Source: Longitalea luteola (lineage in GTDB: Bacteria > Bacteroidota > Bacteroidia > Chitinophagales > Chitinophagaceae). From it: a stretch of 64,000 nt of DNA. The notes below the pieces were generated by a model. The model was not told the DNA's origin and did no database searches. It was given only the letters and a program-made list of their open reading frames with translations. The stretch spans positions 62,001-126,000 of the forward strand of contig NZ_JAFIQX010000003.1 in the NCBI RefSeq assembly GCF_017356035.1, in the 5' to 3' direction. Made by a program: the position numbers and the translations under genes. Numbering within the stretch: position 1 is the stretch's first letter; each line of letters opens with the position of its first letter. Below are positions 1 to 64,000 of the stretch, piece by piece.

Positions 1-523
1 TGAGCTTTTATTGATGATGGTGAAAAGAAGGGCTTTTAAAAACTGCGCTTACAGTGACTGATAGTTGATGACCGGTTAAGTGAACCTCTGCTATTTAAGT
101 TGTTAAAATTTGCGGAAAAAGTGGTAGAAAAGCGGTTCGAACCAGGTACTTTTTTATAAAAGTAAAAAGGCCAACATTGCTGTTGACCCTTTACTTACTA
201 ACCCATTAAATTCTTGCACTAAATTACAAATAAGCGCCACATAACAAAATTATTTTTTGGGGTTGTGAATAAATTTCAACCCGTATTAAGGGATTAGCGG
301 GTTTAGCTATTTAACGTTATAATGCCTTGATAATCAAATTTTAATATAATTTTAAGAGAATTGAGAAAGTCTCTGTGATAAAATGTCAGCCCACTGCGAT
401 TAAACGTAATTTGGGTGACAAAACGGCCCCTGATTTCTGCCGAAAAATGGCGTAAAAACTACTCAAATTATTTGGTAACTGATTTGATAGATTATTGTTA
501 TTAATAAAAAAAGAGTACGAAAA
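1..523. other. Gene-free region upstream of the zinc protease
   Basis: No convincing coding frame is visible on either strand. The region is AT-rich. It holds one clear hairpin, arms 169-176 and 181-188 around a 4-base loop, with a T-rich tract on the minus-strand side (about 158-168). That could be a minus-strand terminator or the end of a transcript from outside the window. A 10-base palindrome GGTTCGAACC at 136-145 looks like a tRNA T-arm, but there is no acceptor or anticodon arm around it. The last 100 bases must contain the promoter of the following gene, but I see no clear consensus box. Confidence 0.6.
169..188. terminator. Small hairpin, possible minus-strand terminator
   Basis: Arms ggccaaca and tgttgacc (one G-U pair) enclose the loop ttgc. 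Read on the minus strand the stem is followed by TTTTTACTTTTAT, as expected for an intrinsic terminator. No minus-strand gene is recognised to its right, so its client is unknown. Confidence 0.35.
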
Positions 524-1213
524 ATGACACCATCTATTTTAATTATTTCGATCCTGTTTTTAGTGATCAGTTTGCTGGTGTCCGGTGTGCTTAAAGGCAA
601 ATTTGCAAAGTACAGCCGGGTGCCCTTGTCAGCCGGTTTAACAGGTAGAGAAGTAGCCATGAAGATGTTACAGGAGAATGGTATATATGACGTTAAGGTT
701 GTATCAACCAATGGCTTCCTGAGCGACCACTATGACCCGGTTTCCAGAACGGTTAATTTAAGTGAGGACGTATATAATGGTATATCAGTGGCTTCTGCGG
801 CCGTGGCGGCCCATGAATGCGGTCACGCCGTGCAACACGCCACTGCTTATCAATGGTTAACCCTGCGCAGCAAGCTGGTGCCGGTAGTTATGTTCAGCTC
901 TGGCATTGTGCAGTGGATCCTGCTGTTCGGGGTAATTATGGTGAACGCCTTCCCGGCATTACTGTTGATAGGTATCGTTCTTTTTGGTCTAACTACCTTA
1001 TTTTCAGTAATTACGCTGCCGGTTGAGCTGGATGCCAGCAGAAGGGCATTAGCCTGGTTAAATCGCACGAATATTACCAATAGCAGGGAATACCCGCAGG
1101 CAAAAGACGCGCTTAAATGGGCTGCTTTAACGTATGTAGTAGCTGCCCTGGCTTCTATCGCCACTTTGGTACAATATATATTTATATTCCTGGGTGGAAG
1201 GAACAGGGAGTAA
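524..1213 (+). CDS. Neutral zinc metallopeptidase, YugP family
   Basis: The 229-residue integral membrane protein belongs to the YugP-like (DUF2265-type) zinc peptidases. An N-terminal membrane helix spans about residues 5-24. The zinc-binding and catalytic motif HECGH lies at residues 97-101, followed by more hydrophobic segments in the C-terminal half (about 120-175 and 195-222), which gives the usual layout of this family with the active site between helices. The substrate is not known for these bacterial proteins. The ATG follows an A-rich stretch, as is usual for Bacteroidota starts. The gene stands alone and ends before a strong terminator at 1372-1406. Family assignment is firm; the role is not. 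Confidence 0.88.
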   Translation: MTPSILIISILFLVISLLVSGVLKGKFAKYSRVPLSAGLTGREVAMKMLQENGIYDVKVVSTNGFLSDHYDPVSRTVNLSEDVYNGISVASAAVAAHECGHAVQHATAYQWLTLRSKLVPVVMFSSGIVQWILLFGVIMVNAFPALLLIGIVLFGLTTLFSVITLPVELDASRRALAWLNRTNITNSREYPQAKDALKWAALTYVVAALASIATLVQYIFIFLGGRNRE

Positions 1214-1221
1214 GGCGCAAC

Positions 1222-1242
1222 GCTGAAGGCTGAAGGCTGAAT
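1222..1242. repeat. Heptamer word array (GCTGAAG x3)
   Basis: Three tandem copies of a 7-base word, gctgaag, gctgaag and gctgaat, start nine bases after the stop codon of the zinc protease. It is the shortest member of the intergenic word-array family described under findings and has no visible inverted partner arm. Confidence 0.6.
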
Positions 1243-1371
1243 TCGAGCGGCGCAAGGTACTTAATGCCAGGCATTTAAAGTGATAACAAAGACAAGGTTG
1301 AAAATTAAAAACATTCGATACTAAACCAGACCAGGTTTTTAAGTTGCCCATTTCCTTTAGGGATAGGGGGT

Positions 1372-1406
1372 ACCCCGTTCGCCGGCTGGCAGACGGGGTT
1401 TTTTTA
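1372..1406 (+). terminator. Rho-independent terminator of the zinc protease gene
   Basis: A 7-base perfect stem (accccgt at 1372-1378, acggggt at 1393-1399) is followed by a run of eight T residues. It lies about 160 bases after the stop codon and points rightward, matching the protease gene. Confidence 0.8.
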
Positions 1407-1652
1407 TTGCTGTTGGCACTTTACTGTAAGAACATTAAGTGGTTATGGAAAAAAGTAAGGCGTTAAAACAGGGCAGAATGAGTGGCGCTCAAGGTAATTT
1501 GGGGTTTTTGGCTGCACACTTATTGGCAATAACTACACGGTTATTGGCAAAACTGCGCACTTACCAATTTTTACTTTGCCGTATGTGTTTTAAAAATAAT
1601 TTTGACTCGTCTGATTCACTTTTTTCCCTACGCCTTTCTGGTTTTATATTAC

Positions 1653-1681
1653 GATCGGGCAATTTCTTGCCCGATCCTTTT
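1653..1681 (+). terminator. Orphan terminator hairpin
   Basis: A 10-base perfect stem (gatcgggcaa and ttgcccgatc) with the loop tttc is followed by CTTTTT. The shape is that of a strong intrinsic terminator on the plus strand, yet no recognised gene lies between the previous terminator at 1406 and this point. It suggests a short transcript in 1407-1650, possibly a small RNA. Confidence 0.65.
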
Positions 1682-1820
1682 TATCCTTTAGTCTACAGTC
1701 GCTATTTACCCAATCTAGAATTTTGCAATTTATACAGCAGTATGAGTAACGCGTCCGAACAGAATGTACGTTCTGAAAGGTACATTTCTTCGGATCTGTG
1801 CCCAACCTGCTCCAGGCCTG

Positions 1821-1895
1821 CTTCGGGATTTGTTCGGGATTTCCCGAAGAAATGCCGGCGTTTCCCCAAGGAAGACCCGAAGAAATCCCGAACAA
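1821..1895. repeat. Inverted-repeat block based on TTCGGGATTT
   Basis: A 14-base perfect inverted repeat (1830-1843 against 1882-1895) overlaps a second one of 8 bases (cttcggga 1821-1828 against tcccgaag 1842-1849). The segment can fold in two mutually exclusive ways. It gives open frames on both strands, which I regard as a by-product of the symmetry. Confidence 0.6.
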
Positions 1896-2129
1896 GTCGG
1901 ATGTAATGTCTTGAAAATCAGCAATCAACAAGTGCATAAAACGGGAACGCCAGCTTAGGTGGTTGGTAATTAACTGTATATCCTGTATACTGAGACCCAG
2001 GAGGCTTCAGCTTAACAGTAATTGTTAGCTGATACTGATTCATAGCACGAGTTTAATGAGAATAGCTAATGAGCGCCTATTATAGGTACTGAGGGAAAAT
2101 AATCGGAGGGATAATTAAGCGCGGGCCAA

Positions 2130-2312
2130 CACACCATTGGCCATTGGCCATTGAAAGACGAGCGAACCAGCCCGAGCCAACTCACCATTGGCCATTGAAA
2201 TACGAGCGAACCAGCCCGAGCCAACTCACCATTGGCCATTGACTGTTAAATGAATATTTGGTGGCCTAACCAGCGCGAGCCGATTCACCATTGACCATTC
2301 ACCATTCACCAT
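2130..2312. repeat. CCATTG word array with a 44-base tandem duplication
   Basis: The 7-base word CCATTGG/CCATTGA recurs through this stretch. Two 44-base units, 2153-2196 and 2197-2240, are identical except for one base; each carries a gaaccagcccgagcc segment plus CACCATTGGCCATT. A diverged third copy lies at 2269-2299, followed by simple heptamers (cattgac, cattcac, cattcac) that stop at the RNase G stop codon. The same CCATTGACCATT words appear in opposite orientation at 54.8 kb. Confidence 0.85.
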
Positions 2313-3865
2313 CAAAGCTTGATCTCGTCGTCGTGTTTGTCGAAGAAATGGAATTCAGTAAGATGATAATTGGTATTCTCCCTGATCTTAACCTTCTGGC
2401 CATACTTCCAGCGCCATTTCCATTGCTTCGATTTAAGCCAGGAACCTTTGGTAAGGTAGGCATGCATAATGGGATGTACAACCAGGGTAAGGTCTTTGTG
2501 CTGGTGGGTAATGAGGTAGCTGAGGTTCTTTTCAATTTCATCTTCCAGCAGCAGGGTCGAAGATATTTTGCCGGTTCCGGCGCAGCTTGGACAAACCTCC
2601 TGGGTATTGATATTTACCTCAGGCTTCATCCGTTGCCGGGTTATTTGCATCAATCCGAACTTGGAGATGGGCAGCACCGCATGTTTAGCGCGGTCGGGAC
2701 GCATACATTCTTCCATCGCCTCCAGCAGCTTGCGCTTATTATCAGGAAGCTTCATATCGATAAAGTCAACCACGATAATACCACCCAGATCGCGTAACCG
2801 TAGCTGGCGAGAGATCTCGGCGGCTGCTTCCAGGTTGGTTTCCAGGGCATTTTGTTCCTGGTTATTACCAACGCTTTTGTAACCGCTGTTCACATCAATT
2901 ACGTGTAAAGCTTCGGTGTGCTCGATAATAAGATAGGCGCCACTGGGCAGGTTAACGGTTTTGCCAAAAGCAGCTTTTACCTGCTTGGTGATACCGTACT
3001 GATCGAAGATGGGCAATCCATTATGATAATAGGAAACGATGTCGGCTTTTTCAGGCGCAATGCGCTGAATATAATTGCGGGTGTCGTTATAAATATTGCG
3101 GTCGTTTACAACAACGCGGTTAAAATCTTCATTCAGCAGATCGCGTAAGATACTGGTGGTCTTTGTTTGCTCACTCAATATCTTGGCGGGGGCTACCGCA
3201 CCTTTGAGATTTCCCTGGATGGTTTCCCAGGTTTCAACCAGGGCAGCCAGGTCTTCGTGCAATTCGGCGGTATTCTTTCCTTCAGCAGCGGTACGAACTA
3301 TTACCCCAAAGTTCTTTGGTTTAATGGCTTCCACTATTTTCTGTAACCTTTTTCTTTCTTCAGCAGAATGGATCTTCCGGGAAACGGCCACTATATCATT
3401 AAATGGAGTGATAACAACAAAACGGCCGGGCAACGAGATCTCGCAGCTAAGGCGTGGGCCTTTGGCGGCGATGGGTTCTTTCAGGATCTGAACCAGAATA
3501 TTCGGTTTGCCGCTCAGTACTTCATTGATCTTTCCGGTTTTTATAATTTCCGGTTCAACCTGGAAGGTGGCGAAGTTGAAACCCTGCTGGCTGTTATCGC
3601 TAATAGCCTGTTGGGTGAATTTCAACAAAGAGCGGGCGTATGGACTGAGGTCAGTGTAATGGAGGAAGGCATCTTTCTCAAAACCTACATCAACAAAGGC
3701 AGCATTGAGGCCGGGGATGAGTTTTTTAACTTTTCCAAGATATAGGTCTCCCACCGCGAAACTTGCATCTGCTTTTTCATGATGCAATTCCACGAGCTTT
3801 TTATCCTCCAATAGGGCAATTTCAACCCCCTGGGGTGCTGCATTTATAATTAGTTCCTTATTCAA
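2312..3865 (-). CDS. rng: Ribonuclease E/G family endoribonuclease
   Basis: The 517-residue protein is a single-strand-specific endoribonuclease of the RNase G type, acting in rRNA 5'-end maturation and mRNA turnover. An N-terminal S1-like RNA-binding region covers about residues 35-125. The catalytic core has the metal-binding aspartates in LHVIDVNSG and GGIIVVDFIDM. A zinc-link motif CPSCAGTG follows, as in RNase E/G, and the long C-terminal scaffold of E. coli RNase E is absent. It is the last gene of a leftward block with the mS38-like, TPR and HU genes. In Bacteroidota rng is commonly near HU and mutY, as here. The ATG start agrees with family N-termini. Confidence 0.95.
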   Translation of the reverse strand: MNKELIINAAPQGVEIALLEDKKLVELHHEKADASFAVGDLYLGKVKKLIPGLNAAFVDVGFEKDAFLHYTDLSPYARSLLKFTQQAISDNSQQGFNFATFQVEPEIIKTGKINEVLSGKPNILVQILKEPIAAKGPRLSCEISLPGRFVVITPFNDIVAVSRKIHSAEERKRLQKIVEAIKPKNFGVIVRTAAEGKNTAELHEDLAALVETWETIQGNLKGAVAPAKILSEQTKTTSILRDLLNEDFNRVVVNDRNIYNDTRNYIQRIAPEKADIVSYYHNGLPIFDQYGITKQVKAAFGKTVNLPSGAYLIIEHTEALHVIDVNSGYKSVGNNQEQNALETNLEAAAEISRQLRLRDLGGIIVVDFIDMKLPDNKRKLLEAMEECMRPDRAKHAVLPISKFGLMQITRQRMKPEVNINTQEVCPSCAGTGKISSTLLLEDEIEKNLSYLITHQHKDLTLVVHPIMHAYLTKGSWLKSKQWKWRWKYGQKVKIRENTNYHLTEFHFFDKHDDEIKL

Positions 3866-4005
3866 GCGTAACTGTCTTTATACCGTCTAAGCCATCTCAT
3901 CACTACAAGGAAAGGTGCTGAAGAGGAATTAGTTGTCAGGTATCAGTATCAGCATTGTAAGTAACCTGTAATAAATGACAACATAACTAGATTCAGCGAA
4001 AGAAG

Positions 4006-4038
4006 GAAAAGGTCTCGCCGGTAAGGCGCGACCTTTTC
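4006..4038 (-). terminator. Terminator after the mS38-like gene
   Basis: Arms gaaaaggtc and gaccttttc with GC-rich inner pairs (gcgcc/ggcgc type) form a long stem, followed on the minus strand by CTTCTTTC. It lies 12 bases after the stop of the 31-codon gene and separates it from rng, so rng probably has its own promoter in 3866-4005. Confidence 0.6.
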
Positions 4039-4050
4039 AAGAAGATAAAA

Positions 4051-4146
4051 CTAGCGGTTCTTCTTCTTATGCCGGTTTTTTCTAAGTCTTTTTTTACGCT
4101 TGTGCGTGGCAATTTTATGACGCTTTCTTTTTCTACCACAAGGCAT
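4051..4146 (-). CDS. Small basic AURKAIP1/COX24-like (mS38-type) protein
   Basis: A 31-codon gene reads MPCGRKRKRHKIATHKRK and continues KRLRKNRHKKKNR, about 60 percent Lys/Arg. It matches the short Bacteroidota proteins annotated with the AURKAIP1/COX24 C-terminal domain, the domain found in mitochondrial small-subunit protein mS38. Inference: it is a small ribosome-associated protein that binds rRNA through its basic helix. It is bounded by a terminator 12 bases downstream and lies 64 bases after the TPR gene. Base composition and the complete start-to-stop frame support coding. It is too short for most gene finders. Confidence 0.8.
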   Translation of the reverse strand: MPCGRKRKRHKIATHKRKKRLRKNRHKKKNR

Positions 4147-4209
4147 ATAACACCAATGAGTTTAAGATTAAATAATAATGTTTAAATGTCTTTTACCGGA
4201 AAGGTTTAA

Positions 4210-5055
4210 TTATTTATTACCAAGTAATTTGATACGTTCGTCTATTTCCTTAACCACATCGGCATTGTGAATGTGCTTCTTGCTCTCATTGTACCACTTC
4301 ACTGCATTTGCCTTGTCGTTATGCCGTTCGTAGGCTTCTGCCAGAATTAATATTGCTTCAATATTAGCCGGCTGGTGCTGCACTACTTTCAACATGCGGT
4401 CTATTGCTTTATCCAGCTGTCCCGAGATCAAACTGCCCAGGCCAAGCTGAAACTGCGCATACATATTTTCCGGATCTCTTTCTGCCACTTCCCTGATCAT
4501 CATGATACCCTGCATGGGGTTGTCACTGATGTTCCCAAGCAAATAGCAACTTCCAAGTCCAATCTTCAGCGAATCATTGTTCGGCGCAATTTGTAAAGCC
4601 TTCTCAAATAATTCTTTAGCTTCAGTTGCCATCCACCGCTGAAGTTCAGGGTTTTCCTGGCGACGTATGCCCTCTAAAAAGAATTGGGCAGCAAAGGTGA
4701 GACTTTTTTGAGAATTTTCCAATTTAGCAGCCTGAGCAGAATAATAACCGTAGGGGAGCAGTAAATGCGCCGAATCTTTCCAGAAGTCGGCCAGCTGTTT
4801 GTACACCTTTATCTGCTGTTCCTTCACATCACCCCGTACAACAGCCGTTTCCAACTGGGCAACATGGGCCTGCAGGGCAGGACTCAGTTGCTGCTTGGAG
4901 GCTTCCAGAATGGTTTTAAAAGTTATTTCTGTAGTACCGGCTGCTGCTGCAACGGCACCAGGGTTCTTTTTAGGGGGAATGGTTCTGCCAAAAAAATAAA
5001 TCAAACACAGCAGTGCAACTCCACTGCCTACCAGGATCAATTGTTGCTTTTTCAA
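4210..5055 (-). CDS. Membrane-anchored TPR protein
   Basis: The 281-residue protein has one N-terminal membrane segment (about residues 7-24, LILVGSGVALLCLIYFFG) and a tail made of tetratricopeptide-like helical pairs, clearest from about residue 145 to 275 (ALQIAPNNDSLKIGLGSCYLL and later DKAIDRMLKVVQHQPANIEAILILAEAYERH-type repeats). It is likely an inner-membrane scaffold facing the periplasm; the partner is unknown. It lies 25 bases after the HU gene and almost certainly shares its transcript. The start is the first ATG, giving a normal signal-anchor. Confidence 0.8.
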   Translation of the reverse strand: MKKQQLILVGSGVALLCLIYFFGRTIPPKKNPGAVAAAAGTTEITFKTILEASKQQLSPALQAHVAQLETAVVRGDVKEQQIKVYKQLADFWKDSAHLLLPYGYYSAQAAKLENSQKSLTFAAQFFLEGIRRQENPELQRWMATEAKELFEKALQIAPNNDSLKIGLGSCYLLGNISDNPMQGIMMIREVAERDPENMYAQFQLGLGSLISGQLDKAIDRMLKVVQHQPANIEAILILAEAYERHNDKANAVKWYNESKKHIHNADVVKEIDERIKLLGNK

Positions 5056-5080
5056 GAATCAAATCATTTAAGCAGCAAAT

Positions 5081-5401
5081 TTACATCTCATCATCCGGGT
5101 TTGGCTGATCTTCTTTCACAGATTGCAGTTTTTTAACTTCTGCAACAAATTCTTTAGCTGGTTTGAATGCAGGAATGAAGTGCTCAGGAATATGCACCGC
5201 AATATTCTTCTTGATATTACGGCCAATTTTAGCAGCTCTCTTCTTCGTAATGAAGCTGCCGAATCCACGAATGTAGATGTTCTCGCCCTGGGACAAGGTG
5301 TCTTTCACTTCCTTGAACATGGTCTCCAGCGTAACCAGCACATCAACCTTCGGTATTCCTGTTTTTTCCGATATTTGGTTAACGAGGTCTGCCTTTCTCA
5401 T
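5081..5401 (-). CDS. hup: HU/IHF-family DNA-binding protein
   Basis: The 106-residue nucleoid protein has the HU fold: N-terminal helices (MRKADLVNQISEKTGI), the central RGFGSF motif of the beta saddle, and the DNA-binding arm ending near PEHFIPAFKPAKEF. It bends and compacts DNA as a dimer. It is about 15 residues longer than E. coli HU because of an acidic tail rich in Asp, Glu and Pro. It heads a leftward operon with the TPR gene, divergent from mutY across a 437-base spacer. Confidence 0.93.
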   Translation of the reverse strand: MRKADLVNQISEKTGIPKVDVLVTLETMFKEVKDTLSQGENIYIRGFGSFITKKRAAKIGRNIKKNIAVHIPEHFIPAFKPAKEFVAEVKKLQSVKEDQPNPDDEM

Positions 5402-5838
5402 GTCGCATGAATTTTTACGGGTTTACAAATTTTTATTTTAAACAATTTTCATAGGAATGTCAAAGGCAATCTACACTAAATCAATTCTTTAATGAAATTA
5501 ACGGTAAATTTTCACATTTGCAAGAAAAGTATAAACAATTGAAAATGAATTTTAAACAATTTTCATGCCTGAATTCCCAATCAAGTAGCTCATTCCCATT
5601 TAGTTGCATCACTAAATGACCCCACAACAAGTATTATCAATTTTTTTCAGTTTTAATAAAACCGGTCCTTTTTGGCCCCTCAGGTCACTAAAAATGGCCT
5701 TTTGGTCGAACGAAAACAGGAAAAACGACCAGTTTCGGAACAAAACGTTCATTGCAAAACATCATTTACCTTACTCATCACGACGAAAATTTGCAGTGAT
5801 AAATATTCGCCGGCCATTAAAAAATTTAACAATTGCAG
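5402..5838. other. Divergent intergenic region between HU and mutY
   Basis: This AT-rich 437-base spacer must carry the outward promoters of the HU and mutY genes. I find no clear TAnnTTTG box in it. One small inverted repeat, catttag at 5597-5603 against ctaaatg at 5612-5618, is present. An open frame at 5616-5849 has no protein-like composition and I do not call it. Confidence 0.5.
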
Positions 5839-6915
5839 ATGAAACCTGATTTTACGCGTAGGTTATTACAATGGAACAAAAGCAGTAACAACAGAGCCAT
5901 GCCATGGAAAGGCGAGAAGGATCCGTATAAAATCTGGTTGAGCGAGATCATACTACAACAAACCAGAGTTGAACAGGGCTGGAGCTATTATGAAAAATTC
6001 ATTGCGGCTTTTCCAACCATAATGCATTTGGCCAAAGCCAGCGAAGAAAAGGTTTTTAAGATGTGGGAGGGGCTCGGTTACTATAGCCGTTGTAAAAACC
6101 TCATTGCTACTGCGCGTAAAATTGCCAGCGACTACAAAGGAAAATTTCCTGATACCTACGATGAGATAATAGCATTGCCTGGTATCGGCCCATATACAGC
6201 CTCAGCGATATCGTCCTTTGCGTTCAATGCACCACATGCTGTATTGGATGGTAATGTGCAACGCATCATTGCCCGTTACTTTGGCATTACAACACCTGTT
6301 GATACTACTGAGGGAAAGAAATTGTATCAAAACCTTGCCCAATCATTGTTGCATCGTGATGAGCCGGGGATCTATAACCAGGCCATTATGGATTTTGGCG
6401 CCGTCATTTGCAAGCCGCAGAATCCTTTATGCCAGGACTGCGTTCAACAAAAAGAATGTGAAGGGTTCAGGCAGAACATAGTTACACAGCTGCCCATAAA
6501 ACAAAAGGCTATCATCCGTAAAGAGCGTTGGTTCTATTACTTTATCATAGAATACAAAGGCAAATGGTATATAAAGCAAAGAACGGCTAAGGATATCTGG
6601 GAAAATTTGTTTGAGTTCGTTTTATATGAATCGCCCGCCGCCATGGACAACATATCGTTGAAATTACCCTTTCTGAAAAAACTTGTCAATGGGCGGCCCT
6701 GCCAGCTGGAAAGCATCAGCCGCCCCTACCGGCAACAGCTTACCCACCAAACGATCCATGGCCGGTTTGTTAAGATACAGGTCGGGGAAACATTACCCAC
6801 ATTAAGTGATTTCTTACTGATAGATAAAAAGCAATTATCAAAATATGCCTTCCCCCGGTTCATAACAACCTTTTTGGGCGAACCTGTGAGTTTGAAGTCG
6901 GAGTCTGAAGTCTGA
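5839..6915 (+). CDS. mutY: A/G-specific adenine DNA glycosylase MutY
   Basis: The 358-residue base-excision repair enzyme removes adenine mispaired with 8-oxoguanine. The catalytic Glu is about residue 36 (SEIILQQTRV), the helix-hairpin-helix is LPGIGPYTA at about 113-121, the catalytic Asp is about 137 in VLDGNV, and a 4Fe-4S loop has Cys191, 198, 201 and 207 (C-X6-C-X2-C-X5-C). A NUDIX-like 8-oxoG recognition domain fills the C-terminus. I choose the ATG at 5839 over an in-frame TTG two codons upstream. The last codons (LKSESEV) are formed by the heptamer word array that follows, so the tail seems to have been created by the repeat. Confidence 0.95.
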   Translation: MKPDFTRRLLQWNKSSNNRAMPWKGEKDPYKIWLSEIILQQTRVEQGWSYYEKFIAAFPTIMHLAKASEEKVFKMWEGLGYYSRCKNLIATARKIASDYKGKFPDTYDEIIALPGIGPYTASAISSFAFNAPHAVLDGNVQRIIARYFGITTPVDTTEGKKLYQNLAQSLLHRDEPGIYNQAIMDFGAVICKPQNPLCQDCVQQKECEGFRQNIVTQLPIKQKAIIRKERWFYYFIIEYKGKWYIKQRTAKDIWENLFEFVLYESPAAMDNISLKLPFLKKLVNGRPCQLESISRPYRQQLTHQTIHGRFVKIQVGETLPTLSDFLLIDKKQLSKYAFPRFITTFLGEPVSLKSESEV

Positions 6916-7091
6916 AATCTGAAGTCTGAAGTCTGAAGTCGGAAGTCCGAAATCGGGAGTCTGACGCCGGAGGTCCGAAATCGGAAGTCGGATAATGGAA
7001 ATAGAACATATATGGTAAGGCGTACGGGTACGCGAGGGCTAAAAGCCGCGTTCCATCTGACTTCTCATTTCCGGGTGCTGACTTCTGTCGG
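6894..7091. repeat. Heptamer array GAAGTCT/GAAGTCG with inverted second arm
   Basis: The left arm, 6894 to about 6990, is a run of gaagtct, gaagtcg, gaaatct and gaggtcc words of period 7. A shorter right arm at 7056-7091 carries reverse-complement words (tgacttctcatttcc, tgacttctg). The core contains a small perfect hairpin gcgtac-gg-gtacgc near 7019-7032. The array begins inside the mutY coding sequence, 22 bases before the end of its stop codon. Confidence 0.8.
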
Positions 7092-7205
7092 ATGGGTATT
7101 TGTGTCATAATCAGCCTAAAAATTTCTATTTTTTTCTATTAAAAAATTTAACTTTAAAAAGGAATAAAAAGGCGCAGACGATTATTAACATCAAATTTAC
7201 CATCT

Positions 7206-7655
7206 ATGAGAGGAGTAAACAGGGTAATGCTAATTGGTAATTTAGGAAAGGACCCGGATACACAGCACCTTGAGGGACATATTGCCGTAGCAAAATTTCC
7301 TTTGGCAACCACCGAAACATTTAAAGACAGATCGGGCAAGCTGATTTCTCAAACAGAATGGCATACCGTGGTACTCTGGAGAGGATTGGCAGAGCTGGCG
7401 CAGAAGTACCTACACAAAGGCAGCCTCGTGTATATTGAAGGCAGGCTTCGTACACGCAGCTGGGAAGATAAGGAAGGCAACAAGAAATTTGCCACGGAAG
7501 TAGTTGGCGATAACCTGATCATGTTGGATAAAAGGGCCGATGCAACCCATGGCTCCCATGGCACTACAACTCCCCATAGTGAAAATATAGAAGGTTTTAA
7601 TAGTGCCGATATCCCGCCCATAAGTGATTCCCCATCCCAGGATTTGCCATTCTAG
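7206..7655 (+). CDS. ssb: Single-stranded DNA-binding protein
   Basis: The 149-residue protein has the SSB OB-fold from the first residues (RGVNRVMLIGNLGKDP) to about residue 108, including GSLVYIEGRLRTRSW. A flexible linker and the C-terminal acidic tip ending DLPF follow, the docking site for replication and repair partners. Its place between mutY and gldE is the conserved Bacteroidota order. It starts with an ATG 115 bases after the mutY repeat array and is followed by a strong hairpin at 7692-7735. Confidence 0.95.
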   Translation: MRGVNRVMLIGNLGKDPDTQHLEGHIAVAKFPLATTETFKDRSGKLISQTEWHTVVLWRGLAELAQKYLHKGSLVYIEGRLRTRSWEDKEGNKKFATEVVGDNLIMLDKRADATHGSHGTTTPHSENIEGFNSADIPPISDSPSQDLPF

Positions 7656-7673
7656 CCCAACCTACTATTTTTG
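7643..7673 (+). promoter_or_regulatory. Consensus-matching Bacteroidota promoter at the end of ssb
   Basis: TTTG at 7643-7646, a 19-base spacer, and TATTTTTG at 7666-7673 match the -33 TTTG and -7 TAnnTTTG consensus of the Bacteroidota housekeeping sigma factor exactly. It overlaps the ssb stop codon and points at the hairpin 7692-7735, so transcription from it would either read through to gldE or end as a very short RNA. Confidence 0.5.
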
Positions 7674-7691
7674 CATTCAAATAAATTCAGC

Positions 7692-7735
7692 AGGGGCCGA
7701 TTAAAAGGTTTATGAATTGCTTTTAACCGGCCCCT
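7692..7735 (+). terminator. Hairpin after ssb
   Basis: Arms aggggccga-ttaaaag and cttttaa-ccggcccct pair over about 15 bases around a 12-base loop, then CCCTTTCTG. The T run is weak, but the stem is strong and the position, 37 bases after the ssb stop, fits a terminator or an RNA-stabilising 3' structure. Confidence 0.6.
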
Positions 7736-7750
7736 TTCTGATTAACTTTG
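7717..7750 (+). promoter_or_regulatory. Likely gldE promoter
   Basis: TAACTTTG at 7743-7750 matches the -7 box TAnnTTTG, and TTG at 7717-7719 lies 23 bases upstream, inside the spacing range seen in this phylum. It is placed 70 bases before the gldE start and just after the ssb hairpin. Confidence 0.45.
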
Positions 7751-7820
7751 CTGATTAAAGACTTAATGACAGGGTATAATTCGAATCGATGATCAATTTT
7801 ATTCATGAAAACCACATGCT

Positions 7821-9173
7821 TTGGATAAGCCTTTGTTGATTTTTGGATCTGAGTATGTATTCAGGCTGCTGTTGATGGTGACCAACTATCAGGGTGCCAC
7901 CCTGGTGGGTGCTGCAGTGCTGGTTTTGTTATTGCTTTCCTTTTTTATCTCCGGAGCCGAAATGGCCTTTTTCTCGCTCACTTACCGGGATATTAACATG
8001 CTCAAGACCAAGCAGGACACTGGCTGGAAGCGGATCGCCACCCTGCTTGAAGAACCCAGGGCTTTACAGGCATCTTTGATGATCGCCAATACCCTGGTAA
8101 ACATTGCCGTGATCATACTCACCAATTTCTTTATTGACCAGATATTGATCATAAAACCCGGCAATTTTCAAATGTGGGTGGTGTATCTCATCAAACTACT
8201 CATCATTTCCTCACTGATCATCTTATTTGGCGAAATATTACCCAAAGTACGGGCCTCTCAGAACAACCTTCGCTCCGCCTACGAAGCATCCTTCCTGGTT
8301 GAAGTGATCTTTTACATGTTCAAACGGATCTCTGTTTGGTTGCTTAAGGTTTCCGATGGAGTTGAATCCTTACTCGGCGGCAAAGCCTCCAGGGCTTACA
8401 CGCACCAGCAACTGGAACAGGCCATCAAAAGCACCATACACGAAGAAGAGGAACAGCGCATCCTGGCCGGCATTTACAAATTCCCCAACATTACCGTAAA
8501 ACAGATCATGCGTACCCGCCTCGATGTGAACGGTATTGAGTACGAGGCCAATTTTCAAACCCTGAAAAGAAAGGTAGAAGAGTTGCACTATTCACGCCTG
8601 CCGGTATACCGTAAAAGCCTCGACGATATTGTTGGGATAGTGCATACAAAAGACCTGCTGTTATACCTGAATGAGCCCGATGATTTCGACTGGCATCTGG
8701 TTGTTCGGCCGCCGTTCTTTGTACATGAACAAAAACATATTGAAGACCTGCTGAAGGAATTTCAAACTAGGCATATACACTTTGCCGTAGTGGTTGACGA
8801 ATTTGGCGGCACCAGCGGAATTGTTACACTGGAAGATATCCTCGAAGAGATCATTGGCGATATCAGGGATGAATTCGACGACGAAGAGAGCGGCAGCAAG
8901 AAGATAGACGAGAATACTTACATTTTTGAAGGCCGCACCATGATCCACGATGCCTGCAAGATCATGAACCTGCAGGAAGATACGTTCGACCAGGTAAAAG
9001 GTGACAGCGATTCCATGGCCGGATTAATGCTCGAACTGGTAGGAGAGATACCGAAGGTAAACGACACTGCCAGCATAGGTGATTTTGATTTTGAAGCCCT
9101 TGAGGTAGACCGTAACCGAATCAGGAAAATAAAAGTGACCATCAATATAAGACAGGACAAGCAAGTGAGTTAA
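7821..9173 (+). CDS. gldE: Gliding motility-associated protein GldE (CNNM/CorC-type)
   Basis: The 450-residue membrane protein has a DUF21/CNNM transmembrane domain (about residues 25-190, with FFISGAEMAFFSL), two CBS domains (about 210-330, including the TRHIHFAVVVDEFGGTSGIV segment and LEDILEEIIGDI) and a C-terminal CorC/HlyC domain. In Flavobacterium GldE supports the gliding/type IX secretion machinery and acts with GldD, encoded next. The frame opens at 7809 and I take the TTG at 7821 as start (MDKPLLIFG); the alternative is ATG at 7875 (MVTNYQGATL). Family members starting MD favour the former. Confidence 0.9.
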   Translation: MDKPLLIFGSEYVFRLLLMVTNYQGATLVGAAVLVLLLLSFFISGAEMAFFSLTYRDINMLKTKQDTGWKRIATLLEEPRALQASLMIANTLVNIAVIILTNFFIDQILIIKPGNFQMWVVYLIKLLIISSLIILFGEILPKVRASQNNLRSAYEASFLVEVIFYMFKRISVWLLKVSDGVESLLGGKASRAYTHQQLEQAIKSTIHEEEEQRILAGIYKFPNITVKQIMRTRLDVNGIEYEANFQTLKRKVEELHYSRLPVYRKSLDDIVGIVHTKDLLLYLNEPDDFDWHLVVRPPFFVHEQKHIEDLLKEFQTRHIHFAVVVDEFGGTSGIVTLEDILEEIIGDIRDEFDDEESGSKKIDENTYIFEGRTMIHDACKIMNLQEDTFDQVKGDSDSMAGLMLELVGEIPKVNDTASIGDFDFEALEVDRNRIRKIKVTINIRQDKQVS

Positions 9174-9180
9174 CGAAGGA

Positions 9181-9251
9181 GTTACAAGTTACAGGTCACA
9201 GGTTACAGGGGTTCGAATGTCCCGGTCACCTGGAACTGCAACCTGGAAGCC
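9181..9251. repeat. Heptamer array GTTACAG with inverted arm
   Basis: The left arm 9181-9209 reads gttacaa, gttacag, gtcacag, gttacag with period 7. The right arm 9225-9251 has the inverted words cacctgg, aactgcaacctgg. The core is about 15 bases. It sits eight bases after the gldE stop and before gldD. Confidence 0.75.
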
Positions 9252-9275
9252 TAATAAAATCGATAGCATAATTAA

Positions 9276-9860
9276 ATGAAAATTTCTTTCATACTGTACT
9301 TTGGCCTTATTGCTTTAGTAACTGCCTGTAACAGTACATACACTCCCAAGCGGAAAGGATATTTCAAGATTGATTTTCCCAAACATGAATACAGAGTGTT
9401 TGATCAGCCCGGATACCCTTACACATTTGAATACCCGGTGTACGCAAACATCATAAAGGATAGTACCTTCTTTGAAGATAAACCCGAAAACCCGTACTGG
9501 ATCAATATCGACTTTCCGCGGTTCAACGGAAAGATCTATATCAGTTATAAGGAGATCGGTAAGAATGACCTCAATAAACTGGTGAATGACGCCTACAATA
9601 TGACCTACAAACATTCCACCCGGGCCACTGAGATTGTTGATTCAGCCATGCGCACGGCCACCGGCGTAAGCGGGGTGTTTTTTACAGTAGGCGGTAATGC
9701 GGCTACCAATAAACAATTCTTCGTGACCGATTCAACAAAGCATTTTTTGCGGGGCGCCCTATATTTCGACGCCAGTCCGAACGAAGATTCACTCAACGTG
9801 GTAAACAACTTCCTGGAGGACGATATGAAACACCTGATCAACACGTTCAGGTGGAGGTAG
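9276..9860 (+). CDS. gldD: Gliding motility lipoprotein GldD
   Basis: The 194-residue lipoprotein has a signal peptide and lipobox ending at LVTAC (Cys18). The mature part begins with the conserved GYFKIDFPKHEY segment typical of GldD. It is needed for gliding in Flavobacterium and is found next to gldE throughout the phylum, even in non-gliding members, which points to a general role in the type IX secretion/gliding apparatus at the envelope. It starts with ATG 102 bases after gldE, separated by a word array. Confidence 0.92.
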   Translation: MKISFILYFGLIALVTACNSTYTPKRKGYFKIDFPKHEYRVFDQPGYPYTFEYPVYANIIKDSTFFEDKPENPYWINIDFPRFNGKIYISYKEIGKNDLNKLVNDAYNMTYKHSTRATEIVDSAMRTATGVSGVFFTVGGNAATNKQFFVTDSTKHFLRGALYFDASPNEDSLNVVNNFLEDDMKHLINTFRWR

Positions 9861-9927
9861 TAAGTGTAAAGGCGTATTTGCCAATTTCCCATAGGATTTT
9901 GCCAGCCCTTACTTGGTTCTTTATGAT

Positions 9928-9935
9928 TAATTTTG
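9928..9935 (+). promoter_or_regulatory. -7 box of the DUF3109 gene
   Basis: TAATTTTG fits TAnnTTTG perfectly, 19 bases before the GTG start. No matching -33 element is found at the usual distance (TTG at 9913 is too close, at 9899 slightly too far), so only the -7 box is supported. Confidence 0.4.
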
Positions 9936-9954
9936 CGCTTTAAAACATTTTTAC

Positions 9955-10551
9955 GTGATAGTAGTAGACAATGTGTTGATCAGTGATGAAATAGCCGAAG
10001 CACAATTTGTGTGCGACCTCAACAAATGCAAGGGCGGCTGCTGTGAAGAAGGAGATGCCGGCGCTCCGCTCGAAGATGCCGAGCTTGACATTATGATCGA
10101 CGTATTTGAAAAGGTTAAGCCCTATCTCACCCCCGCTGCTTTGGCAGAAATTGAGCGTAAAGGTAAATATGTTTATCACCGGGAATTTGGCTGGGTAACT
10201 CCCACGCTGGGTGGTGATAACGAGATCTGTGTGTATGGGTCCCGCGATGAGAAAGGCATTATTAAATGCGCTTTTGAACAGGCTTATAACGACGGCGTTA
10301 TCGGCTGGAAAAAACCAATAAGCTGTCACTTCTTTCCCATTATTCAAAAGAACGGCAAAAAAGGCGATTACGATCGCATGAACTATGAGCCCCGCCCTAC
10401 TTTGTGTAGTCCGGCCTGCTCACTGGGCAAAAAATTAAAGGTGCCGGTATACCAATTTTTGAAGGAACCCATCGTTCGTAAATACGGCGAAGACTTTTAC
10501 AATGCCCTGGAAAAAGTGGCCACAGAATATATTTCAGCAAGGGTCAAGTAA
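9955..10551 (+). CDS. DUF3109 family cysteine-rich protein
   Basis: The 198-residue cytoplasmic protein belongs to DUF3109, related to the YkgJ-type cysteine cluster family. Conserved cysteines are Cys20, 25, 29 and 30 (VCDLNKCKGGCC), then CVYG, IKCAFEQ, KPISCHFFP and LCSPAC, enough to bind a metal or iron-sulfur cluster. The function is unknown. The start is GTG at 9955, matching the MIVVDNVL N-terminus of the family. It stands between gldD and lutB. Confidence 0.85.
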   Translation: MIVVDNVLISDEIAEAQFVCDLNKCKGGCCEEGDAGAPLEDAELDIMIDVFEKVKPYLTPAALAEIERKGKYVYHREFGWVTPTLGGDNEICVYGSRDEKGIIKCAFEQAYNDGVIGWKKPISCHFFPIIQKNGKKGDYDRMNYEPRPTLCSPACSLGKKLKVPVYQFLKEPIVRKYGEDFYNALEKVATEYISARVK

Positions 10552-10762
10552 GGGTATTGAAAAATCCGCAGAACCCATGGCGCTGACTGCCAGCGGGATA
10601 GCTCAGGATTGTGAGATAAGCAGATACAAAGAACTTAGATGGCTGAAACGCCAATTGGCAAGAGACAATTGGCAGGAAATAAAAGACGCGCCAACCGGTA
10701 ACCTGTACCAGGAACAAACCGGTAAGAGCCGACTAATAAGAACTTAAAATCAAGCATTAAGA

Positions 10763-12139
10763 ATGAGTGAGCACTCTTCCTCCTTTATGGCGAAAAGCAC
10801 CATTAAGGCTGCAGATCTGGAGCACCGGCGTAAAGTGAATTTCAACATAGGAAAATATAATGCGGCAGTACCCCTGGGAAAGCAGCAGTTTACCGATGTT
10901 CACCTGGCGCGGGAAAGAGCGAAAAATATCAAATGGCGGGCCATCGAGCAGCTCGATAAATTGTTGGAACAGTTTGAAGCGAACCTTACGAAACGTGGCG
11001 GTAAGGTAATCTGGGCAGAAGATGGAAAACAGGCGGTTGAAGAAGTGCTTAAGATTTGCAAAGCAAAGAATTGCAAAACGATCGTGAAGAGCAAGAGCAT
11101 GGTGACAGAGGAAATTCACCTGAATAACCATTTGGAAGAACATGGCATTGAAAGCGTGGAAACCGACCTCGGCGAATACATTCAACAGCTCGATGGTGAG
11201 CCTCCGTATCATATTGTAACCCCCGCGATGCACAAAAGCCGGGAAGATATTGCCAAACTGTTCACCGAAAAATTACATGTAGCGCCTAACTTGTCAGCCG
11301 AGCAGTTGACCCTGGTAGCCCGGGACAAGCTGCGGGAAAAATATGTGCAGGCGGAGATCGGTATCACGGGCGCTAACTTTATACTGGCCGATATTGGCGG
11401 TGTAGCCGTAAGCGAGAACGAAGGCAATGCCCGTTTAAGCAATGCATTCCCCAAAACACATATTGTTATTACCGGGCTTGAAAAGGTTATTCCTTCTATG
11501 AATGACCTGGCCCTGTTCTGGCCATTACTGGCAACTTATGGTACCGGTCAGCAGATCACTTCATACAATACGATCATTTCCGGCCCCAGACAGGCCGGTG
11601 AGCCTGATGGTCCCGATGAAATGTATGTAATACTGCTCGATAACGGACGTACGAACATTCTGGCCAACGAAAGAACGCGCGAAAGCCTTTATTGCATTCG
11701 CTGTGGCGCCTGCCTCAATGCGTGCCCCGTTTATAAGAACATTGGCGGTCATGCGTACGAAACGACTTATAGCGGACCCATAGGCGCCGTAATTACCCCA
11801 CAGTTGAAAGAGATGGGCGAATGGAAGCACTTAAGCTATGCCTCGTCTTTATGCGGCAACTGTACAGAAGTATGCGCTGTGAAGATCAACCTGCATGAAA
11901 TATTGCTCGAAAACAGGCATAATGCAGTAGAAAAGGGTGATTTTGGCTGGGCTGAAAAAGTGGCCTGGAAAGTATGGAAGCAGGCAACCTTGCACCGCAG
12001 CATGTATAATATGGGAAATCAGAAATTGAAGAACTGGATGGTGAATAAAGTATTTAAAGGCTGGACCACCAATCGGGCCGATCTGAATTTCGCCGGAAAA
12101 ACATTTAACCAAATGTGGCGGGAAAAGAAAGGGAAGTAG
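10763..12139 (+). CDS. lutB: Lactate utilization protein B (LUD domain plus 4Fe-4S)
   Basis: The 458-residue iron-sulfur subunit of the LutABC-type L-lactate dehydrogenase has a LUD domain at about residues 60-290 (ADIGGVAVSENEGN, TGLEKVIPS) and two ferredoxin-like clusters: Cys311, 314, 317 and 321 (YCIRCGACLNACPVY), then CGNCTEVCAV about 50 residues later. LutC lies 23 kb away, after ftsH; LutA is not in the window. The start ATG at 10763 follows a 211-base spacer, and a strong terminator follows the stop. Confidence 0.92.
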   Translation: MSEHSSSFMAKSTIKAADLEHRRKVNFNIGKYNAAVPLGKQQFTDVHLARERAKNIKWRAIEQLDKLLEQFEANLTKRGGKVIWAEDGKQAVEEVLKICKAKNCKTIVKSKSMVTEEIHLNNHLEEHGIESVETDLGEYIQQLDGEPPYHIVTPAMHKSREDIAKLFTEKLHVAPNLSAEQLTLVARDKLREKYVQAEIGITGANFILADIGGVAVSENEGNARLSNAFPKTHIVITGLEKVIPSMNDLALFWPLLATYGTGQQITSYNTIISGPRQAGEPDGPDEMYVILLDNGRTNILANERTRESLYCIRCGACLNACPVYKNIGGHAYETTYSGPIGAVITPQLKEMGEWKHLSYASSLCGNCTEVCAVKINLHEILLENRHNAVEKGDFGWAEKVAWKVWKQATLHRSMYNMGNQKLKNWMVNKVFKGWTTNRADLNFAGKTFNQMWREKKGK

Positions 12140-12157
12140 TTACTTAAAAGATAGTGT

Positions 12158-12188
12158 AAAAAAGTCAACTTTTACAGTTGACTTTTTT
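12158..12188 (+). terminator. Terminator of lutB
   Basis: Arms aaaaaagtcaac and gttgactttttt pair perfectly over 12 bases around a 7-base loop, 18 bases after the lutB stop. The T run is part of the stem, as in many Bacteroidota terminators. Confidence 0.85.
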
Positions 12189-12203
12189 ATTTTGCAGGTA
12201 CTG

Positions 12204-13532
12204 ATGCTACTTCTTTATACCCATACCACTACACCACGACTGCAATACATTGTTGATTTTATTGGTAAAGAATTATTTGATGAGGCGATAACCATCACAA
12301 ACGATGAGGTTTATTTCAAAGCATCAGAACGGCCACGCTTAAACTATTCCGCCCGTGCGTTTTCTGATAGCGAATTTTTCATCCGCTCTGCCACGTTGTT
12401 ATTTGAAACCGGCATTCACCCACAGTCTGTTGAATGTTTTGAGGTGAATTTTCACAAGGCTTTTTTTGAAACAGCCGGCGATTTTCCATTCGATGTTTTC
12501 GCTGCTTCATTTTACCTGTTAAGCAGGTACGAAGAATACCTGCCGCATTCAATAGATGAGTATGGCCGTTATGCGCATATCAATTCGCTGGCATACCGGG
12601 AACATTTTCTACAGCAGCCCCTGATCAATTACTGGCTGCAGTCTTTCAAAAAGGCCTTACAATTCAAATTTCCTGAACTTGTTTTCAGGCAAAGCCAGTT
12701 CAGGTGTTTGTTAACGTATGATATTGATATGGCCTGGTCGTACCTGCACAAAGGCTGGCTTCGAACCCTGGGTGGTTTTTATAATTCCATACGAAGAGGC
12801 GAGTGGGCAAAGGTTAAAGACAGGTGGCTGGTATTACGCGGCAAAAGAAAAGATCCCTTTGATTGTTTTGAATGGCTGGATGCCTGGCATTTGTACTGCC
12901 GGCTGAAACCGTATTTCTTTTTTCTGGCCGCCAAAAGAACTTCGCGGTACGATAAGAACAATTCCTGCGAAAAGAAGCCATTCCGCGACCTGATCACCTA
13001 TTATGCCAATACCTATCATTTGGGGGCGCACCCATCGTGGCAAAGCGGCGATGACCCCGCACTGTTGCAGGAAGAGCTGGAGTGGCTGGAGGTAGTGGGT
13101 GAAAGAAAGATCGTCTTTAGCCGCCAACATTATATACGCTTTTCCATGCCTGTTACCTATCGCCGGTTAATAGCAGCCGGTATAGAAAAAGATTTTTCCA
13201 TGGGTTATGGCAGTATAAACGGTTTCAGGGCTTCGGTATGCACTCCGTTTTACTGGTACGATCTGAAGAAGGAAGAAGCCACTTCATTGATGATCTATCC
13301 ATTCTGTTTTATGGATGCCAATTCCCTGTTTGAGCAAAAACAAAGCCCGCAACAGACCTACAACGAATTGATCCAGTACTATGAACGCGTAAAAGGCTGT
13401 AAAGGCGTATTTATACCTATCTGGCACAATTTCATCCTGGGCACCGATCCGGCATACGAAGGGTGGCGGAAAATGTTTGAATTGTTTATGAAAGAGACCG
13501 TATACTGGGATGCGTATAATGATGAGGCATAA
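12204..13532 (+). CDS. Polysaccharide deacetylase-like (NodB-fold) protein
   Basis: The 442-residue protein matches the long Bacteroidota polysaccharide deacetylase family. An N-terminal region of about 160 residues precedes the NodB-like part, which starts at LLTYDIDMAWSY with the metal-binding Asp pair. GAHPSW (about residue 275) supplies the histidine, and a later PIWHNFILG is also family-typical. It presumably acts on an envelope glycan or exported polysaccharide. An in-frame TTG at 12192 lies only four bases from the lutB terminator, so the ATG at 12204 (MLLLYTHTTTP) is preferred. Confidence 0.75.
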   Translation: MLLLYTHTTTPRLQYIVDFIGKELFDEAITITNDEVYFKASERPRLNYSARAFSDSEFFIRSATLLFETGIHPQSVECFEVNFHKAFFETAGDFPFDVFAASFYLLSRYEEYLPHSIDEYGRYAHINSLAYREHFLQQPLINYWLQSFKKALQFKFPELVFRQSQFRCLLTYDIDMAWSYLHKGWLRTLGGFYNSIRRGEWAKVKDRWLVLRGKRKDPFDCFEWLDAWHLYCRLKPYFFFLAAKRTSRYDKNNSCEKKPFRDLITYYANTYHLGAHPSWQSGDDPALLQEELEWLEVVGERKIVFSRQHYIRFSMPVTYRRLIAAGIEKDFSMGYGSINGFRASVCTPFYWYDLKKEEATSLMIYPFCFMDANSLFEQKQSPQQTYNELIQYYERVKGCKGVFIPIWHNFILGTDPAYEGWRKMFELFMKETVYWDAYNDEA

Positions 13533-13643
13533 CGCTAAACGCAGAACGCTGAATACAAAACACTGAACCGGTAACTGGATATCTGTAACCGGTAACAGGT
13601 TACCGGGCTAGTACCCTGTAACCTGCAACCTGTAACCTGCAAC
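13531..13643. repeat. Heptamer arrays AACGCTG and GTAACCTGCAACCT, inverted arms
   Basis: A short array of aacgct words (13531-13552) is followed by ggtaactg, gtaaccg, gtaacag words and, after the core gggctagtaccc, the inverted words gtaacct, gcaacct, gtaacct, gcaac with period 7. It fills the convergent space between the deacetylase gene and purH. Confidence 0.8.
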
Positions 13644-13648
13644 ATAAA

Positions 13649-15172
13649 CTAGTGCTTAAAGTGACGCATCCCGGTCATTACCATAGCCAGCTGGTGCTGT
13701 TGGCAGTAATCGATAGAATCTTTGTCGCGTACAGAACCGCCCGGTTGAATGAAAGCGGTAATTCCGGCGGCATGACCGAGCTGCACACAATCATTGAACG
13801 GGAAGAAGGCATCACTGGCCAATACCGCGCCATTCAGATCGAATTCAAACTGGCGGGCTTTCTCCAATGCATGACGCAAGGCATCTACCCGGCTGGTTTG
13901 TCCACAGCCTTTACCGATCAATTGTTTATTCTTAACCAGTGCAATGGCATTTGACTTCAGGTGTTTGCAAACAACATTGGCGAATACCAGGTCGCTTTTC
14001 TCAGCGGCATTGCTTTCACGGCCACCTACTTCTTTCCATTCCAGGTAATTGCCTTTATCTTCACCCTGCGCCAACACGCCGTTCAATACCGATTTGTATT
14101 GATTGGTGCGGGTAGCAGTAGATTTTTGTTGTAACAGAATGCGGTTCTTTTTCGACTTCAATACTGCCAGGGCATCCTCGTTGAAAGCCGGCGCGATAAG
14201 CACTTCGAAAAATATTTCATTGATAGCATCAGCAGTAGCCTTGTCGATGGTTGCGTTGCAAACCAGCACTCCGCCAAAAGCGCTTTCAGGATCGCCGGCA
14301 AGGGCGGCATCCCAGGCTTCTTTAACCGTATTTCTGCTAGCGATACCGCAAACATTTGTGTGTTTGATAATGCCGAATACGGCTCCGGTTTCATTTCCGG
14401 CAAAATCGGTGATCAGTTGAACAGCTGCATCTACGTCTACCAGGTTATTATAAGAAAGTTCTTTCCCGTTCAGCTGGTTGAACAATTGGTTCAGATCGCC
14501 GTAAAACACGCCCGTTTGGTGAGGGTTCTCGCCATAACGCATGGTTTTTGGGCTGGGAACTGATTCCAGGAAATACAGATCGCCGTCCGGATTGAAATAT
14601 TTTGCAATAGCCACATCGTAATGGGCTACAATTTGAAATGCTTTGGAAGCAAATGCACGGCGTTGCTCCAGGGTGGTAGTGCCATTTTGGGCAGAAAGCA
14701 TATCGGCGAGTATCTGGTAATCAGATTTTGCGGCCAGCACCACTACATTGCTGAAATTCTTGGCAGCACCGCGGATCATGGATGGACCGCCGATATCGAT
14801 CTTTTCAATGATCAGTTTTTCTTCCGATGTGCTGGCTACAGTTTCTTCAAAGGGATACAGGTCTACAATAACCAGGTCAATTTCAGGAATATTATATTGT
14901 TTCATTTCCTGCACATCAGATTCCAGCTCCCGGCGGCCGAGGATACCACCAAAAACGGAAGGGTGCAGGGTCTTTACCCGGCCACCCAGGATGGAAGGGT
15001 AGGTGGTCAATTGCTCAACCGGCACCACCGGAATGCCCAGTTTTTCTATAAATGATTGAGTACCACCCGTAGAGTAAATGGTTATGCCCTGTTGGTGCAG
15101 CACCTTTACCAGGGGTTCAAGGCCATCTTTATAAAAAACGGAAATTAATGCAGACTGTATCTTTTTGGTCAT
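13649..15172 (-). CDS. purH: Bifunctional AICAR transformylase/IMP cyclohydrolase
   Basis: The 507-residue enzyme catalyses the last two steps of IMP synthesis. The N-terminal MGS-like IMP cyclohydrolase domain (residues 1-190) has YSTGGTQSFI and GGRVKTLHPSVFGGIL; the C-terminal transformylase domain has MRYGENPHQTGVFYGD and the Lys-His pair in IIKHTNVCGIA. It ends GMRHFKH as usual. Length is normal. It is leftward and followed directly by the convergent word array. Confidence 0.97.
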   Translation of the reverse strand: MTKKIQSALISVFYKDGLEPLVKVLHQQGITIYSTGGTQSFIEKLGIPVVPVEQLTTYPSILGGRVKTLHPSVFGGILGRRELESDVQEMKQYNIPEIDLVIVDLYPFEETVASTSEEKLIIEKIDIGGPSMIRGAAKNFSNVVVLAAKSDYQILADMLSAQNGTTTLEQRRAFASKAFQIVAHYDVAIAKYFNPDGDLYFLESVPSPKTMRYGENPHQTGVFYGDLNQLFNQLNGKELSYNNLVDVDAAVQLITDFAGNETGAVFGIIKHTNVCGIASRNTVKEAWDAALAGDPESAFGGVLVCNATIDKATADAINEIFFEVLIAPAFNEDALAVLKSKKNRILLQQKSTATRTNQYKSVLNGVLAQGEDKGNYLEWKEVGGRESNAAEKSDLVFANVVCKHLKSNAIALVKNKQLIGKGCGQTSRVDALRHALEKARQFEFDLNGAVLASDAFFPFNDCVQLGHAAGITAFIQPGGSVRDKDSIDYCQQHQLAMVMTGMRHFKH

Positions 15173-15256
15173 ATGCGTATTTTATCGAAGGTCGAGTGTG
15201 GCAGTAATAAATTGCCCATTGCCCATTTGGCATTGATTTAAGGGCGCAAAGGTAGG

Positions 15257-17353
15257 TTAATACAGGTTGAAAACAAAGGCGCCCTGGTCGGCCACCGAAA
15301 AGCCCGGAATCCCAAGTTGATCGCATTCCTGCAGCCACCTGGCTATTTTCCCCGGTGCGTTGGATGCGTCAAAAACGAACCGGCGGCAGGTAAAAACACT
15401 GGTTAGCTGCGCCAAATGGAGCGTTGGGTTATTCAAAATAATAATAATATCAACCGGCGTTTTTAACGTTTTCTGGGATAGGGTTAGAGGTTGGTCGATG
15501 ATCAAAAAGGAGGTGTTGCCGCACCGGAAAAAATTTTTTTCACCCAGTAATTTTCCGGTGTTAAATGGGGTGATTACGCGGTGGACTAACCGAGCCGGTT
15601 GCAGGTGAAATGCAAACAACAGATCATTTTTCAGTAATGCGCTGTCGGCGGTAAAGAAGCACTGTTTCCCCACTATAACGTCAATGGCGCTATGCCTGGG
15701 TATATTATATACGATCAGTTTTCTTTGCTGCATGGCCTTCCGTTCGTCAATGGCCTCGAAGATCATGAACAACAGTAAGGCCAGTAATGATATTATAAAA
15801 CCTTTTCTGCTGTAATGAAATAACCACCATGCTATAGCGCTGATGAACAGATAGAGGCAAACGAGCTGCGGCCAGCTTAGCAGCAGGTTGTTCAGGGTGG
15901 CAAAAGGCAGGCCGCTTACTGCTTCTATAAATGTGTTCAGTGCATAAATGATGTAATGCAGGAAATACCCGATGGATGTTGCCAGCAGTGGAATGACGCT
16001 TACAACGCATAATACTATTTCACCAATGATGATAATGCCCGATAAAGGAACTGCCAGCAGATTGGCGATCAGAAACAAGTTGGGAAATTGATGGAAGTGA
16101 AATACCGAAATGGGTACTGTCAGGATCTGTGCGGCAATGGTAACGCAGGTAGATTTCCATACGAAGTCTGTTAGTTTATTGCGGATAAATAGTAGATGGT
16201 AGACCGGCTTATAGAAAATGGCCAAGCTAAGCACGGCAGCGTATGAGAGCTGAAAGCCTGCATCCCACAACCAGAAAGGATTATAGCATAAAAGTAAAAA
16301 CGCAGCTGCTGCCAGGCTGTTATAAACAGCTGTTTTCCGGTTCATGTGTTCACCAATGACCAGGCAGGTGAACATCACCGCAGAGCGCAACACAGAGGGG
16401 GAGCCGCCGGCAATACAACTGAATGACCAAAGGCCGGCAATAATAAGAATGGGTTGCAAAAGCCGCAATGTAGCCTGTTTTGCCAGCGGCTTGCATAGCA
16501 GCATTAATAACCAGTAGATCAGGCCGAGGTGTAAACCGGAAATAGCAATAATATGCACCACGCCGGTATTGGAATAGGATTGAACCAGGCTTTTGTCAAG
16601 ATCTTCTTTATAGCCGATAAGCATCGCTTCGGCCAGGCCGCTTTCCTTTGGGCCGGGGATGTATTTTTGAAGCAGGGCTACGATTTTGGCTCTTGTGGAT
16701 AAAAGATATTTCCGAAACAGATTTTCATTTTCTATTTTGAGCGCAACGAACTCACCTTTCTTAAGGTATACCTGGTATGAAATGCCCTGAAAAGTGCAAT
16801 ACTGCTGATAATCAAAGCAGCCGGGATTGCCTGTATTTTTTACCGGTTGCAATGCCTTGAAAAGTAACAATTGATTGCCATATTGAAGATGTTGAACAGC
16901 ACTGTCTTTCTGAAAATACAGAAGGATCTTTCCACTGGCTTTGCTAATAGAATGGTCAAACAGAACTGCCTGAACGGATGCAATGGATTTATAGGATTGT
17001 TTTTTTTCAGACAGTGGTTCTTCAATAGTTACTAAAACAGCCTTTCCTGCTGAGTACTTTCTGCTGATACTCATTTCCTGAAGCCGTATGTCGTTGTAAT
17101 ATAAAAGTAAACCTCCTGTGGCGAATAGTAGCGCGTTTAACCACGCGCCATTAAACCATTGGGCACGGAATTGGCGTAATAGTGGTAAAAAAGCAAACAG
17201 CCAGAGAGCAGCAGCGCTGAAAGCAAGGAGCAGCCATAACAATAGCACGGAAAAAGGCAGATACCACTGACACGTAATACCGGCAATAAGCGGAATAACA
17301 AGTCGGATGAAAGGTGATTCTTTCCAAATGGGCCAGGCAGGCAGGTGTAACAT
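15257..17353 (-). CDS. ComEC/Rec2-related membrane protein
   Basis: The 698-residue polytopic protein has the DUF4131 N-terminal domain and the competence membrane channel domain with the diagnostic HIIAISGLHLGL at about residue 270. ComEC moves single-stranded DNA across the inner membrane in natural transformation. After the last helix (near residue 540) only about 155 residues remain, and they lack the HxHxDH metal site of the usual metallo-beta-lactamase nuclease domain, so that domain is degenerate. It lies 84 bases upstream of purH and may share its transcript. Confidence 0.88.
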   Translation of the reverse strand: MLHLPAWPIWKESPFIRLVIPLIAGITCQWYLPFSVLLLWLLLAFSAAALWLFAFLPLLRQFRAQWFNGAWLNALLFATGGLLLYYNDIRLQEMSISRKYSAGKAVLVTIEEPLSEKKQSYKSIASVQAVLFDHSISKASGKILLYFQKDSAVQHLQYGNQLLLFKALQPVKNTGNPGCFDYQQYCTFQGISYQVYLKKGEFVALKIENENLFRKYLLSTRAKIVALLQKYIPGPKESGLAEAMLIGYKEDLDKSLVQSYSNTGVVHIIAISGLHLGLIYWLLMLLCKPLAKQATLRLLQPILIIAGLWSFSCIAGGSPSVLRSAVMFTCLVIGEHMNRKTAVYNSLAAAAFLLLCYNPFWLWDAGFQLSYAAVLSLAIFYKPVYHLLFIRNKLTDFVWKSTCVTIAAQILTVPISVFHFHQFPNLFLIANLLAVPLSGIIIIGEIVLCVVSVIPLLATSIGYFLHYIIYALNTFIEAVSGLPFATLNNLLLSWPQLVCLYLFISAIAWWLFHYSRKGFIISLLALLLFMIFEAIDERKAMQQRKLIVYNIPRHSAIDVIVGKQCFFTADSALLKNDLLFAFHLQPARLVHRVITPFNTGKLLGEKNFFRCGNTSFLIIDQPLTLSQKTLKTPVDIIIILNNPTLHLAQLTSVFTCRRFVFDASNAPGKIARWLQECDQLGIPGFSVADQGAFVFNLY

Positions 17354-17421
17354 TCCAACAAGGCAATTACAACAATAGAATTGGCAGCAGAAGGGAATCT
17401 GTGAGAATGATGAGCGGGGCT

Positions 17422-17490
17422 AAAAAAACAAACTACCTACTTTATCAAAAAAGGACAAGGCTAATGGTAAAAAGATAAAGCAGGTAGTTT
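17422..17490 (-). terminator. Strong minus-strand terminator upstream of comEC
   Basis: Arms 17430-17446 and 17474-17490 pair over 17 bases with one mismatch; on the minus strand the stem is followed by GTTTTTTT. It cannot belong to the ComEC-like gene, which starts 77 bases further on, so it ends some other minus-strand transcript. Confidence 0.7.
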
Positions 17491-17640
17491 GAAAAAGGAA
17501 AAATTCTGTTATCAGAATAAAATTTCCTCAAGAGGATTTGTAGGATAACAAAAGCCTTGAGGAAATCTGTCGGCGGGTTTTCACAGGACCATTGGATTTC
17601 TAAAACGGGATGATAGCAACTCTCCATGTCTAATTTCTGA
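17430..17640 (-). ncRNA. Candidate small RNA with stacked hairpins
   Basis: Read leftward, about 200 bases contain an 11-base perfect stem (17557-17567 with 17523-17533), then a 6-base stem attctg/cagaat (17503-17518) followed by TTTTTTCCTTTTT, then the 17-base terminator stem. No coding frame accounts for this unit apart from a weak 60-codon one. I infer a non-coding transcript; the 5' end is not defined. Confidence 0.35.
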
Positions 17641-17701
17641 CAAAAACCGGATACATGCCAGAAAAGCGCGATTTATTAACTACGGTTTTTTGTACGGGCA
17701 A

Positions 17702-17780
17702 TTAACGGTCAGATTACCCCCGTAAAAAGACGGGGGTAAAGCTTGATGATTTAACGGTAAAATCTTCCTCTTTTAACGGT
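17702..17780. promoter_or_regulatory. Three TTAACGGT repeats
   Basis: TTAACGGT occurs at 17702-17709, 17751-17758 and 17773-17780, with a degenerate ttaactacggt at 17677. The last two are 22 bases apart, about two helical turns. They precede the gene at 17944 and could be binding sites for a regulator; a GC-rich 10-base hairpin (17714-17739) lies between the first two. Confidence 0.35.
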
Positions 17781-17943
17781 ATTTGCACCGTCTTTTTCAC
17801 GTGACTAATTGAACTTCTTCAGTTTATGAATAATAGTAATTTGTAATTGGTTGACTAACACCTAGTTCTAACCGAAGTTGTCTGCCCTCCCGCGGCTACT
17901 TTTACATCGACAACACAATCACTCATATCAAAACTCACAAGCT

Positions 17944-18417
17944 ATGACTACAATTGAAAAAAAATCCGTAAGGGTAGGTAAATACGTGGATACTAACCAT
18001 GTTGATACACTTATCCGTACCTATAAACAGGAACGGTGGAAACAGAACTCTGAGCGTTTGGGGCAGGAAGATTCATTAAGTCTTTACTATACCATCGAGG
18101 AACTGGAAGAATTTTTGAAAAGGTCAAAAGAGGCCGGAGCGAATACTGTTAGCATACATTTTGGCGTGTACCCTGAGCATTTTAACGAAAGGCCTGAATA
18201 TGCCGGCCGGCAGACTACCGTGTTTGTAGCTACTGACCGCCAGGAAACTGAAGCCGGTGTTATGCATAAAAGCGTTTACCACGAAACCAGTAAAGGCAAA
18301 CAACTGCTGGCTTACAATATGGGTCAATGGCCTCCCGGAAGCGGTGTTGGTAATGGTGATGATGGCTTTGGTATCACCATTGTTGACAAGGGCGCAGAAG
18401 GCATGGTGATCGTATAA
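17944..18417 (+). CDS. Hypothetical protein
   Basis: I do not recognise the family. The 157-residue protein is soluble and has no signal peptide or membrane segment. The N-terminal half has a helical region with charged repeats (TYKQERWKQNSERLGQ, YTIEELEEFLKRSKEA); the C-terminal half is beta-rich and ends in a Gly-rich stretch (GQWPPGSGVGNGDDGFG). The open frame extends upstream to 17878, but the ATG at 17944 gives a clean start. It has its own terminator at 18447-18485. Similar proteins, as far as I recall, are confined to this family of bacteria. Confidence 0.75.
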   Translation: MTTIEKKSVRVGKYVDTNHVDTLIRTYKQERWKQNSERLGQEDSLSLYYTIEELEEFLKRSKEAGANTVSIHFGVYPEHFNERPEYAGRQTTVFVATDRQETEAGVMHKSVYHETSKGKQLLAYNMGQWPPGSGVGNGDDGFGITIVDKGAEGMVIV

Positions 18418-18446
18418 AGCAGGTAGCTGAAGCAGATAATATTATT

Positions 18447-18485
18447 AAAAAATCCGTCGCGGTTTACCCGGGACGGATTTTTTTT
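18447..18485 (+). terminator. Terminator after the hypothetical gene
   Basis: Arms aaaaaatccgtc and gacggatttttttt form a 12-base stem with a long T run, 30 bases after the stop codon. Confidence 0.85.
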
Positions 18486-18516
18486 AATGTTTAATATATT
18501 TACTTTAGCGGCTGAG

Positions 18517-19158
18517 ATGAACTTTCCGTCGCTTTTTATTCAGATAATTTGCTTGTTGGCATCGTTGACCCTGTTTTTTCAGGCATCCATAGCCCAATAT
18601 CTAAAAACGTTCCCGCTCTTCATATTTGTAACCCTGATCGTTGAAATAACAGCCTGGCTGCTGTTTAAAAATAGAATAAACGTAAATCTCTTATACTGTT
18701 TTTTCACCGCCTTCGAGTTTGAGTATTATCTATTTATCATCAGTTTTAGTTTATATCGCAAAAAAGCTAAAAAGATCATAGCATGGGTGCTGGCCGTTTA
18801 TCCCCTGTTGGTGATCATCAATGTGTTCTTTATTCAACCGAATGGGTTTCATACGATCACTTATTCGCTAGGTTGTTTACTCATCGTGGCTGCCTGCATT
18901 TATTATTTTTTTGAAATATTTCAATCTACCCGATCGGTAAACCTGGTAAAAGAGCCGCCCTTTTGGATATGCTCAGGACTGTTATTCTTTTATTGTTGTA
19001 CTTTTCCCCTGATAGGGTTATGGAATCATTTAAGCGGGCTGTCAGATATCATATTGACCAACCTGAACGCTATTATGCAGGTGTTGAATATTTTGCTGTA
19101 TTCTCTGTTTTCCATCGCATTCTTATGCAGGTTCCCTTTCCGTAAATCGTTACAATAA
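18517..19158 (+). CDS. Polytopic membrane protein of a sensor module
   Basis: The 213-residue integral membrane protein has about seven hydrophobic segments (for example SLFIQIICLLASLTLFF, LFIFVTLIVEITAWLLF, ILLYSLFSIAFLC). I do not recognise a named family. It lies 49 bases upstream of a histidine kinase with one membrane segment and a NarL-type regulator, all rightward, so it may be the sensory membrane partner of that kinase. The frame also opens with ATG at 18487, but that codon abuts the preceding terminator; ATG at 18517 (MNFPSLFIQ) is preferred. Confidence 0.75.
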   Translation: MNFPSLFIQIICLLASLTLFFQASIAQYLKTFPLFIFVTLIVEITAWLLFKNRINVNLLYCFFTAFEFEYYLFIISFSLYRKKAKKIIAWVLAVYPLLVIINVFFIQPNGFHTITYSLGCLLIVAACIYYFFEIFQSTRSVNLVKEPPFWICSGLLFFYCCTFPLIGLWNHLSGLSDIILTNLNAIMQVLNILLYSLFSIAFLCRFPFRKSLQ

Positions 19159-19207
19159 TGTACAGCGTTAAACTTTATGCTAAATTGCTTCCACCAAGCA
19201 TCCTAAT

Positions 19208-19999
19208 ATGAAATCGGAGATATACATTGTAATAATAATTGGTGCAATTCTGGCGGTGATGCTGGTAGGCTTTATTGTTACCATTCTGTTCCTGTACCAG
19301 CGCAGACAGCACCGGCAGGAGCTGGAGATCAACCGCATGAAGGAGGAGTATGAACGGGAAGCACTGAAATCGCAACTGGAGATCCAGGAAGAAACCTTTA
19401 AGAATATCGGCCAGGAGCTGCATGATAACATCGGCCAAATGCTGTCGGTAGTAAAGCTGTCTTTAGCCGTATTGCCCATAAATGATAAACATGAAGCCTG
19501 GGAACCTGTGCAGGGCGCCCGACAGGTGTTGAATAAAGCCATGGTTGACCTCGCCAACCTCACCAAGAGCCTGCATACGGATCGCATAACCCAGATCGGT
19601 TTGGCTGAATCCATTCATTTTGAACTGGAGAATATCAATAAAACCGGTTTACTGGATATCGAGTTCTCTATCTCAGGCATTGAAGCAAGCCTCGACGATC
19701 AAAAATCGATCGTACTATTCAGGATCTTCCAGGAAAACCTGAACAATATCTTAAAGCACTCCAAAGCCAAAAAGATACTGGTAAATCTTACCTATCTTGA
19801 TGAAAAGTTCATCATGAAAATAACCGACGATGGAATTGGTTTCAACGTAACGGAAAAGAAAAATTCCACGTCGTCTGCGGCTGGTGTTGGATTAAAGAGT
19901 ATTTTCAACCGGGCAAAATTAATTGGTGCAGATATTGATATGCAAAGTGAACCAGGGCAGGGGACTATAGTTACCATCCAGTTGCCTTTACCCCATTAA
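19208..19999 (+). CDS. Sensor histidine kinase, NarX/LiaS-type (HisKA_3)
   Basis: The 263-residue protein has one N-terminal membrane helix (about residues 5-30), a short coiled coil, a HisKA_3 dimerisation domain with phospho-acceptor His about residue 71 (NIGQELHDNIGQMLS), and a HATPase_c domain with N box FQENLNNILKHSKA and G boxes DDGIGFN and GVGLKS. It has no extracellular sensor domain, so the signal probably comes from the membrane or from the membrane protein encoded upstream. Its partner regulator starts 19 bases downstream. Confidence 0.92.
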   Translation: MKSEIYIVIIIGAILAVMLVGFIVTILFLYQRRQHRQELEINRMKEEYEREALKSQLEIQEETFKNIGQELHDNIGQMLSVVKLSLAVLPINDKHEAWEPVQGARQVLNKAMVDLANLTKSLHTDRITQIGLAESIHFELENINKTGLLDIEFSISGIEASLDDQKSIVLFRIFQENLNNILKHSKAKKILVNLTYLDEKFIMKITDDGIGFNVTEKKNSTSSAAGVGLKSIFNRAKLIGADIDMQSEPGQGTIVTIQLPLPH

Positions 20000-20018
20000 A
20001 TAAGTGAATGCGCGATAA

Positions 20019-20675
20019 ATGACGGTTAATAAAAACATACAGGTAGCAGTTGCTGATGATCATACTTTACTTCGAAACGCGCTGGCGCGTTTGATCAACT
20101 CGTTTGAAGGATATAAAGTGTTGTTTGAAGCCAGTAACGGGCAGGAAGTTAAGGAAAAGCTCAACAAGCATGTAATACCCGATATTATTCTGCTGGATGT
20201 AAATATGCCCGATATCGACGGTTATGAAACAGCCAAATGGATCTACAAGACCTTTCCGCAGGTAAAGATACTGGCCCTTTCCATGTTCAGCGACGAGAAT
20301 ATCATTATTCGCATGCTGCGCCTGGGCGCCAAAGGATATATAATGAAAAACGCCGAGCCCGAAGAGTTGAAAATGGCGCTGGATTCCGTATTGCACAAGG
20401 ACTTCTATCTTTCTGAATTAATATCCGGCAAGATCATCAGCGGCCTGCATAAAGACATGGATAAACCGAACGAACCTGTTCACCTTACCGAAAAGGAGAA
20501 AGAATTCCTGAAATGGGTTTGTACGGAATTAACTTATAAGGATATCGCTGCCAAAATGTTTGTAAGCCCCCGTACTGTAGATGATTACCGCAACTCCCTG
20601 TTTGAAAAGCTGGGCGTGAAAACGCGGGTTGGACTGGTAATATACGCGATCAAACACAGCATGGTTGAAATATAG
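20019..20675 (+). CDS. Response regulator, NarL/FixJ family
   Basis: The 218-residue regulator has an N-terminal receiver domain with acidic pocket DDHT and phospho-accepting Asp in IILLDVNMPDIDGY (about residue 60), the conserved Lys in YIMKNAEPEE, and a C-terminal LuxR-type helix-turn-helix (LTEKEKEFLKWVCTELTYKD, then SPRTVDDYRNSLFEKLG). It is expected to be phosphorylated by the kinase just upstream and to activate unknown promoters. A shared convergent terminator follows. Confidence 0.93.
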   Translation: MTVNKNIQVAVADDHTLLRNALARLINSFEGYKVLFEASNGQEVKEKLNKHVIPDIILLDVNMPDIDGYETAKWIYKTFPQVKILALSMFSDENIIIRMLRLGAKGYIMKNAEPEELKMALDSVLHKDFYLSELISGKIISGLHKDMDKPNEPVHLTEKEKEFLKWVCTELTYKDIAAKMFVSPRTVDDYRNSLFEKLGVKTRVGLVIYAIKHSMVEI

Positions 20676-20690
20676 GGGGTGTTCAACAAG

Positions 20691-20820
20691 TTAACTGTTC
20701 AACTCGTTAACTCGTCAACCATTTACCACAGCATTCAAAAATAAAAAGGGAGATAAGGTTTATTACCGTATCTCCCTTTTACTCGTTAACTGTTCAACTG
20801 GTTAACTCGTCAACTATTTA
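20691..20820. repeat. 35-base direct repeats of GTTAACT words flanking a terminator
   Basis: Copies at 20691-20725 and 20786-20820 agree at 33 of 35 bases and consist of words such as ttaactg, ttcaact, cgttaact, cgtcaac. Between them is the convergent terminator 20744-20780. The right copy includes the stop codon and last codon of carB. Confidence 0.85.
20744..20780. terminator. Convergent terminator for the response regulator and carB
   Basis: Arms aaaagggagata and tatctccctttt form a 12-base perfect stem with A and T flanks, able to act in both directions between two converging genes. Confidence 0.85.
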
Positions 20821-23636
20821 CTCAGATACATACTTCTGTCTTTGTACAGCTGACGGAAGTACGGATCGCGGAGGTCTTTTATAAAGCGAATGGCCTCACC
20901 GGTACTTTTCATTTCGGGCCCCAGCTCTTTATTAACACCAGGGAATTTTTCGAAGCTGAACACCGGCTCTTTGATCGCATAGCCCTTCAGGCGTTTTACG
21001 AATTTGAAGTCACGCAGTTTATTGGCGCCGAGCATAACCTTGGTAGCCACGTTCAGATAGGGGATCTGGTAGGCTTTGGCAATAAAGGGTGTCGTACGTG
21101 ATGCCCGCGGGTTGGCTTCAATTACATACACTTTGCCGTCTTTGATAGCGAACTGAATGTTAATGAGACCCTTGATATTTAATTTGAAAGCAATTTTGCG
21201 GGCGTATTCTTCCATGGTCTCAACGATCAGGGGGCTCAGGTTGAACTGCGGTAACACGGCATTGCTATCACCGCTATGAATACCGGCCGGTTCAATATGT
21301 TCCATTACACCCATCACATGAAATTCCTCGCCGTCGCAAATGGCGTCAATTTCGGCCTCCTGGCAGCGATCGAGGAAGTGATCGATCAGGATCTTGTTGC
21401 CGGGGATATGTTTCAGCAGACTTACTACTGCTTTTTCCAGTTCATCATCATTGATCACGATGCGCATCCGCTGACCACCCAATACATAACTGGGGCGAAC
21501 CAGCACCGGGTAGCCCACTTTTTTCGCAACTTCAACTGCTTCGTCAACCGTATAAGCAGTGCCGTAGTTAGGATACGGAATGCCCAGTTCTTTCAGCATG
21601 TCGCTGAAACGGCCGCGGTCTTCTGCAATATCCATACTGTCGAAAGAAGTGCCTATGATCTTAACGCCCTTCTTGGTTAATCTTTCTGCCAGCTTCAGGG
21701 CTGTTTGTCCGCCTAACTGAACGATCACACCTTCCGGTTTTTCATGTTCGATCAGTTCCCACAGGTGCTCCCAGAATACGGGTTCAAAATAGAGTTTATC
21801 GGCCATGTCGAAATCGGTAGACACGGTTTCAGGGTTACAGTTCACCATGATGGCTTCGTAACCACATTCTTTGAGCGCCAGCAGGCCGTGCACACAGCAA
21901 TAATCGAACTCAATACCCTGTCCAATACGGTTGGGCCCTGAGCCGAGCACGATCACCTTCCGGCGATTGCTGGGCTTGCTTTCATTATAATTGCCCGATT
22001 CGAAAGTAGAGTAGAAGTAAGGCGTTTTGGCTTCAAACTCGGCACTGCAGGTATCTACCATTTTATATACGCGGGTGATGCCTGCTGCTTTACGTTTTGC
22101 GTATATTTCTTCATCGCTACCGTCCTGCATGATGCGGCAGATCTGCTCATCGCTGAAGCCCTGGAATTTGGCTTCTTTAAGTAATTCGATGGGCAGGGTA
22201 GCTGTTTTGTATTTGGCGATCTCTTTTTCGAGGTCCACGATCTTTTTAACCTCGTTGATGAACCAGCGGTCGATGCCGGTGGCTTTGGCAATGGTTCCAA
22301 CAGAAACACCGCCCATGAGGGCATCTTTTATACGGAAGATGCGGTCCCATTTCGGGGTCTTGATATATTCGATCAGCTCTTCCGCGTGCATCTGGCTTTT
22401 TCCATAGTAGCCCAAACCAACGGCATTGTTCTCGAGGCTTTGGCAGGCTTTCTGAATGGCCTCACCAAAACTTCTGCCGATGGCCATTACCTCGCCCACA
22501 CTTTTCATTTGTAAGCCGAGCGTATCGTTGGCGCCTTTGAACTTATCGAAATTCCAGCGGGGCATTTTAACGATCACGTAGTCCAGCGCCGGCTCAAAAT
22601 AAGCTGAAGTGGTTTTGGTGATCTGGTTCTTCAGTTCATCGAGCGTATAGCCGATGGCGAGTTTGGCTGCTATTTTAGCGATCGGGTAACCGGTGGCTTT
22701 GGATGCCAGCGCCGATGACCGGCTCACGCGGGGATTGATCTCAACAGAGATCAATTCTTCTGTTTCGGGATTCAAAGCGAACTGTACGTTACAACCGCCG
22801 GCAAAATTTCCCAGGCTGCGCATCATTAGAATGGCTTTGTTACGCATATCCTGGAAGGCGGTATCGCTTAATGTCATGGCCGGTGCAACAGTGATGGAGT
22901 CGCCGGTATGTACACCCATCGGGTCAAGATTCTCAACCGTACAAATGATAGCTACGTTATCATTTTTGTCGCGCAAAAGCTCCAGTTCATATTCTTTCCA
23001 GCCCAATACAGCTTTTTCCACCAGCACCTCATGTATGGGAGAAGCTTTCAAACCTCTGTCGAGGGCAGCTTCCAGTTCAGATTTGTCGTGAACGAATCCG
23101 CCGCCGGTTCCGCCAAGGGTGAATGAAGGGCGAATTACGAGCGGAAAACCGATCTCCTGGGCAAATTCCTTTCCTTCGAGCAGGGAGTTGGCCACTCTTG
23201 AAGGAGCAACCGGTACGCCTACTTTGAACATCAGCTGCCGGAATTTTTCCCGGTCTTCAGCGGTATCGATGGCGGCAATATCAACCCCGATCAATCGAAC
23301 GTTGTATTTTTCCCACACACCCAGTTCCGCTGCTTCTTTCGCCAGGTTTAAGGCTGTTTGTCCCCCCATGGTCGGTAGCACCGCATCAATCTGGTTTTCT
23401 TCCAGTATTTGCTCAATGCTCTCTACCGTCAGTGGCAACAGGTAAACCTTGTCGGCCATCATAGGGTCGGTCATGATGGTAGCAGGATTACTGTTGATGA
23501 GAATTACTTTAATTCCTTCTTCCCGGATACTACGGGCCGCCTGTGAACCGGAATAGTCAAATTCACACGCCTGGCCGATAATAATGGGACCTGAACCGAT
23601 AATTAGTACTGACTTGATAGAAGTGTCTTTTGGCAT
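20814..23636 (-). CDS. carB: Carbamoyl-phosphate synthase large subunit, no MGS domain
   Basis: The 940-residue protein makes carbamoyl phosphate for arginine and pyrimidine synthesis, with ammonia from CarA (not in the window). Two duplicated ATP-grasp halves are visible: [20 protein letters not shown] at the start and [20 protein letters not shown] near residue 555, with [18 protein letters not shown] and [31 protein letters not shown] pairs. The protein ends straight after the second ATP-grasp half at about 940 residues, against about 1070 in E. coli, so the C-terminal MGS domain that binds UMP and ornithine is missing. An upstream TTG adds 11 codons; the ATG before PKDTSIKSV is preferred. 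Confidence 0.95.
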
Positions 23637-23779
23637 TTTGAGTAAAGAGCGATTTTTTTTAATTAACAACCTTGTTAAACCTTCCCCCTGAGCCGTTTTG
23701 CCTCAATGCTGAGGTGATATCGGCGGGATAAATTGCGCAAAAGTAAGGCAGCGAAGGGAATTTTACGGATTATTTTTAG

Positions 23780-24038
23780 AAGAAGCCGAAAGCCGGAACT
23801 GGGCAGTCAGAAGCCGGAGGCCGGAATCCTGCAGATTGGATCTTGTAGTTGAGATGCCGCTGGACGGACAAATGAGTCAGAATGAGCCAGAAAGGAATTG
23901 TCGTTAGTACGTTTTTTGTGGTCAGAAGGTGGAGGTCGGAGGTCCGAAGTGCGGAGGCCAGAAGTCAGAAGCTAATTTTAAAAATTGACTTTTCAGACCT
24001 CAGACTTCATACTTCAGATTTCAGAATTCAGAATTCAG
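23780..24038. repeat. GAAGCCG/GAAGTCG word arrays, one with inverted arms
   Basis: A first run of gaagccg, aaagccgg, cagaagccgg words lies at 23780-23829. The second unit has a left arm at 23921-23971 (ggaggtcgg, aggtccg, aagtgcgg, aggccag, aagtcag), a core ctaattttaaaaattg, and a right arm at about 23987-24038 of reverse-complement words (cagacct, cagactt, catactt, cagattt, cagaatt). The transcript would fold into one long imperfect hairpin. Confidence 0.8.
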
Positions 24039-24040
24039 TA

Positions 24041-24073
24041 ATAAAAAAGCCTCTGCCATCCGGCAAAGGCTTT
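24041..24073 (-). terminator. Terminator of the 71-residue protein gene
   Basis: Arms aaagcctctgcc and ggcaaaggcttt with the loop atcc form a near-perfect stem, followed on the minus strand by TTTTTTATTA. It lies about 28 bases after the stop codon of the small minus-strand gene. Confidence 0.75.
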
Positions 24074-24100
24074 GAATTGCTGGCTGAAATTTATATTAAA

Positions 24101-24316
24101 TCAGTTGTTGTGAAAAGCGGCTAACTCAATGTCATCAAGTGCAACGCCACCGCCCCGTACCAGTTTTTTTTGTTCGGCCATCAGCCGTTTTTCATCAAAA
24201 CGACTTTTGATACGGAAAACCCATTTTTGTTTAGCTTCATTTCCACGAAAGATGCCTACTATCGTGCCGATCGACAGAGCCAATACCAGTATCATCTTAT
24301 TCCTAAGCGTTTTCAT
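24101..24316 (-). CDS. Small membrane-anchored protein
   Basis: The 71-residue protein has an N-terminal hydrophobic helix (about residues 8-24, MILVLALSIGTIVGIF) and a basic, helical remainder (KQKWVFRIKSRFDEKRLMAE). I do not recognise a family. Support for a real gene comes from the correctly placed minus-strand terminator, the signal-anchor pattern and an isolated position upstream of carB. Function is unknown. Confidence 0.6.
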   Translation of the reverse strand: MKTLRNKMILVLALSIGTIVGIFRGNEAKQKWVFRIKSRFDEKRLMAEQKKLVRGGGVALDDIELAAFHNN

Positions 24317-24687
24317 ACTACCGAGTTTGTAGAAATTATCGAATACTATTCCTTTTAAGACAACATATATACGCCAAATGCTGTTCCAATGTTTATAAAA
24401 ATCGTACCACTATGTGGGTATTTTTTAAATATTAACACCTTAAAATACCTGGTGGTTCATTTCTTTTTATTCTGGTTTATCTATGCAGGTAACCCGTCTT
24501 AATATTTTTTTAATATTGCATTTTCTGCACGTATTCACATGTTAAGGTGCCGGCTTTTATGACGTTAATTTTTTATAACATTTTACCGGTTATCGCCAAC
24601 CACTTAGTTTTGCAACCTTATCAACGCCCCGATGCAGTCGGGGCCAGCGCTGTAAACAGTTTGTGATCATTCAAGTCAAAAGAACCT
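24317..24687. other. Divergent promoter region
   Basis: This 371-base AT-rich spacer lies between the small leftward gene and the rightward M23 peptidase. It contains the -7 box at 24605-24612 and a small hairpin (cccga-tgcag-tcggg) in the peptidase leader; nothing else is evident. Confidence 0.5.
24582..24612 (+). promoter_or_regulatory. Likely promoter of the M23 peptidase gene
   Basis: TTTA at 24582-24585, 19 bases, then TAGTTTTG at 24605-24612. The -7 box is a perfect TAnnTTTG and the -33 box has three of four bases. A leader of about 70 bases follows. Confidence 0.5.
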
Positions 24688-26394
24688 ATGAGAATTATAA
24701 CATTGCTCCTGTTGTTGAAAAGCTCCACGCTGGTTGCCCAGTTGTTTCCCCCTGCCAGCTATCCGCAGGGATATTTCCGTAATCCGCTGGCGATACCGAT
24801 GCGTTTAGCCGGCAACTTTGGTGAATTGCGGCCCAACCACTACCATATGGGATTTGATGTAAAAACAAACGCGCGGGAAAACCTGCCGGTATATGCGGCA
24901 GCCGACGGATACATCAGTCGCATTAAAATAGAACCCTATGGTTTTGGCCGGGCGATATACATCAACCATCCCAATGGCTTTACGACGTTATATGCGCATT
25001 TGAATACATTCAATCCTACGCTTGAAAAATGGGTAAAAGACCAGCAATATGAAAAGCAATCGTGGAAGGTTTTGCTCGAATTGCCTGCCGATCTTTTTCC
25101 GGTTAAAAAAGGAGATTTCCTGGCCTATAGTGGCAATACCGGTGGTTCGCAAGCACCGCACCTGCATTTTGAGATCAGGCGTACAGACGGCGACGTGAAT
25201 GTGAACCCTTTCCTGTTTGGTTTTCCGGTAGCGGATAATGTTCCACCCAAACTGCTGCGCTTGGCGGTGTATGACAGAACCCGGAGCGTTTATGAACAAT
25301 CTCCGAGAATATTTCCCGTAAGGGCCATTTCGGCTTCTACCTATATGCCCACGCCTGCGGTAATTACGGTTTCCTCGCCACTGGTAAGTTTTGCCATTGG
25401 CGCATACGATACCCAAACCGGATCGTCGAATCTGAATGGCATTTATGAATCAACGCTGCTGATCGATGAAGAACCGGTGATCGGTTTCAGAATGGATAAT
25501 ATCAGTTACAACGATACCCGCGACCTGAATGCTCATATAGATTATAAAACCAAATACCAGGGTGGCCCTTACCTGCAGCATTTGGCCCAATTGCCCGGCT
25601 ATACGAATAGTGTTTACAGGCATAACCGCAATACGGGCGCTATTGATCTAAGTGACGGCGCTGTGCATGCGGTTTCTATCAAAGTAAAAGATGCCAGCGG
25701 CAATACCAGCACACTAAACTATAAAATTCAATATAATGGGGCTGATGCGGAAGCGCCGGAGCCATCAGCTAAGAAGTTCTATCCATTGATGATGGATGGT
25801 TTTGAAAGCCCCGAATGTGAGTTTTACATAGGCGAGCGCTGTTTATACGATTCGGTGCACATTCGATACAATAAGTCGGCAAACACCAATAGTCAGGTAG
25901 TATCGTCGATCCATACGATCGGGGCGCCTTATATTCCGTTACGCGATTCATTGCTTGTACGGATACAGCCCAACCGCACATTGACCGATGCTGAACGGTC
26001 ACGCACAGTGATGCAGTGGTTTACCGGTACCAAAGAAGATGTGCAGAAAGTGCAATGGCAGGGCAACTGGGCATCTGCCCGGTTCAGGGATTTCGGCAAT
26101 TACCAACTGGTACTGGATACCCAACCGCCGGTGATCGTTCCGATTGGCTTTACAGACGGATCGAACCTGGCCAAAGCTACCCGTATTGCATTTACCGTAA
26201 ATGATAATTTGGAGAAATATAAAAACGTTCGGGCCGAACTGGATGGACAATGGCTGCGGTTTACGAACGACAAAGGAAAAACCTTCCTGTATTTTTTTGA
26301 TGAAAAGTTTATGTCGGGCCGGCATGAGCTTATGATCCATGCAGAAGACGAAGCGGGCAATGTAACCGAAAGAACGTTTACGGTAATTCGGTAA
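24688..26394 (+). CDS. M23 family metallopeptidase
   Basis: The 568-residue secreted protein has a signal peptide (residues 1-17) and an N-terminal LytM/M23 domain (about residues 30-185) with the zinc ligands in NHYHMGFD and HLHFEIRR. M23 enzymes cut peptidoglycan cross-links. The remaining 380 residues are beta-rich, with Ig-like character (VKDASGNTS, HAEDEAGNVTERTF), probably wall or surface binding. It stands alone between divergent and co-directional genes. Confidence 0.88.
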   Translation: MRIITLLLLLKSSTLVAQLFPPASYPQGYFRNPLAIPMRLAGNFGELRPNHYHMGFDVKTNARENLPVYAAADGYISRIKIEPYGFGRAIYINHPNGFTTLYAHLNTFNPTLEKWVKDQQYEKQSWKVLLELPADLFPVKKGDFLAYSGNTGGSQAPHLHFEIRRTDGDVNVNPFLFGFPVADNVPPKLLRLAVYDRTRSVYEQSPRIFPVRAISASTYMPTPAVITVSSPLVSFAIGAYDTQTGSSNLNGIYESTLLIDEEPVIGFRMDNISYNDTRDLNAHIDYKTKYQGGPYLQHLAQLPGYTNSVYRHNRNTGAIDLSDGAVHAVSIKVKDASGNTSTLNYKIQYNGADAEAPEPSAKKFYPLMMDGFESPECEFYIGERCLYDSVHIRYNKSANTNSQVVSSIHTIGAPYIPLRDSLLVRIQPNRTLTDAERSRTVMQWFTGTKEDVQKVQWQGNWASARFRDFGNYQLVLDTQPPVIVPIGFTDGSNLAKATRIAFTVNDNLEKYKNVRAELDGQWLRFTNDKGKTFLYFFDEKFMSGRHELMIHAEDEAGNVTERTFTVIR

Positions 26395-26506
26395 TGCCCT
26401 GACCGGACCGGTCGGAATAAGTTATGCGCTTTGTTGTCAGAACCGGGGTTTCCGCAGAAAGACCCGGTCTTGTTTTATGTGTCGCGATCGTCGCATTGGC
26501 ATTTTA

Positions 26507-26524
26507 GCAAATTAGCTAATTTGC
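26507..26524. promoter_or_regulatory. Perfect 18-base palindrome before bcp
   Basis: GCAAATTAGCTAATTTGC is fully self-complementary and ends five bases before the bcp ATG. It could be an operator covering the transcription start. It could also be a relic of the ATTAGC/AATTTG word arrays, since ATTAGCTAAT recurs at 31.7 and 43.0 kb. Confidence 0.4.
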
Positions 26525-26529
26525 ATACT

Positions 26530-26991
26530 ATGATTACCTTAAAAGAAGGGGATAAAGCGCCGGCATTTAGCGGAAAAGACCAGAACGGTAAAAAAGTATC
26601 GCTCAGCGAATTCAAAGGGAAAAAACTGGTACTGTACTTTTATCCCGAAGACGATACGCCCACCTGTACAGTACAGGCCTGCAATCTGCGCGATAATTAT
26701 GCTTTATTAAAGAAGAATGGATTTGAAGTGATTGGGGTCAGTCCGAATGATGAAAAAAGCCACAAAAAGTTTGAGACGAAGTTCAATCTGCCCTTCACTT
26801 TACTAGCCGACCCGAGCCATACGGTTATAAATAAGTACGGGGTTTGGGGCGAAAAGCAAATGTTCGGTAATAAATATATGGGCGTTCACCGCACTACTTT
26901 TGTGATCAATGAAAAAGGCATTATAAGTAAGATTTTTCTGCGTCCCAAGAACAAACAGCATGCGGAGGAAATTGTTGAGGCGGTCAAATAA
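26530..26991 (+). CDS. bcp: Thioredoxin-dependent thiol peroxidase Bcp
   Basis: The 153-residue peroxiredoxin of the BCP/PrxQ type reduces hydrogen peroxide and organic hydroperoxides. The peroxidatic Cys lies in DDTPTCTVQAC, and the second Cys five residues later makes the C-X4-C pair of atypical 2-Cys PrxQ enzymes. The open frame runs 99 bases further upstream, but the ATG giving MITLKEGDKAPAF matches the family. An exact 18-base palindrome precedes the start. Confidence 0.95.
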   Translation: MITLKEGDKAPAFSGKDQNGKKVSLSEFKGKKLVLYFYPEDDTPTCTVQACNLRDNYALLKKNGFEVIGVSPNDEKSHKKFETKFNLPFTLLADPSHTVINKYGVWGEKQMFGNKYMGVHRTTFVINEKGIISKIFLRPKNKQHAEEIVEAVK

Positions 26992-27066
26992 CTTGATTGA
27001 TATCAATAACTCTAAAAACTAATTATATTAGTATTAATGGCTAAATTTATGATCCATTAATACTTT

Positions 27067-27381
27067 ATGCCTGCAATTACCATTACCAAACTTTATGAAC
27101 TGGTGTCCATTAAACCGGGGCGTGAAACCGCCGAGAATTTGACTACCTTTATAGAAGAAAAAATTAGCTGCGAGGTGGACACAAAAACTTCAATACTTGC
27201 TACGAAGGAAGATCTGGCGCGGGAAATCGGATGCACAAAAGCAGACCTGACCCGGGAGATCGGAATTACAAATGCAAAAATCGAAACTACAAAAGCTGAA
27301 TTAATTAAATGGATGTTTCTTTTTTGGATTGGTCAGGTAATAACCACGTTTGGTTTCATATTGCTCTTCATTAATAAATAA
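27067..27381 (+). CDS. Small coiled-coil membrane protein (DUF1640-like)
   Basis: The 104-residue protein has a short N-terminal part, a central heptad-like coiled coil with repeated EDLAREIG/ADLTREIG/AKIETTKAE segments, and a C-terminal membrane helix (WMFLFWIGQVITTFGFILLF). This is the layout of the DUF1640/CCDC90-type proteins that are common near mobile or toxin-related genes in bacteria. Function is unknown, and the match is on architecture only. Confidence 0.65.
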   Translation: MPAITITKLYELVSIKPGRETAENLTTFIEEKISCEVDTKTSILATKEDLAREIGCTKADLTREIGITNAKIETTKAELIKWMFLFWIGQVITTFGFILLFINK

Positions 27382-27485
27382 CGTCTACGCTTATTTAATT
27401 GCGCAGTTTAGCACCTATCAGCAGACGAGATGGCCTTAAATAGCAGCATGTGATCGCCCCTGTTATACCTCTTGTTTAAAGTCGA

Positions 27486-28703
27486 TTACTTCGCTATCAC
27501 TCCTGACTGAATCAGCTCCTTCTTAAGATCACTTCTTTCGAAATTCTCCATAACGAGTGCCGCAGCACCCGTTATTTCAGCCTGGTATCCCAGGGAAGAA
27601 ATTACGATCTCGGTATTGGAAGCCAGGCGGGGAATACAATGTTCATTCAATGCCTGTTGAATAGGCGCCTGCCATATTTTACCCGCCGAAGAACCGCGTC
27701 CGCTCAGGATCACCAGTTCAGGATTGAGCAAATGAATTAAAATGGCTACGCCTCTACCGATATTATAACCCGATCCCGACAATATTTCAACGGCGAATTT
27801 ATCGCCCTTACCGGCCGCTTTGATGATTTCCTGAAAAGCCTGCTCTGCATGTTCTACCGACAACTCATGTAACAGTGAGATCTTTCCTTCCTTCAACCCT
27901 TTGTTGGCTTTTTCAATAACTACCAGCAGGGAGGTTTCGGTTTCAAGACAGCCGCTCTTGCCGCAGCTGCATAGTTTATTGTTCAAAAAAAGCGGAATAT
28001 GGCTGAATTCGCCGGCAAATCCATTATGTCCTCTGAACAGCTCGCCATTCAGGATCATCCCTAACCCTACTCCCCAACCTACGTTTATGACCATGGCATT
28101 TTTTTTACCCCGCGCAGCGCCAAACATAAGCTCGGCCAAAGCGATCAGCCTTGAGTCGTTGTCGATAAATACCGGCAATTTGATCCTTGCAGCAATGTAT
28201 TGGGTAACCGTACCTTGTTCCGGCTCAAGAAATGTATAGTTCTGCCCTTTATTGGCATCAACAAAACCAGGCATACCAATACCTACGCCGGCTATATTGT
28301 TTCGGGCAATCCCTGACCGGTTTATTACTTCGTCGATCTTTTCGGTAAGCGTTGCCAACGCCCCGGGATTTCTGGGTAAGGGCAGTTCAAAGACTTCAGT
28401 AGTAATTACCTGGGTGTTCTGCATATTCAAGATGGCAATCCGGGTGATGAGCTGATCCATTGCCACCGATACGATATACAGGACATCCGGTTTAAGTGAA
28501 TACATAACGGCGCGTCTGCCGCCGGTTGAGGCGGCATATCCGGTTTCCACCACCCAGCCTTCCTCAATAAGCTTTCCCAGCATTTTGGTTGTAACGGGTA
28601 AACTTTTATTGATCTTCTCGCTGAGGTCAGCACAGGAAAGCATATTAGAAAAATAAAGATGCTTGATGATCTTTTTTCTATACAATTGATTCTTTTCCGT
28701 CAT
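27486..28703 (-). CDS. ROK family transcriptional regulator
   Basis: The 405-residue protein has an N-terminal winged helix (about residues 8-65, NMLSCADLSEKINKSLPVTT) and a ROK sugar-kinase-like domain. The latter carries the zinc motif CSCGKSGCLET and the substrate loop region GIGMPGFVD and FIDNDSRLIALAE. It is a NagC/Mlc/XylR-type repressor that probably responds to a sugar or sugar phosphate. Its targets are not evident; no sugar operon adjoins it. It is monocistronic and leftward. Confidence 0.92.
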   Translation of the reverse strand: MTEKNQLYRKKIIKHLYFSNMLSCADLSEKINKSLPVTTKMLGKLIEEGWVVETGYAASTGGRRAVMYSLKPDVLYIVSVAMDQLITRIAILNMQNTQVITTEVFELPLPRNPGALATLTEKIDEVINRSGIARNNIAGVGIGMPGFVDANKGQNYTFLEPEQGTVTQYIAARIKLPVFIDNDSRLIALAELMFGAARGKKNAMVINVGWGVGLGMILNGELFRGHNGFAGEFSHIPLFLNNKLCSCGKSGCLETETSLLVVIEKANKGLKEGKISLLHELSVEHAEQAFQEIIKAAGKGDKFAVEILSGSGYNIGRGVAILIHLLNPELVILSGRGSSAGKIWQAPIQQALNEHCIPRLASNTEIVISSLGYQAEITGAAALVMENFERSDLKKELIQSGVIAK

Positions 28704-29324
28704 GTACAGTTAGTAAATCTTTCACCAAATTTACTGTTAAGTACCTGAACTTTAAAGCAATTTCAGAAGGGACCTGGTAATTACCATTACAGCCTTATTT
28801 TAACCTGCCCCCAATTTCCGCATTGTTGTAACCCGGGTTGCCGCTAACCGGTTTTCTATACGCATAAAAGCCGAAGCGCCAATTATAGAAGCCGGGGCAA
28901 CTATGTTTCCTGTGTTGTCGTATTGCATCTTATAACCTCAGGAAAGGCTTAGTACCTGTTGCCGGGGTTACAGATGCCGGCTGCTCCTACACCAGCACAT
29001 AATAAAAGAACCCGTGAATGGTGGCCAGGATGCCTGGCTACAAACTAAGTAAGTACACCGTGTGAACGGTGTGCTTCTATATGGGTTATTTTTTAGTTTT
29101 AGGGTTTGGTTACCCTGTCCTTTTAAGGACAGGGTTTTTCATGTATCAGGGCATGATGTAACCTATAACAACAATTATGAAAACGTCTGCAGGCAACCAA
29201 AACTTACGGTTAATCGTACAACTCCATAGCATTTGTATGTATACACCCGCCATTGCAATACAGTGTGTATTTGACAATTCTATGCAGTACTGTGGTGGTG
29301 CAGCGTTAACTTAATTGTTGTATT
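28704..29324. other. 620-base gap with an orphan terminator and possible gene relic
   Basis: No intact gene is seen. On the minus strand, about 28800-28945, two overlapping frames of 42-45 codons have protein-like composition (one ends NPGYNNAEIGGRLK), which may be the decayed end of a gene. A hairpin acaccgt-gtga-acggtgt lies near 29052-29071, and a full terminator at 29113-29139. Confidence 0.45.
29113..29139 (+). terminator. Orphan plus-strand terminator
   Basis: Perfect 8-base stem ccctgtcc/ggacaggg, loop ttttaa, then TTTTT. No plus-strand gene precedes it within 1.7 kb, so it may end a small RNA starting in 28.7-29.1 kb or be a relic. Confidence 0.65.
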
Positions 29325-29669
29325 ATGATAAAGAAACTGTCGGTTCTTTTAACCGGTATCTTTTTGTTTTTAGGTTGTGTTAATGACAAGGAAGAGATCT
29401 TATATGGCAATAGCTGTAATGGGCCTGCGCCCTCGTTTTCGGCAGATGTAATTCCAATTATCCAAACCAGTTGCGCAATTCCCGATTGTCATGCAGCAGG
29501 AAGCACCCATGGTCCCGGTGCCCTGACCTCATATACACAAATTAAAAATGTTGCCGGAGATATCAAGTTGGCGGTTGTTTCACGTTCTATGCCAAAAGAT
29601 GGAACGCTTTCGGCCAGCGAGATAAAGACCATACGCTGCTGGGTAGATGCAGGCGCTCCCGATAACTAA
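29325..29669 (+). CDS. Lipoprotein with a heme-type CX4CH motif
   Basis: The 114-residue lipoprotein has a signal peptide and lipobox ending at FLGC (Cys18). The mature protein carries SCAIPDCHAAGS, a C-X4-CH motif, inside the IIQTSC-CHAAG context of small Bacteroidota cytochrome c-like domains (related to the planctomycete-type cytochrome C domain). Two further cysteines (NSCNG, IRCWVDAGA) are present, and the CWVDAGAP end is family-typical. It probably binds heme at the envelope, though the spacing is not the classic CX2CH. It leads a four-gene set with OB-fold, YceI and DUF5777 genes. Confidence 0.75.
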   Translation: MIKKLSVLLTGIFLFLGCVNDKEEILYGNSCNGPAPSFSADVIPIIQTSCAIPDCHAAGSTHGPGALTSYTQIKNVAGDIKLAVVSRSMPKDGTLSASEIKTIRCWVDAGAPDN

Positions 29670-29683
29670 ACAGCACTTTTTTC

Positions 29684-30127
29684 ATGAGTATAAAAAGAAT
29701 GATCATTGGTGGTATAGTAGTTGTTATACTGGCCGTTGCTGCTTATGCATGGTATCAATATAACAGGACAGTTCAGGGGCTTCAAGATGTTCGTGCCGAT
29801 TATTCAGTAAATGCCACTGCTTTGATCAATGAATTCGTTAGTAACGAAGATTCGGCCAATAAAAAGTACCTGAACAGGATAGTCGCCGTAAAAGGAATGG
29901 TAAAAGATATTGAATCAGGCGAAGGGGCCGGTACCATCGTTTTGGGTGACACTACCAATATGTCGGGCGTGCGCTGTGTATTAGACAGCAGCGCTCATGC
30001 AAAGACCGCTTCATTGCAACGGGGGGCGCTGATAACCGTAAAAGGCGCCATTACCGGATTTTCAAAAGATGAGACCGGGCTGCTGGGGTCAGATGTACAA
30101 CTGAACCGTTGCGTTATCACCGATTAA
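29684..30127 (+). CDS. Membrane-anchored OB-fold protein (tRNA_anti-like)
   Basis: The 147-residue protein has one N-terminal membrane segment (about residues 6-24) and an OB-fold domain of the tRNA_anti-like type (LNRIVAVKGMVKDIES, GTIVLGD, LITVKGAITGFSKD, LLGSDVQLNRCVI). Such anchored OB-fold proteins in Bacteroidota sit in the envelope, and their ligand is unknown. It lies 14 bases after the heme-motif lipoprotein gene and 28 before the yceI gene, so they form one operon. Confidence 0.8.
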   Translation: MSIKRMIIGGIVVVILAVAAYAWYQYNRTVQGLQDVRADYSVNATALINEFVSNEDSANKKYLNRIVAVKGMVKDIESGEGAGTIVLGDTTNMSGVRCVLDSSAHAKTASLQRGALITVKGAITGFSKDETGLLGSDVQLNRCVITD

Positions 30128-30155
30128 GCCATTCATAAAACCAAATATTCTTACA

Positions 30156-30722
30156 ATGAACCACCGGATAAGGAAAGGCATCATTTCTTTAAGCTTCTTT
30201 TTAATTACCGCCTCACTGTCAGCGCAGGAGAAATACTTTACCAAAAGCGGATCGATAAGTTTTGTATCAAAAGGCAATATTGAAACTATCCAGGCCAGCC
30301 ACCGCAGTGTTACCTGCGTGCTCGATTCCAAAACCGGCGCCGTGCAATTTGCCGTGCTGATGAAAGGTTTTGAATTTAAAAAAGCATTGATGCAGGAACA
30401 CTTCAATGAAAATTATGTGGAGAGCGATAAATATCCCAAAGCAGAATTCCGGGGGCAGATCGTAAACAATAATGACATAGCTTATGCCAAAGACGGCGAA
30501 TACAAAGCGCATGTAAAAGGCAAACTTACCATGCATGGGCAAACCAGAGATGTGGAAACTGACGGAAAGATCAACGTGAAGAATGGCAAACTGCTGACCA
30601 ATGCTGTATTTACCATCCTGATGTCTGATTACAATATCAGCATTCCTAATCTTGTAAAAGAGAATATGTCGAATACAGTGACCATTACCGTAAACTGTAC
30701 ACTGGACCCATTGAAGAGCTAG
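30156..30722 (+). CDS. YceI family protein
   Basis: The 188-residue secreted protein has a signal peptide (residues 1-25) and a lipocalin-like YceI barrel that in characterised members binds polyisoprenoid or other amphiphilic lipids. Seen in the sequence are the family's FEFKKALMQEHFNENY, KYPKAEFRG and VKGKLTMHGQTRDV segments. It is the third gene of the envelope set, followed 75 bases later by the DUF5777 gene. Confidence 0.88.
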   Translation: MNHRIRKGIISLSFFLITASLSAQEKYFTKSGSISFVSKGNIETIQASHRSVTCVLDSKTGAVQFAVLMKGFEFKKALMQEHFNENYVESDKYPKAEFRGQIVNNNDIAYAKDGEYKAHVKGKLTMHGQTRDVETDGKINVKNGKLLTNAVFTILMSDYNISIPNLVKENMSNTVTITVNCTLDPLKS

Positions 30723-30797
30723 TGGCAAGTCACGTTACTACCAGCCACTAGCTGATTTCACACTGATTACTGCTAACTAAAATAAACCAAGCACGAT

Positions 30798-31688
30798 ATG
30801 ACTAAAATAACCCGGATACTGTTTTTTGCCTGTGTTATTTTTTTAACAGGCAACGCTATAAAAGCCCAGGACCAGGACCTGCTGAAACTGGTAGATTCAT
30901 CGCGAGATATTAAAACAGAATGGGCGGCTGCCGCTTTTAAATCAACCCGTGTAATTAACGGCCAGTCAATGGAGCTGTTAGGCAAAGGCGTGCTGGATGT
31001 GCGTATCCTGCACCGCTTTGGTCTGTTGAACGACGGGGCCAGGGAACTGTTTGGTTTGGATCAGGCCAGTATGCGTATAGGTCTCGATTATGGCATCACG
31101 AGTAATTTAATGGTAGGTGCCGGCAGAAGCACGCTTAATAAAGAACTGGATGGCTTTATAAAATGGCGGCCCATACGTCAAAGCGTTAATGGCGGTTCCC
31201 CGGTATCTGTAATTTGGGTATCGGGCGTTACCGTTCATACCATGCCCTGGGCAGATACCACCCGCAAGAACAAATTTTCATCCCGTGTTGGTTATTATCA
31301 TGAAGTGATCATAGGCCGCAAGTTCAGCAATGCCTTCAGCCTGCAGGTGAGCCCTATTTTCGTGCATCGCAACCTGGTGGCCAATGCCGATGATGAAAAT
31401 AATACCTGGGCTTTGGGCATAGGCGGCCGGCTTAAACTATCCAAACGCACAGCTTTTGTCGTAGATTATCACCCGATCCTGGCTGGCCGTGAACCCGGGA
31501 CAAAAGATCCTTTATCAGTTGGTTTTGACATTGAAACCGGCGGCCACGTATTTCAGTTACACTTTAGCAACAGCACCGGTATGAATGAAAAAGCGTTCAT
31601 TACCGGAACTTACGATGATTTCTGGAAAGGGGATATCCGCTTTGGGTTCAATCTGTCGCGGGTATTTCAGGTAGCGAAGAAACACTGA
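30798..31688 (+). CDS. DUF5777 family beta-barrel protein
   Basis: The 296-residue outer-membrane-type protein has a signal peptide (residues 1-25) and the DUF5777 signature, including TEWAAAAFKSTRVINGQSM, VLDVRILHRFGLLNDG and GLDYGITSNLMVGAGRS. Alternating beta strands run to the C-terminus, FNLSRVFQVAKKH. The family is commonly adjacent to YceI and to c-type cytochrome-like lipoproteins in Bacteroidota, as here. Function is unknown; an envelope redox or lipid-handling role is an inference from the neighbours. Confidence 0.85.
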   Translation: MTKITRILFFACVIFLTGNAIKAQDQDLLKLVDSSRDIKTEWAAAAFKSTRVINGQSMELLGKGVLDVRILHRFGLLNDGARELFGLDQASMRIGLDYGITSNLMVGAGRSTLNKELDGFIKWRPIRQSVNGGSPVSVIWVSGVTVHTMPWADTTRKNKFSSRVGYYHEVIIGRKFSNAFSLQVSPIFVHRNLVANADDENNTWALGIGGRLKLSKRTAFVVDYHPILAGREPGTKDPLSVGFDIETGGHVFQLHFSNSTGMNEKAFITGTYDDFWKGDIRFGFNLSRVFQVAKKH

Positions 31689-31717
31689 TATGATAACCCC
31701 GCAGCGCGGGACAAGTT

Positions 31718-31850
31718 GTGATAATTAGCTAATGTGATAAAAAAGGTCTTTCATAGAAAGGCCTTTTTTATTCATTATCAGTTCCGATTTTTCAGTGCCA
31801 TTGTTTCTGTTATCGAGTTATCACATTTTCAAATTATCGAATTACGAATT
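31718..31850. repeat. Octamer words around the convergent DUF5777/birA terminator
   Basis: The left arm 31718-31740 (gataattagctaatgtgataa) and right arm 31811-31850 (tatcgag, ttatcaca, ttttcaaa, ttatcgaa, ttacgaa) are inverted versions of GATAATGT-type words with period 8. Between them is the terminator 31739-31769. The right arm covers the birA stop codon and its last codons. Confidence 0.75.
31739..31769. terminator. Convergent terminator DUF5777/birA
   Basis: Arms aaaaaaggtcttt and aaaggcctttttt pair over 13 bases with one G-U pair around a 5-base loop, and have A and T flanks usable in both directions. Confidence 0.85.
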
Positions 31851-32589
31851 CCACTTCGCCAAAGTCAAACGCCCGGTCAGTGACGTCCTTCGTTAATAGC
31901 TGTCCGCTGTCAGAAACGCCCGTAATGGTAGTTTCAAACGAAGCAGTGCCTTTTTTCAAAGTAACCGGTTGATGCAATTTGTACAGCGCCTGTTGATATT
32001 CCTGCATGATGACTGTGTTGCCGGCCCGCAGAACCTGGTAACGGTTTTCAAGGGCCTGGCACAGTTCCCTGCCCATTTCAGTTGGGTCAAAATCCTTCCC
32101 TGTGATCTGTTTCAGGGATACAGGATTCGGCAGCGCCGTGTCGAAAAGAACCTGGTTAATGTTAATGCCTATGCCTACCACGGCATATAGCCAATCTGAC
32201 CCCCGGAATACATTTTCTATCAGGATGCCTCCTGCCTTTCTGTCACGCCAATAAACATCATTGGGCCATTTTATACGGGTTTCATCCCCGGCATATTTTT
32301 TATAAAAATCATAGCAGGCGAGGGCAACTGTTGCAGACAGCCAGAACTGGCGGGTGGGTAATAAGTCCGGGGTAATAGCCACGCTGAGCATGATATTCTG
32401 ATTAGCGGTTGTTAACCAGCTTTTTCCACGCTGTCCTTTGCCGGCAGTTTGTTCCAGCGCGAACCAGACTGTGCCATGGGTTGCCAATCCGGCTTGTATT
32501 TGCCGCATGGCATAGTTGTTGGTGCTGTCTATTGTTGGTAATATTATATATGAATGACCAATGGGGCTTCTGTGACCAGGATGTGCCAA
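31834..32589 (-). CDS. birA: Biotin--[acetyl-CoA-carboxylase] ligase
   Basis: The 251-residue enzyme activates biotin to biotinyl-AMP and transfers it to biotin carrier proteins. Motifs are TIDSTNNYA, the biotinyl-AMP loop EQTAGKGQRGKSW, IKWPNDVYWRDRKAGGIL and VVGIGININQ, plus a small C-terminal SH3-like domain. It lacks the N-terminal DNA-binding domain of E. coli BirA, so it is not a repressor. It is divergent from rsfS. Confidence 0.95.
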   Translation of the reverse strand: MAHPGHRSPIGHSYIILPTIDSTNNYAMRQIQAGLATHGTVWFALEQTAGKGQRGKSWLTTANQNIMLSVAITPDLLPTRQFWLSATVALACYDFYKKYAGDETRIKWPNDVYWRDRKAGGILIENVFRGSDWLYAVVGIGININQVLFDTALPNPVSLKQITGKDFDPTEMGRELCQALENRYQVLRAGNTVIMQEYQQALYKLHQPVTLKKGTASFETTITGVSDSGQLLTKDVTDRAFDFGEVEFVIR

Positions 32590-32785
32590 AAGATTATTAT
32601 TTTTGGGATGCGCGAATTTAGGAATTACCGTTGAGGGTTTAGGCAGAGAAATGTTGTTATAAGCGGATTTATTCGTATTTTAAATACCTGTAGTCAGTTC
32701 CCCGGGTCAGGGAAGGATCGAGTCTGAAAACAGCCTCCTCACTACCGAATGAATAAACACAATTGATCATTAAAACACAGGATTA

Positions 32786-33187
32786 TTGGAACAAGTTTCA
32801 TTCTTAGCTACCCGTCGTAAGCGAAAAAGTGTAGCCAGGTTAACAAAAAATTCAAAGATTTTTAAAGCTATCATTCACGCCATAAAAGAAAAAAAGGGAG
32901 ACAATATCGTTTCGTTGGATCTGCGAAAAATTCCCGAAGCTGTTGCCGACTTTTTTATTATTTGCGAAGCCAGCAGTACTACCCAGGTAAAAGCCATCGC
33001 TGACTTTGTGGAAGAACATGTTAAAAAAACAGTCCAGGAAACCCCCTATCATAGTGAAGGACATCAGGCAGCTCACTGGGTACTAATCGATTATGTAAAC
33101 GTCGTAGTACACGTAATGCAGCCTGAAACCCGCAAGTTCTATAAGCTGGAAGAGATGTGGAATGACGCCGAAGGTGAAGAATATTAA
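32786..33187 (+). CDS. rsfS: Ribosomal silencing factor RsfS
   Basis: The 133-residue protein binds uL14 on the large subunit and blocks subunit joining in nutrient stress. The conserved core is DIVSLDLRKIPEAVADFFII-like with EASSTTQVKAIAD, EGHQAAHWVLIDY and VVVHV. The start is taken at TTG 32786 because no ATG occurs before the conserved domain. It precedes ftsH by 137 bases in the order rsfS-ftsH-LUD, which is usual in this phylum. Confidence 0.93.
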   Translation: MEQVSFLATRRKRKSVARLTKNSKIFKAIIHAIKEKKGDNIVSLDLRKIPEAVADFFIICEASSTTQVKAIADFVEEHVKKTVQETPYHSEGHQAAHWVLIDYVNVVVHVMQPETRKFYKLEEMWNDAEGEEY

Positions 33188-33324
33188 AGCTCCTCTGCAA
33201 AAATTAATGTTAAAATGCGGCTTTGTGCGAAATAATCATTAACTAACAGCTTTTTAGGCGAACAATTGGAGGCCATCGATCATTAATTATATTAAATAGA
33301 AAAACCAAGGACAAGCAACAATAT

Positions 33325-35385
33325 ATGTCACAGGACGAGTCAAGACAGAACGACCGCAATTTCCCCCGCTTACGTCCCCGCGACGACGGTGGCCAGCGAA
33401 AAGGTCCTAAATTCAATATTTACTGGGTTTGGGCTATTATTTTCGCTGTTTTAGTAGGCTTTCAATTATTTGGTTCCTTTGCTCCGGATGCTAAAACCAT
33501 TACCGACCTGGAATTTTACAAGATGTTGGATAATGGGGATGTAGAGAAGCTCAATACAGTTACCAATAAAAATACAGTTCGGGTTTTTATAAAGAAAGAC
33601 CGGTTAGAGAAATACAAAGACCAGCTTTCGAAGAATAACTGGACCAGTGTTGGTGATAAAGGCCCGCATTTTGAATTCAAGGTCATAAAAGCCGACGACT
33701 TCAATAAAGAGCTGAACGCTTATTTCGATAAACATCCCGAACTGAACCGGGTTCCCAATATTCCCATCCAGGAAGGGGAATGGTTCGGTTCAATCATTCA
33801 ATTCTTATTACCCCTTGTAGTTATAGTGCTTATATGGGTAATGTTAATGCGAAAGATGGGTGGCGGTGCTTCCGGCGGCAGTGGCCCCGGTGGGATCTTC
33901 AACATCGGAAAATCAAGAGCTACCCTGTTCGATAAAGGCACTAAAGTGAACATCACCTTTGCCGATGTAGCCGGCCTCGATGAAGCCAAGGTAGAGGTAA
34001 TGGAGATCGTTGATTTTTTAAAGAATCCTAAAAAATATACTTCACTCGGTGGTAAAATACCCAAAGGAGCATTGCTGGTAGGTCCTCCCGGAACCGGTAA
34101 GACCCTGCTGGCAAAAGCCATGGCCGGTGAAGCGCAGGTTCCTTTCTTCAGCATGAGCGGTAGTGACTTTGTGGAACTGTTTGTTGGGGTGGGCGCCAGC
34201 CGTGTTCGCGACCTGTTCAAGCAGGCACGCGAAAAATCGCCCTGTATCATTTTCATTGATGAAATTGATGCTATAGGCCGTGCTCGCGGTAAAAATGCGA
34301 TCATGAGCAACGACGAAAGGGAAAGCACCCTGAACCAGTTACTGGTTGAAATGGATGGTTTTAGCGGCGAAAGCGGCATCATCGTACTGGCTGCTACCAA
34401 CCGCCCCGATGTACTGGACAGCGCGCTGTTACGCCCGGGCCGTTTCGACCGTCAGATCTCTATCGACAAACCCGATCTGAAAGGCCGTGAGCACATCTTT
34501 AAAGTGCACCTGAAACCGATCAAGATCTCTGAAAAAGTAGATATACATAAACTGGCAGAACAAACACCAGGTTTTGCCGGCGCCGACATCGCCAACGTAT
34601 GTAATGAGGCCGCCCTGATTGCTGCCCGAAAAGGCAAGCAGTCTGTGGAAATGGACGACTTCCAGGACGCTGTTGACCGCGTGATCGGTGGTTTGGAAAA
34701 GAAGAACAAGATCATTTCTCCCGACGAAAAACGCATCATTGCTTACCACGAAGCCGGACACGCTATTTGCGGCTGGTTCCTCGAGCATGCGTATCCATTA
34801 CTGAAAGTGACGATCGTACCAAGAGGTGTTGCCGCCCTGGGGTACGCACAGTACACGCCGAAAGAGCAGTACCTGTACAATACCGATCAGTTAATGGACC
34901 AGATCTGTATGACCCTGGGCGGAAGGGCCAGTGAAGATATTTTCTTCCATAAAATATCTACCGGCGCCCAGAACGACCTGCAGCAGATTACCCGGATAGC
35001 TTATTCGATGGTTACTATATACGGTATGAATGATAAAGTGGGCAATGTAAGTTTTTACGATCCTGCCCAGGAGAATTCATTTACCAAGCCATACTCCGAG
35101 GAAACTTCCAAACTTATAGATGAAGAGGTGCGTAAGCTGATCGATGAGGCGTACGAGAAAACAAAAAAATTACTTACCGAGAAAAAGGTTCAGGTGGAAA
35201 AGCTGGCCGAAGCCTTACTCGAAAAAGAAGTATTGTTCCAGAGTGATGTAGAAGCGTTGATCGGTAAAAGACCCTTCACCGATAAAAAAACACTTGATGT
35301 TGATGGCGAGGGCCATGCCGAAGGCGCCATCAGCGAAGGAGTACCTCCTTATGACAGTAATGTAACCAATCATCCAGCTACATAA
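33325..35385 (+). CDS. ftsH: ATP-dependent zinc metalloprotease FtsH
   Basis: The 686-residue membrane protease removes misfolded and regulatory membrane proteins. Two N-terminal membrane helices (about residues 30-50 and 153-175) flank a periplasmic domain. The AAA module has Walker A GPPGTGKT at about 253-260, Walker [12 protein letters not shown] and the [23 protein letters not shown]. The zinc site HEAGH is at about 475-479, with the third ligand Asp near 551 (AQNDLQQIT). It is complete and of normal length. The LUD gene starts four bases after its stop. Confidence 0.97.
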
Positions 35386-35389
35386 TATC

Positions 35390-36025
35390 ATGAATGTTTC
35401 TCCGGCTAAAGAAAATATTTTTAAAAAAATAAGAAAGGCGTTGGGTAACCCAACGCCTCTCCCTTTTCCACAAAGCGAAGGCAGCGATTCTGTATATCAG
35501 CCTTCAACCCAGGATCTGGGCCTTGAATTTGCCCAGCGCTTTACCAATCTTCAGGGCAAATTTGTTTTTTGCGAGAACTACAAAGAGCTGGCAAGCCAGC
35601 TGAACAAGGTTGTTGCAGCCAACAAGTGGGACAAGGTTTACTGCAAAGAAGAAGGCCTGCGCAAAACCCTGGCAGAAAATCAATTCAACAATTACTCCTA
35701 CAACGACCTGTCAACCTGTGATACCGCTATCACCAGCTGCGAATGGCTGGTAGCCCGCACTGGTAGTATTGTTATGTCGGCTGCCCAGGAAAGCGGCCGT
35801 ACAGTAAGTGTATATGCACCTGTGCACATATGCATTGCCCATACCAGTCAGCTGGTGTACGATGTAAAGGATGCATTAGCAAGTGCCAGGGAAAAATACG
35901 CTGGTAATCTTCCTTCGTTGATCACATTTGCAACGGGTCCGAGCCGCACCGCCGATATTGAAAAAATGCTGGTCGTGGGAGTGCATGGTCCTAAAGAAGT
36001 ATACGTATTTCTGGTTGATCAATAA
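35390..36025 (+). CDS. lutC: LUD domain protein (LutC-like)
   Basis: The 211-residue protein has a single LUD domain with CEWLVARTGSIVMS and the TAVSVYAPVHICIAH-type segment GRTVSVYAPVHICIAHTSQ, ending with GPSRTADIEKMLVVGVHGPK, which is typical of LutC. It should act with LutB in lactate oxidation, though LutB is encoded 23 kb away. Being four bases after ftsH it must be co-transcribed with it; the ftsH-LUD pair is common in Bacteroidota, so a separate role tied to ftsH cannot be excluded. Confidence 0.85.
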   Translation: MNVSPAKENIFKKIRKALGNPTPLPFPQSEGSDSVYQPSTQDLGLEFAQRFTNLQGKFVFCENYKELASQLNKVVAANKWDKVYCKEEGLRKTLAENQFNNYSYNDLSTCDTAITSCEWLVARTGSIVMSAAQESGRTVSVYAPVHICIAHTSQLVYDVKDALASAREKYAGNLPSLITFATGPSRTADIEKMLVVGVHGPKEVYVFLVDQ

Positions 36026-36142
36026 TCGGCAATCGGCAATCGACAAGAATTTTGGGGCGCAGGATCAGCCATTTATTTCGAACGTCGGAAGCTATTCACG
36101 ACCTGCCAGTCGGCAGGCTGGTTGACGATTCACGATTCACGA
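36023..36142. repeat. Heptamer arrays AATCGGC and ACGATTC
   Basis: The words aatcggc, aatcggc, aatcgac follow the lutC stop directly (36023-36044), and cgattcacgattcacga ends the spacer (36125-36142). Between them is a hairpin cctgcc-agtc-ggcagg near 36102-36117. Confidence 0.65.
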
Positions 36143-36152
36143 AACTTATCTC

Positions 36153-36578
36153 ATGCAACCTAACATTTACCGGCTATTTGTTTATGGCTCGCTCAGAAGT
36201 GGGCTGCTGAACCCCATTTTATCTCATATAACCCGGTATTTTGTGCTTGATGGAATGGGCGCCATTCAAGGCAACCTGTACGATATGGGCCAGTATCCGG
36301 GCGCGGTTCCCTGTACAGAAGACCATTTGATCATCGGCGAAGTATACCATATTGCAAACATCGAAGAGTTTGACCAGGCAATGGAAGTGATCGATGATTA
36401 TGAAGGCCTGATCGTTGAACCAGGCGAAGTGCCTTTATTCAGGAGGGAACCGGTTCATGTATTATTCAAGAACAGCACTGTTGTTGCTTGGATGTATTGG
36501 TATAACCGACCGATCACCAACCGGCCCCGTATTGAATCGGGCGATTTCGTAGCTTATAAGATGGGAATAGGGAAATAA
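36153..36578 (+). CDS. Gamma-glutamylcyclotransferase family protein
   Basis: The 141-residue protein has the GGCT-like fold with the substrate loop FVYGSLRSGLLNP at residues 9-21 and the catalytic acid in EVIDDYEG. Related enzymes cyclise gamma-glutamyl amines or dipeptides to 5-oxoproline. The substrate is not predictable from sequence. It lies between lutC and lpxH, rightward, and is separated from lutC by word repeats. Confidence 0.88.
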   Translation: MQPNIYRLFVYGSLRSGLLNPILSHITRYFVLDGMGAIQGNLYDMGQYPGAVPCTEDHLIIGEVYHIANIEEFDQAMEVIDDYEGLIVEPGEVPLFRREPVHVLFKNSTVVAWMYWYNRPITNRPRIESGDFVAYKMGIGK

Positions 36579-36697
36579 TGTGCTGATGTGCTAATTTGCC
36601 AATGAAACACAAACAGCACTCGGAAAGCAGGTTTTAAACCATGTAACCTGAGGCCGGTAACGTACCCAAAAGAACCGAAAACGAAGAACTTAAGAAA

Positions 36698-37477
36698 TTG
36701 AATCCTGGTAAAAAGATATACTTCCTCTCCGACTTTCACTTAGGTGTTCCTGATCATGCATCGAGCCTGGTGCGCGAAAAGCGCATTGTCGAATTCCTGG
36801 AAGAGATCAGGAAAGATGCAGCCGTCATATTTATCGTGGGCGATATGTTCGATTTCTGGTATGAATACCGTACCGTTGTACCCCGTGGCTATGTACGCTT
36901 ACTCGGAAAACTAGCCGAAATCACCGATTCAGGTATTCCCATTCATTTTTTCGTAGGCAACCATGACATGTGGATGAAGAATTACTTTCAGCAGGAACTG
37001 AATATTCCCGTTTATTTTGAACCCCGCGCATTTGAATTTAACCATAAAAAATTCTGGATAGGTCATGGTGATGGATTAGGGCCCGGTGATCATGGGTATA
37101 AATTCATGAAGAAGATCTTCAGGAGCCCTGTTTGCCAGTGGCTATTTGGCATTTTACCGCCGTATATCGGCATGGGATTGGCCAACTATCTCAGCCGCAG
37201 AAGCCGTACGGTAACCGGATCGGCCGATGCTGCATTTTATGGAGAAGAAGGAGAGTGGCTGATCACCTATTGCAAGGACATACTGAAGGAAGAGCATTAT
37301 GATTACCTGGTGTTCGGCCACCGGCACCTGCCCATCGATTTCAATTTAAAAGGCGGCAGCCGGTATATTAACCTGGGAGACTGGATCAGGTATTATACGT
37401 ATGCTGTTTTTGATGGACAACATTTATCCCTCTGTACCCGTTATCCTGAACTGGAAAACAAAATCATTCGCCAATAG
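36698..37477 (+). CDS. lpxH: UDP-2,3-diacylglucosamine diphosphatase (LpxH type)
   Basis: The 259-residue calcineurin-like phosphoesterase has the metal motifs SDFHLG, GDMFDFWYEY, GNHDMWM, GHGDGLGPGD and FGHRHLP. The DMFDFWYEYR and HGDGLGP context is that of LpxH, which hydrolyses UDP-2,3-diacylglucosamine in lipid A synthesis at the inner membrane face. The start is TTG at 36698 (MNPGKKIYFLSD). Its stop codon overlaps the GTG of the next gene by one base. Confidence 0.88.
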   Translation: MNPGKKIYFLSDFHLGVPDHASSLVREKRIVEFLEEIRKDAAVIFIVGDMFDFWYEYRTVVPRGYVRLLGKLAEITDSGIPIHFFVGNHDMWMKNYFQQELNIPVYFEPRAFEFNHKKFWIGHGDGLGPGDHGYKFMKKIFRSPVCQWLFGILPPYIGMGLANYLSRRSRTVTGSADAAFYGEEGEWLITYCKDILKEEHYDYLVFGHRHLPIDFNLKGGSRYINLGDWIRYYTYAVFDGQHLSLCTRYPELENKIIRQ

Positions 37478-38304
37478 TGTATCGAACAGGCATTATACTG
37501 ATCGTTTTTATTTTTTGCAGTAAAATTACCAGCGCACAAACCGTAACGCCGGCCTCAGACACATTTTTCGTGTTCAGTAAACTGGCGGGTGAGCAGGTGA
37601 CCGATTTTACCGTTGATAACCTCGGTAACCTGTATGTTTTGAACAATACCGGGCAAATAAAGAAAATGGGGCCCGCCGGTGATTCTATTGCCGTATTCAA
37701 TAACGTGCGGCAATATGGAAAGCTGTATTTAATGGACGTTACGAATCCCCTAAGGGTTCTGTTATACTACCGCGACTTTGGGACCATCGTTGTTTTGGAC
37801 CGGTTTTTGAACACCCGGGCAACCATAGATCTTCGCAAACAACAGCTATTCCAGGTGAATGCCATTGGTCAGGCATACGATAACAATATCTGGGTATATG
37901 ACGAACTGGAAAGCAAATTGAAACGGGTGGGGGAAGACGGCCGCGTGATCGACCAATCGACCGATTTCAGGCTGATCGTAGATTCAGTTCCTTCCCCGCA
38001 GTTCATTGTTGACCAGAACCGGTTGGTATATATATACGATTCATTGAAAGGCGTTTACCTGTTCGATTATTACGGAGCGTTCAAGAACCGCATTCAACTG
38101 AAAGGGTGGACCGATTTTACCGTTATAGGAAATGCCATGTATGGAAGAGATGCTAATATGTTGTATCGTTATGAATCCGGTACACTGAATCTGCAGAACT
38201 TTCCGATCCCGGTTGCCATGCAGGATGCACAAAAGATAAAGATCACACCCGGTAATCTGTACGTGTTGCGCAATAACCGGTTAGAGGTGTTCTCCTATCG
38301 ATGA
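37477..38304 (+). CDS. Secreted beta-propeller-like hypothetical protein
   Basis: The 275-residue protein has a signal peptide (residues 1-20, cleaved near SAQ) and a chain of short strand repeats with DN-x-YV turns (VDNLGNLYVLNNTGQIKK, QAYDNNIWVYDELESKLKR, NRLVYIYDSLKGVYLFD) suggesting a propeller. No enzyme motif is seen. It starts with GTG overlapping the lpxH stop by one base, so the two are translationally coupled; an envelope role linked to lipid A is possible but only inferred. Confidence 0.75.
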   Translation: MYRTGIILIVFIFCSKITSAQTVTPASDTFFVFSKLAGEQVTDFTVDNLGNLYVLNNTGQIKKMGPAGDSIAVFNNVRQYGKLYLMDVTNPLRVLLYYRDFGTIVVLDRFLNTRATIDLRKQQLFQVNAIGQAYDNNIWVYDELESKLKRVGEDGRVIDQSTDFRLIVDSVPSPQFIVDQNRLVYIYDSLKGVYLFDYYGAFKNRIQLKGWTDFTVIGNAMYGRDANMLYRYESGTLNLQNFPIPVAMQDAQKIKITPGNLYVLRNNRLEVFSYR

Positions 38305-38358
38305 TTGCCATGCCATAGTTTTAAACTTTTTTATAGACCTGTAGCTTTTTAAAGTTTT

Positions 38359-38366
38359 TAACTTTG
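38359..38366 (+). promoter_or_regulatory. -7 box before the MscS gene
   Basis: TAACTTTG matches TAnnTTTG exactly, 31 bases upstream of the ATG at 38397. No TTTG or TTG is found at the -33 distance. Its position argues against the upstream TTG start at 38364. Confidence 0.4.
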
Positions 38367-38396
38367 AAAAGTTTTAAAGCCACTGAATCTTTAAGA

Positions 38397-39494
38397 ATGG
38401 GATCCTTTTTAGATAAGATTTTTCTTGACAATACAATCAGAAGCTATCTCATCGTAGCTGGAACTTTATTACTGATCTTTTTACTGAAGCGTTTATTATC
38501 GCGTTATGTGGCCGGTTTACTGTTTGCCATCATAACGCGCGTAGTACGCGGCGTTGATAAAAAATCGTTCATTAAACTGGTCGTTTCTCCGCTGGAAGTA
38601 TTCCTTCTTGTTCTCACCAGTATCATTGCATTGGATAAGCTCACCTTTCCGCGTATACTGAATGTGGTTATTTATAAAGCGAATGTGCGTGAGTTCGTTG
38701 ATGCTATTTCGGTTATTATATTAATCATTGTATTCATATGGCTGTTGCTTCGTATCATGGATTTTATTGCTATGATCCTGCATCACCGTGCCGATCAAAC
38801 GGCAGACCCGGCAGATAACCAGCTGGTGGTATTCTTCAAAGACTTCTTTAAAGTGGTGCTGGTGATCTTCGGCATCCTGCTTATTTTGAAGTTTGCCTTT
38901 CATTATAACATCAGCAACTTACTTACCGGTTTAAGTATCGCTACGGCAGCCATTGCGCTGGCCACCCGCGAAAGCCTGGAGAATTTGATCGCTTCTTTCA
39001 TAATCTTTTTCGACCGGCCGTTTACAATGGGCGACCATGTTAAAGTGCAGGAGATTACAGGTACTGTAGAACGCATAGGTTTGCGCAGCACACGGATCCG
39101 CACCGATCAGAAGACCTATGTTACGGTGCCGAATAAGCAAATGGTAGACAGCATCCTGGATAATTTGTCGCTGCGTACACAGCGGCGGGCGTTGGTTCAG
39201 CTGGAACTGCATGCAGAAACGCCGCACGACCTGGTGAACCAGTTTGTGCAACGGGTTAAAAACCAGTTAGGCCAAAGAAAAGACCAGGTAGAAAGTCATA
39301 CCGTGTTCCTCTCCGATATTCTCAAGAATGCGTTTATCATTCATGTTGAGTTTTTTACCGCACCAATTCCCGTAGCTGATTTTAATGAGTTGCGTCAGCA
39401 GGTAAATCTATCGCTGATCAACCTTATGGAAGACATGAATATCAGGCTGGCCACTAAGGAAGACAGCTCTAAGGAAACAAAACAGGTAGTGTAA
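38397..39494 (+). CDS. Mechanosensitive ion channel, MscS family
   Basis: The 365-residue channel has four membrane segments (about residues 15-35, 58-80, 98-120 and 145-205) and the MscS pore-lining and beta domain. The signature ALATRESLENLIASFIIFFDRPFTMGDHVKV leads into the GTVERIGLRSTRIRT segment. It opens on membrane tension and releases solutes in hypoosmotic shock. The open frame begins at a TTG 11 codons upstream that overlaps a promoter-like box, so the ATG is chosen. Confidence 0.88.
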   Translation: MGSFLDKIFLDNTIRSYLIVAGTLLLIFLLKRLLSRYVAGLLFAIITRVVRGVDKKSFIKLVVSPLEVFLLVLTSIIALDKLTFPRILNVVIYKANVREFVDAISVIILIIVFIWLLLRIMDFIAMILHHRADQTADPADNQLVVFFKDFFKVVLVIFGILLILKFAFHYNISNLLTGLSIATAAIALATRESLENLIASFIIFFDRPFTMGDHVKVQEITGTVERIGLRSTRIRTDQKTYVTVPNKQMVDSILDNLSLRTQRRALVQLELHAETPHDLVNQFVQRVKNQLGQRKDQVESHTVFLSDILKNAFIIHVEFFTAPIPVADFNELRQQVNLSLINLMEDMNIRLATKEDSSKETKQVV

Positions 39495-39519
39495 AGGATC
39501 ATCTCCTAACCGGCACCGT

Positions 39520-40047
39520 TTATATTTTCTTAAGCGTAAACCTGCTTTGTTTAAAACCAGGTTCTTCAGATGGGATTTCTATTGTCATTGAAGTTGGCTG
39601 TAAAGCGTGCACTTTCAACACCATTGTGCGATAGGCTTTGGTAAGGCCATCGAAAGAAGTTAATACCAGTGTTTGATTGCTGGCGCCCAGGGAATAGGTG
39701 CCTTTGAATTGGGCACTGTTGTCGCCATCGCCGCTCCAGACGAAGGATTTGTCTTTGTTCAATAGTAATTTAAAACGGATGGCGCCCGCTGCAGACATTA
39801 CTTTTCTAAGTTCCTGGCGTATACGTAAACTGTCCTCTCTTAATACGGCCTGCAGTTTGTTCTTCTGTTTAAAATTTTCTACCATGTATTTCAGGCTGGC
39901 GAGCGTATCCTGAAAGTCGAGCAGGCGATCTGTAGTTTCCCAGCGAACGACATACCAGTTGCCGGGTAAAGTGTTTTCGGTTACAGCTTGTGCGTGGGCG
40001 TTATACTGACAAGCCAGGAAAAGAGCTATGGACATATATTTCCACAT
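39520..40047 (-). CDS. Secreted lipocalin-like hypothetical protein
   Basis: The 175-residue protein has a signal peptide (residues 1-19, NAHAQ). The mature start PGNWYVVRWETTDRL and the later DKSFVWSGDGDNSAQFKGTY are in the style of the lipocalin-like (LxGxW) domains of Bacteroidota. A central charged helix interrupts the barrel. Function is unknown. It lies 98 bases after the MerR-type gene on the same strand. Confidence 0.7.
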   Translation of the reverse strand: MWKYMSIALFLACQYNAHAQAVTENTLPGNWYVVRWETTDRLLDFQDTLASLKYMVENFKQKNKLQAVLREDSLRIRQELRKVMSAAGAIRFKLLLNKDKSFVWSGDGDNSAQFKGTYSLGASNQTLVLTSFDGLTKAYRTMVLKVHALQPTSMTIEIPSEEPGFKQSRFTLKKI

Positions 40048-40145
40048 AGGAGTACAATTGTTACATGGAATTTACAGACTTTTTTTGCAACGTGAAATAA
40101 AAGTTCCGCGCCAAATGGGTACTGGTTACATGATGATTTTTTGCA

Positions 40146-40742
40146 CTACAATGCGGCTTTTATTTCCAGTAAAAATCCTTTCAGTGATTGCAGGGACTGG
40201 ATCATTTCAAAATGCGCTGCTGCTTTGGAGTTCTTTTTCAGGAAATCTTTGGCGCCTTCGATGGTGAGCTTCCGGCGACGCAGCAGGTCGTAGATCAGTT
40301 CCAGGTTTTTGATATCTACCGGCCTGAAATGACGGTCGCCTTTGCGGTTCTTCCGGGGCTGAATGATATCGAATTCATTCTCCCAAAACCGCAGCAGCGA
40401 CTGGTTTACGCCGAACATATCGGCCACTTCGCCAATTGAGTAGTACTGGCGTTGAAACAATGTTTCATCGTCGGGGATGTTGACCAGGTCGGCCTCAGCA
40501 TCCAGGGCTTTTAATGATTTCCGGCCCCGGGTCGATTTTTTGGTGGGCGCAGTTACTGTTTCCGTGATGGCTTTTTCCGTCAATGGTTCTACTACCTCAG
40601 CCGTTCCCGGCGTGTCATTCTTTACCTGTTCAGCTTCTGATTTGATCGATTTTATACGAATACCAACAGCTGCCTCATTTTCGGGTGAGGAAGGCGTATC
40701 ATTGAACTCAAAAGTGATCTGGGAGTAATTGCGGTTGTCCAT
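40146..40742 (-). CDS. MerR family transcriptional regulator
   Basis: The 198-residue protein has a disordered, charged N-terminal 95 residues and a MerR-type winged helix (about residues 98-168: YYSIGEVADMFGVNQSLLRF, WENEF, KNRKGDRHFRPVDIKNLELI). It lacks a metal- or drug-binding C-terminal domain. This short MerR form with a long N-terminal tail is conserved in Bacteroidota; its targets are unknown. It is divergent from gyrB. Confidence 0.9.
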   Translation of the reverse strand: MDNRNYSQITFEFNDTPSSPENEAAVGIRIKSIKSEAEQVKNDTPGTAEVVEPLTEKAITETVTAPTKKSTRGRKSLKALDAEADLVNIPDDETLFQRQYYSIGEVADMFGVNQSLLRFWENEFDIIQPRKNRKGDRHFRPVDIKNLELIYDLLRRRKLTIEGAKDFLKKNSKAAAHFEMIQSLQSLKGFLLEIKAAL

Positions 40743-40967
40743 AATTCAATTGATAACCTGGTGAAAATTCTTTAAGCTATCAAATATCGTGCAGTAAAGA
40801 TACAAAGGCGTTAAAAGGGCTGTTTTGAGAACTTATCAACGGTATGCCGAATAATGTGGAAAACCTGGTTCTTTATCGCTTAAAAGCCAGGCTGTTGGGG
40901 CTTTTCAGCCCTGGAAAAAAGTTCATAAAAAGGGGCCTTAAATGACGGCAAACCCTTTAATTTTTAG

Positions 40968-40975
40968 TAAATTTG
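40968..40975 (+). promoter_or_regulatory. -7 box of gyrB
   Basis: TAAATTTG matches TAnnTTTG, 45 bases before the gyrB ATG. A -33 TTTG is not found at the standard spacing. Confidence 0.4.
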
Positions 40976-40984
40976 CCAGATTAA

Positions 40985-43000
<2,016 letters not shown>

Positions 43001-43011
43001 TACGAATGGTA

Positions 43012-43200
43012 TAATTAGCTAATTCGATAATGTGCTAATGGAAATCATAATTGATTTTTATTAGCACATTCCATTTAATGGGCATTCACTATTCAGGCGA
43101 TTGTAACTACTATGTAATTATCCGAACTTACCTCGATGTTGATCGGAATTATCACATTTCAATTCGCATCTTAGCACATTATCACATTGGCAAATTGGAT
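43012..43200. repeat. Octamer words TAATGTGC, inverted arms after gyrB
   Basis: The left arm 43012-43039 (taattagc, taattcga, taatgtgc, taatgg) pairs with inverted words at 43060-43070 (attagcacatt; 11-base perfect stem with 43029-43039) and again at about 43149-43200 (ttatcaca, ttagcaca, ttatcaca, ttggcaaa). The stem probably acts as the gyrB terminator. Confidence 0.75.
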
Positions 43201-43295
43201 TTTCGTATATTTAAACGCTATTTCAATGTTCTGGCTAAGATTTTGTAAGAGAAGTTGCAACTTTTAATTCTACTAACCACATAAATGAACTAATT

Positions 43296-43502
43296 ATGTC
43301 TGAAATTACACTCACTGCATACAACGTAAAAACAAAGGAGAAGAATGTGCCTATTCAGGATGCGGTAATTACGAAAACTGCTAAAGGAGCTTATATGGCA
43401 CAGGGTCATGATGGGAAAGGAAATAAATTAACTACTTTACTGGGCGAAGAAAAAGCCCTGGCTGCTATTAAAGCAGGTGTAGCCAAACAAGGTTGGGAAT
43501 AA
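43296..43502 (+). CDS. Small conserved hypothetical protein
   Basis: The 68-residue protein reads as a compact soluble domain (TLTAYNVKTKEKNVPIQDAV, GAYMAQGHDGKGNKLT, EKALAAIKAGVAKQGW). I recall near-identical small proteins across Bacteroidota but no assigned function. It has a clear ATG, normal codon use and a strong terminator 16 bases after its stop, all arguing for a real gene. Confidence 0.8.
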   Translation: MSEITLTAYNVKTKEKNVPIQDAVITKTAKGAYMAQGHDGKGNKLTTLLGEEKALAAIKAGVAKQGWE

Positions 43503-43517
43503 TTTATTTATAAAGAA

Positions 43518-43564
43518 GAAAGTCAGTAAACAGCTTTAACTATTAGAACTGTTTACTGACTTTC
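43518..43564. terminator. Convergent terminator (small protein gene / DUF1501 gene)
   Basis: A 16-base perfect stem, 43518-43533 against 43549-43564, with the core agtcagtaaacag. It lies between two converging genes and can serve both. Confidence 0.8.
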
Positions 43565-43589
43565 GATCTTATAGGCTACTTACTTTTTC

Positions 43590-44789
43590 CTATATAAAGC
43601 TCAGGTGCTCATACTGGCTGCCTAATATTTGTTTGTCATCTGCCTGCAGCCATTTATTCAGGATCGTTGCATATACATTCTTAAAATCTACTTTATATTT
43701 CAGATCACCTTCCTGCAGGTCTGCCAGGTCGGGCATTGCATTCAACACACCTTTTTGCTGTAAGCCACCACTTATTAAGAACATATTGTTTGCCGTACCA
43801 TGATCAGTGCCTCCGCTGGCATTTTGCGATACGCGGCGGCCGAATTCAGAAAAGCTCATCAGCAACACATCCTGGAAGCGGTTATTACTCTTGAGGTCTT
43901 TTACAAAGGCGGTAATGGCGGCATTCATTTCGGTGAACAATCTTTTTTGTTGTCCTTCCTGCGCCACATGCGTATCAAAACTACCCAACGATAAATAATA
44001 TACTTTGGTGTTGATATCTGAAAAGATGAGGCTGGCAATCGTTTTCAGACTGTTTCCGATCTCTGTTTTAGGATATTCTGTATTGCTTGGGTGAATACGG
44101 CTTTGTTTAAAAATATAATCCGCACTGCTTACGGTTTCGGCCATTGTTTTATATAGATAATCAACCGGTTTTTCTTCTCCATGTGAACCATGGCTGGCAG
44201 CTACTTCCTTGAAATATTTTTCGTTCGATGAATTGAACAACCGCTTCGGGTCTTTCATGGCAAGGCCTTTTACGTGTTCTCCTTTCATGGCCAGGCTTAA
44301 CACATCATCTATTTCCAATGCCTGGGTCGGTTTATCACAGCCTGCACATTGGGCATCGAGATAGCGGCCTACCCAGCCGGTATAAATATACTCATTGCTT
44401 TTGCTGGCGCTGTGCCAGATATCCATACTTCTGAAATGTGATCTGTCCGGATTCGGATACCCCACACTGTTCATTATGCCCAGGCTACCGTCGTTATACA
44501 GGTCTTTCAGGCCGGTTAATGCGGGGTGTAACCCTACTTCATCCGTTAATAACAATGCCTGATCTTTTGGGATGCCCAACCGCGGGCGCGATTTATAGTA
44601 TATATCGTTGCGCACCGGTATCACGGTATTCAATCCGTCATTACCACCGCTTAATTGTAATACCACCAGCACTTTGTTGCCAGGTGGTACAAAAGCTGGT
44701 TTTTCAAATGCTTTTAAGAATTTAGGCAGCATCATAGATGCTGTTGCCAGCGAACCTATTTGTAAAAAGTCTTTTCTTTTTAGTAGCAT
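43590..44789 (-). CDS. DUF1501 domain-containing protein
   Basis: The 399-residue protein has an N-terminal export signal with a twin-arginine-like character (LLKRKDFLQIGSLATASMML) and the DUF1501 fold of the alkaline phosphatase/sulfatase superfamily: VLVVLQLSGGNDGLNTVIP, SVGYPNPDRSHFRSMDIWH, GSFDTHVAQEGQQKRL and MSFSEFGRRVSQNASGGTDHG. The metal-type Asp and His residues are visible. DUF1501 proteins are nearly always encoded with a DUF1800 partner, as here (112 bases upstream). They are exported; their substrate is unknown. Confidence 0.92.
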   Translation of the reverse strand: MLLKRKDFLQIGSLATASMMLPKFLKAFEKPAFVPPGNKVLVVLQLSGGNDGLNTVIPVRNDIYYKSRPRLGIPKDQALLLTDEVGLHPALTGLKDLYNDGSLGIMNSVGYPNPDRSHFRSMDIWHSASKSNEYIYTGWVGRYLDAQCAGCDKPTQALEIDDVLSLAMKGEHVKGLAMKDPKRLFNSSNEKYFKEVAASHGSHGEEKPVDYLYKTMAETVSSADYIFKQSRIHPSNTEYPKTEIGNSLKTIASLIFSDINTKVYYLSLGSFDTHVAQEGQQKRLFTEMNAAITAFVKDLKSNNRFQDVLLMSFSEFGRRVSQNASGGTDHGTANNMFLISGGLQQKGVLNAMPDLADLQEGDLKYKVDFKNVYATILNKWLQADDKQILGSQYEHLSFI

Positions 44790-44901
44790 ACATTAATTTC
44801 TTGCGTGAGATGGAGATTTTTTAGTGGCTGAACGCTTAACTTTACTAAAGCTTTCCACAGACGAGCAAAATGCAAATGCATTTGCGTTAAGCGTTCCACA
44901 T

Positions 44902-46350
44902 TTAGCATAATTGATATTCCGGTGAGCTCATCAATTGAATGGTAGCGGTCTTAATATAGTTTTCACGGCTCGATGCATCGATATATTTGTTCAGTATTTT
45001 TTCATCGACCGCTGTTCCGCCCTGGATCAAAAAACCAGTGATAGCCGCCAGCAATTTTTCACGGGGTACTTTCTCAAATTTTTTCAGGTAGGTTTCCCAG
45101 TCAACCGCAGCCGAAATAAACTGTCCGCCTTTTCTGCCTATTTTCATTTTGCCCATGTCTTTCATGCCCATCATCTGGTCGTCGTCATCTTTCGGGGTGA
45201 GCGCAACCTCATCGTTATCGACGATCAGTTGCGGAATGCGCAGGCGGAACATAAGCGAAGAACTGTCGATCCAGTTTTTGCCACCCGGCCAGCCTGCTAC
45301 GTTGGGTGGATAAAACAGCACCTGGCCGAGCAAGCGCTGTATTAACAGTTGCACCTGTTCATTTTCAAGCTGCATTGGCAGGGCGCGGCGGATGCCGACG
45401 AGCAGTTCTACAGGCGATTTGATGCGGCAACCGATATTTTTGGCATCATAGAACCAGTCGCTGGTAAAAATATCTTTCATTAATGCCTTGATATCATAGC
45501 CGCTTTGATAAAAGCGACCGGCAAGCCAGGTTATATGTGCTTCATCGGGTATATCGTTTACATAGAAACGGTATATTTTACGGGCAATATAGTTAGCTGT
45601 TTGTTTCTGTTCGAGTAAAATATTCAATACATCGTCACCATTTAAGTTCCCAGATCTTCCCAGCACCGTTTTGTGTCCATCATCGTGCTGGTTTTTTCTA
45701 AAAATAAATTCCCCGCTCAGGTTGGCGCTCCAGCCGGTAAACGCCCGGGCGGCTTCTTTTACATCGTTTTCCGTATAATTACCCCGCCCCATCGTAAATA
45801 ACTCCATCACCTCGCGGGCAAAGTTTTCATTCGGGTGCCCTTTCCTGTTTTGATTATTGTTGAGAAAGTTGAGCATGGCAGCGCTTTTGCTCACTTCACG
45901 CAGCAGATCGCCAAAATTTCCCAATGCATTTTGGCGGATGATGTCGAGTAACTGTTGTTGATACAGGATATTGATATTGCGGCTGGCAAAATGGCCATGC
46001 CAGAACAGGGCCATCTTCTCGCGTAGTTGTTGTTCGCTGTTCACCATCAGGTTCAGCCAGGTGATATTCAGGCTTTTCAGGTCCTCCCGGGATTGCTGGC
46101 GCAGCTTTCTGCGTTGGTTCTCATCAGGATTTCGGTTGGCTCTGCCCGCTTCCTGAATGCCCATAACCAGTCCTTTAATAGCATTGTCGGCCACATCGAT
46201 CATGGCCGGACTTTTAGCTGATGCCTTGAACAGTGCGTTAATGTAGGATTTCTGTGAGGTGGTTGCCAGCTCGTGAAATGCAGAGGCCATTGGCCCAAAG
46301 CCGGCACGCCATAGCAGGTGTTGATTTTTTAACTGGGGTGTGACAATCAT
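44902..46350 (-). CDS. DUF1800 domain-containing protein
   Basis: The 482-residue, mostly helical protein matches DUF1800. Seen are HLLWRAGFGPMASAFHEL near the start, MALFWHGHFASRN, ENFAREVMELFTMGRGNYTE, EAARAFTGWS, KTVLGRSGNLNGDDVLNILL and NVAGWPGGKNWIDSSS. It is the first gene of a leftward pair with DUF1501. The function of the pair is not established; an envelope or secreted role is inferred from the DUF1501 signal. Confidence 0.92.
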   Translation of the reverse strand: MIVTPQLKNQHLLWRAGFGPMASAFHELATTSQKSYINALFKASAKSPAMIDVADNAIKGLVMGIQEAGRANRNPDENQRRKLRQQSREDLKSLNITWLNLMVNSEQQLREKMALFWHGHFASRNINILYQQQLLDIIRQNALGNFGDLLREVSKSAAMLNFLNNNQNRKGHPNENFAREVMELFTMGRGNYTENDVKEAARAFTGWSANLSGEFIFRKNQHDDGHKTVLGRSGNLNGDDVLNILLEQKQTANYIARKIYRFYVNDIPDEAHITWLAGRFYQSGYDIKALMKDIFTSDWFYDAKNIGCRIKSPVELLVGIRRALPMQLENEQVQLLIQRLLGQVLFYPPNVAGWPGGKNWIDSSSLMFRLRIPQLIVDNDEVALTPKDDDDQMMGMKDMGKMKIGRKGGQFISAAVDWETYLKKFEKVPREKLLAAITGFLIQGGTAVDEKILNKYIDASSRENYIKTATIQLMSSPEYQLC

Positions 46351-46562
46351 TATGGGGCGTTTTGCCCTGTGACTGCCCCTGTGGCTAAAAGTTTAACGAT
46401 CTGTTTTAAATTAATGTAGTCCTGATGAGAAAATTTATACAAGGTGCTTTTCAGCGATGAGGCTTAATCTGCAGAACAAAATCTTTGCGGGTTTTTGCAT
46501 GCGGGGGAGATGCGGGTTTGATCGCATAATGTTTTAGTTAATATGTAGCTCTCGAGATCCTA

Positions 46563-46594
46563 AAAGGAAGTGCACAGTTCTGTACACTTCCTTT
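46563..46594 (-). terminator. Terminator of serS
   Basis: Arms aaaggaagtgcaca and tgtacacttccttt (one mismatch) enclose gttc, with TTTT following on the minus strand. It lies about 50 bases after the serS stop. Confidence 0.75.
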
Positions 46595-46644
46595 AGCAAA
46601 GATTTATGTTATGTATAATTAAAGGTGTAACCAATCTAATGATA

Positions 46645-47916
46645 TTAGTTGATCGTACCTGCACCAAAATAACTATGAAGCACAGCCGGTAGTTGAATGC
46701 CGGCTTCGGTTTGATGGTTCTCCAGCAAACAGGCGACTATTCTTGGTAAGGCCAGTGAGCTGCCATTCAGCGAGTGCACCAACTGGTTTTTCCCACTGGC
46801 ATCTTTGAACCGTATTTTCATCCGGTTGGTTTGGTAGGCCTCAAAGTTCGATACAGAGCTTACTTCCAGCCATTTTTGTTGTGCTGCGCTGTACACTTCA
46901 AAATCGTAAGTAAGGGCAGATGCGAAGCCCATATCGCCACCGCACAATTTCAAAATGCGGTAAGGGAGGTTAAGGGTGTTAAGCAGGGTCTCAACATGGT
47001 TCACCATTTCTTCCAGCACTTCGTAGCTTTTATCGGGATGTACAATTTGTACGATCTCTACCTTGTCGAACTGGTGCAGGCGGTTCAGCCCGCGAACGTC
47101 TTTCCCATAGCTGCCCGCTTCCCGGCGAAAACAGGGCGTATAAGCCGTCATCTTAACCGGCAGGTCGCTTTCTTTCAATAATTCATCGCGATAGATATTG
47201 GTTACCGGTACTTCGGCAGTAGGTATCAGGTAAAAGTTGTCTTCGGTAACAAAATACATTTGACCTTCTTTATCGGGCAGCTGACCAGTACCAAAAGCAG
47301 ACGCTTCATTTACCATATGGGGCGGCATAAATTCAGTGTAGCCGGCATTGGTATTATAATCTAAAAAATACTGGATCAATGCCCGTTGCAGTTTGGCGCC
47401 TTTGCCGATATATACGGGGAAACCGCTGCCGGTAATTTTATTGCCCAGCTCAAAATCGATCAGGTTGTATTTTTTTGTCAGGTCCCAATGTGGAACTGCA
47501 CCGGCATGCAGGGTAGGTATTTTGCCCCCCTCGCGGATGGTAATATTGTCTTCCGGGGTTTTACCGGCCGGTACTTTATCAGATGGCAGGTTGGGCAGTT
47601 TTACGATCTGTTCCTGCAGCTTTTTCTCGGTTTCTGCCAGCTGATCGGCGATCGGCTGCAAAGTTGTTTTTAAAGTGGCCACCTGCTGTTTTTGCGTTTC
47701 AGCAGCTTCTTTTTGTCCTTTGGCCATCAATTGCCCGATTTCTTTGGATGCGGCATTTATTTTCGACTGGGTTGTATCAAATTCAAGCTGCAACTTTTTC
47801 CGGTTATCATCCAGGGAAATGATCTCATCTACCAAAGCAAGATCCCCGAAATTCTTTATAGCCAGTCTTTCCTTTACCAGCGCCGTGTTTTGTCTAATAA
47901 ATGCGATCTGTAACAT
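46645..47916 (-). CDS. serS: Seryl-tRNA synthetase
   Basis: The 423-residue class II synthetase charges tRNA-Ser. The N-terminal long coiled-coil arm (about residues 28-105) binds the tRNA extra arm. Motif 2 lies around PCFRREAGSYGKDVRGLNRLHQFDKVE; TAEVPVTNIYRDE binds serine; motif 3 is NGSSLALPRIVACLLENHQ. It is complete and of typical length. It is leftward, divergent from the gene at 48117 across a 200-base region filled by an inverted word-array unit. Confidence 0.97.
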   Translation of the reverse strand: MLQIAFIRQNTALVKERLAIKNFGDLALVDEIISLDDNRKKLQLEFDTTQSKINAASKEIGQLMAKGQKEAAETQKQQVATLKTTLQPIADQLAETEKKLQEQIVKLPNLPSDKVPAGKTPEDNITIREGGKIPTLHAGAVPHWDLTKKYNLIDFELGNKITGSGFPVYIGKGAKLQRALIQYFLDYNTNAGYTEFMPPHMVNEASAFGTGQLPDKEGQMYFVTEDNFYLIPTAEVPVTNIYRDELLKESDLPVKMTAYTPCFRREAGSYGKDVRGLNRLHQFDKVEIVQIVHPDKSYEVLEEMVNHVETLLNTLNLPYRILKLCGGDMGFASALTYDFEVYSAAQQKWLEVSSVSNFEAYQTNRMKIRFKDASGKNQLVHSLNGSSLALPRIVACLLENHQTEAGIQLPAVLHSYFGAGTIN

Positions 47917-47948
47917 GTAAAAATCAGGTTTGCGGCAAAGGTAAGGCT

Positions 47949-48106
47949 AATTCGATAATGTGATAATTTGATAATTCGATAAGGGAATACGGCTCACGAC
48001 GTGAAGGCTGACCGTTCCCTGGCTTACTGTTTACAGATCATACCAATAACAGCGCTTCCTGGACGGAAGCATTATCACATCATCAAATTATCAAATTATC
48101 ACATTA
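47949..48106. repeat. Inverted octamer arrays GATAATTT/ATTATCAA around a 90-base core
   Basis: The left arm 47949-47983 reads aattcgataatgtgataatt and on with period 8. The right arm 48071-48106 has the reverse-complement words attatcaca, tcatcaaa, ttatcaaa, ttatcaca. The core of about 87 bases is not repetitive. It is a clear long imperfect inverted repeat between divergent genes. Confidence 0.85.
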
Positions 48107-48116
48107 ACTTTGGTCT

Positions 48117-48461
48117 ATGCAGGCAAATGACGATTTACAAACCCGGTGGTGGAAACTGGAGGAAAAACTGATGGAGCGGTTTGGCAAAAAACCAGACATG
48201 GAAACCATTTTGTTTTTAATAGGCATACAGGAATTTGGCGACATCAAGGCCAGGTTTACCAAAGAACAGAAGCAGGACCTGATGCATGTGGCTACCTGTA
48301 GTTTACTGGCGCAAAGCGGCTACTATGAAATGGAACGGGTAGATGAAGAAGGCTGGCCTCATTTCAGGCAGTTGAAAGCTTTGCCCGTAATGTCGCTTCC
48401 CGAACAGGAGAATTTTTTAAAAGACCATATTCTTTTGTATTTTGATCAGCAGGAATTCTAA
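48117..48461 (+). CDS. Conserved hypothetical protein
   Basis: The 114-residue soluble protein is helical and acidic (WWKLEEKLMERFGKKPDMET, FLIGIQEFGDIKARFTKEQK, HVATCSLLAQSGYYEMERVD). I recall uncharacterised Bacteroidota proteins of this type but no function. It starts with ATG just 10 bases after one word-array unit and ends seven bases before another, so its promoter and 3' end are both embedded in repeats. Confidence 0.78.
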   Translation: MQANDDLQTRWWKLEEKLMERFGKKPDMETILFLIGIQEFGDIKARFTKEQKQDLMHVATCSLLAQSGYYEMERVDEEGWPHFRQLKALPVMSLPEQENFLKDHILLYFDQQEF

Positions 48462-48467
48462 AACCAA

Positions 48468-48550
48468 TTTGATAATTTGAAAATATGATAATTTGATATA
48501 CCTCATCGCGGCTATTCTGTGGTTCATTATCAAATTATCACATCATCACA
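48468..48550. repeat. Second GATAATTT inverted unit, 26-base core
   Basis: The left arm 48468-48499 (gataattt, gaaaatat, gataattt, gata) and right arm 48526-48550 (attatcaa, attatcac, atcatcac) are inverted copies of the same words used at 47.95-48.1 kb. It lies between the hypothetical gene and the cyclophilin gene. Confidence 0.85.
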
Positions 48551-48574
48551 TTTGTCTGATATTATCTTATAACT

Positions 48575-49255
48575 ATGAATAAGCTGTTCTTACTGGTTAT
48601 CGCCGTACTTATTGTATCCGCTTCTTTTTCGCAGCTCAAAAAAAGCGACCTCAACAAAGATGTTGAGTTAGTGACCTCAAAAGGCACCATGGTCATTCGC
48701 TTATCAGATTCTACCCCCAGGCATCGCGACAATTTCATAAAACTCGTTAATCAACATTTCTACGACGGTCTTTTATTTCATCGCGTCATGAACGAGTTTA
48801 TGGTACAGGCCGGTGATCCCAAAAGTAAAACAGCCAAACCTGGGGAAGCGTTAGGCGGCGGCAACCCCGGCTATAATGTTCCTGCAGAGATCAGGCCCGA
48901 CCTGTTATTCCATAAAAAAGGCGCATTGGCAGCGGCCCGCACAGGCGACGAGATCAATCCGGCAAGGGAAAGTAATGGCAGCCAGTTTTACCTGGTGCAC
49001 GGCCGTGTGTACACCGAGGAGGACCTGAACCAGGTAGAAGCCAGGCTCAATGGTTACAAGATCCCGGCAGCGCACAGAGAAGTATACAAAAGCGTTGGCG
49101 GCACCCCCTCCCTCGATACAAAATATACGGTTTTCGGGGAAGTTATAAAAGGCGTATCCGTTATAGACAGTATCGCTGCCGTGCCTACCGGCGAACGTAA
49201 CCGCCCGGTAGAGGATGTACGCATCATTAAGGCCACCCTTATTAAAAGGCAATAA
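48575..49255 (+). CDS. Exported cyclophilin-type peptidyl-prolyl isomerase
   Basis: The 226-residue protein has a signal peptide (residues 1-19, ending SASFSQ) and a cyclophilin domain with NFIKLVNQHFYDGLLFHRV, FMVQAGDPKS and SNGSQFYLVHG, matching the catalytic FHRV and QF segments. It catalyses proline isomerisation in the periplasm. A family-typical insertion (EEDLNQVEARLNGYKIPAAH) precedes TKYTVFGEVIKGVSVIDSIA. It is rightward, upstream of gcvH. Confidence 0.92.
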   Translation: MNKLFLLVIAVLIVSASFSQLKKSDLNKDVELVTSKGTMVIRLSDSTPRHRDNFIKLVNQHFYDGLLFHRVMNEFMVQAGDPKSKTAKPGEALGGGNPGYNVPAEIRPDLLFHKKGALAAARTGDEINPARESNGSQFYLVHGRVYTEEDLNQVEARLNGYKIPAAHREVYKSVGGTPSLDTKYTVFGEVIKGVSVIDSIAAVPTGERNRPVEDVRIIKATLIKRQ

Positions 49256-49270
49256 TGTTGGAAATACGGT

Positions 49271-49315
49271 AAGTTGACAAGTTGATCAGTTAACTTGATA
49301 ACTGGTTAACTTATT
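49271..49315. repeat. Octamer words AAGTTGAC/GTTAACTT
   Basis: aagttgac, aagttgat, cagttaac, ttgataac, tggttaac follow one another with period 8 between the cyclophilin gene and gcvH. The second half is partly inverted relative to the first. Confidence 0.7.
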
Positions 49316-49356
49316 AAACTTAAATTTCTTAATCTTGCAGCTCTAAATTTCAAAAC

Positions 49357-49737
49357 ATGAATTTTCCGGATAATCTTCGCTACACCAAGGATCATGAATG
49401 GATAAAACTGGAAGGCAATATCGCTACCATTGGTATTACTGATTTTGCCCAGCGTGAACTGGGTGATATTGTGTATGTAGAAATTGAAACAGTTGGCAAA
49501 ACCCTGATGGCGGAAGCTGTATTTGGTACGGTAGAAGCTGTTAAAACAGTTTCTGACCTGTATCTGCCTGTTGCCGGCACCATTAATGAAGTTAACCCTG
49601 CCCTGGCTGATTCACCCGAGGTGGTTAATACCGATCCATATGGCGAAGGCTGGATGGTTAAAATGACTGTAAATAACCCGGACGAAGTAAAGGCATTGAT
49701 GGATGCCGCAGCTTACACAAACCTGGTGGGTGCCTAA
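49357..49737 (+). CDS. gcvH: Glycine cleavage system H protein
   Basis: The 126-residue lipoyl carrier shuttles the methylamine group of glycine between GcvP and GcvT. The lipoylated lysine lies in [17 protein letters not shown]-terminal [14 protein letters not shown] and C-terminal [10 protein letters not shown] complete the fold. The other glycine-cleavage genes are not in the window. A terminator follows 40 bases after the stop. Confidence 0.96.
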
Positions 49738-49776
49738 AAATAAAAAAATCCGGTGCTAATGTTATTGCGTAAATTG

Positions 49777-49801
49777 AAAGTGGTTTAAGACCACTTTTTT
49801 T
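49777..49801 (+). terminator. Terminator of gcvH
   Basis: An 8-base stem aaagtggt/accacttt with the loop ttaag is followed by a T run. Confidence 0.8.
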
Positions 49802-49827
49802 GTAACACCACGTTCCGGGCAAACACA

Positions 49828-50373
49828 TTGGGAATAACACTGACATATACCGAACAGGAGTTGGTGTCCCTGTTGCGTAACAGGGATAATAAGGCCTTTG
49901 CCTATTTATACGATAATTATGCATCGGCTTTATACAGTATTATTCTGCAGATTGTAAATGATGCTGAGCTGGCCAACGATGTACTACAGGACGTGTTTGT
50001 AAATATCTGGCGCCGGATAGAACAATATGATACGGGAAAGGGACGGTTGTTCACCTGGATGATGAATATCGCCCGGAACGCCTCCATCGATACCCTGCGG
50101 TCGCGCAGCTATCAGAACAGCCGTAAAAACCAATCGATACAGGAAAACGTAGATACGTTAGCGGCCACAGATGTATTACAACCTGGTGTTGACAGCATCG
50201 GGTTGCGCAAGGTGCTGGAAAGACTAAGGGATGAACAACGTACATTGATAGAACTGGCTTATTTTAAAGGTTATACGCACGAGGAGATCGCGGAGCTGGA
50301 AAAGATCCCGCTGGGGACGGTGAAGACGCGTATCCGGAATGCTTTGATCCAATTACGTGCATTATTAAGGTGA
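49828..50373 (+). CDS. ECF-type RNA polymerase sigma factor
   Basis: The 181-residue sigma-70 family protein has region 2 (YLYDNYASALYSIILQIVND, AELANDVLQDVFVNIWRRIE) and region 4 (LIELAYFKGYTHEEIAELEK, PLGTVKTRIRNALIQLR). The resemblance is to the SigK group, whose anti-sigma factor carries an RskA domain, exactly the type encoded next with a 4-base overlap. It presumably controls a small envelope-stress regulon including itself. The start is TTG at 49828; no ATG is available before region 2. Confidence 0.92.
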   Translation: MGITLTYTEQELVSLLRNRDNKAFAYLYDNYASALYSIILQIVNDAELANDVLQDVFVNIWRRIEQYDTGKGRLFTWMMNIARNASIDTLRSRSYQNSRKNQSIQENVDTLAATDVLQPGVDSIGLRKVLERLRDEQRTLIELAYFKGYTHEEIAELEKIPLGTVKTRIRNALIQLRALLR

Positions 50374-51200
50374 ATATACAGGAATACATATCGAGTGGCA
50401 TAGTGGAAAGCTATGTGCTGGGGCTCGCTGATGAAGCAGAACGGGTTGAGTTTGAGCAAATGTGCACCCGTTATGCCGAAATACGTGCGGCCCGGGATGC
50501 ATTCGAGCTTTCCCTCGAACAGCATGCAATGGCAGCAGCTGTAGCACCGCCCACGCAGCTGCGTGAGACCATTCTGCAGCAATTTACCACAGAACCGGCT
50601 GTGAGTATCAATCCAGGTGCACCTGTTGTTCAACTGCGTCCCATCAGACGGTCAACCGCTTCCATGGCCATGCGGTATGTGGCGGCAGCAGCCATCATAT
50701 TACTGGCAGGCAGTGCTATTCTGAATATCTATTACTTCAACAAATACCGGGAATATAGCCGGCGCTATGACCAGCTGGTGGCCCAGCAGGCCGAGCTGGC
50801 GCTGAACAACAAAGCCATGCAAACGCGCATGGGCGGCTATGAACGCACCATTGCGGGTTTAACCAATCCCAATATGGCCAAGATCTATATGGATGCCAGC
50901 GCGGTACCTGCCGGCAGTCCGGCGCCGGGCAGCCAGGCCACCGTTTTATGGGATACCCGCACGAAAGATGTGTACCTGATGGTAAATAACCTGCCGGAGC
51001 CTGAAGCCGGAAAACAATACCAGTTGTGGGCAATTGTCGACAATCAGCCTGTTGATGCCGGCATGCTTGAAATGGACAAAGGCCGCATGATGGTGAAAAT
51101 GAAAAACATTCCCCGGGCCCAGCTGTTTGCCATTACTCTGGAGCAGGAGGGGGGAAGCCCCACGCCTAAAGGGCCTATGTATGTAATGGGTAAAGTGTAG
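50370..51200 (+). CDS. Anti-sigma factor, RskA type
   Basis: The 276-residue single-pass membrane protein has a cytoplasmic N-terminal zinc-free anti-sigma region (residues 1-100, GIVESYVLGLADEAERVEFE), one membrane helix at about 103-122, and a periplasmic RskA C-terminal domain (WDTRTKDVYLMVNNLPEPEA, YQLWAIVDNQPVDAGML). It sequesters the sigma factor encoded just upstream; start GTG overlaps the sigma stop (GTGA). Confidence 0.93.
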   Translation: MNIQEYISSGIVESYVLGLADEAERVEFEQMCTRYAEIRAARDAFELSLEQHAMAAAVAPPTQLRETILQQFTTEPAVSINPGAPVVQLRPIRRSTASMAMRYVAAAAIILLAGSAILNIYYFNKYREYSRRYDQLVAQQAELALNNKAMQTRMGGYERTIAGLTNPNMAKIYMDASAVPAGSPAPGSQATVLWDTRTKDVYLMVNNLPEPEAGKQYQLWAIVDNQPVDAGMLEMDKGRMMVKMKNIPRAQLFAITLEQEGGSPTPKGPMYVMGKV

Positions 51201-51225
51201 CGGTGCGCTTTCTAAACTTAAACCC

Positions 51226-51253
51226 TTCAACCTTGTAACCTGTAACCTGCAGC
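51226..51253. repeat. Short heptamer array CTTGTAAC/CTGTAAC
   Basis: cttcaac, cttgtaac, ctgtaac, ctgcagc follow the anti-sigma stop codon; these are the same words as at 13.6 kb. Confidence 0.65.
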
Positions 51254-51287
51254 ATGTAAATTTTTTTGCCTTATCTTCCCGCCATAT

Positions 51288-51680
51288 ATGATGCGTCTTG
51301 TTAAAAAGCTTTGTACCTGGAAGCTCGTTCCTTTTGCCTGGACCGCCTTAACAATTTTTTTACTGTGCCTGCCGGGCTCTGCCATTCCCAGTGCCGGTGT
51401 TCTCTCAACAGAAGGTATTGATAAAGTTGTGCATGCCATTTTATTCGGTGGTATTGTATTGCTATGGGCATTCAACCTGTATTTTCGTCGCGATCAAAAA
51501 TCAAAATGGCAGCAGATTATTGTGTTGCTGACACTTTTTAGTGTAGGATTGGGGATTGGGTTAGAATTTCTACAAAGGGACTATATTCCTAACCGTAGCT
51601 TCGACGGTATAGATATCATTGCTGATTCAGCAGGTGCTGTGATAGCGGCTGTATATCATTTATTTATTCGGGTAAAGTAA
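51288..51680 (+). CDS. VanZ-like family membrane protein
   Basis: The 130-residue protein has four membrane segments and the VanZ-like signature: DKVVHAILFGGIVLLWAFNL in the centre and GLGIGLEFLQRDYIPNRSFDG near the end, with the family's conserved EFLQ and R-x-FD. VanZ-like domains are found in teicoplanin resistance and in many envelope proteins of unknown role; resistance should not be assumed. It lies 87 bases after the anti-sigma gene. Confidence 0.88.
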   Translation: MMRLVKKLCTWKLVPFAWTALTIFLLCLPGSAIPSAGVLSTEGIDKVVHAILFGGIVLLWAFNLYFRRDQKSKWQQIIVLLTLFSVGLGIGLEFLQRDYIPNRSFDGIDIIADSAGAVIAAVYHLFIRVK

Positions 51681-51699
51681 GAATTGGAGGCTTGTAAGT

Positions 51700-51761
51700 C
51701 AGTTAGTTATAGGCAAAAAAATAGCCCCTGTAGAAACAGGGGCCGTAACCAAAACTAACTG
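51700..51761. ncRNA. Two-layer stem-loop, possible leader or terminator
   Basis: The outer stem cagttagtt (51700-51708) pairs with aactaactg (51753-51761). The inner stem gcccctg/caggggc (51724-51730 and 51737-51743) has the loop tagaaa. The minus strand has TATTTTTTT after the inner stem, so it could end a minus-strand transcript; on the plus strand it sits three bases before an ATG. Confidence 0.4.
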
Positions 51762-51764
51762 CTT

Positions 51765-51818
51765 ATGAGAAAATTGACTGCTTTGTGTGAGTCGTTAAAA
51801 AAGAACTTTATTATATAA
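51765..51818 (+). CDS. Very short open frame, leader peptide or susC relic
   Basis: ATGAGAAAATTGACTGC begins a 17-codon frame (MRKLTALCESLKKNFII). Its upstream aactaact...ATGAGAAAATT context is the same as that of the susC-type gene at 60739. It may be a leader peptide behind a hairpin or the surviving start of a lost TonB-dependent receptor gene. Translation is not proven. Confidence 0.25.
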   Translation: MRKLTALCESLKKNFII

Positions 51819-51902
51819 CGCAAATCCAGTGCCATTAGTATAGAGAAGCCCGTTAAAGTAGAATTAAAACACCCGGGCTAATCTGGCAAAGAACTAAGCG
51901 TT
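51817..51902. ncRNA. Nested stem-loop, candidate structured RNA
   Basis: Successive complementary segments occur in correct order: aacgc with gcgtt at the ends, ccag (51826-51829) with ctgg (51883-51886), and agcccg (51847-51852) with cgggct (51874-51879). This makes an 86-base interrupted hairpin. It is not tRNA-like and I do not recognise an RNA family. Confidence 0.3.
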
Positions 51903-52321
51903 GAAATTTCTAATGCAAAGGAACTACGTATTTATTGAATTTCATCAACCTGCTGTGACTTTTTGTAAAACGTTAACATTCGCGTGTTTTTGGGTATTGT
52001 GAAATGCATGCATAACACGTAAATCTCCTATTGTAAAACCGAACGAACGTTAATTGCACACATGTATAACTCTTTCAGTTCAACTTCGGTAACAGACACC
52101 GTTATAACGGCGATTGATATACTAATGAATTAATTGAAAATTAATGCAACCTTCTTAAGGTTAATTGCATCCGTGGGTTTAGCGGTTGCTGTGGAACCAT
52201 GTGGAATCATGTGAAACGCTGTGCTGTCCTGCGTTCCGTATTTACCATAAACCACGTGTCAATCTTCCATACATTATGAAGTGACATTTTTTTAATATCG
52301 GGCACTGTATCGGGGCAACAA

Positions 52322-52350
52322 AAAAACGCCCCGTTGTGCGGAGCGTTTTT
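52322..52350 (-). terminator. Terminator of prfA
   Basis: The stem aaaaacgc-c-ccg with cgg-a-gcgttttt encloses ttgtg. On the minus strand it is followed by TTTTTTTG, 22 bases after the prfA stop. Confidence 0.8.
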
Positions 52351-52371
52351 AATAATATGTACCAGGTATGA

Positions 52372-53436
52372 TTAATTCTGTTTAGCTAACTTTTCAGCAT
52401 TTTCAGCAAATTGTAATGCATCGATGAACTCCTGCACATTGCCATTCATTACCTCATCTAAATTATAAACGGTAAGGCCAATACGATGATCGGTAATGCG
52501 TCCTTGTGGGTAGTTGTAGGTTCTGATCTTTGCGCTGCGGTCACCGGTACTTACCAGGCTTTTTCGGTGCCTTGATATTTCTTCTTCCTGTTTGCGTACC
52601 TGTTCTTCATACAGTTTTGTACGCAACATTTGCATGGCTTTTTCCCGGTTGCCTAACTGGGTACGCTCGGTTTGACACATAACCACCGTACCGGTTGGAA
52701 GGTGCGTTAAAATAACTTTGGTTTCCACCTTGTTTACGTTCTGACCACCGGCGCCACCGCTTCGGGCCGTTTCCATTTTCACGTCACTTTCTTTCACTTC
52801 CACATCCACTTCCTCGGCTTCGGGCATTACTGCCACAGTAGCGGCTGAGGTATGTACCCGGCCCGATGTTTCAGTATCGGGGACCCGCTGTACGCGGTGT
52901 ACCCCACTTTCAAACTTCATGGTGCCATATACGTCTTCGCCAATTATTTCGAGCTGAACTTCCTTATAGCCACCTACCGTTCCTTCCGATTCACTCAATA
53001 TAGCTGTTTTCCAGCCTTTCTTTTCACAGAAACGCAGGTACATGCGCAGCAGATCACCGGCAAACAGGCTGGCTTCATCGCCACCGGTTCCGGCCCGGAT
53101 TTCCAGGATGGCGTTTTTCTCATCCTGCGGATCCTTGGGAATCAGCAACTGGCGAATGCTGGCCTCCAGCTTCTCCTTGTTCTCTTCCAGGGTGGGCAGT
53201 TCTTCCTTGGCCAGTTCCCGTAATTCAGCATCTTCCCCGTTCAGGGCTTCCTTATACACTTCCAGGTCGCCCAACACCTTTTTATATTCCTCATAGGCCT
53301 TTACGATCTTTTCCAGGCTACGGTACTCTTTGCTCATAGCACTGAATTTCCTGTTGTTGCCCACAATTTCAGGGTTGGTCAATGCTACCCCCAGGTCCTC
53401 AAACTTTGCTTTTATGGCTTCCAGCTTGTCTAACAT
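52372..53436 (-). CDS. prfA: Peptide chain release factor 1
   Basis: The 354-residue factor recognises UAA and UAG and releases the finished peptide. The catalytic GGQ lies in [19 protein letters not shown]; the codon-recognition domain precedes it ([20 protein letters not shown]). The coiled-coil N-terminal domain covers about residues 1-110. It is complete. It is leftward, divergent from the amidohydrolase gene. Confidence 0.97.
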
Positions 53437-53603
53437 AGATTTGACTTAATTTTGAACGGTCCAAAACCGGAAAGAGATATGCCCCCGGTTCGTCCGTTTG
53501 CCAGGGGTACCGCAGCACACCCTGACGTTCTGGCGATTTCATCCGTGGCTTCCTTTTTCCGGATGTCATTAAAACCTGCAAAGTTAATTGTTTCAGCGCT
53601 TAC

Positions 53604-54800
53604 ATGAATTACAGAAAGTTCCAGGCCGATCATTTATTTACTGGTTTTGAATGGTTATCAAACGATTCGGTTTTGATTACCGGTGCCGATGGGAAAATAA
53701 TCGACATAGTGCCTGCCGCCGATGCAGGGGAGGGCATTGCCCGCTTTAGCGGCATCCTAAGTCCGGGTTTCATAAACTGCCACTGCCACCTGGAACTGAG
53801 CCACCTGAAAGGCGTTATTCCTGAGAACACCGGCATGGTTGATTTTTTGGTGCGGGTTATTCAGCAACGCGGATTTGACGAATCCATCATTAAAGAGGCT
53901 ATTGCCCAGGGGGAGGACAGCATGCTGCAGAACGGCATAGTGGCGGTAGGGGATATATGCAATACAGCTTATACAATTGACCAGAAAAAAAGAGGCCGCC
54001 TGTTGTATCATAATTTCATTGAGACCATGGGTTTTATTGAAAGCACGGCAATGCAGCGGTTCGAAGCCTCCAGGGCTATTTACGACCAGTTTGCCCGCCT
54101 CTACAGAACACCGGCAGCTTCCAATTCCATCGTGCCACACGCCCCTTATTCCGTTTCAGCAGCATTATTTCAGCTGATCACGCGCTTTCCGGGCAACAAC
54201 CTGCTAACCATTCACAACCAGGAAAGCGTTGCTGAAAGAGAGTTTATCGAAAAAGGCACCGGCGATCTTCACCGGTTATACAAGGCGCTGAATATAGACA
54301 TCTCCTTTTATAAGCCAGGTTCCACAGGCAGCCTGGGAGCTTATCTTTCGCATTTTTTGCCCAATCAATCGCTGATCCTGGTGCACAATACAAACACCAA
54401 TGAAAGCGACCTCAAATATATCGCCCAAAGCCCTGCGCCGGCGGGGTCGTTCGGGAAGGCATTGCACTTTGCCAGTTTGTTCTTCTGTCTCTGTCCCAAT
54501 GCGAATGCATATATCGGCAATCCTTTACCGGATATTGACCTGTTACGGCAATACAAAGCGGCTCTTGTAATTGGAACTGATAGCCTGGCATCGAATCACC
54601 AGTTAAGTGTGCTGGCTGAACTGCAAACCATTAACCGGCATTTTCCGCATATTGCCATCAGCGAACTGTTGCAATGGGCTACACTGAATGGCGCCCGCGC
54701 CCTGCAGCTGGATGATGTTGTGGGAAGTTTTGAGCAGGGAAAAAAACCGGGGGTGCTTGTTGTAAGTGAGGAGCTGTCTACTGTTGAAAGATTGATATGA
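53604..54800 (+). CDS. Amidohydrolase family protein (aminodeoxyfutalosine deaminase-like)
   Basis: The 398-residue metal-dependent hydrolase has the barrel motif LSPGFINCHCHLELSHLKG with the HxH metal pair, VPHAPYSVS, LLTIHNQES, LVHNTNTN and the catalytic Asp in GTDSLASN. The NCHCHLELSHLKG sequence resembles the 6-aminodeoxyfutalosine deaminases of the futalosine menaquinone pathway, but no other mqn gene is in view, so this specificity is tentative. It is rightward, converging with recO. Confidence 0.8.
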   Translation: MNYRKFQADHLFTGFEWLSNDSVLITGADGKIIDIVPAADAGEGIARFSGILSPGFINCHCHLELSHLKGVIPENTGMVDFLVRVIQQRGFDESIIKEAIAQGEDSMLQNGIVAVGDICNTAYTIDQKKRGRLLYHNFIETMGFIESTAMQRFEASRAIYDQFARLYRTPAASNSIVPHAPYSVSAALFQLITRFPGNNLLTIHNQESVAEREFIEKGTGDLHRLYKALNIDISFYKPGSTGSLGAYLSHFLPNQSLILVHNTNTNESDLKYIAQSPAPAGSFGKALHFASLFFCLCPNANAYIGNPLPDIDLLRQYKAALVIGTDSLASNHQLSVLAELQTINRHFPHIAISELLQWATLNGARALQLDDVVGSFEQGKKPGVLVVSEELSTVERLI

Positions 54801-54801
54801 A

Positions 54802-54924
54802 ATGGTGAGTGGTGAATGGTCAATGGTGAATGGTCAATGATGAATGGTCAATGGTGAATGGTCAATTTTTTCTCAAAAGCGTGTATTTCATTATCACATT
54901 ATCACATTGTCAAATTATCACATT
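54802..54924. repeat. ATGGTCA/ATGGTGA heptamers plus ATTATCACA octamers
   Basis: 54802-54866 is an array of atggtga, gtggtga, atggtca words with period 7, the complement of the CCATTGAC words at 2.3 kb. 54890-54924 is an ATTATCACATTATCACATTG array with period 8 that runs into the recO stop codon. Confidence 0.85.
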
Positions 54925-55663
54925 AACCCAGCACCTCCTGCAGAACCGGCAACGTTTTCATCAACCCAAAGTCCTGGATGTGCAGGGCATAATACATTTG
55001 GTAGGCATGTAGAAGTGTGCGGCGGGTTTCCTGGTTTAATTTTATCTGCGTCAGCTCGTCCGGCTGCATCACTTTCAGTAATTGGGAAGTGATATAGCTG
55101 TAAGGATAGGATAAGAAATGGGGATGAACCGGGTGCTCATGTACGAATTCACCTTCCTGCAGATCGAAGAAAGGTGTTTCTTCCGTGTACCGGTCGGTAA
55201 AGCGGAAACCATAGAACGAAGCCAGGTGCAGGGCGAAGTACAAGGGGAAATTGCCCACCACCTGTTCATCCGCTTTATCGAGATGCATAAACGCATCTTC
55301 TGCGAAATAAAAAAGCTCCGGATTGGATTCGGGTTGTTTCAATGTTTTTGACAACAGCTCAACCATGAACAACGCTACCGAATTCTTAACCACATCGAAA
55401 AAGATATGCTGGTATAAATAGCTCCATTTGAACTCGCGCAGGCGTTGCAGGTGGTGCAGGTCATTATGATAAGCTACCAGCTCCAGGATGGCGCCTGGCT
55501 GAAACAGGTTGGCTTTACCGCTTCCTTTTTTTGAAGAAGTTCTAACGCCGTTCACTATGTACGACTGTATGCCAAACAGCTCTGTGAAAATGCTGACGAT
55601 CACGCTGGTTTCGCCATATTTCACTGTTCGTAATACAATGCCTTTTGTTAAATGGAGCGTCAT
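54923..55663 (-). CDS. recO: DNA repair protein RecO
   Basis: The 246-residue RecFOR-pathway protein loads RecA onto SSB-coated DNA. The N-terminal OB fold begins MTLHLTKGIVLRTVKYGETS with GVRTSSKKGSGKANLFQPGA; a helical C-terminal domain follows without the zinc cysteines of some RecO proteins. Its ATG overlaps the porZ stop (ATGA), so it is translationally coupled to porZ, an arrangement seen widely in Bacteroidota. Confidence 0.93.
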   Translation of the reverse strand: MTLHLTKGIVLRTVKYGETSVIVSIFTELFGIQSYIVNGVRTSSKKGSGKANLFQPGAILELVAYHNDLHHLQRLREFKWSYLYQHIFFDVVKNSVALFMVELLSKTLKQPESNPELFYFAEDAFMHLDKADEQVVGNFPLYFALHLASFYGFRFTDRYTEETPFFDLQEGEFVHEHPVHPHFLSYPYSYITSQLLKVMQPDELTQIKLNQETRRTLLHAYQMYYALHIQDFGLMKTLPVLQEVLG

Positions 55664-57969
55664 TTTTGTACAAATACAATTTTGGTAACCAGTTTTTGTT
55701 GGTGATCTTCATCGCTGACCAACACCAGGTAAATACCGGTTGAAATGCTGCGGCCTTTATAATCTTTTCCATTCCATATGGCCTGACTGCCCAATGCCCT
55801 GGTTTGATACACCAGGCGCCCATCCATTTCAGTGATCTTTACGATCGCATTATTCGCCACGCCCCTGATGGCAATAGTACCACTGTAGCCGGGCGGAACG
55901 GGGTTGGGAAAAACCAATACGTCAGCATGGGTTTCCGTTGGTTCGGTAGCCGTGCTGCGAAACGAACAAATGCCTTTGGCGGTGGCGAAGAATATTTCAC
56001 CGGTTTTGCCATCAATGGCCATTTCTCTTACATCATTGCTTAGGAGCGGACTGTTGCTTTCCGTAAAACGGTACAGTATCTTTTCACCATCGGCACTGAT
56101 GAGCCAAACACCGTTCTGAGTGCCCACCCATTTGCGATCGGCGCCATCTACTGCAATGGTCTGCACCTGTTCATCACTGAATAAATATCCGGCAAAATTA
56201 TCCTTCTGTACAATGGGAAGTACGGCCTCACATCCGTGGTTGGTGAATACCTGTTGTGTGCATTGTATAATGCCAATACCTTTCCTGGTACCAACCCAGA
56301 TAAAGTTGTTTTTGTCTTTGGCAATACACCGTACATCGTTATCGGGCAGGTTGCCATTGCCTTTTCCACTGCGGTATAATTTCCATTGATCATCGCCGGG
56401 GTTATCGATCGATTGGCCATGATTAAAACAAACCAATCCATTGTTCCTGGGCAGGATCATCCATTTCTGGTTGTTATCATCAATTACGATCTGTGAAACG
56501 GCCTGTTCTGGCAGTGCAAAAGGAATAATAAAAGACCGCCAGGAACCATCCGGTTTTTTAACATGTACCGGGTTGAGGCTGCCGTAGTTGGCAATCCATA
56601 AGTTATGATCAGCATCCATGGCAAGGCCGCTTACCCGATAGCTTGCTGCATTGAAATACGCAGGTTGAATAACCGAGTTCTGTTTGAAGATGGAAATGGT
56701 ATTGTCTTTTTTAATGTTCACCAATCCACCACCAAAAGAGCCGGCCCATACACTTTCAGTAGCGGGATCAACAGCCACGGTAACCAGGTCGGGGAGCGTA
56801 TCCAGTATAGAAAAACGCGCACCGTTAAAATAGCTCCAGCTATTATCACTTAAAGCATACAAGCCATTTTTATTATTGCCCGGTTCCCAGGTGGAGGTAA
56901 CATTTCCCGCTGCTACCCAAAGCGTACTGTTGGCTGCCTGCATTTTCCCGGTAGCAATGGAGTAAGGTGCATCGGGTAATAACCGGTTGAAGCCGGAACC
57001 GTTAAAATTTGAGAGCCCTGCAATGGTATCAGCGATCCAGTATTCGTTCTGAAAATAGATCGCCTGCCGCGGTGATCTTATCAATTGTGCATTCTGGATC
57101 GATTGCTCAAATGCGCCTGTTGCCGCGAGTACAACCACCCGGCCCGTATTGTTATTGCTTTCGCTCAACAGGATCCTGTTATTGGATACAGTGCAGTTAT
57201 TGATCGTCCATCCATCGCGATAAAACAAGCTCCAGTTATTGCCAGTTTGTAACCAGAGAGAATCATTTTTTAGAGCTATTACATTGTTTTGCACAGATGC
57301 CAGCGAACGTACGCGGCCGGCAGGTAACCCGTTGGCGCCCGATACCAGTTGCCAGTTGCGGAAGTCGGCCAGGTTAGCGCCGTTAACAGGCGCTTTCTTT
57401 AAGCCCTCTTCGGTAGCAGCATACAAATAACTGCCGTCACCTGTAATGGCGTTCACTTTTACCTTCGCTCCATTAAGGCCTATAATGTAAGTCTCTTTTA
57501 TTTCGTATTTATCGAGATTGATCACCACAATGCCCATACCCGTAGCCAGATAGGCCAGTGACTGATGGATGTATACAGCCCGAATAGTTTTATCGCCCGA
57601 CAGGCCGGCATTCTTCAGCGCATCGATATTAATTACTTTGTTATCAACCAACACATCAATATTGCTGTTGTTATAGCCGATAATTATCCGTTGCCCGTTT
57701 GGTTCAGCGGCAACAGCGCTGATGCCCGTTTCAGAAAGTCCATTGGTCCTGCTCCAGCGTTCAATACTGTTATCAGCAGGATCAACCGAGAATAAACTAT
57801 AAGGGGTAACAGCCCATATGCTGCCGTTGGTACAGGTAACACCGGTTACCTGCTGATAAGGTAAATGATCCCGCCATTGGCCAATTGGCTGCAATTGAGC
57901 GGTTGAAGCGAATGGAACGGTGAGCGCCACGCAATAAAAGGCCAGGATACGCTGTAGCATAGTTATCAA
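55660..57969 (-). CDS. porZ: Type IX secretion system protein PorZ
   Basis: The 769-residue secreted protein has a signal peptide, then the PorZ N-terminal propeller beginning IGQWRDHLPYQQVTGVTCTN. Repeated propeller blades carry motifs such as DKNNFIWVGTRKGIGIIQCT and DGADRKWVGTQNGVWLISAD, and a type A sorting domain ends the protein (VLVFPNPVPPGYSGTIAI to GIYLVLVSDE). PorZ is a surface protein that delivers anionic lipopolysaccharide to the attachment sortase PorU. The overlap with recO is a family hallmark. A start at MLQRILAF three codons later is also possible. Confidence 0.9.
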   Translation of the reverse strand: MITMLQRILAFYCVALTVPFASTAQLQPIGQWRDHLPYQQVTGVTCTNGSIWAVTPYSLFSVDPADNSIERWSRTNGLSETGISAVAAEPNGQRIIIGYNNSNIDVLVDNKVINIDALKNAGLSGDKTIRAVYIHQSLAYLATGMGIVVINLDKYEIKETYIIGLNGAKVKVNAITGDGSYLYAATEEGLKKAPVNGANLADFRNWQLVSGANGLPAGRVRSLASVQNNVIALKNDSLWLQTGNNWSLFYRDGWTINNCTVSNNRILLSESNNNTGRVVVLAATGAFEQSIQNAQLIRSPRQAIYFQNEYWIADTIAGLSNFNGSGFNRLLPDAPYSIATGKMQAANSTLWVAAGNVTSTWEPGNNKNGLYALSDNSWSYFNGARFSILDTLPDLVTVAVDPATESVWAGSFGGGLVNIKKDNTISIFKQNSVIQPAYFNAASYRVSGLAMDADHNLWIANYGSLNPVHVKKPDGSWRSFIIPFALPEQAVSQIVIDDNNQKWMILPRNNGLVCFNHGQSIDNPGDDQWKLYRSGKGNGNLPDNDVRCIAKDKNNFIWVGTRKGIGIIQCTQQVFTNHGCEAVLPIVQKDNFAGYLFSDEQVQTIAVDGADRKWVGTQNGVWLISADGEKILYRFTESNSPLLSNDVREMAIDGKTGEIFFATAKGICSFRSTATEPTETHADVLVFPNPVPPGYSGTIAIRGVANNAIVKITEMDGRLVYQTRALGSQAIWNGKDYKGRSISTGIYLVLVSDEDHQQKLVTKIVFVQK

Positions 57970-58274
57970 AGGTAATTATATGTGGTTGACCTGCCGCTTA
58001 TTAAAAATATGTTGCACCTGATACTAAACCATAAGTAAAAAACGTACTAGAGAGCTGAAAAAGAGAAATAATATTACGAAAATATAATTTCCTAATTCAT
58101 TGGCATTAAAACTTTGTTAGACGCTTTCTATAGCGGCAAATAAACTTCCTTAATCCTGCTAAATTGAGTTTCTTTGCGGCCAGGAATCAAGGTAGATGCG
58201 CCAGAGCATTGGGCTTTGGAGCTTTTATAGTGATTTGGTATTTGTTATTTGAGATTTAATATTCGATATATCTT
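57970..58274. other. 305-base divergent spacer
   Basis: Between porZ and the exporter gene. It holds the ATTTGGT heptamer array (58233-58267) just before the exporter start and no other recognisable element; the promoters must lie here. Confidence 0.5.
58233..58267. repeat. Heptamer array ATTTGGT/ATTTGTT
   Basis: Five consecutive 7-base words, atttggt, atttgtt, atttgag, atttaat, attcgat, end seven bases before the ATG of the exporter gene, making this one of the few arrays placed in a likely 5' leader. Confidence 0.75.
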
Positions 58275-60626
58275 ATGTGGGAAAAAATCGCCCGGTTCAT
58301 TTTACGGTCTCGCTGGACACTGTTGATCATCTTACTGGCCCTTACCGGTGTAATGGGCTATCACGCATCGAAAGTACAGATGAGCTATGAATTTGCAAGA
58401 GCTATTCCAACCGATAATCCCAAATATCAGGCCTATCAGGCATTCCGCAGCCAGTTCGGTGAAGATGGTAATCTGATGGCCATAGGCGTTACGACACCCG
58501 ATCTGTTCAAGGCTGAAGTATTTAATGATTATGCCGCCCTGGCCAAACAGATAAGAGGAGTCACAGCAGTAGAAGATGTATTGAGCGTACCTGCCGCTAC
58601 CAACCTCGTGAAAGATTTCGCCAATGAAAAGCTGAATGCAGTGCCGGTCTTTGCCAGCCGGCCCCTCACTCAACCGGAGCTGGATAGCATGACTGCTGTT
58701 TTCTTCAGTCTGCCTTTTTACAAAGGCTTGTTATATAATCCGGCTACCAATACCTACATGATGGGTATCCGCATCAATAAAGAAGTATTGAATTCGAAAC
58801 GCAGAAATGATGTAGTGGCGAAAATTGTGGAAACAGCCGATGCTTTCGGGCGTAAGCACAATATCGAAATGCATTACAGCGGACTGCCCCTGATACGCAC
58901 CAACCTGGCTACCAAGGTAGCTGCCGAGATGCAATGGTTCCTGTTAGGCTCAATTATTTTGTCGGCCATTATCTTACTGGCCTTCTTCCGCAGCTTCAGC
59001 GCTACTGCCATTTCGCTGGCCGTTGTAATTATCGGCGTGATCTGGTGTATGGGTACCATTGAATGGATGGGCTACAAAATTACCCTGCTTACGGGTGTAA
59101 TTCCTCCGCTGATCGTTGTGATCGGAATTCCCAACTGTATTTACTTCCTCAACAAATATCACACAGCTTATAACGATGTCAATGGGCAGGTGTTTGCCGG
59201 TACCAGCAGAAAGCGGATTGCATTAACCGCTATGATCAGCCGCATGGGTGTAGTAACACTCTTCTGTAATATTGCGGCGGCCATCGGTTTTGCAGTGTTT
59301 GGCCTTACCAAAAGTGAAGTGCTGAAAGAATTCGGGATAGTAGCAGGTATCAACATCATGGCCCTGTTCTTTATCTCGATCATGTTCATTCCGGCCGTGT
59401 TGAGCTTTTTACCTGATCCCAAGAAAAGACATACCCGTTACCTGGAAAATAAATGGCTGCTCGCTATTTTGGATAACCTCGAACGCTGGTCGTTGCATCA
59501 TCAAAAGCTGATTTACGGAATAACAGCCGTGATACTGGTAGCATCGGTGGCCGGCATGTTCAAATTGAAATCAGTTGGTTTTATTGTAGATGATCTGCCA
59601 AAGACGGATAAGATCTATAAAGACCTGAAATATTTCGAAGCGAATTTCCGCGGTGTAATGCCACTGGAAATAGTGGTGGATACCAAACAAAAGCAGGGAC
59701 TACGCCGTAATCCGGTGCAAACCTTTGCCCGCATCGATTCCCTGTCGCAGTTTATTGCCGCACAACCTGAAATGGCCCGGCCGCTCTCGATCGTAGAGGG
59801 GTTGAAATTCGCCCGCCAGGCTTATTACAACGGCGATAGCAGCAATTACCAGGTGCCCAATGAAGGCGATCTTCTCTTTTTGTCGCAATACCTCAGCGCA
59901 AAAGCATCAACAGACAGCAATGGTAAACAAAACAACTTTACACGCATTGTAAGCTCTTTTATGGATAGCAACCGCCGGCTGGCGCGTATCAGTGTTAATA
60001 TGGCCGATGTAGGCAGCAAACGCCTGCCCGAACTTATCAGCACTATTGAAGACCGCAGCCGCCAGTTGTTCGATACTTCCAGATACCATGTTGAATTCAC
60101 CGGCACCAGCGTTACCTTCCTTGAAGGCAGTGCATTCATTATAAACGGACTGAAGGAAAGTATTATGTGGGCCTTCCTGCTGATCGCCCTTTGTATGTTA
60201 TACCTGTTCAGGTCATTTAAGATCCTGATATGTTCGCTCATACCGAATATTATTCCGCTTATTATCACGGCTGGTGTTATGGGCTGGACGGGTGTACCCA
60301 TAAAACCATCAACCGTACTCGTGTTTTCAGTGGCTTTAGGCATCGCAATAGATATAACCATCAGGTTCCTCGTAAATTATAAACAGGAACTTTCCTTAAA
60401 TAGTAAAAAGACCTCACATGAACTGGTAATCGATACCATTCATAAAACAGGTATTAGTATCATTTATACCTCATTGACCCTCATTGCGGGTTTTGTAATA
60501 TTCTGCTTTAGCGGCTTCGGCGGTACACAGGCGTTAGGTTGGCTTACTTCGCTTACCCTCGTGCTGGCAACGTTAACGAACCTCATCTTTTTACCGGCAT
60601 TGTTGCTCACGATGATAAAAAAATAG
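58275..60626 (+). CDS. RND/MMPL-family exporter
   Basis: The 783-residue inner-membrane protein has two six-helix halves with sterol-sensing-like segments (IILSAIILLAFFRSFSATAI, then GIPNCIYFLNKYH; second half MLYLFRSFKILICSLIPNII and SVALGIAIDITIRFLVNY) separated by two periplasmic domains. This is the MMPL/RND layout for export of lipids or hydrophobic compounds using the proton gradient. No fusion protein or outer-membrane factor is adjacent, so it resembles the stand-alone lipid transporters. The substrate is unknown. Confidence 0.88.
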   Translation: MWEKIARFILRSRWTLLIILLALTGVMGYHASKVQMSYEFARAIPTDNPKYQAYQAFRSQFGEDGNLMAIGVTTPDLFKAEVFNDYAALAKQIRGVTAVEDVLSVPAATNLVKDFANEKLNAVPVFASRPLTQPELDSMTAVFFSLPFYKGLLYNPATNTYMMGIRINKEVLNSKRRNDVVAKIVETADAFGRKHNIEMHYSGLPLIRTNLATKVAAEMQWFLLGSIILSAIILLAFFRSFSATAISLAVVIIGVIWCMGTIEWMGYKITLLTGVIPPLIVVIGIPNCIYFLNKYHTAYNDVNGQVFAGTSRKRIALTAMISRMGVVTLFCNIAAAIGFAVFGLTKSEVLKEFGIVAGINIMALFFISIMFIPAVLSFLPDPKKRHTRYLENKWLLAILDNLERWSLHHQKLIYGITAVILVASVAGMFKLKSVGFIVDDLPKTDKIYKDLKYFEANFRGVMPLEIVVDTKQKQGLRRNPVQTFARIDSLSQFIAAQPEMARPLSIVEGLKFARQAYYNGDSSNYQVPNEGDLLFLSQYLSAKASTDSNGKQNNFTRIVSSFMDSNRRLARISVNMADVGSKRLPELISTIEDRSRQLFDTSRYHVEFTGTSVTFLEGSAFIINGLKESIMWAFLLIALCMLYLFRSFKILICSLIPNIIPLIITAGVMGWTGVPIKPSTVLVFSVALGIAIDITIRFLVNYKQELSLNSKKTSHELVIDTIHKTGISIIYTSLTLIAGFVIFCFSGFGGTQALGWLTSLTLVLATLTNLIFLPALLLTMIKK

Positions 60627-60669
60627 CAGCGTACGGTAAAAAAATCAAGTTATCGTGTGTGCTTTTAGT

Positions 60670-60677
60670 TATATTTG
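60670..60677 (+). promoter_or_regulatory. -7 box before susC
   Basis: TATATTTG matches TAnnTTTG, 61 bases before the ATG. The leader that follows contains two copies of TGACAAGTTG. A -33 TTTG is not present at the standard distance. Confidence 0.4.
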
Positions 60678-60681
60678 ATTA

Positions 60682-60716
60682 CTTGACAAGTTGGCCGCCC
60701 AGCCTGACAAGTTGAA
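60682..60716. repeat. TGACAAGTTG duplicated in the susC leader
   Basis: cttgacaagttgg and cctgacaagttga are separated by a GC-rich 8-base stretch (ccgcccag). The word is shared with the array at 49.27 kb, and the pair would form a hairpin in the 5' leader. Confidence 0.6.
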
Positions 60717-60738
60717 CTAACTAACTAAAAATTCACAC

Positions 60739-63700
60739 ATGAGAAAATTACTATTACTGCTATTTGCAGTAGGCGTAAGCACGTGCCTATTGCAAGCCCA
60801 AACCCGCACCATTAAGGGAAAGGTCACAAGCTCCGATGGAAGTCCAATCCCCAACGTTTCGATCATCATCAAAGGAACAGCTTACGGAACCACTACCGAT
60901 TTCGATGGCAACTACACAATGAGCGTACCAGCCGGTTCCAGGATACTGAAATTTACAGCAGTTGGCATGAGTGAGTTAGAGATCAGCATTGGCGACAAAG
61001 GCGTCATTAATGCACAGTTGGAATCAGCCGACAAGAACCTGGCCGAAGTGGTGGTGGTTGGTTATGGAACACAAAAAAGAAGAGAAGCAACGGGCAATCT
61101 TTCAACCGTGAAAGGGGTTGCTGTTGCCGATAAACCCATTCAAAGTTTTGAAGCCGCATTGGGCGGCCGCGCCCCGGGCGTTCAAATAACCGTACCGAAT
61201 GGTATCGTGAACAACCCGCCGGTTTTCCGCATACGCGGTACCAACTCTATTTCCTTAAGTTCATACCCGCTGGTCGTTATTGACGGCGTGCCCACCTTTA
61301 CCGGCGATTTCAGCGGAACCAGCGCCGGCGGTAATGCCCTGGCCAGCATCAATCCAAGTGATATTGAAAGCATCGACATTGCCAAGGACGCAGCTGCTTC
61401 AGCCATTTATGGTAGCCGTGCTGCCAATGGCGTAGTGTTCATCACTACCAAAAAAGGCAAACTTGGCCGTGCCCGCGTATCCTATGATGGCTGGGTGGGC
61501 TGGACGAAAGTGCAACGCTTGCCCGAGCTCCTGAATGCCCAGGAATATACCGACTTTAAAAACCAGGGCCTGAAGAATGCCAATACCTATAATGCCAGCA
61601 CCAATTACTTTGCTTTAACGGAGGGCCCGGATGGCCAGCCCATCGATACCCGTTGGTACGATTACCTGTATCGCACAGGCGTATCGCATAACCATTCAAT
61701 AAGCGTATCAGGCGCTACCGAAAATACCAATTACTATTTTTCACTCGGTTATACCAATCAACAGGGTATAGTTAAAAGAAATGATTTCAAACGTAAATCG
61801 GTTCTCTTTAATATCGATCATAAGGTGAACAAGGTCATTTCAACCGGCGCTAAAATATCATACAGCAATGAAGATAACCTGGCCGCAGCCAGCTCAGGAT
61901 CGCTGCCGGGCGAAGCATTCAACACCGGCGGTTTCGGCCGAATTGCCCTTATTACCGCACCGAGTATTTCACCTTATAACAATGATGGCACTTATAATAC
62001 CACCGCCGGCCTTATTGGTGTTATGAATAACAAGCAATCACAAATGGGTTTTTATAATCCTGTAATTACTTTAGACAGGAACCGCAGCAACACAGAAATG
62101 AACCATATCCAGGCAAACGGTTATATCCAGGTTAAACCGTTAAGCTGGTTAACATTTCGATCACTGTATGGCATCGACTACCTGTATGCTGATAACCAGA
62201 TCTACCAGGATCCCACCAGCGGTGAAGGCTATGCCACGATAGGTTTTGCCCAAAGTGTGCTTGGTAAGAACAAACGCAGCGTTTGGACCAACACCCTTTC
62301 GATCGATTACGTATTTGGCGACGATCATTCAATTGGCCTGCTGGCCGGTATCGAGGATCAGCGTACTAACAGTGAAGGATATGGGCTTTCGCGTCAGTCC
62401 ATTTCTGATCCCTATTTCTCAAATATCCAGGGCGGCTTTACGGTGAATAATCCGGTATCATTATCCATTGGGAATAATTACCTGTATTCACAATTCGGCC
62501 GGTTCAATTACAATTTTGCCAAAAAATATTACCTGAGCGGTAACCTTCGCCAGGATGAATATTCCGGCCTCGGCTTTAACAAGCGCAAAGGACTGTTCTG
62601 GGGCGTATCTGCAGGCTGGGAAATTGCCAAAGAAAATTTCTGGGAAGCAGCCGGTCTCGACAATATCTTCAGCAGCTTCAAACTCCGCGGGAGTTATGGT
62701 AAAGTGGGTAATATCAATGGCATCGGTAATTATGAATCTTATAGCACCTATGCGCCCGGTTTATATGGCGGCCTGCCAACCATCGGCTATAACCGGTCAG
62801 GCAATCCGGATCTTACCTGGGAAACCAGTAAAAAGACAGACGTAGGATTTAACCTGGGTATTTTACAGGACAGGATCACGGCTGAATTCTCTTATTACAA
62901 GAACAATATCGATGGACTCATCCTGGATGTAACCCAGGTTCCGTCGGCAGGTATTCCCAACGCCATCAGGACCAACGTGGGCAGTATGTATAATAAAGGG
63001 TTTGAAGTAGGGATCAATGCCAACATTCTTCAGGGTAAAGACTTCACCTGGAACACCTATTTTAACCTGAGCATTAATAAAAATGAAGTGACCGCTTTGG
63101 CGCCCGGCCTGCCTTTCATCATTGTAACATCACCGGCCGGCGCATCAACCAATGAAGCGGTAAGTATAACGCAGCCCGGTTACAGCATTGGTACCTTGTA
63201 CCTGATCCCTACCCGTGGTGTTGATCCTGCTACCGGTAGAAGGATCTTTGTGAATGCAGCTGATAAAGAAGTATATTATGCGCATCCCGGCTCATGGCAA
63301 TATGCCGATGGCACGGCAGCGCCTGCCATTTCTACTACCGACAGAAGATTACAGCAGAATACAGTTCCTAAACAGATCGGTGGTTTTGAAAATACATTCA
63401 CCTACAGGAATTTTGAATTAAATGTGCTGTTGACCTATCAATTAGGATTCTATGTATACTACGGAACAGAAGCAGGCCTGAGAGATTATCGTTTCTGGAA
63501 TAATGAGCGGGCCGTATTGAATGCCTGGACCAAACCGGGCGACATCACCGACATGCCCAGAAATGTGTTTGGTGATAACTATTCCAATGGTTCTGCCGTT
63601 CCGCTGGATGTGCACATGCACAAAGGCGATTTCCTGAAACTGCGCAATGTTACCCTCGGCTATAACTTACCGAAATCAATTATCGAAAAGATAAAGATCA

Positions 63701-63870
63701 GCAGTGCCCGGTTCTATGTAAGCGGACAAAACCTGTACATCTGGACCAAATACCCGGGTCCCGATCCGGAAACTTCTACTAATGGTAATAACCCGGCCAA
63801 CCAGGGTATCGACAGAAACCAGGTGGCCAATGGCAGAACGGTAACCCTTGGCTTAAAGCTCGGTCTCTAA
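60739..63870 (+). CDS. SusC/RagA family TonB-linked outer membrane protein
   Basis: The 1043-residue receptor has a signal peptide (residues 1-20), a carboxypeptidase-regulatory-like domain (about 24-95, TRTIKGKVTSSDGSPIPNVS), the TonB box region EVVVVGYGTQKRREATG, a plug domain with SLSSYPLVVIDGVPTFTGDF and DAAASAIYGSRAANGVVFI, and a 22-strand barrel ending TVTLGLKLGL. It imports an oligomer, most likely a glycan or peptide, with the SusD-type lipoprotein encoded 36 bases downstream. No glycoside hydrolase is visible, so the substrate cannot be named. Confidence 0.95.
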   Translation: MRKLLLLLFAVGVSTCLLQAQTRTIKGKVTSSDGSPIPNVSIIIKGTAYGTTTDFDGNYTMSVPAGSRILKFTAVGMSELEISIGDKGVINAQLESADKNLAEVVVVGYGTQKRREATGNLSTVKGVAVADKPIQSFEAALGGRAPGVQITVPNGIVNNPPVFRIRGTNSISLSSYPLVVIDGVPTFTGDFSGTSAGGNALASINPSDIESIDIAKDAAASAIYGSRAANGVVFITTKKGKLGRARVSYDGWVGWTKVQRLPELLNAQEYTDFKNQGLKNANTYNASTNYFALTEGPDGQPIDTRWYDYLYRTGVSHNHSISVSGATENTNYYFSLGYTNQQGIVKRNDFKRKSVLFNIDHKVNKVISTGAKISYSNEDNLAAASSGSLPGEAFNTGGFGRIALITAPSISPYNNDGTYNTTAGLIGVMNNKQSQMGFYNPVITLDRNRSNTEMNHIQANGYIQVKPLSWLTFRSLYGIDYLYADNQIYQDPTSGEGYATIGFAQSVLGKNKRSVWTNTLSIDYVFGDDHSIGLLAGIEDQRTNSEGYGLSRQSISDPYFSNIQGGFTVNNPVSLSIGNNYLYSQFGRFNYNFAKKYYLSGNLRQDEYSGLGFNKRKGLFWGVSAGWEIAKENFWEAAGLDNIFSSFKLRGSYGKVGNINGIGNYESYSTYAPGLYGGLPTIGYNRSGNPDLTWETSKKTDVGFNLGILQDRITAEFSYYKNNIDGLILDVTQVPSAGIPNAIRTNVGSMYNKGFEVGINANILQGKDFTWNTYFNLSINKNEVTALAPGLPFIIVTSPAGASTNEAVSITQPGYSIGTLYLIPTRGVDPATGRRIFVNAADKEVYYAHPGSWQYADGTAAPAISTTDRRLQQNTVPKQIGGFENTFTYRNFELNVLLTYQLGFYVYYGTEAGLRDYRFWNNERAVLNAWTKPGDITDMPRNVFGDNYSNGSAVPLDVHMHKGDFLKLRNVTLGYNLPKSIIEKIKISSARFYVSGQNLYIWTKYPGPDPETSTNGNNPANQGIDRNQVANGRTVTLGLKLGL

Positions 63871-63906
63871 ACTCTTCTGATCTATTAATTGCAAAACACA
63901 GGTAAA

Positions 63907-64000
63907 ATGAAACAACTAATCAATAATATAGTTTTTGTTTGCGCTGTATCGCTCGTGGTTACAGCCTGCAAACGCGATGGTCTTATGGAAACCGTACCTA
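63907..64000 (+). CDS. SusD/RagB family lipoprotein, truncated by window end
   Basis: Only the first 31 codons are in the window: a signal peptide with lipobox SLVVTAC (Cys21), then KRDGLMETVP. The position 36 bases after a SusC gene and the short hydrophobic lipoprotein signal identify it as the SusD-type surface lipoprotein that caps the SusC barrel. The rest lies beyond 64000. Confidence 0.8.
   Translation, partial: MKQLINNIVFVCAVSLVVTACKRDGLMETVP

Follow-up and report, generated by a model that had tools for sequence, protein, structure and literature searches.

Intergenic arrays of degenerate heptamer and octamer words in Longitalea luteola: many words per genome and a common strand polarity

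Introduction

REP and BIME palindromes are inverted pairs in intergenic DNA, which are often located behind genes. The STRR heptamers of cyanobacteria were reportedly described by Mazel in 1990. The accessible text of one study presents cyanobacterial STRR as 7-bp tandem units between genes, which are capable of forming hairpins and have no known function (PMC2670836), and three STRR kinds are cited for Calothrix (PMC4692102). According to the available parts of the latter paper, degenerate GGGAATC and GGGGA(C/T)T heptamers form intergenic arrays in Xanthomonas and Nostoc, most often of four copies. Few of the GGGAATC-type arrays lie between divergent genes, and the next 5' ORF is found at 28 nt and the downstream ORF at 160 nt. 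In Xanthomonas, 70 and 75 convergent pairs of one heptamer, one per strand, are reported, and polymerase slippage has already been proposed for heptamers in this work (PMC4692102). The TAACTGA direct repeats are intergenic heptamers, which the accessible text also places in five Bacteroidetes, in some of them beside other heptamers (PMC4679880). Heptamer arrays are known from several phyla, and this literature, as far as accessible, gives no settled origin or function.

Arrays of period 7 and 8 between genes

An earlier note on a 64-kb stretch of L. luteola DNA (here called the window) claimed a family of intergenic arrays of 7- or 8-base words. The arrays exist at the sites it named, as seen in a TRF list, in the sequence itself and in a threshold scan, in which an array was called when at least 16 of 21 positions matched at lag 7 or 8. 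With this threshold, 16 of the 44 gaps of at least 40 bp in the window contain an array; the 31.8 kb site falls below the threshold, yet it is in the TRF list, and no array was seen in the sequence at 60.7 kb, the far end of the claimed range. Genes were called with our own codon-usage script, which makes start positions approximate. The sites are as follows:

1212..1241, + strand: heptamer array AAGGCTG/AACGCTG, beginning at a stop codon (gene end 1213; TRF list, threshold scan)
2134..2312, - strand: heptamer words CCATTGG/ATTCACC, together with a 44-bp composite tandem (2141-2242), adjoining the 3' end of a - strand gene (2312)
6889..6989, + strand: GAAGTCT heptamers in a long array that runs over the stop of a MutY-like gene (end 6915)
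7053..7091, - strand: words CTGACTTCT in inverted orientation, facing the 6.9 kb array (by eye)
9180..9209, + strand: GTTACAG array, just past the stop at 9173
9224..9246, - strand: inverted mate CCTGGAACTGCAACCTGG of the 9.2 kb array (by eye)
13530..13553, + strand: degenerate AACGCTG words at the stop at 13532 (by eye)
13611..13645, - strand: GTAACCTGCAACCT array, adjoining the 3' end of purH (13649, - strand)
20676..20719, + strand: octamer array GTTAACTG/TTCAACTC after the stop at 20675
20781..20815, + strand: GTTAAC octamers forming the second arm, past a terminator-like hairpin conserved in genome G001
23921..23971, + strand: degenerate GTCAGAAG/GGAGGTC words, partner of the array at 23993..24040
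23993..24040, - strand: heptamer array TTCAGAC, close to the 3' end of a - strand gene (24101)
26496..26524, - strand: octamer array GCAAATTAGCTAATTTGC (threshold scan)
31810..31850, - strand: octamer array TTATCGAA spanning the 3' end of a - strand gene (31834), with a terminator-like hairpin upstream
36016..36046, + strand: AATCGGC heptamer array at the stop at 36025
36122..36141, - strand: inverted mate TTGACGATTCACGATTCACG of the 36.0 kb array (by eye)
36576..36603, + strand: octamer array TAATGTGCTGATGTGC at the stop at 36578
43012..43040, + strand: octamer array GCTAATGTG, forming a stem with downstream ATTAGCACATT
43171..43198, - strand: inverted arm TTAGCACATTATCACATTGGC
47946..47982, + strand: octamer array GATAATTT, left arm, in a divergent gap
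48070..48108, - strand: octamer array ATTATCAC, right arm, facing the 47.9 kb array
48466..48498, + strand: GATAATTT array after the stop at 48461
48526..48551, - strand: ATTATCAC array, right arm, facing 48466..48498
49289..49317, + strand: octamer array GTTAACTTG (threshold scan)
51222..51251, - strand: CAACCTTGTAACCTGTAACC array (threshold scan)
54801..54866, + strand: AATGGTG/AATGGTC array from the base right after the stop at 54800
54889..54927, - strand: octamer array CATTATCA, adjoining the 3' end of recO (54923, - strand), with a word unlike that of its neighbour
58233..58263, + strand: degenerate array ATTTGGTATTTGTTATTTGAG in a divergent gap, conserved in G001

A cyanobacterial setting is not supported, as the window encodes a GldD gliding lipoprotein and the best relatives of its release factor are from Niabella, Chitinophaga and similar bacteria.

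In 864 kb of this genome, the fixed threshold gave 138 arrays at lag 7 and 61 at lag 8, compared to 2, 1, 7, 3, 1, 5, 4, 4 and 8 at the control lags 4, 5, 6, 9, 10, 11, 12, 13 and 15. Across 535 gaps (146 kb), the mean match was 30.9 SD (lag 7) and 13.6 SD (lag 8) above 20 dinucleotide shuffles of the same gaps; several other lags deviated from the shuffles by up to 5 SD, and lag 15 by 7.5 SD. Local hits numbered 76 at lag 7 and 40 at lag 8 in these gaps. The shuffles gave none at either lag, and 716 kb of coding sequence gave a single one, at lag 7; called genes contain most of the array length in 3 of 189 cases. Arrays belong almost only to lags 7, 8 and their multiples. The intergenic signal at these two lags, which the earlier note had proposed to compare with shuffled sequence, is far above it, and the lag scan also bears out the claim of a period that is held at 7 or 8 while the word changes.

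The arrays are placed close to stop codons: 33 of 201 distances to a stop are within 5 bp, compared to 6 of 175 distances to a start. Their density is highest between convergent genes (37 arrays in 20 kb) and lowest in divergent gaps (24 in 39 kb), with 127 arrays in 85 kb of co-directional gaps.

A recurring stock of words and its turnover

It had been claimed that each site has its own word, which turned out to be wrong. The 64 heptamer and 25 octamer consensus words recur strongly, and 181 pairs of heptamer arrays have the same word, against 15 expected. In the window, GATAAT/GCTAAT words are found at 26.5, 31.8, 36.6, 43.0, 43.2, 47.9, 48.1, 48.5 and 54.9 kb, GTTACAG words at 9.2, 13.6 and 51.2 kb, and AATGGTS words at 2.3 and 54.8 kb. 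The word families also recur in sister genomes. A vocabulary common to Bacteroidota was rejected: of 67 arrays in other Bacteroidota, 3 have a word that also occurs here, where 2.4 are expected.

The genus offers natural replicates, in which the same gap of a sister species has the same word, another word or none. Among 204 gaps orthologous between this genome and G001, both species have arrays in 34, this genome alone in 27, one of which is empty in G001 and was scored as array-free there, and G001 alone in 11. The words are dissimilar at 8 of the 34 shared gaps, although those of the 36.0 kb pair, one of the eight, may still be related. The gaps in which both species have arrays show a greater median length (282 vs 114 bp), but restricting the comparison to pairs of gaps of 100 bp or more leaves the association in place (29 with arrays in both, 16 and 6 in one only, 63 in neither). 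Most arrays thus seem dispensable, as 80 kb of one congener contain no more than 3 of them.

Inverted arms, cores and strand polarity

The earlier note described arms of reverse-complement words, and these are confirmed: a reverse-complement mate lies in the same gap for 78 of 183 arrays, where about 3% (3.2%) would be expected. The core between the arms has a median length of 70 bp. At one site of genome G004, sequences look by eye like exact reverse complements over 27 bp. In 49 hairpin cases, the own arm was the best match in 9 (about 14% expected) and matched better than the mean of other arms in 30. Unit order is hardly common to different sites, though its score is slightly above the shuffled value (17.02 vs 16.57 nt, SD of null means 0.07). 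As arms match by word, the own arm is seldom best and order is hardly shared, the arms appear to arise by a word-level process; on the same 9 of 49 cases, the idea that one arm is generally an exact copy templated by its partner was rejected. The core had been called unique, which holds for most: 43 masked cores gave 9 hits, 6 of those to one GCCTGCC palindrome, and the six cores tested were single copy. A comparison of 31 cores with the sampled sequence gave non-self hits for 5, of which 3 were in G001.

The arms follow a strand rule. In this genome, the 5' arm is G-rich in 44 and C-rich in 3 of 47 scorable hairpins, and it is G-rich in 22 of 26 hairpins in G001, 8 of 9 in G071 and 6 of 6 in G008. 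In named Bacteroidota with other words, 15 of 17 hairpins are G-first (15 vs 2), whereas ordinary intergenic inverted repeats are G-first in 15 and C-first in 22 cases. The rule is seen regardless of gene direction, and one-sided arms in divergent gaps keep it (left, 4 G and 1 C; right, 7 C and 1 G). Close to 3' ends, stops are more frequent in the sense strand (32 vs 14 of 51 at up to 10 bp, a count in which same-word pairs are not independent); since hairpins in divergent gaps are also G-first, sense-strand stop codons cannot be the whole reason for the polarity. In DNA folding, the inward strand is stabler than its complement in 145 arrays, less stable in 73 and equal in 106, an asymmetry that is partly due to G richness itself. 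In 400 kb of cyanobacterial plasmid sequence, 13 intergenic arrays were found, of which four have a mate on one side (5' arms, one G and one C; 3' arms, two G); these hairpins do not clearly follow the G-first rule, but they are too few for a judgement. Inner and outer units showed no gradient of similarity (110 vs 110), and directional growth within arrays was rejected on this basis; a growing end is not visible. As the G-first rule holds across words, Bacteroidota lineages and gene directions, it constrains any mechanism, and arms that begin with the G-rich strand across many words hint at a common way of making.

Origin of the arrays

The explanation that we regard as best, though with slightly less than even confidence, is that STRR-class arrays are made by slippage in steps of 7-8 nt together with template switching, the G-rich strand being favoured. 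Intergenic DNA would receive heptamer or octamer words from a lineage-specific stock as direct arrays, two of which would often make up the arms of an imperfect hairpin. Slippage would occur repeatedly where the polymerase meets a hairpin or an end-of-gene structure, and template switching between the arms could put the same word on both without keeping the order of variants. The G-rich strand might loop or be extended, so that the array would grow inward from the gene boundary with the G-rich strand leading. Nearly neutral arrays would survive where promoters and coding sequence are unharmed, chiefly behind stop codons. A single process behind constant period and changing word, as proposed in the earlier note, fits the word differences at orthologous gaps; however, slippage alone does not account for the same words at dozens of sites.

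Alternatively, the arrays could be selected RNA hairpins, in which 3' hairpins end transcription, protect mRNA or block read-through and the word is free as long as the arms pair. This is the strongest rival, but we consider it unlikely. The position of arrays right behind stops and their density in convergent gaps agree with it, as does the folding of hairpins, 41 of 47 of which have z below -2 in a set preselected for inverted arms. On the other hand, mates are no rarer for arrays in divergent gaps (15 of 24) than for those elsewhere (73 of 164), one-sided arms in divergent gaps keep the polarity, and arrays come and go between sister species. The 3' arms of the 47 hairpins are followed by 4.0 T in 12 nt, which is no general excess; general intrinsic terminators were rejected for this reason. 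Some sites look constrained, which would mean selection, among them the stem at 43.0 kb: its word is changed on both sides in G002 and G003, and five congeners have a T run after it, which the window's own copy lacks. The covariation, with one two-sided change, is weak (37 of 500 shuffles reach the same value).

It is improbable that the arrays are decayed copies of a mobile or dispersed element such as a MITE or a REP/BIME-like repeat. Word families are indeed spread over the genome and its sisters, placement and inverted arms resemble BIMEs, and a 161-bp query from the 54.8 kb gap has 47 genomic matches. Nearly all of these stop at an array edge, however, and a single anatomy is common to many unrelated words. 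The cores showed neither a palindromic consensus common to copies, as in REP/BIME (43 masked cores; arm words differ by family), nor the conserved body and ends of a MITE or mobile element. The one exception is the composite L002, located elsewhere in the genome, which matches the 54.8 kb gap at 81% over 120 bp, including its two arrays of different words and the spacer between them. It speaks against the rejection of whole-element copying as the rule, to which the core comparison had led, and makes the mobile-element reading slightly more probable and the slippage explanation slightly less so. L002 and the slight sharing of unit order suggest that some copying does occur. The mostly unrelated or single-copy cores and the barely shared order nevertheless argue against an ordinary mobile repeat; apart from this composite, dispersed copies of one conserved mobile repeat, named in the earlier note as the finding that would speak against it, were not found.

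Just as improbable is enzymatic word addition, in which a terminal-transferase or reverse-transcriptase-like activity adds templated G-rich words of 7-8 nt to 3' ends. Telomerase adds words at chromosome ends, and a telomerase-like addition to the two 3' ends flanking a break or gap would give G-first facing arms. The G-first arms on both sides whatever the gene direction, the match of words without a match of order, the strict unit length and the lineage-specific word stock are consistent with this. The cores, however, would need a separate source, that at 20.7 kb being a terminator-like hairpin common to G001, and Rfam gave no matches in the window at gathering scores. The still bolder version, one word-independent, telomerase-like activity that is widespread in Bacteroidota and perhaps other phyla, extends opposing 3' ends across intergenic gaps and so writes and overwrites short hairpins behind genes with a changing lineage vocabulary, is the least credible of these proposals.

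Comparison with described repeats

The arrays, which we tentatively ascribe to slippage and template switching, belong to the known heptamer class of STRR and GGGAATC-type repeats, in a many-word, word-switching form: the tandem units are of 7 bp (here 7 or 8), they are intergenic, and several repeat kinds occur per genome. From REP and BIME, they differ in having no common palindromic consensus, with words that vary by family and cores that vary by site. Cyanobacterial STRR are from another phylum and are 7 bp long in the accessible descriptions, whereas period 8 is found here as well, and the few cyanobacterial hairpins examined do not clearly share the polarity. In the available text on TAACTGA, one exact word is favoured, which in the BOGUAY genome lies mostly just upstream of starts, in one orientation and with one indirect repeat only (PMC4679880). 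The GGGAATC arrays of Xanthomonas are alike in having paired arms, one per strand; the convergent pairs reported there are taken to correspond to the G-first facing arms found here (44 G-first vs 3 C-first). In the accessible parts of that paper, only a few paired repeats are given for Nostoc, one word is followed per genome, where dozens occur here, and length and sequence variation between species is reported, while word replacement is not described (PMC4692102). The Xanthomonas and Nostoc words have quadruplex-capable G tracts, in contrast to the word types found here, e.g., GATAATTT, AATGGTS and GTTACAG, which are not of the GGGANTN form with such tracts. The claim that word-changing arrays in inverted arms are not described as a system thus stands in part: inverted heptamer pairs were already reported from Xanthomonas (PMC4692102), but neither so many words nor a strand rule common to them was found described in the accessible literature.

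Data set and genomic context

The genome holding the window comprises 7.3 Mb on 43 contigs, approximately 12% of which was analysed (864 kb, i.e., the window and 400 kb each from two further contigs). The genes of the window are of Bacteroidota type (GldD gliding lipoprotein, FtsH, purH, carB, serS, prfA), and Niabella and Chitinophaga are among the closest named relatives. The genus is represented by ten genomes in the collection, including that of the window (G000). A release factor 76% identical to that of the window's Bacteroidota genome is found in the record L126, whose title, Azovibrio restrictus MAG, is probably wrong.

Intergenic arrays of 7- and 8-base words

Autocorrelation of 535 intergenic stretches (146 kb) showed that matches at lags 7 and 8 exceed those of 20 dinucleotide-preserving shuffles by 30.9 and 13.6 SD, respectively; the remaining non-multiple lags deviated by at most 5 SD, with the exception of lag 15 (7.5 SD). 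The same stretches contain 76 local arrays at lag 7 and 40 at lag 8, the shuffles none, so that the intergenic period proposed in the earlier note is borne out. Coding sequence (716 kb) contains one array at lag 7 and none at lag 8. At a slightly looser threshold, the 864 kb yielded 138 and 61 arrays at lags 7 and 8, and 2, 1, 7, 3, 1, 5, 4, 4 and 8 at lags 4, 5, 6, 9, 10, 11, 12, 13 and 15, respectively. Arrays occur in 107 of the 535 gaps and are short, with a median of 4.6 units. Their density varies from 22 in the 64 kb of the window to three in 80 kb of the congener G005.

The earlier note gave each site its own word; however, words recur. There are 64 consensus words among the 128 heptamer arrays and 25 among the 60 octamer arrays, resulting in 181 and 136 same-word pairs, respectively, where 15 and 2.4 are expected when letters are shuffled within words. 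One 66-bp window array has at least 25 matches within its own genome and matches in at least 18 of the 39 genomes searched, including all ten of the genus. Words are shared with the window's genome by 57 of 96 arrays of the congener G001 (5.7 expected), seven of 14 of the congener G008 (0.5 expected) and 12 of 40 of G071, a member of another genus of the family (2.7 expected), while more distant Bacteroidota show no excess (three of 67, 2.4 expected); the vocabulary therefore looks lineage-specific. In a different Bacteroidota lineage, the Draconibacterium orientale MAG record L151 contains a long array of GATGATGTGCTAATGTG octamers whose words closely resemble those of the window's genome. 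In G008 (C13:317847-318472), AATGGTS-like matches extend over approximately 600 bp at regular 35-bp offsets, forming a higher-order repeat.

Placement and strand polarity

In a frequent arrangement, a stop codon is followed by an array, a core, a second, inverted array with that word and then the next gene. Distances of at most 5 bp were found in 33 of 201 cases to gene 3' ends and in six of 175 to 5' ends. Array density is highest in convergent gaps (37 in 19.5 kb), intermediate in co-directional gaps (127 in 85 kb) and lowest in divergent gaps (24 in 39 kb). At 6889-6989 of the window, a MutY-like gene ends within the array word (GTCTGA), and the array seems to supply its last codons and stop; four congeners end in TTGTTTTAA. 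The inverted arms described in the earlier note were recovered: the remainder of the gap contains an inverted mate for 78 of 183 arrays and a direct mate for 59, while 3.2% each is expected from other gaps.

The orientation of same-word pairs, which are not independent of one another, depends on the gene boundary: sense orientation is the same in 51 and opposite in five pairs near 3' ends, 25 and 0 near co-directional starts, one and 59 when a 3' end is paired with a co-directional start, and five and 25 when a 3' end is paired with a divergent gap. Thus, the strand is identical when read inward from either gene boundary. With one hairpin counted per gap, the 5' arm is richer in G than in C in 44 hairpins of the window's genome, poorer in three and equal in five (p 2e-10). 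This G-first rule was also seen in G001 (22:4), G071 (8:1) and G008 (6:0). Of 80 named Bacteroidota loci, 14 contributed a further 19 hairpins, of which 15 are G-first, two C-first and two equal. Since the measure is identical on both DNA strands, gene direction has no influence on it, and the rule also holds for hairpin arms in divergent gaps. Inverted repeats in array-free gaps served as a control and had a G-rich, C-rich or neutral 5' arm in 15, 22 and 12 cases, compared with 27, 2 and 2 in gaps with arrays. GC skew after stops and before starts is -0.026 and -0.092 in array-free gaps, and +0.143 and -0.208 in gaps with arrays. Mateless arrays read inward are G-rich in 47:19 co-directional and 17:5 convergent cases; the rule was not seen among the few in divergent gaps (3:5).

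Copying, turnover and proposed local generation

Nine matches were obtained with the masked cores of 43 hairpins, six of them to a GCCTGCC palindrome common to several word families. Six cores compared with the whole genome were single copy, apart from an additional match at E 0.17. The palindrome CCTGCCTGCCGGCAGGCAGG(TT), 20-22 bp long, has exact copies at several sites within hairpins of different words (e.g., in cores on contigs C22, ~134.4 kb, and C11, ~213.9 kb, of G000) and appears to be a small repeat in its own right. Arms resemble their own partner (0.657) little more than arms of other same-word hairpins (0.607), the own partner being best in nine of 49 cases, and the order of unit variants shared between sites (17.02 nt) barely exceeds that after unit shuffling (16.57 nt, null-mean SD 0.07); sites thus mostly share the word, not the text. 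No gradient along arrays was found. A mini-hairpin with a varying loop recurs within GATAAT/GCTAAT arrays:

Window 31696-31721: mini-hairpin CCCG...CGGGACAAGTTGTG; also in several gaps of the congeners G001 and G002

Copying as one piece is possible for the AATGGTS/TTATCAC composite at 54.8 kb. Only one of the 47 genomic matches of this gap, in the record L002, spans both arrays and the spacer. This second genomic copy (L002:1501-1620) is 81% alike to window 54801-54927, and the likeness stops at the array edges.

G000 and G001 were compared at 204 orthologous gaps: both have arrays in 34, G000 alone in 27, G001 alone in 11 and neither in 132. The association persists when the gap measures at least 100 bp in either species (29, 16, 6 and 63), and gap length is therefore not its sole cause. 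In 26 of the 34 gaps, the two arrays are similar enough to pass the threshold, for which random pairing predicts 16%, and eight remain below. At 54.8 kb, AATGGTS in the window is replaced by GTTACCGG in G001 and by GTTATTAAG words in G002 and G003, and in a convergent gap of contig 11, G001 has CCGGTTACC arms instead of GTTTGTGG arms. Comparison of 18 cores with the G001 gap revealed alignment over 0.95-0.99 of core length where both arms were well matched (three cores), 0.26-0.92 at intermediate arm match (nine) and 0.05-0.38 where neither arm was found (six), so that arms and core tend to persist or disappear as a unit.

It is possible that arrays act as RNA at some sites; however, the tests made do not point to RNA function as a general rule. 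At 20.7 kb, a terminator-like hairpin lies between two arms and is also present in G001. At 43.0 kb, the word itself builds a stem; five congeners have a T run behind it, whereas the window has none. In G002 and G003, the stem shows a single change that affects both sides (GTGCTAATG to GTGCAAATG, together with the partner); the counts are small and are reached by 37 of 500 shuffles.

A local process of errors in DNA synthesis is favoured over element copying by the strict unit length, the word-level match of arms, the mostly unrelated cores and the rapid turnover. Arrays would arise locally through such errors, and looping or extension of the G-rich strand would be expected to result in G-first arms. 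One strand that loops or is extended is likewise the explanation given for strand asymmetry in triplet repeats. The G-rich (inward) strand is predicted to fold as DNA more stably than its complement in 145 arrays, less stably in 73 and equally in 106, an asymmetry that in part restates its composition.

Comparison with known repeats

The named Bacteroidota loci (1.47 Mb) contain 40 intergenic arrays at lag 7, 22 at lag 8 and one to eight at lags 4-6 and 9-13, and 26 of the 80 loci have an intergenic array. In 400 kb of two Trichormus variabilis plasmids, there are 16 arrays at lag 7 and two at lag 8, and 5, 0, 6, 7, 2 and 6 at lags 4, 5, 6, 9, 10 and 11. Searches of an open-access library listed no description of arrays with many words, of a word being replaced in both arms at once or of a G-first rule that is independent of the word. 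Heptamer repeats are known in cyanobacteria (PMC2670836), and TAACTGA repeats in Beggiatoaceae, cyanobacteria and five Bacteroidetes (PMC4679880). A study on Xanthomonas describes GGGAATC arrays as convergent plus/minus pairs close to the next 5' ORF, mentions only few repeat pairs for Nostoc and cites previous authors who proposed that slippage of the polymerase favours heptamers (PMC4692102). The window arrays are of the same kind as the cyanobacterial heptamers, the TAACTGA repeats and the Xanthomonas arrays, and the convergent GGGAATC pairs read as the same polarity as the window hairpins, but for one word.
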